Below are positions 1 to 38,991 of a DNA stretch of 38,991 bases, piece after piece. The stretch comes from Acidimicrobiaceae bacterium (lineage in GTDB: Bacteria > Actinomycetota > Acidimicrobiia > Acidimicrobiales > Aldehydirespiratoraceae): the NCBI GenBank assembly GCA_009843735.1, contig VYCW01000037.1:1-38991 (forward strand), in the 5' to 3' direction. Made by a program: the position numbers and the translations under genes. Each line of letters starts with the position of its first letter. Within the stretch, counting starts at the first letter, position 1. Under the pieces are notes generated by a model, which was not told the DNA's origin, searched no databases, and was given only the letters and a program-made list of their open reading frames with translations.

Positions 1-433
1 GCACGATCTCGCGCACGGCCACGAACGTGCCCAGCATGGCGATGGAGAAGTACGGGCCGCGCAGCCGCATCGTGGCCCGCCCGATCACCCCGGCCAGCGC
101 CCCCGCCACCAGCGCGCCGAGGACTATGGCGGGGAAGGGCGGCCAGCCGATGCCGAGGGCGTTGGCCTGCAGCGACATCATGATCGCGGTCACGTAGGCG
201 CCGATGCCGAACCACACCGCGTGGCCGAAGTCGACGTAGCCGGTGAAGCCGCCGGTGAGGTTCCAGTTGGTGGCCACGGCCACGCTGGTGAACATCAGGG
301 TCATCGTGAACAGGGTCGAGTCGCTGGCTCCCAGCATCGGCAGCACGATGAGCCATACCAGGACCACCGCCAGTGCCGACCGCACCGCAGTCCGGGTACG
401 GCTGCCCGCAAGCAGTTGCCTGATCCTGCTCAT
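1..433 (-). CDS. livM: Branched-chain amino acid-type ABC transporter permease LivM, C-terminal part outside window
   Basis: Reading the minus strand from the ATG at 433 gives about 144 codons of a hydrophobic protein that runs off the left edge, so only the N-terminal half is present. The first 30 residues form a membrane segment. The stretch WNLTGGFTGYVDFGHAVWFG followed by IGAYVTA is the conserved early part of LivM permeases, and later residues include RGPYFSIAMLGTF, also typical of the family. LivM pairs with LivH to form the membrane channel of HAAT-family importers for branched-chain amino acids, amides or small carboxylates. The start overlaps the stop of the upstream fusion gene by four bases (ATGA), which indicates translational coupling. 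The ATPase genes livG and livF probably lie beyond the left edge. The substrate is not predictable. Confidence 0.9.
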   Translation of the reverse strand, partial: MSRIRQLLAGSRTRTAVRSALAVVLVWLIVLPMLGASDSTLFTMTLMFTSVAVATNWNLTGGFTGYVDFGHAVWFGIGAYVTAIMMSLQANALGIGWPPFPAIVLGALVAGALAGVIGRATMRLRGPYFSIAMLGTFVAVREIV

Positions 434-2607
434 GCCGCCGTCGCGTCCACGGGCCGGAGGCCGCCGAAGAGGCCCTGGGGCCGTAGCACCAGGGCGGCCA
501 CCAGGATTACGAACGACGCCACCACGGCCAGGTTCGTGCCGACCCCCGCCACGTAGATGGCCAGCCCGGCCTCGATCAGGCCCAGCACCATCGCCCCGCC
601 CAGCGCCCCCCGTACCGATCCGAGACCGGCCATGGCGGTGATGGCGAAGGCCTTCAACGTCAGCGGCGGCCCCTGGAAGGGCTGGACGGCCAGCACCGGG
701 CTCACCAGCGCGCCGGCGGCGCCGGTGATGCCGATACACAGCGCGAAGACGATCAGGTACACCTTGGAGACGTCGATGCCGACGATGCGGGCCGCCTCCC
801 GGTTCTGGGCCGCGGCCCGGATGCCCTTCCCGAGACGGCTCCGGCTCAGGAACAGGCTCAGGCCGCCCAGCACCCCCAGGGCCACCACCAGGATCCAGAA
901 CTTGGTGACCGGCACCGTCAGGGAGTCGGTGATCCGCCAGCTGCCGTCCAGCGCGGTGCTCGACCGGCGGAAGTCGGCCGAGAAGATCAGCTTCAGGACG
1001 TTCTGGAGGATGATGGCCAGCCCGAACATCACCAGCAGCGACACCAGGTGGGGACGGTCGATGACCCGGTCCACCAGCAGCCGCTGCACCCCGTACCCGA
1101 ACGCCATCATCACCACGAACACCACCGGCACCGACACGAACGGGTCGATGCCCCACACGTCGTTGCCCAGCCAGGCCAGGTAGGCGCCGACCATCACGAA
1201 CTCGCCGTGGGCGATGTTGATGACGCCCATCACGCCCCAGATCACCGAGAAGCCCAGCACCAGCACGGCGTACATTCCGCCCAGCGCGATGCCGTTGACG
1301 ATGGCCTGGGGCAGCTGACCCAGCCCGGACGACCGGCCGCCCGAACCGGCGCCTCCGCTGCCGTCACCGAGCGGGTACCGCAGCTCCGCGGTCGCGGCCG
1401 CGTCGGGAGCGACCACCACGATCTCGCCGTCGAGCACCTGCACCATGCCCATCGGCTTGCTCACGTTCACGCCCCGGTCGTCGAAGCTGATCGGGCCGTA
1501 GAAGGTGTCCGCCGAGAGCTGTCGCAGCGCGGCCCGGACCGCGGCGGTGTCGGTCGATCCGGCTGCCTCGATGGCGAGGTGCAGGGCTAGCGCGGCGGCG
1601 GTGGCGCTGGCGGCCTGGTAGACGGGCGGCTCGCCCCAGAGGCTCTCGTAGTAGCCGGCGTAGTCGGCGGCACTGCCGAAGTAGGGGCCCGCGTACTCCA
1701 TGGACGGCTCCCACTGGGTCGGCCCCAGCACGCCGTCCACGTCGTCGCCGAGCTCGGCGACCAGCTTGGGATTGGACGGCCCGACGGTGATCAGCATCCC
1801 GTCGGGCTCGAAGCCGAGCTCCTTGGCCGAGTTCACGAACAGGACCGCGTCGTTGTAGTGGCCGCCCCCCACGAACAGGTCGGGGTCGAGGTCGCGGAAC
1901 TTCGTCATGATGGCGGAGGTGTCCTGGATGTCCTTGGGGTAGGTCTCGACGGCCAGCACCTCGATTCCGGTGGCCTCCAGGTGCCGGACCGCCCCCTGGG
2001 CGACCGCGGTGGCGAACGAGGTGTCCTCGTGGGCGATGACCGCGGTACGGGCGCCCCGGGCGGCCAGGGCCTCGACGCCCGAGCGGGTGTAGTCGCTGGC
2101 GATGGTGGCCACCAGGAACAGGTTCTGGAACCCGCGCTCGAACATGGTGTCGGAGGTGCCGTTGCCCTCCACCATCAAGACGTTGTTGGCCTCGGCGATG
2201 GCGCTGGTGCCGGTGGTGAGCCCGCTGGAGTAGGGGCCGAGCAGGAAGTCGACCCGGTCGTCGTCGATGAGGCGCTGGGTGAGGTTGCCGGCGGTGTCGG
2301 CGTCGGACTCGTCGTCGTAGTAGACGATCTCGGCCCGGTAGCGCTCGTCGCCGACGCTGATGCCGCCGTGGATGTCGTTCACCCACCTGAGCCAGGTGTC
2401 GTAGCCCTGCCGGGAGTCCTTGCCCTCAACCGAGTACTTGCCGGTCTCGCTCAGCGCGGCGCCGAGCCGGATGGTCCCCGCGAAGTCGCCCGTGGCCGTG
2501 CCCGGCGAGCGAGGGTCGGCTGCGCCGTCGCCCCCACCGCCGCAGCCCGCCATCAGCGGCGCCCAAGCGAGCAGCACGATCGCCAGCAGCGATCTCAGCC
2601 TCAGCAC
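430..2607 (-). CDS. Fused solute-binding lipoprotein and LivH permease of a HAAT-family ABC importer
   Basis: One reading frame of about 725 residues encodes two normally separate proteins. Residues 1-25 are a lipoprotein signal with lipobox LMAGC. Residues to about 414 form a periplasmic-binding-protein type I (LivK-like) domain, with DSRQGYDTWLRW, LLGPYSSGLTTGTSA and PTQWEPSM. A Gly/Ser-rich linker follows (about 415-428), then a full LivH permease of about 297 residues starting near LPQAIVNGIALGGMYAVLVLG, with INIAHGEFVM and GLGSVRGALGGA. I chose the GTG at 2607 because it sits directly before the hydrophobic signal; a longer frame upstream lacks signal character. The neighbouring copy of the binding protein ends exactly where this linker begins, so read-through fusion of adjacent genes is the likely origin. 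A single-base sequencing error at the junction is the main alternative. Confidence 0.85.
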   Translation of the reverse strand: MLRLRSLLAIVLLAWAPLMAGCGGGGDGAADPRSPGTATGDFAGTIRLGAALSETGKYSVEGKDSRQGYDTWLRWVNDIHGGISVGDERYRAEIVYYDDESDADTAGNLTQRLIDDDRVDFLLGPYSSGLTTGTSAIAEANNVLMVEGNGTSDTMFERGFQNLFLVATIASDYTRSGVEALAARGARTAVIAHEDTSFATAVAQGAVRHLEATGIEVLAVETYPKDIQDTSAIMTKFRDLDPDLFVGGGHYNDAVLFVNSAKELGFEPDGMLITVGPSNPKLVAELGDDVDGVLGPTQWEPSMEYAGPYFGSAADYAGYYESLWGEPPVYQAASATAAALALHLAIEAAGSTDTAAVRAALRQLSADTFYGPISFDDRGVNVSKPMGMVQVLDGEIVVVAPDAAATAELRYPLGDGSGGAGSGGRSSGLGQLPQAIVNGIALGGMYAVLVLGFSVIWGVMGVINIAHGEFVMVGAYLAWLGNDVWGIDPFVSVPVVFVVMMAFGYGVQRLLVDRVIDRPHLVSLLVMFGLAIILQNVLKLIFSADFRRSSTALDGSWRITDSLTVPVTKFWILVVALGVLGGLSLFLSRSRLGKGIRAAAQNREAARIVGIDVSKVYLIVFALCIGITGAAGALVSPVLAVQPFQGPPLTLKAFAITAMAGLGSVRGALGGAMVLGLIEAGLAIYVAGVGTNLAVVASFVILVAALVLRPQGLFGGLRPVDATAA
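1469..1659. repeat. 191-bp direct repeat, copy A, inside the fusion gene
   Basis: These 191 bases are identical to 2796-2986 at a constant offset of 1327. They encode the C-terminal part of the binding domain. Flanking parts of the two genes are similar but diverged, so this perfect block suggests recent gene conversion or a recent duplication. Confidence 0.9.
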
Positions 2608-2689
2608 GTCTGGACCGTAGCCGTGTCCGGTGCGACGACGCGATGACGCCGGCGAACCGGTCGTCCTCGGTGAAGCTGATGTCGGCCGC

Positions 2690-3913
2690 TTAGCCGAAGG
2701 GGTACTGGATCTGGGCCGTGGCTGCCTCATTGGGGGCCACGACCACGATGTTGCCGTCGAGTATCTGGACCGTGCCCATCGGCTTGCCGACGTTGACGCC
2801 CCGGTCGTCGAAGCTGATCGGGCCGTAGAAGGTGTCCGCCGAGAGCTGTCGCAGCGCGGCCCGGACCGCGGCGGTGTCGGTCGATCCGGCTGCCTCGATG
2901 GCGAGGTGCAGGGCTAGCGCGGCGGCGGTGGCGCTGGCGGCCTGGTAGACGGGCGGCTCGCCCCAGAGGCTCTCGTAGTAGCCGGCATAGTCGGCGGCCG
3001 TCCCGAAGTACGGACCGGAGTAGGCCATGGACGGCTCCCACTGGGTCGGACCGAGCACGCCGTCGACGTCGCGGCCCAGCTCGGCGACCAGCCTGGGATT
3101 GGACGGGCCGACGGTGATCAGCATGCCGGCGGGCTCGAAGCCGATCTCCCGGGCTGAGTTCACGAACAGCACCGCGTCGTTGTAGTGGCCGCCCCCGACG
3201 AACAGGTCGGGGTCGAGGTCGCGGAACTTCGTCATGATGGCCGACACGTCCTGGATGCCCTCCGGGTAGGCCTCGGTGGCCAGCACCTCGATGCCGTTGG
3301 CCTCCAGGTGGCGGACCGCCCCCTGGGCCACCGCAGTGGCGAACAACGTGTCCTCGTGGGCGACGACCGCGGTGCGGGCCCCCTGGGCCGCCAGGGCCTC
3401 GATGCTGGAGCGGGTGTAGTCGCTGGCGATGGTGGCCACCAGGAACAGGTTCTGGAAGCCCCGCTCGAACAGGGCGTCGGAGGCGCCGCTGCCCTCCACC
3501 ATCAGCACGTCGCTGGCCTCGGCGATGGCGCTGGTGCCGGTGGTGAGGCCGCTCGAGTAGGGGCCCAGCAGGAAGTCGACCCCATCTTCGTCGATCAGGC
3601 GCTGCGTGAGCCTGCCGGCGGTGTCGGCGTCGGACTCGTCGTCGTGGTACACGATCTCGGCCCGCTAGCGCTGATCTCCGACGCGAATGCCGCCGTAGAC
3701 CTCGTTCACCCACGTCAGCCAGGTGTCGTAACCCTGCCGGGTGTCCTTGCCCTCCATCGAGAACTTGCCGGTCTCGCTGACCGTGGCCCCGATCCGGACG
3801 GTGCCGTCGAAGGGGTCCGAGCTGCCCGGGCCGGCGGCCTCGCCGCTGCAGGCAGCCAGCAGCGGCAGCCAGACGAGCACCGTGATCCCGGCAAGAAGTC
3901 CTGCTCGTCGCAT
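2690..3913 (-). pseudogene. Duplicate HAAT-family solute-binding lipoprotein interrupted by one nonsense codon
   Basis: This is a tandem copy of the binding domain of the fusion gene next to it. The ATG at 3913 has GGAG upstream, and the product starts with a lipoprotein signal ending in LLAAC. It reads normally for about 82 residues to VGDQR, meets TAG at 3665-3667, then continues in the same frame to TAA at 2690-2692. In the intact paralogue the same position is a Tyr codon (context ERYRAEIV), so one C-to-G change explains the break. The rest (about 324 codons) has no other lesion, which points to a very recent mutation, a sequencing error or a polymorphism. As a whole it would be 407 residues, the usual length of the family. 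No good restart site is visible after the stop. Confidence 0.8.
2796..2986. repeat. 191-bp direct repeat, copy B, inside the broken binding-protein gene
   Basis: Identical partner of 1469-1659. The perfect block ends at a G/A difference (1660 versus 2987) and begins after a C/G difference (1468 versus 2795). It could mediate recombination that would delete about 1.3 kb. Confidence 0.9.
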
Positions 3914-4058
3914 GGGTGAACTCCAATCTGCCCGACGTGCGCTTCGGAGGCTAGTCAGACTCCGGGCGGGGCCGTGCTAGCCCGTTCGCCCGCGCGTGCC
4001 GCCATCGGGAGTTGCGTTCAGGGTGCGCGGTGCCTGCTGATCCTGCCATGATGACGCC

Positions 4059-5594
4059 ATGAAGGTTCCGCTCACAGTCCGCGACCACATCGACCGGGCC
4101 CTGTCCGTGTACCCAGACCGGGTCGCCTTCGTCGACGAGCCCGACCAGCCCGCGCCCTCGTTGGGCGAGGTCACCTTCGCGCGCATGGGCGAACTGGTCG
4201 ACGCCACCGGCGCAGGCCTCGACGCTCTCGGCGTGCCCATGGGAGGCCGGGTGGCCATGGTGTCGCACAACGCCGGGCGCCTGCTCACCTGCTTCTGGGG
4301 CGTCAGCGGCAACGGGCGCATCTTCGTGCCCATCAACTTCCGTCTCAGCCTCGACGAGGTGACCTACATCGTGGACCACTGCGGCGCCGACGTGCTGCTC
4401 GTCGATCCCGAGCTGGCCGGCGCCCTGGGTCCGGTGCCGTGCCGCCACAAGTTCGTGCTCGGCGTCGAGTCCGACCAGGCCCTGTTCCGGTTCGGCGAGA
4501 CCCCGCGGCCGTGGGAGCCCGACGAGGACGAGACCGCGGTCATCAACTACACCTCGGGCACCACCGCCCGGCCCAAGGGCGTGGAGCAGACCCACCGGAG
4601 CCTGTGGATCAACGCGGCCGTGTTCGGCCTGCACACCTCCGTCACCGACCGCGACAGATACCTGCACACCCTGCCCATGTTCCACTGCAACGGCTGGGGG
4701 ATGCCCTACGTGCTGGTCGGCACGGGCGCCAAGCAGGTGGTGCTGCGCAAGGTGGACGGGGCCGAGATCCTGCGCCGGGTGGACGCCCACGGCATCACCC
4801 TGCTGTGCGGCGCGCCGGCGGTGGTGGCCGCCATCCTCGACGCGGCCGCCGACTGGGACGGCCCGATCCCGGGTGCGGGGCGCACCCGCATGGTGGTGGC
4901 CGGCGCGCCCCCGCCGACCCGCACCATCGAGCGGGTGGAGACCGACCTGGGCTGGGAGTTCATCCAACTCTACGGCCTCACCGAGACGGCCCCGGTGCTG
5001 ACCATCAACCGCAGTCTCCACGAGTGGGACGATCTCTCGCCGGCCGAGCGGGCCCGCAAACTGTCGCGCCAGGGCGTGCCCGCGCTGGGAGTGCGCATGC
5101 AGGTGAGCGCCTCCGGCGAGTTCCTGGCCCGCTGCAACCATGTGCTGGAGGGCTACTGGGAGCAGCCCGACGCCACCGCGGACGCCATTCGCGACGGCTG
5201 GTTCCACACCGGCGACGGCGGGTACCTCGACGACGACGGCCACTACATGATCACCGACCGCAAGAAGGACGTGATCATCTCCGGGGGCGAGAACGTGTCG
5301 TCGATCGAGGTGGAGGACGCGCTGTTCTCGCATCCGGCAGTGGCTGAGGTGGCTGTGATCGGCGTGCCCCACGAGAAGTGGGGCGAGACACCGAAGGCGC
5401 TGGTGGTGCTGGCTCCCGGGTCCGACGCCACGCCCGAGGAGCTGATCGCCCACTGCCGGGAGCGCATCGCCCACTACAAGTGCCCCACCTCGGTGGAGAT
5501 GCGCGACGAGCTGGCCCGGACCGCCACCGGCAAGCTCCAGAAGTTCAAGCTGCGGGCCCCCTACTGGGAGGGCATGACCAAAGCCGTCAACTAG
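4059..5594 (+). CDS. AMP-dependent acyl-CoA synthetase/ligase
   Basis: The 511-residue product is an ANL-superfamily adenylating enzyme, which makes an acyl-adenylate and then an acyl-CoA from a carboxylic acid. The ATP-binding P-loop YTSGTTARPKG is at about 164-174, the A5 motif YGLTET near 305, the hinge region DGWFHTGDGGYLDDDG near 379-394, and the catalytic lysine of the C-terminal ATGKLQKFKLR motif is about K492. Length is normal for medium-chain or aromatic acyl-CoA ligases. The ATG at 4059 fits the family N-terminus. It is divergent from the transporter block, so it may activate an imported carboxylate. The serine hydrolase gene follows after a 162-base gap that has its own promoter-like sequence. 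The acid specificity cannot be read. Confidence 0.93.
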   Translation: MKVPLTVRDHIDRALSVYPDRVAFVDEPDQPAPSLGEVTFARMGELVDATGAGLDALGVPMGGRVAMVSHNAGRLLTCFWGVSGNGRIFVPINFRLSLDEVTYIVDHCGADVLLVDPELAGALGPVPCRHKFVLGVESDQALFRFGETPRPWEPDEDETAVINYTSGTTARPKGVEQTHRSLWINAAVFGLHTSVTDRDRYLHTLPMFHCNGWGMPYVLVGTGAKQVVLRKVDGAEILRRVDAHGITLLCGAPAVVAAILDAAADWDGPIPGAGRTRMVVAGAPPPTRTIERVETDLGWEFIQLYGLTETAPVLTINRSLHEWDDLSPAERARKLSRQGVPALGVRMQVSASGEFLARCNHVLEGYWEQPDATADAIRDGWFHTGDGGYLDDDGHYMITDRKKDVIISGGENVSSIEVEDALFSHPAVAEVAVIGVPHEKWGETPKALVVLAPGSDATPEELIAHCRERIAHYKCPTSVEMRDELARTATGKLQKFKLRAPYWEGMTKAVN

Positions 5595-5698
5595 TGGTAT
5601 GTCGGAGAAGCGGTGACCCGCATGGCGAACGCTTCGACCTACTTGGACCCGTAGATGGCCCGGATCATCAAATCCGCGACACACCACCAGCACTGGGA

Positions 5699-5732
5699 TT
5701 GACAACGCAATGCACGCATGCCGCGCATTGCG
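5699..5732 (+). promoter_or_regulatory. Putative -35 box and operator-like inverted repeat before the serine hydrolase gene
   Basis: TTGACA at 5699-5704 matches a sigma-70 -35 box. It is followed at once by an 8-base inverted repeat, CGCAATGC (5706-5713) and GCATTGCG (5725-5732), separated by 11 bases containing GCATGC. The repeat covers the region where RNA polymerase would sit, 25 bases before the chosen GTG. It differs from the ATATATG element found elsewhere in the window, so a different regulator is likely. Confidence 0.4.
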
Positions 5733-5756
5733 CTGCCAGTTCCGTACGGTTGCACC

Positions 5757-6863
5757 GTGACTGGCATCGACGGCAAGGCCGTCGGCGCGCTCGTGGAGCG
5801 GGCCCGGCGGGAGGTGGACTCCGGGCTGCTGCCGGCCGCCCAGCTGGCTCTGGCTCTCGAGGGCGAGATCGTGGTGTCGGAGGCGCTGGGCGGCTGCACG
5901 ACCGACACCCGGTTCCACACCTACTCCGCGGTGAAGCCGACGGTGGCCCTCACCGCCATGGAACTGGCCGCTGATGGCCTCTTCGACAAGTTCGCGCCGG
6001 TGAGTTACGTGCTGCCGTCCTTCGGGGCCAACGGCAAGAAAGCCATCACCGTGTCGCAGGTGATGCTCCACGCCGCCGGCTTCCCGTACGCGCCCCTAGG
6101 GCGCACCGAAACCACCGACCGCGCCGCCCGGCTGGCGGCCTACGCCTCCTGGCGCACCGACTGGGAGCCTGGCACCCGGTTCGAGTACCACGCCCTGTCG
6201 GCTCACTGGGTGCTGGCCGACATCGTCACCGAGGTGACCGGACGCCCCTACGCCGACGTGATCGCCGAGCGGGTGATGGAGCCCTCGGGCTGCTCCCGGT
6301 GGCTGGGCATCAGCACCGACGACCAGGACGATGTGGCCGATGTCGCCGGCGTGGGCTCGGAGCCGTCCGCGGAGGAGCTGGCCGCAATCGGTCTTGAAGA
6401 GCTGCCCGGCCGGATCGGCACCGAGGTGCTGGCGGCCTTCAACCGGCCCTGGCTGCGGGCTGCCGGGGTTCCCGGGGGTGGCGGGATCGCTCGGGCCACC
6501 GAGATGGCCCGGTGGTACCAAGCGGTGCTCCACAACCCCGACTGCTTTCTGCACCCCGAGGTACGCCACGACGCTATGGCCGTCCGCCAGGACCAACCCG
6601 ACTGGACGGGGACGCCCGCCAATCGCTCACACGCGTTCGTCCTGGCCGGCAACGACGGCAAGGCCGGCATGCGCGGACACGGGCATGGAGCCCCCGCCGA
6701 GGCCTTCGGCCACGGCGGTGCCGCCGGCCAGATCGCCTGGGCCGATCCGGCCAGCGGGATCTCGTTCGCCTACCTCACCAACGGCCTGGACCGCAACGAC
6801 CTCGCCTCAGCCCGCCGCCGTGTCGCCCTCTCTACGAGGGCGCTGGCCTGTGTCAGACAATAG
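5757..6863 (+). CDS. Beta-lactamase-family serine hydrolase (class C/EstB type)
   Basis: The 368-residue product belongs to the beta-lactamase/D-alanyl-D-alanine carboxypeptidase fold used by esterases such as EstB. The nucleophile motif SxxK is SAVK at S57-K60 (context HTYSAVKPTVALTAME). The second-motif tyrosine is probably Y144 in YHALSAHW, and the third motif is HGGAAGQ starting near H319. No signal peptide is visible, so it is probably cytoplasmic and acts on a small ester, lactone or amide. An upstream in-frame ATG at 5718 would place coding sequence inside the inverted repeat at 5706-5732, so I prefer GTG 5757. It may release the acid used by the CoA ligase upstream. Confidence 0.88.
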   Translation: MTGIDGKAVGALVERARREVDSGLLPAAQLALALEGEIVVSEALGGCTTDTRFHTYSAVKPTVALTAMELAADGLFDKFAPVSYVLPSFGANGKKAITVSQVMLHAAGFPYAPLGRTETTDRAARLAAYASWRTDWEPGTRFEYHALSAHWVLADIVTEVTGRPYADVIAERVMEPSGCSRWLGISTDDQDDVADVAGVGSEPSAEELAAIGLEELPGRIGTEVLAAFNRPWLRAAGVPGGGGIARATEMARWYQAVLHNPDCFLHPEVRHDAMAVRQDQPDWTGTPANRSHAFVLAGNDGKAGMRGHGHGAPAEAFGHGGAAGQIAWADPASGISFAYLTNGLDRNDLASARRRVALSTRALACVRQ

Positions 6864-6881
6864 AACTGATTGAAACATACT

Positions 6882-6895
6882 TATATAGCTGTATA
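6882..6895. promoter_or_regulatory. Orphan AT-rich palindrome in a convergent gap
   Basis: TATATAGCTGTATA is a near-perfect 14-base palindrome (six of seven pairs) inside a 183-base gap (6864-7046) between two convergent genes. The gap is unusually AT-rich for this DNA and also has GGGGTGACCCC at about 6904-6914. Nothing coding is convincing there. It looks like an operator or promoter left behind after gene loss, or a regulatory site for a transcript I cannot define. Confidence 0.3.
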
Positions 6896-7046
6896 GTACG
6901 GGTGGGGTGACCCCGTGAACTTGGGTTTCAACCGGACTCGGCCACCACGGGGCCACCCCACTCGGACGACCAGGATAGCACTGGCACATCACCGCGCAAC
7001 ATGAAGAACAATAGAATCATTCCAAGGGGCGTAGCCGACAGCCGGG

Positions 7047-8732
7047 TCAGTCCACCACGGCGAGAGGCGCCAGTGCGTCGATGTCGGTGACCACGTCGAT
7101 CACGCTGGGCCGCCCCGACTCCACGGCCTGAGCCAGAGCCGGTGCGAAGTCGCGGGGTTTGGTGACACGCAGGCCGAGTGCTCCGATGTGGGTGGCCAGC
7201 GCGGCGAAGTCGACCATCGTGAACTTCCACAGGTCGGAGGCGCCCCGCTCCGTCTGGACGCCGCCGTAAGCCCGGTCGAAGCCCCGCTTGGACTGGTTTC
7301 CCGAGGCGTTGTTGTTCACAACGGTGACGGCGGCGATGTTCCACCGGACCGCGGTCTCGATCTCGGCCACGTGGTACCAGAATCCTGAGTCTCCGGTGAA
7401 GCAGACCACCGGGCGGTCAGGCTGGGCGCACTTGGCCCCCAGTGCGGCCGGGAAGGCCCACCCGAGGTGGCCGGCCGAGCGCATGTAGTCCTGGCCGTCG
7501 GCCACGTCGAACATTCCGCCCATCCACATCCCCGCGTGGCCGGTGTCGACCACCACGATGGCGTCGGACGGGGTGTGCTCTGTGAGCTCGGCGCAGACCC
7601 GCTCGGGGCGCACCGGCACGGCGTCGGAGAGCAGCTCCGCCCCGTGCTCGGCCCGCCACTGCGCAACCGCCTCTCTGGCTGCGGCAGTCCATTCGGGCCT
7701 GGATACGGGCTCGCCCGCCCGGGCCAGCATCAAGCCGAGCACCGCGGCTGCATCGCCGCAGATGCCGATTGACCCGGCGTAGTGGCGCCCTATGGCCTCG
7801 GGGTCGATATCGATATGGATGGTGTCCGGGCCCGGCGGCGGCACCTGCCAGAAGTGGGTCGACATGCTGCCCGTCTCGCTGCCCACGTAGCAGACGAGGT
7901 CGGCCTGCGAGACGATGCGGTTGGCCGAGGCCCGCGAGTAGGTGCCGACCACCCCCACCGCCAGCCGGTGCCCCCCTGGGATCGAGTCCTTGCCGTTGAG
8001 GCTGGTGGCCACCGGAATGTCGAGCCGTTCGGCCAGCTCGACCAGCAGGCGGCCCGCACCCGACCATCTGGCGCCCCCGCCGGCCACCAGCACCGGGCGC
8101 TCGGCGGCCCGCAGCATCTGGACGGCGCGGTCCACATCGGTTGCCGCCGACGGGACCGGCCGGTGGGGCGGCACCGACGCATAGCGCGCCTCGGTGTGGG
8201 CCGCGGCCTCGATGGCGCCGGCGTCGAGCTGGCCCTCATTGCCCGCGAACTGGAGGTGCACCGGCCCGGGCGAGCCGGAGGTCGCTACCCGGAAGGCTTG
8301 GCGCACCATGTCCGGGATGCGTTCGGGGTCGTCGATGGTGGCGTTCCACTTGGTGACCGTCTCGAAGGCGGGCACGTCGTCGACCTCTTGGTAGACCTTG
8401 CGGAACTTCGTGGCCGGCTCGCGGCCGCCGGTGAGCGCGATCACCGGCGAATGGGCCAGAGCGGCGTCCCGCAAGCCGGCACACAGGTTGAGGGCGCCCA
8501 CCACCTGGGCCATGCACACGCCGGGCCGCCGCGACGCCCGGGCGTAGCCGTCGGCCATATACGCGGCCGGCTTCTCGCCGTGGGGGCGGATCCGCTTGAT
8601 GCCGGTGAGCCTCTCGATCTCCACCATCGTGCGCCGCAGCACCGCCGGCACCTGGAAGACGTGGGTGACGCCGTACTCCGAGAGCATCACGGCGAGCGCC
8701 TCAGCTCCGGTGCGTGTTGACATCTCTCCCAT
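7047..8732 (-). CDS. Thiamine-diphosphate-dependent enzyme, acetolactate synthase-like
   Basis: This 561-residue protein has the three-domain layout of the acetolactate synthase/benzoylformate decarboxylase family, which act on 2-oxo acids through a ThDP carbanion. The cofactor-activating glutamate is E53 in HGEKPAAYMADGYAR. The central domain has VLVAGGGARWSG. The C-terminal ThDP-binding motif starts GDSGFWYH at about 447 and ends with the NNN run at 473-475, where GDG is the usual opening, so GDS is a mild variant. The ATG at 8732 has AAGGGGG just upstream; a second ATG at 8723 is also possible. It is divergent from the PhyH gene, with the shared AT-rich element at 8790-8808 between them. 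Decarboxylase, carboligase and lyase activities cannot be told apart here. Confidence 0.88.
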   Translation of the reverse strand: MGEMSTRTGAEALAVMLSEYGVTHVFQVPAVLRRTMVEIERLTGIKRIRPHGEKPAAYMADGYARASRRPGVCMAQVVGALNLCAGLRDAALAHSPVIALTGGREPATKFRKVYQEVDDVPAFETVTKWNATIDDPERIPDMVRQAFRVATSGSPGPVHLQFAGNEGQLDAGAIEAAAHTEARYASVPPHRPVPSAATDVDRAVQMLRAAERPVLVAGGGARWSGAGRLLVELAERLDIPVATSLNGKDSIPGGHRLAVGVVGTYSRASANRIVSQADLVCYVGSETGSMSTHFWQVPPPGPDTIHIDIDPEAIGRHYAGSIGICGDAAAVLGLMLARAGEPVSRPEWTAAAREAVAQWRAEHGAELLSDAVPVRPERVCAELTEHTPSDAIVVVDTGHAGMWMGGMFDVADGQDYMRSAGHLGWAFPAALGAKCAQPDRPVVCFTGDSGFWYHVAEIETAVRWNIAAVTVVNNNASGNQSKRGFDRAYGGVQTERGASDLWKFTMVDFAALATHIGALGLRVTKPRDFAPALAQAVESGRPSVIDVVTDIDALAPLAVVD

Positions 8733-8789
8733 CGTCCCCCTTCGTAGCGGACGGCGCCGCCGCCCGGCTAGCCGGTCCGACTCGAATCA

Positions 8790-8808
8790 TGCAGAATATA
8801 TGATCTGC
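8790..8808. promoter_or_regulatory. Shared AT-rich operator-like element, site A
   Basis: TGCAGAATATATGATCTGC lies in the divergent gap between the ThDP enzyme and the PhyH dioxygenase. The GCAGA and TCTGC ends form an inverted repeat, with seven of nine pairs matching over the 18 bases from 8791. It also contains TATGAT, which could serve as a -10 box. It matches sites B and C closely (TGCA-N2-ATATATGAT). Confidence 0.55.
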
Positions 8809-8849
8809 CGTGGCCGGGCAGCCACGGCAGAGGCAACCGAGAGGTGTGA

Positions 8850-9728
8850 ATGACCCTGACTCCCGGCCAGGTGGAGGCCTACCGCAACGACGGCTACGTC
8901 GTGGTGCGCAGCGCGCTACCGAAGCGGAGTGTCTTTCTGCTCCGGGAGGCCGCCGACAGCTTCGCAGAGCAGGCGTCGCGGCTGAGCGGCGACACGGACG
9001 CGATCGAGCTTGACGACGCGGCTGCTCTCGACGGTGGGCTGGCCCGGATCCGCCGGATCAAGAGCCCTCACCTCCACCACGAGTCCTTCGCGGCCATGCT
9101 GGCCCACCCGCCGCTGCTGGACATGGTGGAGGCGCTCATCGGCCCTGACATCCGCTGGCACCACACCAAGCTCAACGCCAAGCAGCCGTGCGGATCTGGT
9201 CATGTGGAGTGGCACACCGACTGGGGCTACTACCCCCACACCAACGACGACCTGCTGGAGATCAGCATCGCGCTCGACGCCTCCACCGAGTCCAGCGGCT
9301 GCCTCAGGGTGGTTCCCGGCTCGCACTGGGGCCCGGCCCTCAGCCACACCGAGAACGGCCGGTTCGTGGGCGCGGTGGCGCCGGGCAGCTTCGACCCGCA
9401 GGCCGCGGTGAGCCTGGAGCTCGAGCCCGGAGACATCTCCATCCATCACGTCCGCCTGCTCCACGGCTCGGGCCCGAACCGCAGCCGGTGCCAGCGCAGG
9501 CTGCTCCTTCAGGGCTACGCCGCGGTGGACGCATGGCCTCTGATGGCCCAGCATCAGCCGTCGGACTGGCCCGCCTGGGACGACCGGATCCTGCGGGGAC
9601 GGCCCTCGGTGGAGGCCCGGCTGGCGCCGTGCCCGGTGAAGGTGCCGCTGCCGGTGGCGCCTGCCCTCGGCCTGTACGAGATCCAGCGCGGCTTGAGCCG
9701 CTCGCACTTCGTCGAAGCCTCGCACTGA
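8850..9728 (+). CDS. Phytanoyl-CoA dioxygenase (PhyH) family Fe(II)/2-oxoglutarate oxygenase
   Basis: The 292-residue protein has the iron-binding facial triad of the PhyH family: H122 and D124 in the HxD motif of VEWHTDWGYY, and the distal H205 in LLHGSGPNRS. An arginine a few residues later is the likely 2-oxoglutarate contact. PhyH enzymes hydroxylate small organic substrates or acyl-CoAs using O2 and 2-oxoglutarate, releasing succinate and CO2. The ATG at 8850 is preceded by GAGAGG at a good distance. A mandelate-racemase-type gene starts 14 bases after the stop, so the two are probably co-transcribed from the promoter at site A and act on one substrate. Confidence 0.93.
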   Translation: MTLTPGQVEAYRNDGYVVVRSALPKRSVFLLREAADSFAEQASRLSGDTDAIELDDAAALDGGLARIRRIKSPHLHHESFAAMLAHPPLLDMVEALIGPDIRWHHTKLNAKQPCGSGHVEWHTDWGYYPHTNDDLLEISIALDASTESSGCLRVVPGSHWGPALSHTENGRFVGAVAPGSFDPQAAVSLELEPGDISIHHVRLLHGSGPNRSRCQRRLLLQGYAAVDAWPLMAQHQPSDWPAWDDRILRGRPSVEARLAPCPVKVPLPVAPALGLYEIQRGLSRSHFVEASH

Positions 9729-9742
9729 CGGATCGAAGCGCT

Positions 9743-10834
9743 TTGGAGGACCTGACGATCTCCGGCGTGGACGCGACGGCGCTGAGGCTGCCGCTGGCCA
9801 GGCCCATCGCCAGCGCGCTGGGCCGATACTCGCACGTCGACTGCACCGTCGTGGACGTCCACACCCGCAACGGTCCCAGCGGCCAAGGCTTCACGGCCTG
9901 CCTCGGCGGCTCGGCCGGCGCCGCCGTCGCCCTCTACATCCGGGACGAACTCGCGCCAGCGGTCGTCGGCGGGAGCGTCCTGGCCCCGGAGGCGCTCTGG
10001 CACAGGGCCTGGGGACCCAACAAGGCCCGCCAGCGTGGCGGCATCGGGGCGTGGGGGCTCTCGGCGCTCGACACGGCCGTGTGGGACGCCCTGGCCCGCC
10101 ACGCCGGACTGCCGCTGTGCACAATGCTCGGCGGCTACCGCGACCGCGTGCCCGTCTACGGCAGCGGCGGCTGGCACACCCTCACCGATGACGAGTTGGT
10201 GCAGGAGTGCCAGCGGTTCGCGGCCCAAGGAATCAAGGCCTACAAGTACAAGATCGGCACAACCCGTGACGAGGCCCGCACGGCCCGGCTGCGTAACGCT
10301 ATGGGCGACAGCTTCGCACTGCTCGCCGACGCCAACCAGTGCTACAGCGTGCGCGAGGCGGTGGCGGTGGGCGAGATGCTTGCCGACTACGGCGTGGTCT
10401 GGCTGGAGGAGCCGGTCGTGGCCGATTCCGTTGACGACCTCGCCGAAGTCGCAAAGCGCAGTCCCACTCCCACCGCCGCCGGCGAGAACGCCTACTTCCG
10501 CTGGGGCTTCCGCGAGATCGTGGAGCGGCGCGCCGCGGCGTTCCTGCAGCCCGACATCGGCCGCTGCGGTGGAGTCACCGAGTTCCGCAAGATCGGCGCG
10601 CTCGCCGACGCCGCCGGCCTGGCGTTGAGCAGCCACCTGTGGCACGAGCTGTCGATCAGCCTGGTGGGGGCATTCTCGTCGGGCTGGGCATGCGAGTACG
10701 CCGAGTTCATCCCAGACGGCGCGCTGACCCGGTCATTCGACGTGGTCGACGGCGCCATCGAGATCCCGAACGCGCCGGGGCACGGGGCGGAGTTCACGCC
10801 CGAGGCGCGCCGAGAATTCTCAGTCGAGTACTAG
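9743..10834 (+). CDS. Mandelate racemase/muconate lactonizing family enzyme, mandelate-racemase subgroup
   Basis: About 363 residues of an enolase-superfamily enzyme, which removes the proton next to a carboxylate to racemise or dehydrate an acid. The KxK acid/base motif is K168 and K170 in YKYKIG. Metal ligands are D196 (ADANQCY), E222 (WLEEP) and E248 (AGENAY). The His-Asp dyad of the mandelate racemase subgroup is D271 (QPDIGRCGG) and H298 (SSHLWHE). The start is uncertain: TTG 9743 is used here, GTG 9767 is possible, and family alignment places the first strand at about 9752-9770. GGAGG at 9745-9749 supports a start near 9755-9767. It follows the PhyH gene in the same transcript. A dehydratase of a sugar acid or other hydroxy acid is plausible. 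Confidence 0.9.
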   Translation: MEDLTISGVDATALRLPLARPIASALGRYSHVDCTVVDVHTRNGPSGQGFTACLGGSAGAAVALYIRDELAPAVVGGSVLAPEALWHRAWGPNKARQRGGIGAWGLSALDTAVWDALARHAGLPLCTMLGGYRDRVPVYGSGGWHTLTDDELVQECQRFAAQGIKAYKYKIGTTRDEARTARLRNAMGDSFALLADANQCYSVREAVAVGEMLADYGVVWLEEPVVADSVDDLAEVAKRSPTPTAAGENAYFRWGFREIVERRAAAFLQPDIGRCGGVTEFRKIGALADAAGLALSSHLWHELSISLVGAFSSGWACEYAEFIPDGALTRSFDVVDGAIEIPNAPGHGAEFTPEARREFSVEY

Positions 10835-10871
10835 CGGCAGAGCGCTTCGGGCGGGACGCAGGGCCCGGCGA

Positions 10872-11393
10872 TCAGGGCTGGCCGAACGTGGAGACCTTGT
10901 CCACCCGGCACTCGAACAGCACCCGGCGCTCGTCGATGGACGGATCGCGCAGGCCGTAGGGCGGCTCCGCGCCGGTGTACTTCGTCCAGATCCCGTCGAG
11001 CTGCTCGGTGACCCGGGCGCCCTCGGAGGGGTCGTCCTCGGAGATCTCCCGCTCCACGGTGATCTTCATCGACACCCAGTGGTACGGGTTCTGCGGGTTG
11101 ATGAGGATCAGCGAGATCTCCGGGCTGCTGCGGATCCACGCCGTCTTCTTGCGATGCGCGGCCACGTTGACCAGCACCTTGTCCCCGGCGTAGTCGAACC
11201 ACATCGGGGTGAGGCTGGGCCGGCCGTCGGCACCGATCACCGACACCACCGCGGTGACCTGCTCGTCGAGCAGCCGCTTGTAGATGGGGTCGAGCTCTTC
11301 GAGACTCTCGATCTCGCTTCGTCCCCCGATCCCGAACTGGCCGGCCTGCAAGCCGGCCGACACATCCAGGAACTGGTACAGCCTGATCGCCAT
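10872..11393 (-). CDS. PPOX-class (pyridoxamine 5'-phosphate oxidase-fold) flavin/F420-binding protein
   Basis: The 173-residue product has the split-barrel fold features of the family: VTAVVSVIGADGRPSLTPMW near the N-terminal third, followed by GDKVLVNVAAHRKKTAWI and ISLILINPQNPYHWVSM. Members bind FMN or the deazaflavin F420 and reduce or oxidise small molecules, and F420-type members are common in actinobacteria. I chose ATG 11393 rather than ATG 11399 because AAGGAG then lies six bases upstream; with 11399 it would touch the start codon. It is the last gene of a five-gene minus-strand run containing a luciferase-like oxidoreductase, another flavin- or F420-dependent family. Substrate and cofactor are unknown. 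Confidence 0.85.
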   Translation of the reverse strand: MAIRLYQFLDVSAGLQAGQFGIGGRSEIESLEELDPIYKRLLDEQVTAVVSVIGADGRPSLTPMWFDYAGDKVLVNVAAHRKKTAWIRSSPEISLILINPQNPYHWVSMKITVEREISEDDPSEGARVTEQLDGIWTKYTGAEPPYGLRDPSIDERRVLFECRVDKVSTFGQP

Positions 11394-11449
11394 TGTCATC
11401 TCCTTGCCGTCGGGATCAGCGTCGAACCTATAGCCCGTCTTGAGGTGGT

Positions 11450-12466
11450 CTACCAGTGGACCATCGGCAGTCCCGCCACCGGGCTGCGGAAATAGGGAAT
11501 CCGGGTGCCTCGCAGGCTGCCCACATAGACCGTGCGTAGGTCATGACCCCCGAAAGTGACGCTGGCGGTCCACGGGGCGATAGTGCCGCCCGCGGCCAGC
11601 ATCAACTCGGAAGTGGCCTCGTCGCGGTGGAATGCGTCGAGGAACGCCTGTCCCGCCTCAGAGCCCCGGTCGTCGTCGAGGAGGATGCGGAGGTCCCCGT
11701 CCGGCGTGATCGCGAAGATGTGGTCGTTGAATACATGCGTGCCCCACAGGTTGCCGAACGAGTCGAAGGCGATGCCGTCGATCAGGGCACCGGTGTCGGA
11801 CGGACCGAACACCTCGTAGCCGGCGAGGGAGCCGTCGGGCAGCACCCGCATGCGGCTGACCCGCTTGCCGCAGGTCTCGGCGATGTACATCCACTCCTCG
11901 TTGGCGTCGAGGCGTATCTCGTTCGTGAACGCCAGCCCGTCGGCCACCACGCGGATGCCCTGCTCGTCGACCAGCACGATCCGGCCGTCGGCGACGTTGG
12001 GGCTGATCGCCTCCATCCAGTTGGTGATCATCGTGGAGACCGTCATGTAGATCCGGTCCCTGGAGTCCCGGATCACGAAATTGACCTTGCCGATCGCCTG
12101 GCCGTCAACCGAGTCGTGCACGACTGTGGACTCGCCGGTCCGGGTCATGCGCTCAAGCCGGTCGGTGCCGAAGTTCGATATCAGGATGTCGCCGTTGGAC
12201 GCGAACGCCAGCCCGTTGGGGAGGGTGCCGGTGGTGAACCGTTCGGCGTCGTCGACCGCGTCGGAGAACCGGGTGTCGGCTTCCTGGAGGATCAGCTCCT
12301 GCGCTCCGGTGGCGGTGTCCATGCGCACGACGCCGCCCCTGGCGTCGGCGGACCACAGGGTGCCGTCGCGCTCGGCGAGTATGCACTCGGGCCGCTGCAG
12401 GCCCTCACCGACGTAGCCGATGCCGGCCGGGTCGACCTCGAAGCCGTCGATCGGGTTGGTGGCCAT
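11450..12466 (-). CDS. SMP-30/gluconolactonase/LRE-family lactonase
   Basis: A 338-residue six-bladed beta-propeller protein of the SMP-30 family, which hydrolyse sugar lactones or other lactones using a divalent metal. Family motifs are the metal-ligand glutamate in RPECILAERDGTLWSAD near the N-terminus, LPNGLAFASNGDILISNFG in the middle, and DGIAFDSFGNLWGTHVFND toward the C-terminus. No signal peptide is visible. The start lies two bases after the stop of the luciferase-like gene and lacks a strong ribosome site, so it is probably translated by coupling. A ring-opening role is natural: the flavin enzyme next door could make a lactone by Baeyer-Villiger chemistry and this protein could open it. 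That pairing is inference. Confidence 0.9.
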   Translation of the reverse strand: MATNPIDGFEVDPAGIGYVGEGLQRPECILAERDGTLWSADARGGVVRMDTATGAQELILQEADTRFSDAVDDAERFTTGTLPNGLAFASNGDILISNFGTDRLERMTRTGESTVVHDSVDGQAIGKVNFVIRDSRDRIYMTVSTMITNWMEAISPNVADGRIVLVDEQGIRVVADGLAFTNEIRLDANEEWMYIAETCGKRVSRMRVLPDGSLAGYEVFGPSDTGALIDGIAFDSFGNLWGTHVFNDHIFAITPDGDLRILLDDDRGSEAGQAFLDAFHRDEATSELMLAAGGTIAPWTASVTFGGHDLRTVYVGSLRGTRIPYFRSPVAGLPMVHW

Positions 12467-12468
12467 CG

Positions 12469-13719
12469 TCAGGGTGCGTTTGGCGCAGTGGCCGGGGAGG
12501 GAGCCGCGTCGAAGTCGGGGACGTCGAGGCAGGGAAGAACCTCTTCCATGAACAGGGTCAGCTCCTCGGCCACCTCGTCCTTGGGTATCTGCGCGTAGTG
12601 CCAGATCAGGGTGATGTACTCCGCCGGCACCTGCTCCACCAGTTGCTGCCAGGCCTCGACGGACTGTTCCACGGTGCCGCCGATGAAGATGTCGGACTCC
12701 TTCATGGCGGCGATGTGGTCGGTGCCCGGCTCGTTGGGGAACTGCGGGAAGAACGGCCCGTAGAAGTTCTGGTAGATGTCGAGGTCGTAGTCGTGGAGCC
12801 TGCGGTCGTACTCGGCCGCGGTCGGGGTGATGTGGGGCCAGCGCACCACGTTCTGGCGCTCCCCGTGACGGCGGTCGATCCCGGCGGCGGCCGCGGCCTC
12901 CACATACAGATGCGAGTGCTCGGCGATGGCCTTGATGGGCATGAAGTAGGTGGGGATGAAGCCCCGCTCAGCGCAATAGACGATGGTCTCGGGGCTCTTA
13001 CTGGTGGCCACGAACACCGGAGGGTGGGGCAGCGTGTAGGGCTTGGGCACCACCGACACCCGCCTCACGGCCCCGGCCGCGTCCACCTCCCCGGACGTGC
13101 CGGCCCGCGACGCGATGCGGCGGGCCGGATAGTCCAGCACCCCGGTCTCGTAGGGGAAGGGCACCTCGTAGCTGTTGCCCTTGAACTCGAGCGACTCCTC
13201 GGTCCAGCACTTCAGGAGCATCTCGGTGCGCTCCTCGAAGAGGTCGCGGTTGCGCCAGTCCTCGTCGCTCTTGTCGCCGAGCGCGGCCACTGCACCGCCG
13301 TGCTGGCCCAGGATGTTGGTCCAGCGCGACTGGTAGCCGCGGGCCAGGCCCACGAAGAACCTGCCCCGGGTGAGGTGGTCGAGGATGGCGGTCTCCTCGG
13401 CCACCCGTATGGGGTCCTGGGTGGCCATCACATAACCGAGTGAGCCGATGTAGGCGTTCTTGACCATCGAGGCCCAGTAGCCGTTGAGAACACCGGGGTT
13501 CGGGCCGACCTCGTAGCCCTCCGAGTGCAGGTGGTGCTCGATGGTGCTGATTCCCCACACTCCCAGGTCGTCGGCGAGGTGCACGAGGTCGGTCCAGTCG
13601 TGCAGCACCTGGTGGTAGAGGTCGCGGTCGCGGCCCAGGGGTGCGGCGGCGATGCGCCCCTCCATCCCGTCCGCCGGAAGCATCGGGTAGATCTGGATGA
13701 TCACCTTGGGGCGGGCCAC
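12469..13719 (-). CDS. LLM-class flavin-dependent oxidoreductase (luciferase-like)
   Basis: The 416-residue protein belongs to the bacterial luciferase-like TIM-barrel family, which uses FMNH2 or F420H2 for monooxygenation or hydride transfer. Visible family features include WGISTIEHHLHSEGY with the paired histidines near 60, the segment PIRVAEETAILDHLTRGRF followed by VGLARGYQSRW, and PPVFVATSKSPETIVYCAER. The GTG at 13719 has GGAGG seven bases upstream. It lies in the middle of a run with a cyclase and an alpha/beta hydrolase upstream and an SMP-30 lactonase and a PPOX protein downstream. A 101-base gap before it holds a weak copy of the AT-rich element (site E), so it may have its own promoter. 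The substrate is unknown. Confidence 0.9.
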   Translation of the reverse strand: MARPKVIIQIYPMLPADGMEGRIAAAPLGRDRDLYHQVLHDWTDLVHLADDLGVWGISTIEHHLHSEGYEVGPNPGVLNGYWASMVKNAYIGSLGYVMATQDPIRVAEETAILDHLTRGRFFVGLARGYQSRWTNILGQHGGAVAALGDKSDEDWRNRDLFEERTEMLLKCWTEESLEFKGNSYEVPFPYETGVLDYPARRIASRAGTSGEVDAAGAVRRVSVVPKPYTLPHPPVFVATSKSPETIVYCAERGFIPTYFMPIKAIAEHSHLYVEAAAAAGIDRRHGERQNVVRWPHITPTAAEYDRRLHDYDLDIYQNFYGPFFPQFPNEPGTDHIAAMKESDIFIGGTVEQSVEAWQQLVEQVPAEYITLIWHYAQIPKDEVAEELTLFMEEVLPCLDVPDFDAAPSPATAPNAP

Positions 13720-13749
13720 TGTTCAGCCTCCTGCACAGCCGAAGAATCG

Positions 13750-13768
13750 TGCACCATACATGGTCTTG
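13750..13768. promoter_or_regulatory. Degenerate copy of the shared AT-rich element, site E
   Basis: TGCACCATACATGGTCTTG lies 31 bases upstream of the luciferase-like gene in a gap between same-strand genes. It contains ACCAT-AC-ATGGT, an inverted repeat with five-base arms, and keeps the TGCA-N2-ATAnATG outline of sites A to C. It is a weaker match than those. Confidence 0.35.
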
Positions 13769-13820
13769 ACCGCAGTTCGGGGAGCCAGGATCACCTTCCG
13801 GCGGCCTTCGCTCGGCGGGC

Positions 13821-14765
13821 CTACTTGATGGCCTGCGGGTTCAGGGGCGAGCCCACCGCGCCCGGGATCACCAGGCCCGGCGCCACCAGCTGGAACTCGT
13901 AGACACCGTCGGCTGCGCAGTCGGCGGCCAACTCGTCGAGGTACCAGATCTCACCGACCAGCAGGCCCATGCTCACCACCATCACCAGGTGCAGCGGCTG
14001 GAAGCTCCCCTCGATCTCGTTGGGCCTGACCTCCGCGCCCCAGGTGTCGGTGGCCAGCGCGGCGATCTCCCGCTCCGCCAACCAGGGTGCGGCCAGCAGC
14101 GACAGTCCGGGCGAGTCGCCGGCCGAGTAGCCATCCCAGCCGGGCAGTTCCCGCCGGCGGGCCATGTCGCCGGTGCGGACCAGCACCATGTCACCGGTGC
14201 CTACCTCCACGCCGTGGGCCTCGCAGGCTTCGTCAAGAAGGTCGGCGCCGATGGCGAAGCCGGGCTCCAGATGGTCGACGCCGACGACCCTGGGGATGTC
14301 CAGCAGCACACCCCGGCTCACCACCGTCTTGACGTTCTCGATGCCGTTGCGGGCCGCGCCGCGGCTGTCGACCAGGCCGGCGTCGTAGCCGTTGTACATC
14401 TTGCCGTCGTGGAAGATGTGGGCCAGGGCGTCCCACTGCGTGCCACCCTGCAGGAACAGGAACAGGGTGTCGTCGGCGACTCCCCACCCCATGGGCCAGC
14501 CCTGCGTGCCGGCGACATGGTCGGTGCCGGTGGCCACCATCTGGTGAACCGCGTTGACCCGGCCGAAGGCCCCGGTCTGGGGGCCGTTGCCGTCGAGGGG
14601 AAGTTCCAGCGAGAACACCTTGCCCTGCTTCACCAGCCGGGCCGACTCGGCGACCTTGGCGGGCGTGATGAAGTTGAGGGTGCCGAGCTCGTCGTCGTCC
14701 CCCCAGCGCCCCCAGTTGCGGTAGCGGGCGCAGTAATCGTCGAGCAGGTCGGTGTTGATGTCCAT
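13821..14765 (-). CDS. Cyclase family protein (PF04199, kynurenine formamidase-like fold)
   Basis: The 314-residue protein matches the metal-dependent cyclase/hydrolase family that includes kynurenine formamidase and isatin hydrolase. The family motif HxGTHxDxPxH appears here as QGGTQWDALAH at about 106-116, so the first two histidines are replaced by glutamine while D112 and H116 remain. Such GTQWD variants form a longer subgroup within the family, and the total length fits that subgroup. The ATG at 14765 has GGAGA upstream. It sits 36 bases after the alpha/beta hydrolase gene in the same run. An amide, imide or lactone ring hydrolase is the natural guess. The exact reaction and metal are unknown. 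Confidence 0.88.
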   Translation of the reverse strand: MDINTDLLDDYCARYRNWGRWGDDDELGTLNFITPAKVAESARLVKQGKVFSLELPLDGNGPQTGAFGRVNAVHQMVATGTDHVAGTQGWPMGWGVADDTLFLFLQGGTQWDALAHIFHDGKMYNGYDAGLVDSRGAARNGIENVKTVVSRGVLLDIPRVVGVDHLEPGFAIGADLLDEACEAHGVEVGTGDMVLVRTGDMARRRELPGWDGYSAGDSPGLSLLAAPWLAEREIAALATDTWGAEVRPNEIEGSFQPLHLVMVVSMGLLVGEIWYLDELAADCAADGVYEFQLVAPGLVIPGAVGSPLNPQAIK

Positions 14766-14801
14766 GGCAGGTCTCCGATCGTTGGTGAACGGGTCGTCTC
14801 C

Positions 14802-15584
14802 TCACCGTTGGAGGTGACGGGTCAGGAAGGCGTCGACCGCGGTCGCGAGGGCCGCCGGCTGCTGTAGGGGCGGGCAGTGACCGCAGTCGTCGAGGATCAC
14901 CAGCTCGGCTCCGGCTATGGATGAGGCCAGTTCGGCGGACATCTCCGGTGGGGTGGTGGCGTCCGCGGATCCTCCGATGACCAGGCTGGGGGTGGTGATC
15001 CGACCAAGGTCGGGGCGCAGGTCCATGGCGTGCAGGGCCCGGCAGCAGGACGCGAATGAGGCGGGATCGATCTCCAGGAGCACCTGGCGCCTCTCGTCGA
15101 TCACTTCGGGATGGGCGGCCAGGTAGTCCTCGGGGAAGATGCGCTGCACCGCGGTCTCGACCACTGCAGCCATGCCCGCCTCCGATACCAGGCGGCTCAT
15201 GGTCTCGAAGGCTCCCCGGCGATCCTCGGAGAAGACCGCGCCTCCGTTGGCGACGATCAACGGCCCGGAGTCGGAGCCACCTGCGATGGCCATGGCAACC
15301 GCGACGAAGGCACCCAGCCCGTTGCCCAGCACGGCTGTGTCCGACCCCGCTCCGGTTTCCGCCATCGCCTCGGACACCATTCCGGCCAAGTGGAAGAGGT
15401 CGGGGGAGCCATCTGGAGTGAGAGGCGGCGAGGGGCCGAACCCCGGGAGCCAGGCGCGGTGCAACCGGTAACGGCCGGACAGCGTCGCCGCGACGGCGTC
15501 GTAGGCGCGGGCGTCGGTCAGCAGCGAATGGATCAGCACCAGCGGCGGACCCTCGCCCGACGAATCGATGTGCACTGCGGGCAA
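14802..15584 (-). CDS. Alpha/beta hydrolase-fold protein lacking the usual nucleophile
   Basis: The 260-residue protein has the alpha/beta hydrolase layout: the oxyanion loop after LVLIHSLLTD, the nucleophile elbow GNGLG at 87-91, the acid D208 in GGSADATTPPE and the histidine H236 in DDCGHCPPL. The elbow should read GxSxG or have Asp or Cys in the middle, but the central residue here is Gly (codon GGG at the expected Ser position). The protein may therefore be a non-hydrolytic member, such as a cofactor-free decarboxylase/lyase-type enzyme, or inactive. The start is TTG 15584, supported by GGGAGGA five bases upstream. It is the first gene of the five-gene run and divergent from a CaiB gene, with repeats between them. 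Confidence 0.85.
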   Translation of the reverse strand: MPAVHIDSSGEGPPLVLIHSLLTDARAYDAVAATLSGRYRLHRAWLPGFGPSPPLTPDGSPDLFHLAGMVSEAMAETGAGSDTAVLGNGLGAFVAVAMAIAGGSDSGPLIVANGGAVFSEDRRGAFETMSRLVSEAGMAAVVETAVQRIFPEDYLAAHPEVIDERRQVLLEIDPASFASCCRALHAMDLRPDLGRITTPSLVIGGSADATTPPEMSAELASSIAGAELVILDDCGHCPPLQQPAALATAVDAFLTRHLQR

Positions 15585-15630
15585 GCCGTCCTCCCGAGTC
15601 GCTCAGATCGCAAGGTTGGCCCCGGATCGT

Positions 15631-15685
15631 GCAAAATGCAATATCGGCGCAAGATTCAATGTGGACGCAAAATGCAATATCGGCG
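15631..15685 (+). repeat. Triple 18-bp tandem repeat in a divergent promoter gap, site F
   Basis: GCAAAATGCAATATCGGCG occurs exactly at 15631-15649 and again at 15667-15685. The stretch between (15649-15667) is a degenerate third copy with 14 of 19 matching bases. The period is 18, close to two helical turns, so copies would face similar sides of the DNA. The array lies between the alpha/beta hydrolase start (15584) and the CaiB start (15704). The first copy begins with TGCAAAAT, echoing the TGCA-N2-AT outline of the other sites. An iteron-like operator is the likely role. Confidence 0.6.
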
Positions 15686-15703
15686 TTTGGGAGGAGGCGC
15701 ACC

Positions 15704-16903
15704 ATGGCTGCGGCACCAGGTCCACCCCTGGCAGGAGTGCGGGTGGTCGAGTTGGGCAACATCATCGGCGGGCCCTACGCCGGGATGCTGCTGGCCGACA
15801 TGGGGGCCGACGTGGTGAAGGTGGAGCCGCCCGGCGGGGACCTGGCCCGGGGCTTCGGTCCGTTCGTCGACGGGGTGAGCTACTACTTCGCGGCCATCAA
15901 CCGGGGCAAGCGCAGCCTTGCCGTGGACCCGCGCTCGCCACTGGCCGCGCCCTTCTTACGACGGCTCTGCGTGACCGCCGACGTCGTGCTGCACAACCTC
16001 CGCCACGGCGCCATGGAGCGCATGGGGCTGGGTTATGACGACCTGCTCGCCGAGAATCCCCGCCTGGTCTACACCGAGGTGAGCGCGTTCGGGTCCACCG
16101 GCCCCGACAAGGCGAGAGCCGGGATCGACATCCTGTTCCAGGGCGAGTCGGGCATGATGAGCATCACCGGTGACGAGGGCGGACCACCCGCCAAGACCGC
16201 GACCACGGTGGGCGACTATCTGGCCGGAACCAACGCGGCCCTTGCCGTGTGCGCGGCGCTGTTCCGTCGACAGTCGACCGGCGAGGGCGGGCGGGTGGAC
16301 ATCTCGCTGCGCGACGGGTTGGTGGCCATCCAGTCGAGCTGGAACGCGATGTTCTTCGCCGACGGCCTCCAGCCCGCCAGGGTGGGTACCGGATCCTGGT
16401 TCACCGCCCCGACCGCCACCTTCGCCACCTCCGACGGGCATCTGAACCTGGCCATCGTCAGCGATCGGCACTTCGAGATCCTGTGCGACGAGTTGAGCCT
16501 CGACCTGTTCGAGCGTCCCGAGTACGCCACCAACGAACTGCGGGTGCAGCACCGGTCGGAGTTGGAGGCGGCGGTGTCTGATGCGCTGGCCGGCGACACC
16601 ACTGAGGCCTGGCTGGAGCGGATGCACGCGCGGGGACTGCCGGCCGGGCGGATCCTCGATCTGCCTGAGGTGTTCGAGGACCCCCAGGTGCGCCACAACC
16701 GGATGAGAGTGGAACTCGCCCATCCCCAGCGCGGGCCGATACCGGTGACCGGTTCGCCGGTGCAGGTCGATCGCGAGCCGGCGGTGGCCGGCCGTCCCCC
16801 TCCCGAACTGGGCGAGCACACCCGCGAAGTACTCCGCGAGATCGGTGCCGCCGACGCCGAGATCGAGGAGTTGATCGCTCAAGGCGCCGCCGTTGCGGAC
16901 TGA
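15704..16903 (+). CDS. CaiB/BaiF family CoA-transferase
   Basis: The 399-residue product is a class III CoA-transferase, which moves CoA between carboxylic acids through an aspartyl-CoA thioester. The N-terminal signature is LAGVRVVELGNIIGGPYAG then MLLADMGADVVKVEPPGGD. The catalytic aspartate is D142 in RAGIDILFQGESG. The C-terminal part has RVELAHPQRGPIPVTGSPV and ELGEHTREVL. The ATG at 15704 has an excellent ribosome site, GGGAGGAGG at 15689-15697, six bases upstream; the in-frame codons before it are the repeat array, so they are not coding. It is monocistronic, ending 13 bases from the convergent monooxygenase gene. The CoA donor and acceptor are unknown. Confidence 0.94.
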   Translation: MAAAPGPPLAGVRVVELGNIIGGPYAGMLLADMGADVVKVEPPGGDLARGFGPFVDGVSYYFAAINRGKRSLAVDPRSPLAAPFLRRLCVTADVVLHNLRHGAMERMGLGYDDLLAENPRLVYTEVSAFGSTGPDKARAGIDILFQGESGMMSITGDEGGPPAKTATTVGDYLAGTNAALAVCAALFRRQSTGEGGRVDISLRDGLVAIQSSWNAMFFADGLQPARVGTGSWFTAPTATFATSDGHLNLAIVSDRHFEILCDELSLDLFERPEYATNELRVQHRSELEAAVSDALAGDTTEAWLERMHARGLPAGRILDLPEVFEDPQVRHNRMRVELAHPQRGPIPVTGSPVQVDREPAVAGRPPPELGEHTREVLREIGAADAEIEELIAQGAAVAD

Positions 16904-16916
16904 GGGCGAGCTTGGC

Positions 16917-18113
16917 TCAGTTTCCGGGGCCGAATAGGCCGAATCGCCAGTCGGGGTCGCCCGGCACCATCGTGCCGGTCGTCTGGGCCGCCTCGCCCAT
17001 CGCTCGGGACTTGGCCGCGACGCGCCGGGCCAGCGCCAGCTGCTGAGCCTCCCAGCCCGCCAGCGCCTCGTCGAGGTCGCCAGCACTGGCCAGGAAGTCC
17101 CGCAGCGCCCATCCGTCGGCGCAGGCCTTGGCCGTTCCCGCGGCGACATGAGGCCGCAGCGCGGCGGCGGCATCGCCGATGAGGATGACTCGGCCCCGAC
17201 GGAACCGATCCGCGGTCATGTCGAATATCGCCTGTATGAAGGGCTGGTCGCAGGCCTGCACCAGCTCGGCCAGCTGAGGTGCCAGCTGTGCGGAGGCGTC
17301 GGAGTGCAGTTCCTGAACGAAACGATGCTGCACCAGTCCGGGCGGCATGGTGGCCGGCCGGTGCACACCGTGCCGGTCCGTCATCAACTCGTCGTAGCCG
17401 TTGCCCCGAGCGTTGCGGTACCAGACGAAGTTGAGGGCCCTGCGGCCCGCCTCGGCCGAGTCGCCGGGCCCCGGGATGGCGTACACCAGCACATGGGAGT
17501 GATCCAGCACCTGGTAGACCATGGCGTCGGCGAAGACGCCTGCGCTGGCCGGCGAGAGGTCACGCTCGAGCACGGTGCCCCGCCAGGCCACGTAGCCGGC
17601 GTAGGTGGTGGGCGTACCGGGCGCCACGGCCTCCCTCACCGTCGAGCCGATCCCGTCGGCGCCGACCACGAGGTCGAACGTGTCGGCGCGGCCGTCGGCG
17701 AAGCGCACCGTCGCGGAGTCGACTGCCGGCGACACGCCGGTCGCGCCGCGACCGAGGTGGTATCGCTCCGGGGGCAGGCGCTCCAGCAACGCCCGGTAGA
17801 GCGTGTTCCACGACGTGAAGCGGTTGTTGGTGGCGGCCGCGTCGATGATGGCGCCGGACCGGTCGATGTAGCTCCAGTACGTGAGCGTGAGGGCGACTTG
17901 GCGGTCCTTGTCCCGGCCGGCGTGCAGTCCTGTGCCCGACTCGGTGAAGTACCGCTCGGTCATGGGCAGCACCACGATGCCGGCGCCCCGGCCCTGCAGA
18001 GCCGCGGTCGACCGCTCGAACACCTGGACGTCGCAGCCCATCTCGTGCAGCAGTACCGCCGCGGTCAGCCCCCCGATCGAGCCACCCACGACCCCCACTC
18101 GCAATCTGTTCAC
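16917..18113 (-). CDS. FAD-dependent monooxygenase (class A, salicylate hydroxylase/UbiH type)
   Basis: About 398 residues of a single-component flavoprotein hydroxylase using NAD(P)H and O2. The FAD-binding Rossmann motif GVVGGSIGGL is at about 7-16. The DG motif is DLVVGADGIGSTVRE in the middle, and the GD motif is GDAAAALRPHVAAGTAKA near 300. GTG 18113 is chosen because it puts the Rossmann strand at the normal distance from the N-terminus and has a GGTGGGGA stretch upstream; ATG 18155 would add 14 residues of no obvious function. It is divergent from an aldehyde dehydrogenase, with an AT-rich element between them. Aromatic or other unsaturated ring hydroxylation is typical of the family, but the substrate here is unknown. 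Confidence 0.9.
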   Translation of the reverse strand: MNRLRVGVVGGSIGGLTAAVLLHEMGCDVQVFERSTAALQGRGAGIVVLPMTERYFTESGTGLHAGRDKDRQVALTLTYWSYIDRSGAIIDAAATNNRFTSWNTLYRALLERLPPERYHLGRGATGVSPAVDSATVRFADGRADTFDLVVGADGIGSTVREAVAPGTPTTYAGYVAWRGTVLERDLSPASAGVFADAMVYQVLDHSHVLVYAIPGPGDSAEAGRRALNFVWYRNARGNGYDELMTDRHGVHRPATMPPGLVQHRFVQELHSDASAQLAPQLAELVQACDQPFIQAIFDMTADRFRRGRVILIGDAAAALRPHVAAGTAKACADGWALRDFLASAGDLDEALAGWEAQQLALARRVAAKSRAMGEAAQTTGTMVPGDPDWRFGLFGPGN

Positions 18114-18169
18114 GTCCCCACCCGGCTCCTCACGCGAACAGAAGCTAGTGGCCAAGCCCCGCGGGACGC

Positions 18170-18192
18170 CGAAAAATATATGTTATAGGATC
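18170..18192. promoter_or_regulatory. AT-rich element in divergent promoter gap, site G
   Basis: CGAAAAATATATGTTATAGG at 18170-18189 keeps the central ATATATG of the shared element but not the TGCA end, and is followed by ATC. It lies between the monooxygenase and aldehyde dehydrogenase genes and may hold the -10 box TATAGG or TATGTT. It is a weaker match than sites A to C. Confidence 0.4.
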
Positions 18193-18217
18193 AAGCGATG
18201 ACGGAACGGCCTGATGG

Positions 18218-19717
18218 ATGACTGATCGTCTGAGTCGGGGGTTGCTGATCGGCGGCCAGGAGGTGGCCGCAGCCGACGGGTCGACCCTCGACATCGTCAA
18301 TCCCTCCAACGGCCAGCCCATCGGCACCGCGGCGGCGGCGGGGCCCGCCGATGTGGATCGGGCGGTGGCTGCGGCCAAGGCGGCCTTCGAGCGCGGCCAG
18401 TGGCGGCGCATGCCGATCGCGGAGCGGGCCGCGGTGCTGCACCGTCTCGCCGACGCCATCGACGCCGACCTCGACGACCTGTTCCGCCTGGAGACCCTCA
18501 ACAACGGGCGGCCGATCGCCGAGACCCGGGCCCAGGTCTCGAGGCTGTCGGGCTGGTACCGCTACAACGCCTCGCTGCTGGTGGCCGACCGCACGTCGGT
18601 CGCGCCCATGCCGGGCCCCTACCACGCCTACACCAGCCGCTTCCCGATCGGCGCCGTCGGCATCCTCAGCTCGTTCAACCACCCGCTGATGATCACCTCC
18701 AAGAGCCTCGCCCCCGCGCTGGCCACCGGGAACTCGGTGGTCGTGAAGCCGTCGGAGCTGACCCCGTTCACGCCGCTGCGCCTGGCCGACCTGGCCGCCG
18801 ACGCCGGGGTGCCACCGGGCGTGCTGAACGTGGTCACCGGGATCGGCTCGGTGGCCGGCGCCCGCCTGGCCGAGCATCCCGACGTGGGCAAGGTGGTGTT
18901 CACGGGAGGCACCGAGGCGGGCCGTTCGGTGTCGGCTGCGGCCTCCAGTCGCTTCGCCAAAGTCACCGTCGAACTGGGCGGCAAGACGCCCGTGCTGGTG
19001 TTCGCCGACCAGCCGGTGGCCGTGTCCGCCCCCGGGGTGGCCTTCGGCGGGTTCATCGCCGCGGGCCAGACCTGCATCTGCGGCAGCCGGGTGCTGGTGG
19101 AGGCCTCCATCCACGACGAGTTCGTCGAGGCGCTCGCATCCATAGCCCGCTCGATCCGGATCGGGGACCCGGCCGAGGAGGCCACCCAGCTCGGCCCGGT
19201 CATCAGCGAGAAGGCTCGGCAGCGTGTGCTCGGCTGCATCGCGGGAGCGGTCAGCGACGGTGCGAAGATCGTGTGCGGTGGGGGAGTGCCGGCCGATCCC
19301 GCCCTGAGCAGCGGCTTCTACGTTGAGCCGACCGTGCTCACCGGGGTGACCAACGACATGGCCTGCGCCCGGGACGAGATCTTCGGGCCGGTGGTGGTGG
19401 TGATCCCGTTCCGGGACGAGGCCGAGGCGCTGGCTATGGCCAACGACTCGGTGTACGGGCTCGGATCGTCGGTGTGGACCTCCGACGTGGCCCGGGCCCA
19501 CCGGGTGGCCGACGGTCTGGAGCACGGGATCGTCTGGGTCAACGACCACCACCGCCTCGACCCGTCGCTGCCGTGGGGAGGGGTACGCGACAGCGGAACC
19601 GGCCGCGAGGGAGGCTGGGAGTCGTTCCACGAGTTCACCCACGTCCGCTCGGTGACGGTGCGCACCGCGCCCGACCCCGTCGACTGGTACCGGGGCGACA
19701 ACACCCGGCTCAACTGA
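18218..19717 (+). CDS. NAD(P)-dependent aldehyde dehydrogenase
   Basis: The 499-residue product is a full-length aldehyde dehydrogenase that oxidises an aldehyde to its acid. The general base is E252 (VTVELGGKTP) and the catalytic thiol is C286 (AAGQTCICGSR). The coenzyme-binding region includes SSFNHPLMITSKSLAPALAT and FTGGTEAGR. The C-terminal part has DEIFGPVVVVIPF, a family signature. The ATG at 18218 starts the usual N-terminus and overlaps by ATGA the stop of a seven-codon frame beginning at 18198, whose significance is unclear. An SDR gene starts 13 bases after the stop, so alcohol and aldehyde oxidation are probably linked. The substrate is unknown. Confidence 0.95.
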   Translation: MTDRLSRGLLIGGQEVAAADGSTLDIVNPSNGQPIGTAAAAGPADVDRAVAAAKAAFERGQWRRMPIAERAAVLHRLADAIDADLDDLFRLETLNNGRPIAETRAQVSRLSGWYRYNASLLVADRTSVAPMPGPYHAYTSRFPIGAVGILSSFNHPLMITSKSLAPALATGNSVVVKPSELTPFTPLRLADLAADAGVPPGVLNVVTGIGSVAGARLAEHPDVGKVVFTGGTEAGRSVSAAASSRFAKVTVELGGKTPVLVFADQPVAVSAPGVAFGGFIAAGQTCICGSRVLVEASIHDEFVEALASIARSIRIGDPAEEATQLGPVISEKARQRVLGCIAGAVSDGAKIVCGGGVPADPALSSGFYVEPTVLTGVTNDMACARDEIFGPVVVVIPFRDEAEALAMANDSVYGLGSSVWTSDVARAHRVADGLEHGIVWVNDHHRLDPSLPWGGVRDSGTGREGGWESFHEFTHVRSVTVRTAPDPVDWYRGDNTRLN

Positions 19718-19730
19718 GCGGCCCGAACCG

Positions 19731-20483
19731 GTGAGCAACGTCGCCTGGGACTTCTCGGGACGGGTTGTGGCCGTCACCGGCTCGGCATCGGGCATGGGGG
19801 CGGATGCGGTGAGGGCCTTCGCTGCGGCCGGCGCCGAGGTGTACGGGCTCGACATCGACGAGGAGCGGGGCTCAGAGGTCGCAGCCGGCGCCGGGGCCCG
19901 CTTCCTGCGCTGCGACGTCACCGATGCCGCGGCGGTGGAGGCCGCCTTCGACCGGATCGAGCAGGACGCAGGCCGACTCGACGTCCTGATCAACAACGCG
20001 GGCGGGTTCTGGCATCAGCACACCACCGAGTCGCTGCCCACCAGCGAGTGGGACGCGGTCGTCGACCTGAACCTCAAGGGCGTGTTCCTGTGCACCCGGC
20101 GGGCCATGCCCCTGCTGCGCCGGTCACCGGCGGGCCGCATCATCACGCTGTCCTCGCTGGCGGGCCAGACCGCGGTCTACCGGTCCTCCCCCGCCTACGC
20201 CGCCGCCAAGGCCGGGGTGCTGGCCCTCAGCCGGGTGTTCGCCTACGAGCTGGCTCCCGACGGCGTCACGTCCAACGCGATCGCGCCGAGCGCGGTGATG
20301 ACCGACCGGATCCGCGAGGTCCGGGGCCCCGACGAGCGGGCCCGCACCGAGGCCTCCATCCCGCTCGGCCGCTACGGCACGACCGGCGAGATAGCCAACT
20401 GGATGATGTTCCTGGCCTCCGACGAGGCCGCCTACATGACCGGCCAGACGGTCACCGTGAACGGCGGCCGCTTCATGGCCTGA
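19731..20483 (+). CDS. SDR-family oxidoreductase
   Basis: The 250-residue protein is a classical short-chain dehydrogenase/reductase. The cofactor motif TGSASGMG is at 16-23. LDID follows the second strand, which suggests NAD(H) preference. The NNAGG motif is present in the middle, the catalytic serine is S141 or S142 (ITLSSLAG), and YxxxK is Y156 and K160 (SPAYAAAKAG). The C-terminal MTGQTVTVNGGRFM is typical of the FabG-like group. The GTG at 19731 follows the aldehyde dehydrogenase closely, so they probably form an operon that oxidises an alcohol to an acid in two steps. It ends 16 bases before a convergent gene. Confidence 0.93.
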   Translation: MSNVAWDFSGRVVAVTGSASGMGADAVRAFAAAGAEVYGLDIDEERGSEVAAGAGARFLRCDVTDAAAVEAAFDRIEQDAGRLDVLINNAGGFWHQHTTESLPTSEWDAVVDLNLKGVFLCTRRAMPLLRRSPAGRIITLSSLAGQTAVYRSSPAYAAAKAGVLALSRVFAYELAPDGVTSNAIAPSAVMTDRIREVRGPDERARTEASIPLGRYGTTGEIANWMMFLASDEAAYMTGQTVTVNGGRFMA

Positions 20484-20499
20484 CCCGCTTCCTACTGGC

Positions 20500-21987
20500 C
20501 TAACTGCCGGCTCCGTCCAGGCCGCCCATGGCCAGGTACTTGGTCTCCAGGAACTCATCGAGGCCCTCGCGGGCGCCCTCGCGGCCGATGCCGGACTCCT
20601 TGACCCCGCCGAACGGGGCCAGCTCGGTCATCAGCAGGCCGGAGTTGACGGCCACCATGCCGTACTCGAGGGCCTCGCCCACCTGCCAGGCCCGGGCCAG
20701 GTCTCGGGTGAAGAAGTAGGCGGCCAGACCGTAGGGGGTGTCGTTGGCCGCGGCCACCGCCTCGTCGTCGGTGTCGAACCGCAGGATCGACGCCACCGGG
20801 CCGAACACCTCCTCGGCCGCGATGTCCATGTCGCCGGTCACGCCGGTCAGGACCGTGGTCTCGTAGAAGGTGCCGCCGAGCGCATGGGCCGCGGCCCCTA
20901 GGCGTGCCGTGGCGCCGCCGGTCACCGCCGCGTCCACCAGACGCTGCACCTTGGCCAGCGCCTCGCCGTTGATCAGCGGGCCGATGTCGGTGCCGATGTC
21001 GGCGCCCCGCCCGACGACCAGGGCGGACGCGGCCGCGCAGAAGCGATCCACGAACTCGTCGTAGACGCCGGCCTGGACCAGGATCCGGTTGGCGCAGATG
21101 CAGGTCTGCCCGCCGTTGCGGAACTTGGAGACGATGGCGTGGGCCACCGCCGCTTCCAAGTCGGCGTCGTCGAAGACGATCAGCGGGGCGTTCCCCCCGA
21201 GCTCGAGAGCGACCTTCTTGACGGTCCCGGCAGCCTGGCCCATCAGCAGCTTGCCGACCTCGGTGCTGCCCGTGAACGAGATCTTCTTCACTGCCGGGTT
21301 GGTGGTCAGCTCGGCGCCGACCGGAGCGGGATCCGAGGCGGTCACCACGTTGAACACCCCGGCGGGCACCCCGGCCCGTCCGGCCAGCTCGGCGAGGGCG
21401 AGCGCCGCCAGCGGCGTATCCTCGGCCGGCTTGGCCACCACCGTGCAGCCCGCGGCCAGCGCGGGAGCGGCCTTGCGGGCGATGGTGGCGAAGGGGAAGT
21501 TCCACGGTGTGATGGCGGCCACCACCCCGACCGGCTGCTTGATCACCACCAGGCGCATGGCCGGGTCGTGGGTCGGGATGGTCTCGCCGTAGGCCCGCTT
21601 GGCCTCCTCGGCGAACCATTCCACGTAGGCGGCCCCGGCCAGGATCTCGCCCCGCCCTTCGGCCAGCGGCTTTCCCATCTCGGCGGTGACGATGGCTCCC
21701 AGATCGGCTGAGTTGTCGACCATCAGCTCGTACCAGCGCCGCAGGAGGGCGGACCGCTGCTTGGCGGTGAGCGCCCTCCACGCCGGGAGGGCCGCGGCGG
21801 CCGCGGCGACGGCCCGAGCGGTCTCGCCCGCTCCCATGTCGGCCACCTCGGCGATGGTCTCGCCGCTCGCCGGGTCGACCACGTCGAAGCGGGTCCCGCC
21901 GGCGGGCGCGGTCCAATGGCCGTCGATGTAGCCGTCGGCGCGGAGCAGGGCCGGGTCGGCCAGTCCCAAGCGGCTCGGGTCGTTCAC
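20500..21987 (-). CDS. gabD: Succinate-semialdehyde dehydrogenase-type aldehyde dehydrogenase
   Basis: The 495-residue protein resembles GabD/2-oxoglutarate-semialdehyde-type dehydrogenases. It has GKPLAEGRGEI and YVEWFAEEAKR, which are characteristic of the SSADH group, then ITPWNFPFATIARKAAPALA. The general base is E262 (VALELGGNAP) and the catalytic cysteine is C296 (GGQTCICANR). The C-terminal APFGGVKESGIGREG is a family signature. I chose GTG 21987, which overlaps the stop of the upstream dehydrogenase gene by four bases (GTGA); longer upstream sequence in this frame is that gene read out of frame. It is last in a three-gene run with an MLE-type enzyme. Succinate, 2-oxoglutarate or malonate semialdehyde are all reasonable substrates. 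Confidence 0.9.
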   Translation of the reverse strand: MNDPSRLGLADPALLRADGYIDGHWTAPAGGTRFDVVDPASGETIAEVADMGAGETARAVAAAAAALPAWRALTAKQRSALLRRWYELMVDNSADLGAIVTAEMGKPLAEGRGEILAGAAYVEWFAEEAKRAYGETIPTHDPAMRLVVIKQPVGVVAAITPWNFPFATIARKAAPALAAGCTVVAKPAEDTPLAALALAELAGRAGVPAGVFNVVTASDPAPVGAELTTNPAVKKISFTGSTEVGKLLMGQAAGTVKKVALELGGNAPLIVFDDADLEAAVAHAIVSKFRNGGQTCICANRILVQAGVYDEFVDRFCAAASALVVGRGADIGTDIGPLINGEALAKVQRLVDAAVTGGATARLGAAAHALGGTFYETTVLTGVTGDMDIAAEEVFGPVASILRFDTDDEAVAAANDTPYGLAAYFFTRDLARAWQVGEALEYGMVAVNSGLLMTELAPFGGVKESGIGREGAREGLDEFLETKYLAMGGLDGAGS

Positions 21988-22841
21988 GGCCCCGCCATGT
22001 ATCCCTCGACCGTGGCTATCAGCGCACCCAGGTCCTGGTCGCCGCGGCCCGAGGCTGCGGTCTCGTCGAGGATGGCCCGGGCGGCCTCGGCGAGTCGTGC
22101 CCCACCGAGAGCCTCGGAGGCCAGGCGCAGATCCTTGCGCATCAGGTCGACGGTGAACATGGGGGTGAAGTCGCGGGCGGCCATGGGCTCGGCCTTGTAG
22201 TCGAGCTGGCGGGGCGCGGCGCCGGCGCGGAGCAGCTCGATGCCCTGGGCCACATCGAGTCCCGTCTGCTCCATGGCCACCACCGCCTCCGCTATGGCGC
22301 CCAGGTAGGCGGTTAGCAGCCGGTTGCTGATGAGCTTGAGCAGCAGGCCGGACCCGTTGTCGCCGACCCGCTCGACCCGGCCCGAGAATGCCTCCAACAC
22401 GCCCCGGGCCACCTCCAGCGCTCGGGCCGGACCACCGACCATCACTGTCAACGTTCCGGCCTCGGCATGGATGGACGTGCCGCTGACCGGCGCGTCGAGA
22501 AAGTCGATGGAACGTCGCCGCGCCTCGACGGCCACGCGGCGGCTGGTCGCCACCGACACCGTCGACAGGTCCGCGGCCACCGCGGGCGCCTCGAGCATGT
22601 CGAGCAGCCCACCGGCCGAGCAGTACACCTCCTCCACATCGCCGCTGTCGGGCAGCGACGAGCACACCAACTCGCACCCGGACAGCTCGTGGAGATCCCC
22701 GACGGTGGGCAGCCCTGCGGCGGCGGCCCATCGCAGAGCTTCCGTCGAGGCGTCGAATCCGCTCACGTCGTGCCCGGCGTCCGCCACCCGGCGGGCCATG
22801 GGCAGGCCCATCCGGCCCAGACCCACGAACCCGACTCTCAT
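21984..22841 (-). CDS. 3-hydroxyisobutyrate dehydrogenase-like beta-hydroxyacid dehydrogenase
   Basis: The 285-residue product belongs to the beta-hydroxyacid dehydrogenase family (3-hydroxyisobutyrate, tartronate semialdehyde and similar reductases). The nucleotide-binding motif is GLGRMG at 7-12. The substrate-binding motif is DAPVSGTSIHAEAGTLTVMV near 116-135, where the family usually has a second G in place of T. The catalytic lysine is K169 in SGLLLKLISNRLL. The ATG at 22841 begins with the first beta strand and has GAGGG upstream. It lies ten bases after the MLE-type gene and overlaps the SSADH-like gene, so a hydroxy acid to semialdehyde to acid sequence is suggested. The exact acid is unknown. 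Confidence 0.92.
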   Translation of the reverse strand: MRVGFVGLGRMGLPMARRVADAGHDVSGFDASTEALRWAAAAGLPTVGDLHELSGCELVCSSLPDSGDVEEVYCSAGGLLDMLEAPAVAADLSTVSVATSRRVAVEARRRSIDFLDAPVSGTSIHAEAGTLTVMVGGPARALEVARGVLEAFSGRVERVGDNGSGLLLKLISNRLLTAYLGAIAEAVVAMEQTGLDVAQGIELLRAGAAPRQLDYKAEPMAARDFTPMFTVDLMRKDLRLASEALGGARLAEAARAILDETAASGRGDQDLGALIATVEGYMAGP

Positions 22842-22851
22842 GGCGCGGCCC

Positions 22852-23925
22852 TCACACCTGGTCGACCTCAATGCCGAGACCGGGCCCGGAGGGGACCCGG
22901 TATTCGCCGTTGACGGCGACCAGCGGCGCCGAGGCCACGTCGGAGCTCGCCCCCTGGTTGCCGGGGCTGCATCCGAAGCCCAGGTTCCGCAGTGCCGCCG
23001 CGCAGTGGACGTTGGCCGCGGCGGCCACGCTCGACTCGGCGACCTTGCCGGCGAGGTTCACCTCCAGTCCCAGCGACTCGCACAACGTGGCGCCCCTCAT
23101 CACGCCGGTGATGCCGCCCAGCTTGATCAGCTTGAGGCTCACCCCTGCCACGCCGGTGCGCCCGAAGCCGAGGATGTCGTTGTGGGAGTGGATGCTCTCG
23201 TCGGCGCAGATCGGGACAGGCGAGGCCCGGGCCACCCTCACCATCGCGGCGTGGTCGCCCTGGGCAACGGGCTGCTCGATGAAGCCGACGTCGAGGCTGT
23301 CGAGTGCTCGCAGGAACCGGACCGCCTCGGGCTCGGACCAGCCCTGGTTGGCGTCGCCGCTGAGCACGCAGTCCGCGGGCAGGGCCTCGCGGACCCGCCG
23401 CATCGTCTCGAGTTCGGCGTCGACGGGCGCAAGGCCGAGCTTCAACTTGAACCATCGGAACCCGGAGTCGTGCTTGGCCCGGGCCGTGGCAACGTCCGCG
23501 TCGGGGTCGCCGCTGCCGAAGATGGTGAGGGCGGGGACCGATCCCCTGACGCGGCCCCCGAGCAGCTCCACGACGGGAACCCCGAGGTGCTTGCCGGCAA
23601 GGTCGTGGAGGGCCATGTCGATCGCGCCGATGGCGGTGTCGTTCGACTGGATCATCTGACGCATGGCCCACCACAGGGCGGTGCGGCGGAGCGGGTCTTC
23701 TCCCACCAGGCGGGGGCCGAGGAAGTCGATGGCGGACGCGATGGCCCCCTGGGTGTCGCCGGTCAGGTTGACGGCCTCCACGCCCTCGCCCCATCCGACG
23801 AGGCCGTTGTCGGCGGTGATCTTTGCCAGCACGTTGTGGGAGCGCTCCACGGTGATCTGGGCCATTACCACCGGCTTGGCCAACCCAACGGTGATGGGTA
23901 CCGCCTCCACGCTGACGATCCGCAT
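22852..23925 (-). CDS. Enolase-superfamily enzyme, muconate lactonizing/dipeptide epimerase subgroup
   Basis: The 357-residue product has the MLE-subgroup active site: KxK at K160 and K162 (WFKLKLG), metal ligands D191 (GDANQGW), E217 (FIEQP) and D242 (CADES), and the second-side lysines in LKLIKLGG (K265 and K268). This differs from the His-Asp dyad in the gene at 9743. Members include dipeptide epimerases, muconate cycloisomerases, N-succinylamino acid racemases and cis-3-hydroxyproline dehydratases. The ATG at 23925 is preceded by GGGAG. It leads a three-gene run and is divergent from the Ldh_2 gene. With those partners, a route such as hydroxyproline or sugar-acid breakdown is possible, but the substrate is not determined. 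Confidence 0.92.
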   Translation of the reverse strand: MRIVSVEAVPITVGLAKPVVMAQITVERSHNVLAKITADNGLVGWGEGVEAVNLTGDTQGAIASAIDFLGPRLVGEDPLRRTALWWAMRQMIQSNDTAIGAIDMALHDLAGKHLGVPVVELLGGRVRGSVPALTIFGSGDPDADVATARAKHDSGFRWFKLKLGLAPVDAELETMRRVREALPADCVLSGDANQGWSEPEAVRFLRALDSLDVGFIEQPVAQGDHAAMVRVARASPVPICADESIHSHNDILGFGRTGVAGVSLKLIKLGGITGVMRGATLCESLGLEVNLAGKVAESSVAAAANVHCAAALRNLGFGCSPGNQGASSDVASAPLVAVNGEYRVPSGPGLGIEVDQV

Positions 23926-24008
23926 GCGGGTCTCCCTTCTGGTCGACGTGACCGGGCTTTCAGCCGGCAGCCTCGCCCGGCCGCCAGACGGACGCAATCG
24001 GACCATCC

Positions 24009-24027
24009 TGCAACATATATGATCAGC
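24009..24027. promoter_or_regulatory. Shared AT-rich operator-like element, site B
   Basis: TGCAACATATATGATCAGC lies between the divergent MLE-type and Ldh_2 genes. It contains the perfect palindrome CATATATG at 24014-24021 and shares TGCA-N2-ATATATGATC with site A. TATGAT at 24018-24023 could be a -10 box for the plus strand. Confidence 0.55.
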
Positions 24028-24047
24028 ACCTCGAAACGGAGGTGTGC

Positions 24048-24134
24048 ATGCGGCGAGACCGTCTCCCAGATGGCCGCCCCGACCCGGCCCGCTTGATCAA
24101 GGGCTGGCCGCTGCCGGGTGTCGGGCCGCGATGA
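24048..24134 (+). CDS. Possible 28-residue leader peptide coupled to the Ldh_2 gene
   Basis: The ATG at 24048 has a strong GGAGG (24038-24042) five bases upstream, better than anything before the Ldh_2 start. The frame runs 28 codons and ends in TGA at 24132-24134, overlapping the ATG of the next gene (24131) as ATGA. The peptide is rich in Arg and Pro (six each), which GC-rich DNA gives easily, and has no recognisable family. Its position just after site B suggests a leader that delivers ribosomes to the downstream gene or controls it by stalling. The alternative is that the Ldh_2 gene starts earlier in its own frame (GTG 24044), but GGAGG would then be only one base away. Confidence 0.4.
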   Translation: MRRDRLPDGRPDPARLIKGWPLPGVGPR

Positions 24135-25183
24135 CTGAGCCGCGCCGGTTCAAGCACGATGCCCTCAGGGCGTTCGCGGCCGGGATCCTCCAAGCCACCG
24201 GAGTCGTTGAGGACCACGCCCGAGTAACCGCGGACCGCCTGCTGGAAGCCGACCTGAGGGGTCGCACCGGCCACGGCCTCATCCGTGTCCCGCTCTACGT
24301 CAGGCGCATCGAGGCCGGCAGCGTCAATCTGGAGCCGCGGGTGTCGGTTGTGTCCGAGGGGCCGACGTCCGCGCTGGTGGACGGGGACAACGGCCTGGGC
24401 CAGGTGGTGATGACCACCGCGGCCGAGATTGCCATCGCCAAGGCCACCGAGATGGGCATGGCTTGGGTGGGCACCGTCAACTCCAACCACGCAGGTGCCG
24501 CCGGGATCTACCCGGCCATGGCCGCACGCCAGGGCCTGATCTCGATCTACATGGCAGTGGGCAACGCCAACTCGATGCCGCCGTGGGGAGGAAACGAGAA
24601 GCTGCTGAGCACTAACCCGATTGCCATCGCCGTGCCCGCGGGGACCGGTCCGCCCTACCAGCTCGACATCGCCACAACCGTCGCGTCCCACGGCACCATC
24701 AAGGTCGCGGCCCAAGCCGGTGAGCTGATGCCGGTCGGCTGGGTGATCGATGCCGACGGAGAGCCCATCACCGATCCGGGCCGGGCTCACGAAGGGTTCC
24801 TGATGCCGATCGGCGGCTACAAGGGCTCGGGGCTCAACATTGCCATCGGCCTGCTGGCCGGTGTGCTCAACGGCGCCGCCTTCGGCCGCTCGGTCGTCGA
24901 TCAGAACGCGGACTTGGGCTCGCCCACCAACACCGGGCAGGCCATGCTCGCCATGCGGCCCGACCTGTTCCGGCCCGACGACGCGGGCGGGGCGGTCGCC
25001 GAGCACCTGGCCGAACTTCGCGGCTCGGGCTCGAACCGTCCCGGGCCGCTGAGACTCCCCGGCGACGAGGCGGCCCGGCTCGAGGCTGAGAGCCTGGCCC
25101 TCGGGATCGCGGTCCCGCCGCCGCTGCTGGATGAACTCAACGCGCTCGCCCGCAGGCTGGGCGTCGACGAACTGGCCGAATGA
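24131..25183 (+). CDS. Malate/L-lactate dehydrogenase family (Ldh_2) NAD(P)-dependent oxidoreductase
   Basis: The 350-residue product matches the Ldh_2 family, which includes ureidoglycolate dehydrogenase, sulfolactate dehydrogenase and cyclic imino-acid (pyrroline/piperideine-2-carboxylate) reductase. Recognisable segments are GRTGHGLIRVPLYVRRIEAG, VNSNHAGAAGIYPAMAARQG, WGGNEKLLSTNPIAIAVPAG and MPIGGYKGSGLNIAIGLLAG. The ATG at 24131 gives the normal length and has no clear ribosome site of its own, but overlaps the stop of the upstream 28-codon frame. FAH and CinA-like genes follow at 36 and 10 bases, so the three are probably one transcript. Reduction of a 2-keto acid or cyclic imino acid is likely. 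Confidence 0.93.
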   Translation: MTEPRRFKHDALRAFAAGILQATGVVEDHARVTADRLLEADLRGRTGHGLIRVPLYVRRIEAGSVNLEPRVSVVSEGPTSALVDGDNGLGQVVMTTAAEIAIAKATEMGMAWVGTVNSNHAGAAGIYPAMAARQGLISIYMAVGNANSMPPWGGNEKLLSTNPIAIAVPAGTGPPYQLDIATTVASHGTIKVAAQAGELMPVGWVIDADGEPITDPGRAHEGFLMPIGGYKGSGLNIAIGLLAGVLNGAAFGRSVVDQNADLGSPTNTGQAMLAMRPDLFRPDDAGGAVAEHLAELRGSGSNRPGPLRLPGDEAARLEAESLALGIAVPPPLLDELNALARRLGVDELAE

Positions 25184-25219
25184 TTTGGCGACTGGACGAA
25201 CGGGAGAGGTGGCGCATCC

Positions 25220-26095
25220 ATGAAGCTGGTGACATTCGACGACGGGACCGGGCCGCGGGTCGGGGTGCTGGACGTCGGCGGGGCCGTTGTGGACGTGTCT
25301 GGAGCGGCGGGTGTGGGTGAGACCATGCTCGAAGTGGTGGAGGTCGGCGAGGCTGGACTCGACGCGGCTCGGGCGGCGCTCACATCGAGCCCGGTGCTGC
25401 CGGAGCGCTCGATCCGGCTGCTGGCGCCGATCATGCCCCGCAACAACGTGATGGCGGTGGGCCGCAACTACCACGACCACGCCAAGGAGTTCTCGGCCAG
25501 CGGCTTCGACGCCTCCGAGAAGAAGATGATTCCCGACCATCCGATCATCTTCACCAAGGCTCTGTCGTCGATTGTGGGACCGAGCGACGCCATCGACGCG
25601 TCGATGGATCCCAGTGGCACCAGCGACTACGAGGGCGAGCTGGGGGTGGTGATCGGCACCGGCGGGCACCGCATCGCCGCAGCCGGCGCCATGGCCCACG
25701 TCTTCGGCTACACCGTCATCAATGACGTCACGGCCCGGGCTCTCCAGGCCCAGCACGTGCAGTTCTTCATCGGCAAGAGCGCGGCCACGTTCTGCCCCAT
25801 GGGTCCGTGCATCGTCACCGCCGACGAGATAGGCGACATCGGCGCCGCCCGCCTGCGCACCACGGTCAACGGCGAGCCCCGCCAGGACGCCCCCATCCGC
25901 GACCTGATCTTCGACATACCCACCCTCATCGAGGCCATCTCGGCCGCGGTCCTGCTCCTGCCCGGAGACGTGATCGCCACGGGCACGCCGTCGGGGGTGG
26001 GCATCGGATTCGACCCCCCGGTGTACCTCCAGCCCGACGACGTGGTCGAGGTGTCGATCGACGGCATCGGCGCCCTCACGAACCCCGTCGTGTGA
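25220..26095 (+). CDS. Fumarylacetoacetate hydrolase family protein
   Basis: The 291-residue product is an FAH-fold enzyme, a family that hydrolyses or decarboxylates 2,4-diketo acids or similar compounds. The metal ligands are E138 and E140 in DYEGELGVVIG and D169 in VINDVTAR. VMAVGRNYHDHAKE near the start of the catalytic domain and PGDVIATGTPSGVGIG near the end are family signatures. The N-terminal 70 residues form the small domain seen in YcgM-like members. The ATG at 25220 has GGGAGAGG upstream. With the Ldh_2 dehydrogenase before it and the MLE-type enzyme divergent, it could cleave a diketo-deoxy acid as in the non-phosphorylated rhamnonate route. That role is inference. Confidence 0.94.
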   Translation: MKLVTFDDGTGPRVGVLDVGGAVVDVSGAAGVGETMLEVVEVGEAGLDAARAALTSSPVLPERSIRLLAPIMPRNNVMAVGRNYHDHAKEFSASGFDASEKKMIPDHPIIFTKALSSIVGPSDAIDASMDPSGTSDYEGELGVVIGTGGHRIAAAGAMAHVFGYTVINDVTARALQAQHVQFFIGKSAATFCPMGPCIVTADEIGDIGAARLRTTVNGEPRQDAPIRDLIFDIPTLIEAISAAVLLLPGDVIATGTPSGVGIGFDPPVYLQPDDVVEVSIDGIGALTNPVV

Positions 26096-26105
26096 GACAG
26101 GCCCC

Positions 26106-26888
26106 GTGATCGTCGAGGTGATCTCGGTGGGGACCGAGTTGCTGCTCGGCCAGATCGTGAACTCCAACGCGGCCACCATCGCCCAGCGACTGGCCGCGGC
26201 CGGGCTCGACGCCCACCACCAGACGACCGTGGGGGACAACCTGCAACGCCTGACCGGCGCCATCGCTGATGCCGCGGCCCGAGCCGACGCGGTGGTGCTG
26301 ACCGGCGGCATGGGCCCGACCCCCGACGACCTGACTCGCGACGCGCTGTGCGCGCTCGCGGGCGTCGGCCTGGCGCGCGACGCGGCCCAGGAGCAGAGGA
26401 TCCGCGAGCGGGTGAACCAGGCGAGGGGCACGGTCACCGCCAGTGCCCTGCGCATGGCCGACTATCCCGAGGGGGCCGACCCGCTTCCCAACTCGGTTGG
26501 GGTGGCGTTGGGCACGGCCATGGAGCACGACGGGGTCCACCTCTTCGCCCTGCCCGGGGTTCCGTCCGAGATGGTGGCCATGCTCGACGAGCAGGTCATG
26601 CCCCGCCTAGCCGCGCTCGCCGGCGAGCCCGCGGTGCTGCGAAGCCGGCTGCTGGCCACGGTCGGCCTGGGCGAGTCCCAAGTGGCCGAGATGCTCGGCG
26701 AGCTGAACGACTCCGCCAACCCTTCTGTGGCCTACATGCTGTCGGAGGGCCGGACCAGGATCCGGATCTCGGCCAAAGCCGCGACCGAGGCGGCCGCCGA
26801 TGCCCTGATCGACGGGATGGAGTCGGCCGTGGTCGCCCGGTTGGGCCCGCACGCGGTATCCGGCCCCGTGGACGACCCGCGGCCCTAG
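26106..26888 (+). CDS. cinA: CinA N-terminal (MoaB-like/COG1058) domain protein without the C-terminal amidase domain
   Basis: The 260-residue protein is the COG1058 part of CinA. It begins VISVGTELLLGQIVNSNAA, has VVLTGGMGPTPDDLTRDAL in the MoaB-like domain and LFALPGVPSEM after it, and closes with a segment (RIRISAKAATEAAADAL) resembling the KH-like middle domain. Full CinA proteins are about 410-430 residues and carry a PncC nicotinamide-nucleotide amidase domain, which is absent here. COG1058 domains hydrolyse ADP-ribose or related pyrophosphates, so a nucleotide clean-up role is possible. The GTG at 26106 is ten bases after the FAH stop, which places the gene in the catabolic operon. It ends 15 bases before a convergent gene. 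Confidence 0.88.
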   Translation: MIVEVISVGTELLLGQIVNSNAATIAQRLAAAGLDAHHQTTVGDNLQRLTGAIADAAARADAVVLTGGMGPTPDDLTRDALCALAGVGLARDAAQEQRIRERVNQARGTVTASALRMADYPEGADPLPNSVGVALGTAMEHDGVHLFALPGVPSEMVAMLDEQVMPRLAALAGEPAVLRSRLLATVGLGESQVAEMLGELNDSANPSVAYMLSEGRTRIRISAKAATEAAADALIDGMESAVVARLGPHAVSGPVDDPRP

Positions 26889-26903
26889 AGGCCGAGCGGG
26901 CCG

Positions 26904-27983
26904 CTACTGCTTGATAGAGGCGGCCAGGGCCAGGCCCTGCGCCTCCGCGCTGAGGGGGAGCTCGACCACCTCGTTGAGGTCTGCGGACAGGTCGGCCGCC
27001 ATGTAGACCTCCATCACCAGCCGGGCGTCGCGGGCCTCGACCATGACCTCGGTGTCGTTGGCGATCGCCTCCAGGAAGTGAGTGGTCTCGCGCTCCATCG
27101 GCCCGGCGTAGGTGGACTCGACGTACTCGCCGGGCATCGTCGACAGCGGGAAGCGCACCCCGTCGTCCGAGGTGTTGTGGACGATGTCCTTGTGGGTGTC
27201 GTCGATCATGACCGTCCCGGCCGTGCCCACCAGCTCGATCCAGGTGGTGGCCGCGTTGGGATAGCCGCCTGCGGGCAGGGCCATGCCAGCGTTAACCGTC
27301 ACCACTGCTCCGTCGTCCATGGTGATGATCATCACCTGGGAGTCGGCCAGCCCCACCGTCTCGGCGCGAACCCCCCAGGCCATCTGCGAGTACACCCTTA
27401 CCGGCCGGCGGGGCTGGAGGCACCAGAAGGCGAAGTCGATGTCGTGGGTGGCCTCCATCGCGGCCGGCGACAGCTTGATGCGATTGCCGATCTTGGCTCC
27501 GAGCTGGCGGCCGATGTGGCGGGTGATCAGCACATGGCGCAGATCGCCGATGCTGCCGTCGCGCACGCTGCGCCGGGCGAAGGACTGCTTGGGGTTGAAG
27601 CGCTGCGAATAGCCGATGGTGAACTTCAGCCCCTGGCCCTCGGCGAGGTCGATCAGCTCGTCGGCCTCCTCCAGCGCCAGCGCGATCGGCTTCTCCAGCA
27701 GAACGTGCAGGCCGGCCTCCAGCGCGGCTCGGGCCATCGGGTAGTGGGTGGTCTCCGGTGTGGCCGAGATCATCACCGCGTGGAGGCCGTCGATCTCCAG
27801 CAGCGCCTCCCAGTGCTCGGTGCTGGTCGACGGGTCCACCAGCTGCTCCACCTCGGCACGGCGGACCGGGTCGGTCTCCGCAATGTGGAGACGTTCGACC
27901 AGCGCGTGCCGGGCGCAGGCCACCGCTCTGATGCCGCCGCACCATCCGGTGCCGATGACTCCGACGTTGAGGTTCTTGACCAT
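26904..27983 (-). CDS. Gfo/Idh/MocA family oxidoreductase, second of a tandem pair
   Basis: The 359-residue protein has an N-terminal Rossmann domain opening NVGVIGTGWCGG and the family catalytic motif in HVLLEKPIALALEEADEL near residue 95-105. It also has FTIGYSQRFNPKQSFARR, which corresponds to the substrate-site loop of the family, and a C-terminal alpha/beta domain. Family members oxidise or reduce sugars, inositols and related polyols with NAD(P). The ATG shares one base with the stop of the preceding paralogue (TGATG), so the pair is coupled. Longer upstream sequence in this frame is the neighbour read out of frame. It resembles its partner in length and domain order, so an alpha-beta complex or two successive steps are both possible. 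Confidence 0.92.
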   Translation of the reverse strand: MVKNLNVGVIGTGWCGGIRAVACARHALVERLHIAETDPVRRAEVEQLVDPSTSTEHWEALLEIDGLHAVMISATPETTHYPMARAALEAGLHVLLEKPIALALEEADELIDLAEGQGLKFTIGYSQRFNPKQSFARRSVRDGSIGDLRHVLITRHIGRQLGAKIGNRIKLSPAAMEATHDIDFAFWCLQPRRPVRVYSQMAWGVRAETVGLADSQVMIITMDDGAVVTVNAGMALPAGGYPNAATTWIELVGTAGTVMIDDTHKDIVHNTSDDGVRFPLSTMPGEYVESTYAGPMERETTHFLEAIANDTEVMVEARDARLVMEVYMAADLSADLNEVVELPLSAEAQGLALAASIKQ

Positions 27984-29119
27984 CAGTTGGATCCTTTCCG
28001 CTTGAGGCCGCTTCTGAGTTCGGTGGGATCCGCCGGCAGGCTCACCGGCCGGCCCAGGCGGGCCGAGTGGTCCATCGCCATGGTGAGCAGAAGGTTGCGA
28101 TGGCCCTCCGCGGCGGTGGCATGGGGGGTGGTCACGCCCTGTGCGAGGCGGTTGAACCAGGTGGCCGTCTCCTCTCGCATCGGTCCCCACAGCAGCCCGT
28201 CGGAGAGGTCTCCCGGTGGGTAGCTGCCGACGAAGTCCACATGGCGGTCGGCTGGAGCCTCGAAGCCCCGGCTGCGATAGCCGGCGGGCTGCGGCACCTC
28301 GGAGGCCACGATGACGTCTCGGTGGGTGTCCTCGATGTCGATCACTCCCTTGGTGCCCACGACGCCGATCTCGAGTCCGTACACCGCTCCCGGCCACACC
28401 ACGGGCAGCGCCCAGCTGATGTTCATCGAGAACAGGGTGCCGTCGTCCATGGTGAACAGGCCGAATGTGGCGTCGAAGGTGTCCCAGGACCCGAGCACCT
28501 TGTCTACGGATCGGGCGTAGACCTCCACCGGCTCCTTGCCCTCCATGAGCCACATGCTCATGTCGAGGCTGTGGGTTCCCGACACCACCATGGGGGTGAG
28601 GTTGGTGCGGTCGACGGCCTTCGAGAGGGTGGCTTCGACCACCATCCGGTTCATGAGCGCCCGGGTGATCACGCTGGTGACCTCGCCCAGTTGGCCGTCG
28701 CGGATCCGTTGCTTGACGGTGAGGAAGCGGCGCCGGAACCTCTGGGTGTAGCCGATGACGGCGTCGATGCCGCGGCTCTCGATGGCCTCCAGGACGTGGG
28801 CCGACTCCACTGGGTCAGTGGCCAGGGGCTTCTCGATGAACATCGGGAACCCGTAGGCCGCCGACTGCATGATGGGGTCGACGTGCTCGCGCTCGTCGGT
28901 GGCCACGATCACAGCGGTCACCTCGCCGCGGGCCAGCAGAGCGGACGCGTCGGTGGTCACGAAGTCGGCCTGGGTGTCGACCGCGAGCTGCTTGGCGGTG
29001 GGCTCATGGATGTCGCACAGGCCCAGCCATCCGATTCCGGAATACTCCCGGGCGAGCCCGGCCCGGATACGCCCGATGGTGCCGCAGCCGATGACGGCCA
29101 GTCCGATCCCGTTGGCCAT
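27983..29119 (-). CDS. Gfo/Idh/MocA family oxidoreductase, first of a tandem pair
   Basis: The 378-residue protein starts with the nucleotide-binding motif LAVIGCGTIGRIRAG and has FPMFIEKPLATDP, containing the EKP catalytic motif, then VIGYTQRFRRRFLTVKQR and GTHSLDMSMWLMEG in the substrate domain. NAD(P)-dependent oxidation of a polyol or sugar derivative is usual for the family. The ATG at 29119 has AAGGAG five bases upstream. It follows the amidohydrolase gene by 76 bases and precedes its paralogue with a one-base overlap. No signal peptide is present. The substrate is unknown. Confidence 0.93.
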   Translation of the reverse strand: MANGIGLAVIGCGTIGRIRAGLAREYSGIGWLGLCDIHEPTAKQLAVDTQADFVTTDASALLARGEVTAVIVATDEREHVDPIMQSAAYGFPMFIEKPLATDPVESAHVLEAIESRGIDAVIGYTQRFRRRFLTVKQRIRDGQLGEVTSVITRALMNRMVVEATLSKAVDRTNLTPMVVSGTHSLDMSMWLMEGKEPVEVYARSVDKVLGSWDTFDATFGLFTMDDGTLFSMNISWALPVVWPGAVYGLEIGVVGTKGVIDIEDTHRDVIVASEVPQPAGYRSRGFEAPADRHVDFVGSYPPGDLSDGLLWGPMREETATWFNRLAQGVTTPHATAAEGHRNLLLTMAMDHSARLGRPVSLPADPTELRSGLKRKGSN

Positions 29120-29195
29120 GTTCGCTCCTTGAGGGTTCTTGGTAGTCCGGTTGGTTGCCCGAGACCGATCGGGTCTCCCGAAGTCTGTCGGAGGG

Positions 29196-30209
29196 TCAGG
29201 CGTATCCCAGCAGGCGGGCGGCGTTGCCGCCTGCGATCAGATCGATCTGGGACTGCTCCAGGCCCGGCACCGAGCCGATCAGCTCCAGCGGGTCGTCATC
29301 GCCCATGTCGTAGGGGTAGTCGGTGCCCAGCAGCACATGGTCGGCGCCGTACTTGTCGACCAGGAACTTGACCTGGTCGGGCTCGAACACCATGGTGTCG
29401 AAGAAGAAGCGCTTCAGGTAGCTCGAGGGCAGGTCGGGCACCCCCTCGCTCACGTCGGCCCGGGCCCGCCAGGCGTGGTCGATGCGGCCGGCGTAGGCCG
29501 GCAGGTAGCCGCCGCCGTGCACCACCACGATCTTCAGCTGTGGCCGGCGCTCCATCACCCCGTTGAAGATGAGGTGGGCCGTGGCCAGGGTCGCCTCGAA
29601 GGCATGGCCGATGATGTTGACGAAGTTGTGGCCCTGAAGCCGGTCCTTGTGGGTGTGCCCCTCGGTGTGGACCACCACTACCGCGCCGAGCCGCTCGACC
29701 TCGGCCCAGAAGTCCTCGAGGCGGGAGTCTGCGATCTCGCTGCCCTCAACATGGCTGCCGATTTCCAGGCCCCGCATGCCCAGCTCGTTCACGCAGTGGC
29801 GCAGCTCGGCCACGGCCGCGCCGGTGTCCTGCAGGGGCACGGTCCCCAGCGGGGAGAAGCGGCCCGGGTACCTGGAGGTGGCCTCGGCCAGCTCCTCGTT
29901 GATGATCCGGCACACCCGGGCGCCCACCTCAGGCTCGGCCCAGTAGTAGTACTGGTACACCGCCACCGCGACCGCCTGGATGTCCACGCCCATCCGGTCC
30001 ATGTCGGCCAGCCGGACCTCCAGGGAGTCCATCTTGGGCCGGAGGAATTCAAGCTGGCGCCGGTTGACGTCTCGGGTGATGGCGCTGCCGTACTGCAGCC
30101 TCACCCGCCCGACCCGCTCCTCCTCGACCTTCATCATCTCGGTGGCGGGCCCGCACTCGCGGTGGCAGTGGATGTCGATGACCGGCCCGTCGCTTCGCTG
30201 CGCTCTCAT
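29196..30209 (-). CDS. Amidohydrolase 2 family protein (ACMSD-like)
   Basis: The 337-residue protein belongs to the PF04909 group of metal-dependent amidohydrolases typified by 2-amino-3-carboxymuconate-6-semialdehyde decarboxylase. The HxH metal motif is in VIDIHCHREC near the N-terminus, a further histidine is in VVVVHTEGHTH, HGGGYLPAYAGRIDHAW follows, and the aspartate is in LLGTDYPYDMG near the C-terminus. The gene at 34828 has the same motifs, so the two are paralogues. Members decarboxylate or hydrolyse aromatic and ring-cleavage acids. The ATG at 30209 has GGGAG upstream. It is divergent from a LigI-like hydrolase gene, with the perfect palindrome at 30280-30295 between. Confidence 0.92.
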   Translation of the reverse strand: MRAQRSDGPVIDIHCHRECGPATEMMKVEEERVGRVRLQYGSAITRDVNRRQLEFLRPKMDSLEVRLADMDRMGVDIQAVAVAVYQYYYWAEPEVGARVCRIINEELAEATSRYPGRFSPLGTVPLQDTGAAVAELRHCVNELGMRGLEIGSHVEGSEIADSRLEDFWAEVERLGAVVVVHTEGHTHKDRLQGHNFVNIIGHAFEATLATAHLIFNGVMERRPQLKIVVVHGGGYLPAYAGRIDHAWRARADVSEGVPDLPSSYLKRFFFDTMVFEPDQVKFLVDKYGADHVLLGTDYPYDMGDDDPLELIGSVPGLEQSQIDLIAGGNAARLLGYA

Positions 30210-30278
30210 TCACTACTCCCGGCCGGCCCGGATGGCCGCATTCGCTTATCCGCCGAGCCCAGTTGGTGGCGCGGATGA

Positions 30279-30297
30279 TGCATCATATATGATGCTG
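30279..30297. promoter_or_regulatory. Perfect operator-like palindrome, site C
   Basis: TGCATCATATATGATGCTG contains a perfect 16-base palindrome, GCATCATATATGATGC, at 30280-30295. It is the best-formed member of the shared AT-rich element and lies about midway between two divergent amidohydrolase genes. TATGAT at 30288-30293 could also act as a -10 box. A dimeric regulator such as a GntR-type protein would fit, but no regulator gene is in the window. Confidence 0.6.
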
Positions 30298-30376
30298 CTT
30301 TCGGGCCGCCAACCAGGTGGCCGACTAGGCGCCGAAGTCTGAGCAACCTCCCCCAACCACCCGTGACGGCGATCCA

Positions 30377-31267
30377 TTGACCACGTCCCTGCCCCAATGC
30401 CTGGCGCCGACCCGTGCGCCCCGCCGGCCCGACACCATGCTTCCCGCCGGCAGCGTCGACACCCATGTGCACGTGTTCGACGGCCGTTACCGGCTGTCGC
30501 CCCAGCGAGGCTACGACCCGCCCGATTCGAGGTTGGAGCACATGGTGGCCATGCACAAGGCCATCGGCATCGAACGGGTCGTGTTCACCCAGCCCTCCAT
30601 CTACGGCACCGACAACGGCGCCATTCTCGATGGTTCCGATGCGCTCAACGAGGCAACGCCGGGCCGGGCCCGCAGCGTGGTGGCGGTCGGAAGCGACGTG
30701 AGCGACCGGGATCTGGCTGCCATGCACGCCCGGGGTGCGCGCGGCGTGCGCCTCAACACCGACAACGTGGGCGGCATGCCCATCGACTGGGACGATCTGC
30801 CCGAACTGTGCAGGCGCATCGCTGGAATGGGCTGGCACGTGGAGTTCCTGTTCCCGGGGCGCGACATGGTCGAGCTCGCGCCGCTGATCGCCTCGCTGCC
30901 GGTTCCCGCCTGCATCGGCCATTTCGCCTACCAGCCCGCAGCCGACGGAGTGGAGGCCGACGGCTTCCAGGCCCTGCTGGCCCTGCTACGGGGCGGGAAC
31001 ACCTGGCTGAAGATCTCCGGCGCCGACCGGGTCAGCGCAGCCGGTGGGCCCGGCTACGACGATGTCGCCCCGCTGGCGGAGGCCGCCCTTGAGGCCAACC
31101 CCGAGCGGATCATGTGGGGCACCGATTGGCCCCATCCCAACAAGTACGACGCCGGGCTGGTGCCCGACGAGGGCGACCTGGTCGACACCCTCGGGTCGTG
31201 GGTCAGCGATCCCGACCTACTGAGACGCATCCTCGTCGACACTCCCGAGCAGTTCTACGGCTTCTGA
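30377..31267 (+). CDS. Amidohydrolase family protein, 2-pyrone-4,6-dicarboxylate hydrolase (LigI)-like
   Basis: About 296 residues of a PF04909 protein resembling LigI-type lactonases. Near the N-terminus is GSVDTHVHVFDGRYRLSPQ with the HxH pair, then RGYDPPD, FTQPSIYGTDNGA and ARGARGVRLN. The C-terminal part has PACIGHFAY, WLKISGADR and IMWGTDWPHPN with the catalytic aspartate. LigI opens the ring of 2-pyrone-4,6-dicarboxylate without a metal. The start is uncertain: TTG 30377 is used, but ATG 30437 would still leave the whole fold and neither has a good ribosome site. It is divergent from an ACMSD-like gene and convergent with an MFS transporter that could import its substrate. Confidence 0.87.
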   Translation: MTTSLPQCLAPTRAPRRPDTMLPAGSVDTHVHVFDGRYRLSPQRGYDPPDSRLEHMVAMHKAIGIERVVFTQPSIYGTDNGAILDGSDALNEATPGRARSVVAVGSDVSDRDLAAMHARGARGVRLNTDNVGGMPIDWDDLPELCRRIAGMGWHVEFLFPGRDMVELAPLIASLPVPACIGHFAYQPAADGVEADGFQALLALLRGGNTWLKISGADRVSAAGGPGYDDVAPLAEAALEANPERIMWGTDWPHPNKYDAGLVPDEGDLVDTLGSWVSDPDLLRRILVDTPEQFYGF

Positions 31268-31293
31268 CGACCACCGGCGCCCTAGGGAGAGGA

Positions 31294-32532
31294 CTAGCCG
31301 GCTGCGCCTGCGGGGTTCGACACCGCCCGCCGCACCGGGATCCAGGCCAGGGCCAGAACGCCTGTGATGGCCGCAGCCGACCAGAACGGCACTGAGGGGC
31401 CGAAGGTGTCGTAGATCATCGAACCGGCCGGGGGTCCGCTCACCTGGCTCAGCCGGATGATCGTCACCCAGAACAGAACGGTCAGACCACGGTAGGCCTG
31501 CCCGCCCACGGTGGCCGCGAAGGCTTGAGCCTGGGGCACGAAAGCCCCGAACCCGAAGCCGCACACTGCCAGCCCGGCTACCACTGACCCGGCTGAGGCG
31601 GCCAGTGCTGTGATTGCTGAACCGACCGCCATCAAGGCGAAGGAGGCGGTGACCAGGTTGGCCTTGCCGATCCAGTCGATGAGCATGCCGATCCGGACCG
31701 CGGCCAGCACAATCCCCAACTGGAACGAGGCGATGAACACTCCTCGGGCGGCCACCTCGATACCGAACTCGTCGTCGAGCAATAGCGGTACCACGGTGAG
31801 GCCTAGGCCGTGCAGCAGGTATGTGGCCACGAACGTGGCTGCCAGCACTCCGGCGTAGTCGGCGAGGGTGCGCTCGCGGCGCATGGTGGTCAGCGCGGCA
31901 CGCAAGTGGCGCAGGGGCCGTTCGGCAGCAATCTCGGGCCGGTCGCCCGGCATGCGGCTGGCCCAAGCGGCCAGGGGAATCCCGATTAGGAAGATGAGGA
32001 ACGGCCGGAAGATGCCACCGATGGCCAGCAGTCCGGCGACCACCGGGCCCAGCAGCGATGTCATCTGCAGCCCGGTCATGTTGATGCCCATGGCTCTGGT
32101 GCGGGCGTCACCCTCGAAGGAGTCGGCGATCAGCACGATGCCGACGCCCAGGATCCCGGAGGTGCCCACCCCCTGAAGGAAGCGCACCGCTACCAGCGCC
32201 CAGAAGGAGCGGGCGAAGAACCCGGCCACGCCGAACGCCGAGAAGAGCGCCAGCGCGCTCAGCACCACCCGGCGCCGACCGACGCGGTCGGCCAGATACC
32301 CGATGATGGCCGAGAACATCACCCCGGCGAAGGAGATGGAGCCCTGCACCAGTCCGATGGAGCCGCGGGACACGCCGAAGGCGTCGGCCAGGTCGGGCAG
32401 GATGGGTGCGGTGACCGAGAAGCCGAGGGTACCCATGGCGCCTACTGCGATGGCGATGGACAGGCGCTCGTAGGGTCTGGTGGCCGTGCCGAAGGGTCGG
32501 CTCAGACGGGCGGTCAGGCTCACAGGGATCAT
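31294..32532 (-). CDS. Major facilitator superfamily transporter
   Basis: The 412-residue protein is highly hydrophobic with about 12 membrane segments. The loop 2-3 signature is GYLADRVGRRRV, and the first segments include GFSVTAPILPDLADAFGVSR. It looks like a drug:H+ antiporter-type or organic-acid permease, and the direction of transport cannot be read. The ATG at 32532 lies inside the AT-rich palindrome at 32530-32544 and has no ribosome site; GTG 32523 is an alternative. A leaderless transcript or the later start is possible. The next gene on the minus side is convergent (the LigI-like hydrolase), and a crotonase operon is divergent, so it may serve either. Confidence 0.9.
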   Translation of the reverse strand: MIPVSLTARLSRPFGTATRPYERLSIAIAVGAMGTLGFSVTAPILPDLADAFGVSRGSIGLVQGSISFAGVMFSAIIGYLADRVGRRRVVLSALALFSAFGVAGFFARSFWALVAVRFLQGVGTSGILGVGIVLIADSFEGDARTRAMGINMTGLQMTSLLGPVVAGLLAIGGIFRPFLIFLIGIPLAAWASRMPGDRPEIAAERPLRHLRAALTTMRRERTLADYAGVLAATFVATYLLHGLGLTVVPLLLDDEFGIEVAARGVFIASFQLGIVLAAVRIGMLIDWIGKANLVTASFALMAVGSAITALAASAGSVVAGLAVCGFGFGAFVPQAQAFAATVGGQAYRGLTVLFWVTIIRLSQVSGPPAGSMIYDTFGPSVPFWSAAAITGVLALAWIPVRRAVSNPAGAAG

Positions 32533-32545
32533 ATATAATATATGT
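32528..32545. promoter_or_regulatory. AT-rich palindrome overlapping the MFS start, site H
   Basis: CATATATAATATATG at 32530-32544 is a perfect 15-base palindrome with a single central A. On the minus strand it reads into ATATATGATC, the core of the shared element. It lies between the divergent MFS and crotonase genes and includes TATAAT on the plus strand (32534-32539), a consensus -10 box. Operator and promoter roles may coincide. Confidence 0.55.
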
Positions 32546-32624
32546 CCACATCCCGTCGGCGTGCTCCGCGATGCCTCGGCAGGCTGGCCGCGCCACCTCG
32601 GAGCACTTGGAGGTTCTCAACACC

Positions 32625-33494
32625 ATGCCGTACCAAGAGATCGTCTTCGAAGTCCGCGACGACGCGGCCTGGATCGGTATCAACCGCCCCGAGGTCCGCA
32701 ACGCCTTCCGTGAGCAGACCCTCGATGAGATAGCCGACGCGCTCAACTCCACCCGGGAGGACCCCACTATCGTCGCCGCGGTGGTGTACGGGGTCGGCGG
32801 CCACTTCTCGGCCGGCGGCGACTTCCACGCCATGATGAAGCTCAACAAGGCCAACTCGTACATGTGGAACGACCGGATGCAGAAGGTGGCCATGACCTGC
32901 CGCAACCTTCCCATCCCGGTGATCGCCATGGTCGAGGGCGCCTGCGTGGGAGGCGGCCACGAGCTGATGCTCTGGTGCGACCTCGTCGTCGCGGCGGAGG
33001 ACTCCATCTTCGGTCAGACTGGCGCCCGGGTCGGCGCCTGTCCCACCGTCGGGGCGACCCAGTACATCGGCAAGCTCATCGGCGAGCGCAGGGCCAAGGA
33101 GATGATCTTTCTGTGCAAGCGGTACTCGGGCGCGGAAGCGGCCGACATCGGGCTGGCCAACGAGGCCGTTCCCGCGGCCGAGCTGCTCGCCCGTGTCGAG
33201 GAGGTGGTGGCCCAGATCAAGGGCTACAGCTCCCAGACGATCCGGTCCACCAAGGTCTCGCTCAACTTCGACAGCGACGCGCTGTACCCGTCGTGGCAGC
33301 ATGGAATGGAGCTGCTGGCCAACATCTGGGGCACCGAGGAGTCCCTGGAGGGCATGAACGCCTTCCTGGAGAAGCGCCCGGCCGACTTCCACCAGTTCCG
33401 GAAGCGAAACCGGGCCGCGCTCGACGCCTACATGGACGACTTCTCCGAGGGCCGCAACCAGAGCGAGTCCTCCCGCCGGGCCCGGGAGGGATGA
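32625..33494 (+). CDS. Enoyl-CoA hydratase/isomerase family protein, MenB/BadI-like
   Basis: The 289-residue crotonase-fold protein has the first oxyanion-hole segment HFSAGGDFHAM and the second CVGGGHELMLWCDLVVAAED, followed by SIFGQTGARVGA and RAKEMIFLCKRYSGAEAADI. The IFGQTG and FLCxxY stretches resemble dihydroxynaphthoyl-CoA synthase (MenB) and 2-ketocyclohexanecarboxyl-CoA hydrolase (BadI), which form or open a carbocycle. The Gly-Tyr-Gly segment usual after VGS in those enzymes is replaced by ACPTVGATQ. The ATG at 32625 is favoured by GGAGG at 32609-32613, 11 bases upstream; an in-frame ATG at 32571 lacks a site. CaiB and ACMSD-like genes follow, so a CoA-dependent ring-degradation route is plausible. 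Confidence 0.9.
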   Translation: MPYQEIVFEVRDDAAWIGINRPEVRNAFREQTLDEIADALNSTREDPTIVAAVVYGVGGHFSAGGDFHAMMKLNKANSYMWNDRMQKVAMTCRNLPIPVIAMVEGACVGGGHELMLWCDLVVAAEDSIFGQTGARVGACPTVGATQYIGKLIGERRAKEMIFLCKRYSGAEAADIGLANEAVPAAELLARVEEVVAQIKGYSSQTIRSTKVSLNFDSDALYPSWQHGMELLANIWGTEESLEGMNAFLEKRPADFHQFRKRNRAALDAYMDDFSEGRNQSESSRRAREG

Positions 33495-33560
33495 CCGCGA
33501 TGCCGGCGCGGGCCCGCCGGTACCCGCGTCGCCGCGGCCCAGTGCAGGACGGCTGAGAGC

Positions 33561-34763
33561 GTGCCAGAGGGTGCGCTGGACGGGGTCCGGGTGGTGGACC
33601 TCACCCGGGTGCTGGCCGGCCCGCTGTGCGCCATGTGGCTCGGCGACATGGGAGCCGACGTCATCAAGGTCGAGCGGCCCGGCTCCGGCGACGACACCCG
33701 GGCCTGGGGCCCGCCGTTCGCGGGAACCGAAGCCGCCTACTTCCTAGGAGTCAACCGCAACAAGCGGAGTCTCACGCTGGACCTGGGTCAACCCCGGGGC
33801 CTGGAGATCCTGGCCGAGCTGATCCGGGGCGCGGACGTTGTGCTGGACAACTTCAAGATCGGCACCCTCGACCGGTGGGGCTTCACCGACGAGTGGTACG
33901 CCGAGGAGGCGCCGGCCGCGGTGCGAGCCACCATCTCTGGCTACGGATCCACCGGTCCCAAGGCGGCCATGCCGGGCTACGACTTCATCCTGCAGGCCGA
34001 GACCGGTCTCATGGCCATCACGGGCGAGCCCGACGGCGAGTCGATGAAGCTGGGGGTGGCCATCGTGGACGTCTGCACCGGGATGCTGGCCGCCATGTCG
34101 GTGCTGGGCGGGCTGGCGGCCCGCGGGCGCACCGGCAAGGGACAGCGGATCGAGCTGTCGCTGCACGACACCGGACTCCAGATGCTGGCCAACGTGGCCG
34201 CCAACCACCTGGTGAGCGGGGCCGAGGCAGTCCGCTACGGCAACGGCCATCCCAACATCGTGCCCTACCGGACCTACCCCACCGCCGACGGCGAGTTAGT
34301 GGTGACGGTGGGCAACGACACCCAGTTCGCCCGGTTCGCCCAAGTCCTGGGCTGCGACGGGTGGTCCTCGGACCCTCGCTTCGCCCGCAACGCCGACCGG
34401 GTCGCCAACCGCGACCTGCTCGACGGCCTGATCCGCGACCGCATGGTCACCCGCACCCGGACCGAGTGGAGCGCCGACCTCGAGGCCAACGGCATTCCCT
34501 GCGTGCCGATCAACTCGGTCGCCGAGGCGCTGGCTTCGCCGCAGACGACGGCTCGGGGCATGGTGACCACCGTCGCGCACCCCACAGCAGGCGAGGTGGC
34601 CCTCACCGGAGTGCCATTCAGGATGTTCGGCACGCCCGCCGCCATACGCCGACCGCCCCCCACGCTGGGCCAGCACAGTCGCGAGGTGCTGGCGAGCGAG
34701 TTGGGGCTCGACGCTGCCACGATCTCGGAGCTGGTGGCCGCCGGGGTCACCACCGTCGAGTGA
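33561..34763 (+). CDS. CaiB/BaiF family CoA-transferase
   Basis: The 400-residue protein is a class III CoA-transferase. It begins LDGVRVVDLTRVLAGPLCAM then WLGDMGADVIKVERPGSGDD. The catalytic aspartate lies in AMPGYDFILQAETGLMAITG, and GNGHPNIVPYRTYPTADG is a family segment. It differs clearly from the CaiB at 15704, so it probably has another acid substrate. The GTG at 33561 is 66 bases after the crotonase stop, and the gene probably belongs to the same transcript. The ACMSD-like gene starts 64 bases after its stop. It could load CoA on the acid processed by the crotonase. Confidence 0.94.
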   Translation: MPEGALDGVRVVDLTRVLAGPLCAMWLGDMGADVIKVERPGSGDDTRAWGPPFAGTEAAYFLGVNRNKRSLTLDLGQPRGLEILAELIRGADVVLDNFKIGTLDRWGFTDEWYAEEAPAAVRATISGYGSTGPKAAMPGYDFILQAETGLMAITGEPDGESMKLGVAIVDVCTGMLAAMSVLGGLAARGRTGKGQRIELSLHDTGLQMLANVAANHLVSGAEAVRYGNGHPNIVPYRTYPTADGELVVTVGNDTQFARFAQVLGCDGWSSDPRFARNADRVANRDLLDGLIRDRMVTRTRTEWSADLEANGIPCVPINSVAEALASPQTTARGMVTTVAHPTAGEVALTGVPFRMFGTPAAIRRPPPTLGQHSREVLASELGLDAATISELVAAGVTTVE

Positions 34764-34827
34764 GTTCCCAGAGCCCGACCGACGCCGGCCCGCAGCCGCG
34801 GGCGACCACGACCATCAAGGAGTCGCC

Positions 34828-35913
34828 ATGACCGCAGCCGAATCCGAAGCGCCGGCCGAGTGGTGGCCCGAGCTGGGGCCCAGATGGGAGCGGTCGGCCG
34901 CGCCCAAGCCGCCGTGCCTGTGCATCGATGTGCACTCCCACCTGTCCGTGCCGGCGGCCTCGGCACTGGCCAAGCCGCACTTCTCGCCCGAGATGGACCC
35001 GCGCTCGTTCTTCTCGCCGCCCGAGAGCCTCCGCTACAACCGGGAGCTGCGCAGCCAGCCCGAGATGGTGGCCAAGTTCGAGCAGGCCGAGGCCCGAATC
35101 GAGGACATGGACAAGCAGGGCATCGACATGCAGATCCTGTCGGTGTCGCCCGGCGAGTACTTCTACTGGCTCGACGCCGAGCACGCGGTCAAGGCCTGCC
35201 GCCTCCAGCATGAGCGGCTCGCCGAGGTGGTGGCCCAGCACCCGGAGAGGTTCGCGGCGGTGGCCAACCTGCCCATGGACCATCCCGAACTGGCCGTCGA
35301 GGTGATGGTCGAGGCCCGCCGGGACTTCGGCATGGGCGGCTTCGAGATCAACGCCGACGTCAACGGCGGCGACCTCGACAACCGCCGCTACGACCCGGTG
35401 TGGGAGAAGGCCGTCGAGCTGGGCATGACCGTGATCATGCATCCCCAGGGGTTCACCCACGGCCAGCGGATGGACGACTACTACCTGGTCAACGTGGTGT
35501 GCATGCCGCTGGCGTCCACGCTGGCGGTATCCCGCATGATCCTGGGCGGGGTGTGGCACCGCCACCCCGAACTCCAGATGGTGGTGGTCCATGGCGGCGG
35601 CTACCTGCCCTACTACTTCGCCCGCACCGACCACGCCTACGGCGTGCGCCCCGAACTGCGCCGCCACATCGACCGCAAGCCCAGCGAGTACCTGCGCAAG
35701 CTGCACTTCGACACCACGGTGTTCGAGCCGGGAATGGTCGAGTACCTGGTGGAGACCTTCGGCGACACTCAGGTCCTGCTCGGGACCGACTACCCGTTCG
35801 ACATGGGCCCCACCGACCCCATGGCCTTCCTGGCCGAGGCCCGGCTTACAGATCAGTCCCGAACCCGGATCCTGGGAGCCAACGCAGCCCGCCTGTTCGG
35901 GATCGGGGACTGA
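34828..35913 (+). CDS. Amidohydrolase 2 family protein (ACMSD-like)
   Basis: The 361-residue protein is a paralogue of the gene at 29196. The metal-binding HxH is H36 and H38 (CIDVHSHLS), a further histidine is in VIMHPQGFTHGQR, HGGGYLPYYFARTDHAYG follows, and D321 lies in VLLGTDYPFDMG. ACMSD-type enzymes decarboxylate or hydrolyse ring-cleavage products such as carboxymuconate semialdehydes. The ATG at 34828 has AAGGAG six bases upstream. It is the last gene of the crotonase-CaiB-amidohydrolase run, with 43 bases to a convergent gene. The substrate is unknown, but a role in breakdown of a cyclic acid fits the neighbours. Confidence 0.93.
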   Translation: MTAAESEAPAEWWPELGPRWERSAAPKPPCLCIDVHSHLSVPAASALAKPHFSPEMDPRSFFSPPESLRYNRELRSQPEMVAKFEQAEARIEDMDKQGIDMQILSVSPGEYFYWLDAEHAVKACRLQHERLAEVVAQHPERFAAVANLPMDHPELAVEVMVEARRDFGMGGFEINADVNGGDLDNRRYDPVWEKAVELGMTVIMHPQGFTHGQRMDDYYLVNVVCMPLASTLAVSRMILGGVWHRHPELQMVVVHGGGYLPYYFARTDHAYGVRPELRRHIDRKPSEYLRKLHFDTTVFEPGMVEYLVETFGDTQVLLGTDYPFDMGPTDPMAFLAEARLTDQSRTRILGANAARLFGIGD

Positions 35914-35956
35914 GTCGGCGAGTGGTCCCCCGCGGCCCTACGGCCCTTGGAGGCGG

Positions 35957-37063
35957 TTACCGGTCGGTCCGGTAGCGGCTGAGGGACTCCTCGTCGATCC
36001 GTACGCCCAGGCCCGGCTCATCGGAGGGATGCAGATGGCCGGCGACGGGAAGGAACCGCTCGGTGACCACGTCGTCGGTGATGTAGTGGGGCGAGATGCC
36101 CGATCCGAAGCGCAGGTTGGGCACGGCGAGGGCCAGGTGGGCGGCGTGGGCCGCGCCGATGCTGGTCTGTCCGGCCATGCCGGCGAAGTGCACTCCGATC
36201 CCGGCTTCGTCGGCCACCGAGAACATCTCGCGCACTCCGAGCGGTCCGGCCGCCTTCATGAGCTTGGCCACCACCGCGCCGACCGCGCCCACGGCCAGGG
36301 CGGTGCGCAGTCCGTTGGCGTCGAAGATCCCCTCGTCGGCGGCCACCGTCACCGGGCTCGCCGCGTTCAGGCGGGCCATTCCCAGCAGGTCCCACCGGGG
36401 CAGGGGCTGCTCCACGAAGCCCGGGTCGGCCTCCGCCACGGCCTTCAGGTACCGCATGGCTTGGCTGTGGTCCCATCCCTGGTTGGCGTCGGGCAGCAAC
36501 TCGACGCCGGGACCCACCGCGTCCCGCACCGCGAGGGTGGCGGCAATGTCGTGTTCCACGTCGGCGGAGCCGACCTTGATCTTCACCAGGGGGAAGCCCT
36601 CCGAGGCCGCCTCGCCCGCCTCGTTCGCCAGCGAGGCGGGCGTGCCCCCGCTCACATGCCAGATGGTGGGCACCGAAGGGCGGCGGCGGCCGCCGTAGAA
36701 CTCGTAGAGGGGAACGCCCGCGGCCTGGGCCACGACATCGTGCAGGGCCATCTCCACTGCGGCCCGGGCGGCGTTGTTGCCGACGATGATCCGGGCCATC
36801 AGGGTCCTCAGCCCGATGAGATCGCAGGGATCGCGGCCTGCCAGCGCCCCGGCCAGCACGCCACCGATGAGGTCACTGGCCGAGGCCAGGCTCTCGCCGG
36901 TGAAGTACCGGGCCACCACGCTCTCGCCGATGCCGACGACGCCGTCGTCGGTGGTCACCCGGGCGATGATGCAGGTCCGGACGTCGACGGTGGCCACTGC
37001 CATCTGCAGCGGTCGTTTGAGCGGCAGCTCGACTGGTATCGCCTCGAGGCGTTCGATCCGCAA
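35957..37063 (-). CDS. Enolase-superfamily enzyme, muconate lactonizing subgroup
   Basis: The 368-residue product has the MLE-type active site: KxK at K161 and K163 (VKIKVGS), metal ligands D192 (PDANQGW), E218 (FVEQP) and D243 (AADEG), and the second-side lysines K267 and K270 (AKLMKA). The N-terminal MRIERLEAIPVELPLKRPL is the usual capping domain start. The start codon is TTG 37063, with GGGAGG eight bases upstream. It is divergent from a TauD-family dioxygenase and shares an AT-rich element (site D) with it. This repeats the pairing of an Fe/2-oxoglutarate oxygenase with an enolase-superfamily gene seen at 8850-10834. Cycloisomerase, epimerase and dehydratase activities are all possible. 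Confidence 0.92.
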   Translation of the reverse strand: MRIERLEAIPVELPLKRPLQMAVATVDVRTCIIARVTTDDGVVGIGESVVARYFTGESLASASDLIGGVLAGALAGRDPCDLIGLRTLMARIIVGNNAARAAVEMALHDVVAQAAGVPLYEFYGGRRRPSVPTIWHVSGGTPASLANEAGEAASEGFPLVKIKVGSADVEHDIAATLAVRDAVGPGVELLPDANQGWDHSQAMRYLKAVAEADPGFVEQPLPRWDLLGMARLNAASPVTVAADEGIFDANGLRTALAVGAVGAVVAKLMKAAGPLGVREMFSVADEAGIGVHFAGMAGQTSIGAAHAAHLALAVPNLRFGSGISPHYITDDVVTERFLPVAGHLHPSDEPGLGVRIDEESLSRYRTDR

Positions 37064-37093
37064 GCTCCGCTACCTCCCAGCCCGCACCTATCG

Positions 37094-37112
37094 TGCAAAA
37101 TATAGGATTGAT
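37094..37112. promoter_or_regulatory. Copy of the shared AT-rich element, site D
   Basis: TGCAAAATATAGGATTGAT lies between the divergent MLE-type and TauD genes. It keeps TGCA-N2-ATATA and GAT but has AGG where sites A to C have TG. It may include the -10 box TATAGG. Confidence 0.45.
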
Positions 37113-37166
37113 GGCTACTGCGGGCGGTCTACGGGCGGCTCGACGGTGAGCGAAGGGTCAACCCAC

Positions 37167-38231
37167 GTGAGCGACGCCACTTGCACAACCCGGGAACCGG
37201 CCGGCGTGCCGCGGCGGTCGCCGGTGGCCGACGCCAGCGCTTGGCGGAGCGCCGACCTCGCTGACGATCCCCGCTGGATCCGTCACCTGGGCGCGGCCGA
37301 GCTGGATGAGATCGAGACTGCGCTGGCCCGGGCCGTGGACCGCAAGCTGCGAGTCCCGTTCAGCCGGGAGGACTTCGAGGTCCCGGCGGTGGCCGCGTTG
37401 CTGCAAGAGGCCGCGTCCGAGTTGGACCACGGCTGCGGCGTCCAGCTGATTCGCGGCCTGCCTCGCCGGGACCTGACCTACTCCGAGTGCGAACTCGTCT
37501 ACTGGGGGCTCGGCGTGCAACTCGGCCGGCCGGTGTCGCAGAACGCACGCGGCGACCTGATCGGCCATGTGCGCGACGAGGGCAAGTCGATCGAGGACCC
37601 CTCAGTACGCTCCTACCAGACCCGGGGAAAGCTGGACTTCCACGCCGACAAGCTGCCGGTCGATGTGCTGGGGCTGTTGTGCCTGCGCACCGCCCGCGCC
37701 GGCGGCACCAGCCGGATCGTCAGTGCCACCGCCATCCACGACGTGATCCTCCACGAGCGCCCCGACCTGCTCCAGGTGCTGTATGAGCCGTTCACCCTCG
37801 ACTGGCGCGACGAGGAACCCGTCGGCGCGGCGCCTTGGTACCGGCTGCCCATGTTCAGCGAGTGCGACGGCAAGGTGACCTCGCGCTTCACCACCATCGC
37901 CTACTTCCACAGCGCCGCCCGCCACGGTGCCGAGCACGCCATCACGCCCGAGCAGGACGAGGCCCTGCATTACGCCCAGGAGGTGGCCAACCGGCCCGAG
38001 ATGCAACTCGCCATGGACTTCGAGGAGGGTGACATCCAACTGCTGAACAACCACGTCACCCTGCACGCCCGCGACGCCTTCGAGGACTATCCCGAGCCGG
38101 ACCGCAAGCGCCACCTCCTGCGGCTGTGGATCTCCTACCCGCCCGAGCGGCGCCGTCCGGTGGCGCCGCCGCTGCACGAGCGCCTCAAGCTCGTGGACGC
38201 AGGCGGCATCCCGGCTCGCGCGGGGGTCTAG
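37167..38231 (+). CDS. TauD/TfdA-family Fe(II)/2-oxoglutarate dioxygenase
   Basis: The 354-residue protein has the TauD-family facial triad: H159 and D161 in LDFHADKLP and a distal histidine at H300 (with H296 nearby) in NNHVTLHARDAF. The arginines in RKRHLLRLWIS, near the usual 2-oxoglutarate contact, follow. Such enzymes hydroxylate carboxylates, sulfonates or amines, with decarboxylation of 2-oxoglutarate to succinate. GTG 37167 is chosen because GAAGGG lies nine bases upstream; GTG 37146 is the alternative. The stop codon shares the CTAG tetranucleotide with the stop of the convergent CaiB gene, so the two coding regions overlap by four bases. Confidence 0.93.
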   Translation: MSDATCTTREPAGVPRRSPVADASAWRSADLADDPRWIRHLGAAELDEIETALARAVDRKLRVPFSREDFEVPAVAALLQEAASELDHGCGVQLIRGLPRRDLTYSECELVYWGLGVQLGRPVSQNARGDLIGHVRDEGKSIEDPSVRSYQTRGKLDFHADKLPVDVLGLLCLRTARAGGTSRIVSATAIHDVILHERPDLLQVLYEPFTLDWRDEEPVGAAPWYRLPMFSECDGKVTSRFTTIAYFHSAARHGAEHAITPEQDEALHYAQEVANRPEMQLAMDFEEGDIQLLNNHVTLHARDAFEDYPEPDRKRHLLRLWISYPPERRRPVAPPLHERLKLVDAGGIPARAGV

Positions 38232-38991
38232 CCGTCTGAGACGGTGTCAGGTACCCCGATCGCACCTTCGGCAGCCAGAACGTCGATCTCGTCGGCACTT
38301 AGGCCGAGGCGCTCCGAGAGCACCGTGGCGGTGTCCTCGCCCAGCATGGGGGCGTGCCGGTCGGGCTGCTGCCAGCCGCTGAGCTTCATCGGGCTCGGCT
38401 GGTAGCGGACCTCGCCGAGGGTGGGGTGGCGGTAGGTGCGGACCATCCCCCGCTCAATGACGTGATCGTCGGCCAGCACCCCCGCCATGTCGTTCACCGG
38501 TGCCGACGGTATGTCGAAGCGGTCGAGCAACCCGGTCAGCTCGGCGGTGGTCATGGTGGAGAACACGGCCTCGAGTTCGCCCACTACGAACTCCCGGTTG
38601 GCCACCCGGGCGGTGTTGTCGCGGCTGCGGGGATCGTCGATCAAGTCCCGGCGGTCGATCCCCTCGCATAGGTTGCGCCAGAACTTCTCGTCGCGGGCCA
38701 CCACCACCACGTGGCCGTCGCGGGTTGCGAACGCCTGCCAGGGGACCATGTGGCTGTGGGCGGTGCCCTGGCGGGTGGCCAGCCTGCCGGAGTTCAGATG
38801 GTCGAGGCCGTCGTAGGCCAGCAGCGACACCAGCGAGTCGAGCATCGACACATCGGCGTGACGACCCCCGCCGTGCAGCTCGCGGCCCAGCAGCGCCCCC
38901 AGGACTGAGATGCACGCATAGATGCCGCCGGCCAGATCGGCCAGCGGCGTGCCCACCCGGGCCGGGGGACCGTCGGGCTCCCCGGTGTAGT
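38228..38991 (-). CDS. CaiB/BaiF family CoA-transferase, N-terminal part outside window
   Basis: The frame stays open to the right edge, so the start and the N-terminal half including the catalytic aspartate are missing. The visible 253 codons contain GTPLADLAGGIYACISVLGA, GRHADVSMLDSLVSLLAYDG, WQAFATRDGHVVVVARDEKF and MKLSGWQQPDRHAPMLGEDT, the usual C-terminal half of class III CoA-transferases. It is the third member of the family in the window. Its stop TAG (38228-38230) overlaps the TAG of the TauD gene on the other strand. Substrate unknown. Confidence 0.93.
   Translation of the reverse strand, partial: YTGEPDGPPARVGTPLADLAGGIYACISVLGALLGRELHGGGRHADVSMLDSLVSLLAYDGLDHLNSGRLATRQGTAHSHMVPWQAFATRDGHVVVVARDEKFWRNLCEGIDRRDLIDDPRSRDNTARVANREFVVGELEAVFSTMTTAELTGLLDRFDIPSAPVNDMAGVLADDHVIERGMVRTYRHPTLGEVRYQPSPMKLSGWQQPDRHAPMLGEDTATVLSERLGLSADEIDVLAAEGAIGVPDTVSDG

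What the first reader, a model, noticed from the sequence alone, without database searches (positions are those of the whole stretch)
8790..37112. One AT-rich, partly palindromic element recurs in seven of eight divergent gaps: a possible local regulon
Seen directly: TGCAGAATATATGATCTGC (8790), TGCAACATATATGATCAGC (24009), TGCATCATATATGATGCTG (30279), TGCAAAATATAGGATTGAT (37094), TGCACCATACATGGTCTTG (13750), TGCAAAATGCAATATCGGC (15630), plus ATATATG cores at 18176 and 32538. All but 13750 lie between divergently transcribed catabolic genes. The only divergent gap without it is 3914-4058. In DNA this GC-rich, repeats of TGCA-N2-ATATATGATC at so many module boundaries are unlikely to be chance. 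One dimeric regulator may switch many unrelated-looking catabolic modules together. Part of the signal may be divergent -10 boxes (TATGAT), so promoter and operator roles need separating. No regulator gene is in the window.
Basis: partly seen in the sequence, partly recalled or inferred. Interest (0 to 1): 0.78.

Follow-up and report, generated by a model that had tools for sequence, protein, structure and literature searches.

The report
Shared operator of a catabolic island
A 21-letter mirrored DNA switch site recurs in front of many different degradation genes in one stretch of an uncultured bacterium's genome, and the likely matching switch protein is found beside the same genes in related genomes, so one signal may control a whole block of food-processing pathways.

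Summary
All eight listed places are one 21-bp pseudo-palindrome, GATCATRYATNATRYATGATC. Seven lie in seven of the window's eight divergent gaps and one in a tandem gap. With each gap held out of the model in turn, every site still stands out (at most 0.005 chance hits expected per 39 kb).

The element is local: 7 of 9 near matches in the 3.43-Mb genome lie on this 39-kb contig. In more distant congeners the 21 bp are 89% identical and the flanks 53%.

The likely regulator is an FCD-type GntR protein encoded in the same island of relatives, about 13 kb past where the window's contig ends. Among 16 congeners it occurs in 7 of 8 with the motif cluster and 0 of 8 without. The missing case is the window's own incomplete genome. 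Independently, the motif lies upstream of distant homologues in other actinobacterial families and a cyanobacterium.

Best reading: a dimeric FCD-GntR regulator, probably a repressor, controls about 15 transcription units. The operator departs from the published consensus, and the protein seems to lack FadR's two G-reading arginines. Binding, effector and sign are untested.

The parts
8785..8805 (.). operator 1 (34.9 bits), divergent gap TPP enzyme <-> PhyH dioxygenase
13745..13765 (.). operator 2 (19.9 bits), tandem gap upstream of luciferase-like monooxygenase operon; the least conserved of the eight
15625..15645 (.). operator 3 (25.4 bits), divergent gap alpha/beta hydrolase <-> CoA-transferase III
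18172..18192 (.). operator 4 (31.1 bits), divergent gap FAD monooxygenase <-> aldehyde dehydrogenase
24004..24024 (.). operator 5 (28.9 bits), divergent gap mandelate-racemase-like enzyme <-> Ldh_2 dehydrogenase
30274..30294 (.). operator 6 (32.2 bits), divergent gap between two amidohydrolases
32527..32547 (.). operator 7 (31.9 bits), divergent gap MFS transporter <-> enoyl-CoA hydratase
37089..37109 (.). operator 8 (27.8 bits), divergent gap mandelate-racemase-like enzyme <-> TauD dioxygenase
7047..8732 (-). TPP-dependent enzyme, predicted target of operator 1
   Evidence: Pfam; sub-threshold NCBIfam matches to acetolactate synthase-like families
8850..10834 (+). PhyH dioxygenase and mandelate-racemase-like enzyme, predicted target of operator 1
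   Evidence: Pfam
10872..13719 (-). luciferase-like monooxygenase, SGL-like protein, PNPOx-like protein, predicted target of operator 2
   Evidence: Pfam
13821..15584 (-). alpha/beta hydrolase and cyclase-family protein, predicted target of operator 3
   Evidence: Pfam
15704..16903 (+). CoA-transferase III (start moved to ATG 15704 with full AGGAGG), predicted target of operator 3
   Evidence: Pfam
16917..18155 (-). FAD-dependent monooxygenase-like protein, predicted target of operator 4
   Evidence: Pfam
18218..20483 (+). aldehyde dehydrogenase and SDR, predicted target of operator 4
   Evidence: Pfam
20500..24006 (-). mandelate-racemase-like enzyme and aldehyde dehydrogenase, predicted target of operator 5 (listed ORF start overlaps the site; ATG 23925 more likely)
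   Evidence: Pfam
24044..26888 (+). Ldh_2 dehydrogenase, FAH hydrolase, MoCF/CinA-KH protein, predicted target of operator 5
   Evidence: Pfam
26904..30209 (-). amidohydrolase and two GFO/IDH/MocA oxidoreductases, predicted target of operator 6
   Evidence: Pfam
30377..31267 (+). amidohydrolase, predicted target of operator 6
   Evidence: Pfam
31294..32532 (-). MFS transporter, predicted target of operator 7 (listed start overlaps the site; ATG 32436 more likely)
   Evidence: Pfam
32571..35913 (+). enoyl-CoA hydratase, CoA-transferase III, amidohydrolase, predicted target of operator 7
   Evidence: Pfam
35957..37063 (-). mandelate-racemase-like enzyme, predicted target of operator 8
   Evidence: Pfam
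37128..38231 (+). TauD-family dioxygenase (frame as scanned; start codon unsettled, candidates GTG 37146 and 37167), predicted target of operator 8
   Evidence: Pfam

Best explanation
The element is the operator of a local regulon. A homodimeric FCD-type GntR regulator binds the 21-bp dyad, one subunit per GATCATRYAT half. Because the dyad sits between divergent genes, near both starts, one bound dimer can switch two transcription units. When a small organic acid from the island's substrates binds the FCD domain, the regulator releases (repression) and about 15 transcription units in the window, plus more beyond it, come on together. The regulator gene is in the same island in relatives, about 13 kb past the window's right end, and is missing from the incomplete window assembly. 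Shown: one shared, local, conserved dyad; co-occurrence with the regulator gene; the same motif upstream of several distant homologues of that regulator. Inferred: binding, repression rather than activation, dimer stoichiometry, the acid effector, and the regulator's presence in the window's own cell.
For: One motif: the matrix gives eight sites in the window and each held-out gap is recovered. Local. Conserved: all 8 gaps keep a site in G010, G008 and G001; in 26 orthologous rows from five more distant congeners, identity to the window is 0.890 in the 21 bp (546 cells) against 0.533 for 40 bp either side (2080 cells, alignment gaps counted as differences), and 0.37 for the flanks when aligned without gaps on the site. 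Regulator: P0001 carries GntR plus FCD domains. Orthologues at 75-100% identity occur in G010, G007, G008, G002, G001, G013 and G005, and the next best homologues are at most 39%; in 51 family genomes only these 7 have it at E up to 1e-35. Recognition-helix residues 53-71 are invariant in all 7. Out-of-sample: the matrix, trained on the genus only, scores 9 bits or more within 400 bp upstream of 8 of 12 homologues with the recognition signature LxQ[ASK][DE], against 1 of 32 other GntR genes. A palindrome search without the matrix ranks the motif site first upstream of L138 (9/9 arm pairs), L189, L191 and (tied) L194, second in L190, and not in the other 6 of 11 tested. A site between the two starts fits the published position of single sites in FadR-type divergons (PMC4494728 section 15).
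Against: The regulator gene is absent from the window's own genome assembly (best homologue 39%), as is the adjoining stretch searched. In the island it has no site in front of it: best scores -6.6 to 5.1 bits in the 6 of 7 orthologues examined; the nearest site in G010 is 1.1 kb downstream. Congeners lacking the regulator also lack the tested island DNA, apart from one gene in G011, so the 7/8 against 0/8 pattern may be one evolutionary event; G012 is counted as lacking the motif although it has one isolated 29.7-bit match. The recognition signature was chosen after part of the homologue data had been seen; several of the 12 and most of the 32 are orthologues of one another, so they are not independent. 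4 of 12 signature homologues lack an upstream site (L193, L169, the second L194 gene, L139); L169 has a 21.4-bit site 1.4 kb downstream of the gene, the L194 locus carries two others, L193 has only weaker matches kilobases away (15.0 bits), L139 none. One control gene (L192, 13366) scores 10.3. A tree does not unite all signature genes with support. The operator does not fit the published FadR consensus.
Confidence: 0.8

Rival explanations
1. The element is a symmetric, AT-rich divergent promoter (back-to-back -10 boxes) and not a regulator's operator.
For: The dyad contains TATGAT/TATATG-like steps in both directions and its centre lies 27-117 bp from the start codons I judge plausible.
Against: It is local, not genome-wide. 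It also occurs in tandem gaps (13745; G010 16478 and 29019). No second conserved block shows at a fixed distance within 70 bp either side. Gap 3914-4058 lacks it.
Confidence: 0.07
2. The dyad is an operator, but for a regulator other than P0001 that is unlinked or unrecognised.
For: The regulator gene is not in the window assembly. P0001 orthologues lack an upstream site. A few island ORFs gave no Pfam match or were not scanned.
Against: P0001 is the only one-component transcription regulator found among the G010 ORFs scanned (NusG and a sigma factor lie at the edge). Several distant homologues have the same motif upstream.
Confidence: 0.11
3. The dyad is a recombination or insertion site at which catabolic modules are exchanged.
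For: Sites sit between modules. In G007 the Ldh_2 gene is absent starting a few bases after a site, and the pair flanking site 37089 is missing with its site.
Against: The G008 inversion breaks at convergent gene ends, not at sites. No recombinase was found among the scanned window ORFs. Outside the genus the motif lies upstream of GntR genes.
Confidence: 0.02

Closest known systems
FadR/FCD subfamily of GntR regulators and their divergon operators (Suvorova et al. 2015, PMC4494728; abstract, section 9 part 1, section 15 and passages seen)
   Same: GntR HTH plus FCD domain; palindromic AT-rich single site between divergent operons; catabolic targets.
   Different: Published consensus is TKGT/ACMA with GT and AC 3 or 2 nt apart. 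Here the RY steps in the comparable place are 5 nt apart and often not GT. P0001 has Ala45 and Thr55 where FadR Arg35 and Arg45 should align (paper's HTH positions 28 and 38 by its Table 1 numbering; alignment by eye with recalled family consensus).
Atu1419 of Agrobacterium fabrum, tetrameric FCD-GntR regulator of a hydroxycinnamate-degradation region (PMC7797058; passages seen)
   Same: FCD-GntR, catabolic region, identical repeated palindromes; ATGTAT/ATACAT resembles ATRYAT here; its sites overlap -10 boxes.
   Different: Its 10-bp ATGTATACAT has no central spacer base and Arg45 reads an essential G. Here the dyad is 21 bp, odd-centred, and no G is invariant.
PhnR-type phosphonate regulator family TIGR03338
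   Same: Best NCBIfam match of P0001 (126.4 bits).
   Different: Far below the curated cut-off of 271.5 bits; not a member.

Membership tests
FCD-type GntR regulator (protein P0001, in relatives) | N-terminal GntR winged HTH and C-terminal FCD domain, both above Pfam cut-off | tested here: met
   FCD 101 bits (cut-off 24.3), GntR 52.9 (cut-off 27)
FCD-type GntR regulator (protein P0001, in relatives) | Recognition-helix Arg (FadR Arg45) and Arg35 reading G; typical of the family, not strictly defining | tested here: not met
   alignment A2: Ala45 and Thr55 in all 7 at the places aligned by eye; contact roles from PMC4494728 and PMC7797058 passages
FadR-subfamily operator | Palindrome with TKGT/ACMA boxes, GT and AC 2 or 3 nt apart | tested here: not met
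   matrix: offset -4 is G or A, -3 is C or T, -2 is A; for the consensus
[quoted passage not shown]
   distances with start codons of my choice; rule; met only approximately, no regression done
FCD-GntR regulon | Regulator gene linked to regulated genes | tested here: met
   relatives only: a site and the gene share a contig in G010, G007, G008, G001 (C51), G002 (C37), G013 (C147), G005 (C98)
FCD-GntR regulon | Regulator gene present in the window's own genome | tested here: inconclusive
   absent from an assembly 84.6% complete that also lacks the adjoining stretch searched
FCD-GntR regulon | Direct binding and effector response | not testable with these tools
   needs experiment

The most novel reading that the evidence does not exclude
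One FCD-GntR protein without the family's arginine readout governs an entire 45-60 kb island through at least eleven similar operators. As a tetramer it bridges them into loops, so the island is silenced or opened as one folded domain, and incoming catabolic modules are kept only once they carry the operator.
Probability: 0.15. Interest if true: 0.75.

Novelty: new variant of a known kind. Interest (0 to 1): 0.5.

Why it matters
These uncultured Acidimicrobiia (probably sponge-associated, from recalled bin names) carry a large block of poorly defined catabolic enzymes. A shared operator says which genes are likely used together, gives a handle on the substrate through the regulator's effector, and offers a regulator-operator pair that can be tested in vitro without culturing the organism. 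It also points to a GntR branch that may read DNA without the expected Arg-G contacts.

Tried and rejected

ECF-like sigma factor at G010:C19:8171-8833 as regulator: set aside because it lies near NusG at the edge of the catabolic genes and would not by itself explain a dyad; its distribution was not tested.

Hit L169:10695 (20.3 bits) near the Nonomuraea GntR: it lies in an exact loxP site, an engineered scar, and is not counted. A natural-looking site at L169:9984 (21.4 bits) is just upstream of the neighbouring MFS gene.

The two off-contig matches, C16:11366 and C63:4058, score 13.1 and 9.8 on the matrix; the G006 match scores 12.3. G012:C3:1547 scores high (29.7, 26.8 with the 21-column matrix) in an AT-rich stretch and is left unexplained. 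L032 and L034, matches in two genomes outside the genus, reach 21.3 and 21.0 bits and were not followed up.

Footprint used only orthologous gaps where a site had been found, so it cannot show site loss. G010 and G008 rows were aligned but left out of the averages as too close. G007:C71:423 (16.1 bits) was not used.

Homologue test, what went in: all 14 matches, 5 of 15 records, 2 non-orthologous loci of the 10, and 23 of the 31 non-orthologous matches (those given a locus). The tree used 39 of those 51 genes and orthologues.

Paper searches for the motif: GntR, FCD, operator, ATACAT, palindrom, any four (13 papers) and spelled-out TGTAT-N-ATACA variants (1 unrelated paper). For the organism group: 0 papers; 1; 15 of 61 listed; 0. 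From titles and abstract starts none describes this regulon. (16 papers) led to the two papers read in part.

NCBIfam (9 window proteins and P0001): only one match passed its curated cut-off, an unnamed monooxygenase subfamily, so no substrate is claimed.

The solved-structure search only confirmed FCD-GntR relatives. No structure was predicted.
Full report
WHAT IS THERE. Comparing orthologous loci from congeners showed that each belongs to a 21-bp pseudo-palindrome with a single central base, GATCATRYATNATRYATGATC. A symmetric matrix refined on the window and the loci of five relatives (49 distinct sites, many of them orthologous) returns eight non-overlapping window sites above 9 bits: 8785, 13745, 15625, 18172, 24004, 30274, 32527 and 37089. 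Seven are in divergent gaps and one in a tandem gap. The eighth divergent gap, 3914-4058, has none (best score -4.9).

MORE THAN CHANCE. Leaving each gap out of the matrix in turn, the held-out site still scores 19.7-31.2 bits. No place away from the sites scores as high, and 0-0.005 hits are expected per 39 kb, judged from 200 second-order Markov sequences. The two off-contig matches score 13.1 and 9.8 bits on the matrix.

CONSERVATION. G010, G008 and G001 keep a site in all eight gaps. Over 26 orthologous rows from G001, G002, G005, G007 and G013, identity to the window is 0.890 inside the 21 bp and 0.533 in the 40 bp either side, alignment gaps counted as differences. Anchored on the site without gaps, the flanks fall to 0.37 and no second block shows at a fixed distance within 70 bp. 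By gap, site identity runs from 0.71 (13745) to 0.95. Only gaps with a found site were used, so this measures constraint on sites kept, not retention. Aligned DNA over the island is 83-93% identical in G001, G008 and G010 (main blocks).

WHICH GENOMES. A sequence-only model of the site searched in 16 congeners hits G000, G001, G002, G005, G007, G008, G010 and G013, plus one weak hit in G012 (E 2.8), and none in the other seven at E up to 10. All eight G008 rows lie within 568-606 kb of one 619-kb contig. Island DNA (window 29150-38240, E up to 1e-60) is found in the same eight genomes; G011 alone has one further relative, a CoA-transferase region at 81%, with no site on that 14.6-kb contig (best 9.5 bits).

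THE REGULATOR. No regulator was recognised among the 33 window ORFs scanned. In G010 the island continues past the window's right end, with three more sites (16478, 23713, 29019). There G010:C19:17612-18283, about 13 kb beyond the window's end by the alignment, encodes a 224-aa protein with GntR and FCD domains. Orthologues at 75-100% identity occur in seven congeners, which are the motif-bearing ones except the window's own genome; the next best homologues are at most 39% identical. Among 51 family genomes the same seven alone have it at E up to 1e-35. Named records identify these as Acidimicrobiia metagenome assemblies, one called Candidatus Aldehydirespirator catecholifindens, and RHO3_bin_35 adds a further case with both gene and sites. 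That they are sponge-associated is recalled from bin names and comes from no call. The window's assembly (84.6% complete) lacks the adjoining stretch searched, so absence of the gene there is probably a gap in assembly, but this is inference. Because island, motif and regulator come and go together, the co-occurrence alone could be one event. No site lies within 400 bp upstream of the regulator in the 6 of 7 orthologues examined.

INDEPENDENT TEST. The matrix was trained only on the genus. Applied to distant homologues of the regulator from other actinobacterial families, a plasmid-collection search and other phyla, it scores 9 bits or more within 400 bp upstream of 8 of 12 genes with the recognition signature LxQ[ASK][DE], and of 1 of 32 other GntR genes, most of them same-genus paralogues. 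The signature was defined after the first homologues had been seen, so the contrast is partly post hoc, and related genes are counted apart. Misses: L193, L169, the second L194 gene, and L139. A palindrome search that does not use the matrix ranks the motif site first upstream of L138, L189, L191 and (tied) L194, second in L190, and not in L188, L192, L193, L195, L169 and L139. In the cyanobacterium one perfect copy of the 19-bp palindrome TTCATATATGATATATGAA and one near-perfect copy lie in front of the regulator gene. A tree does not place all signature genes in one supported clade.

HOW IT WOULD WORK. Sites lie between the starts of divergent genes, their centres 27-117 bp from the start codons I judge plausible, near the position reported for single sites in FadR-type divergons (PMC4494728, section 15). 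One dimer there could control both sides. Repression with release by an organic acid is a common FCD mode, recalled and inferred here. The operator differs from the published TKGT/ACMA consensus: the RY steps in the comparable place are five bases apart and often not GT. The protein has Ala45 and Thr55 in all seven orthologues where, aligned by eye, FadR Arg35 and Arg45 should fall (the paper's HTH positions 28 and 38). Arg45 reads an essential G in Atu1419 and is called a typical family feature (PMC7797058 passages). Loss of those arginines together with loss of an invariant G is consistent, not proof.

VERDICT. It is a new variant of a known kind. Substrate, effector and sign of control remain open.

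Noticed in passing
window 430-2730 and 2690-3913: One ORF joins a Peripla_BP_6 binding protein to a BPD_transp_2 permease, next to a second binding-protein copy; both copies match the same G001 stretch, suggesting a tandem duplication or fusion.
   Followed up: no
G008:C15:579513-588421 (window 26878-35950): About 9 kb of the island is inverted in G008 relative to the window, with breakpoints at convergent gene ends and the operators intact.
   Followed up: partly
window 24030-25174 versus G007:C37:5948-5967: The Ldh_2 gene is missing in G007 just beyond operator 5, which is kept; the module around operator 8 is missing there together with its site.
   Followed up: partly
L138:3061-4140 and 10500-11642: The cyanobacterial FCD-GntR homologue lies between two AtzD/TrzD-family ring-opening amidohydrolase genes, with the operator-like palindrome twice in front of it.
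   Followed up: partly
L169:10691-10724: An exact loxP site in the Nonomuraea gerenzanensis record, an engineering scar that mimics the motif.
   Followed up: yes
L166:1547-1567 (G012:C3): A high-scoring match (29.7 bits) to the operator in a congener without the regulator, in an AT-rich stretch.
   Followed up: partly
L032 and L034 (G016:C19, G039:C36): Isolated 21-bit matches to the operator in two genomes outside the genus; their neighbours were not examined.
   Followed up: no
window 24044-25183, 7047-8732, 37128-38231: Matches well below cut-off to sulfolactate dehydrogenase and sulfoacetaldehyde acetyltransferase families in the same island as a TauD dioxygenase; a weak lead towards sulfonate use.
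   Followed up: no
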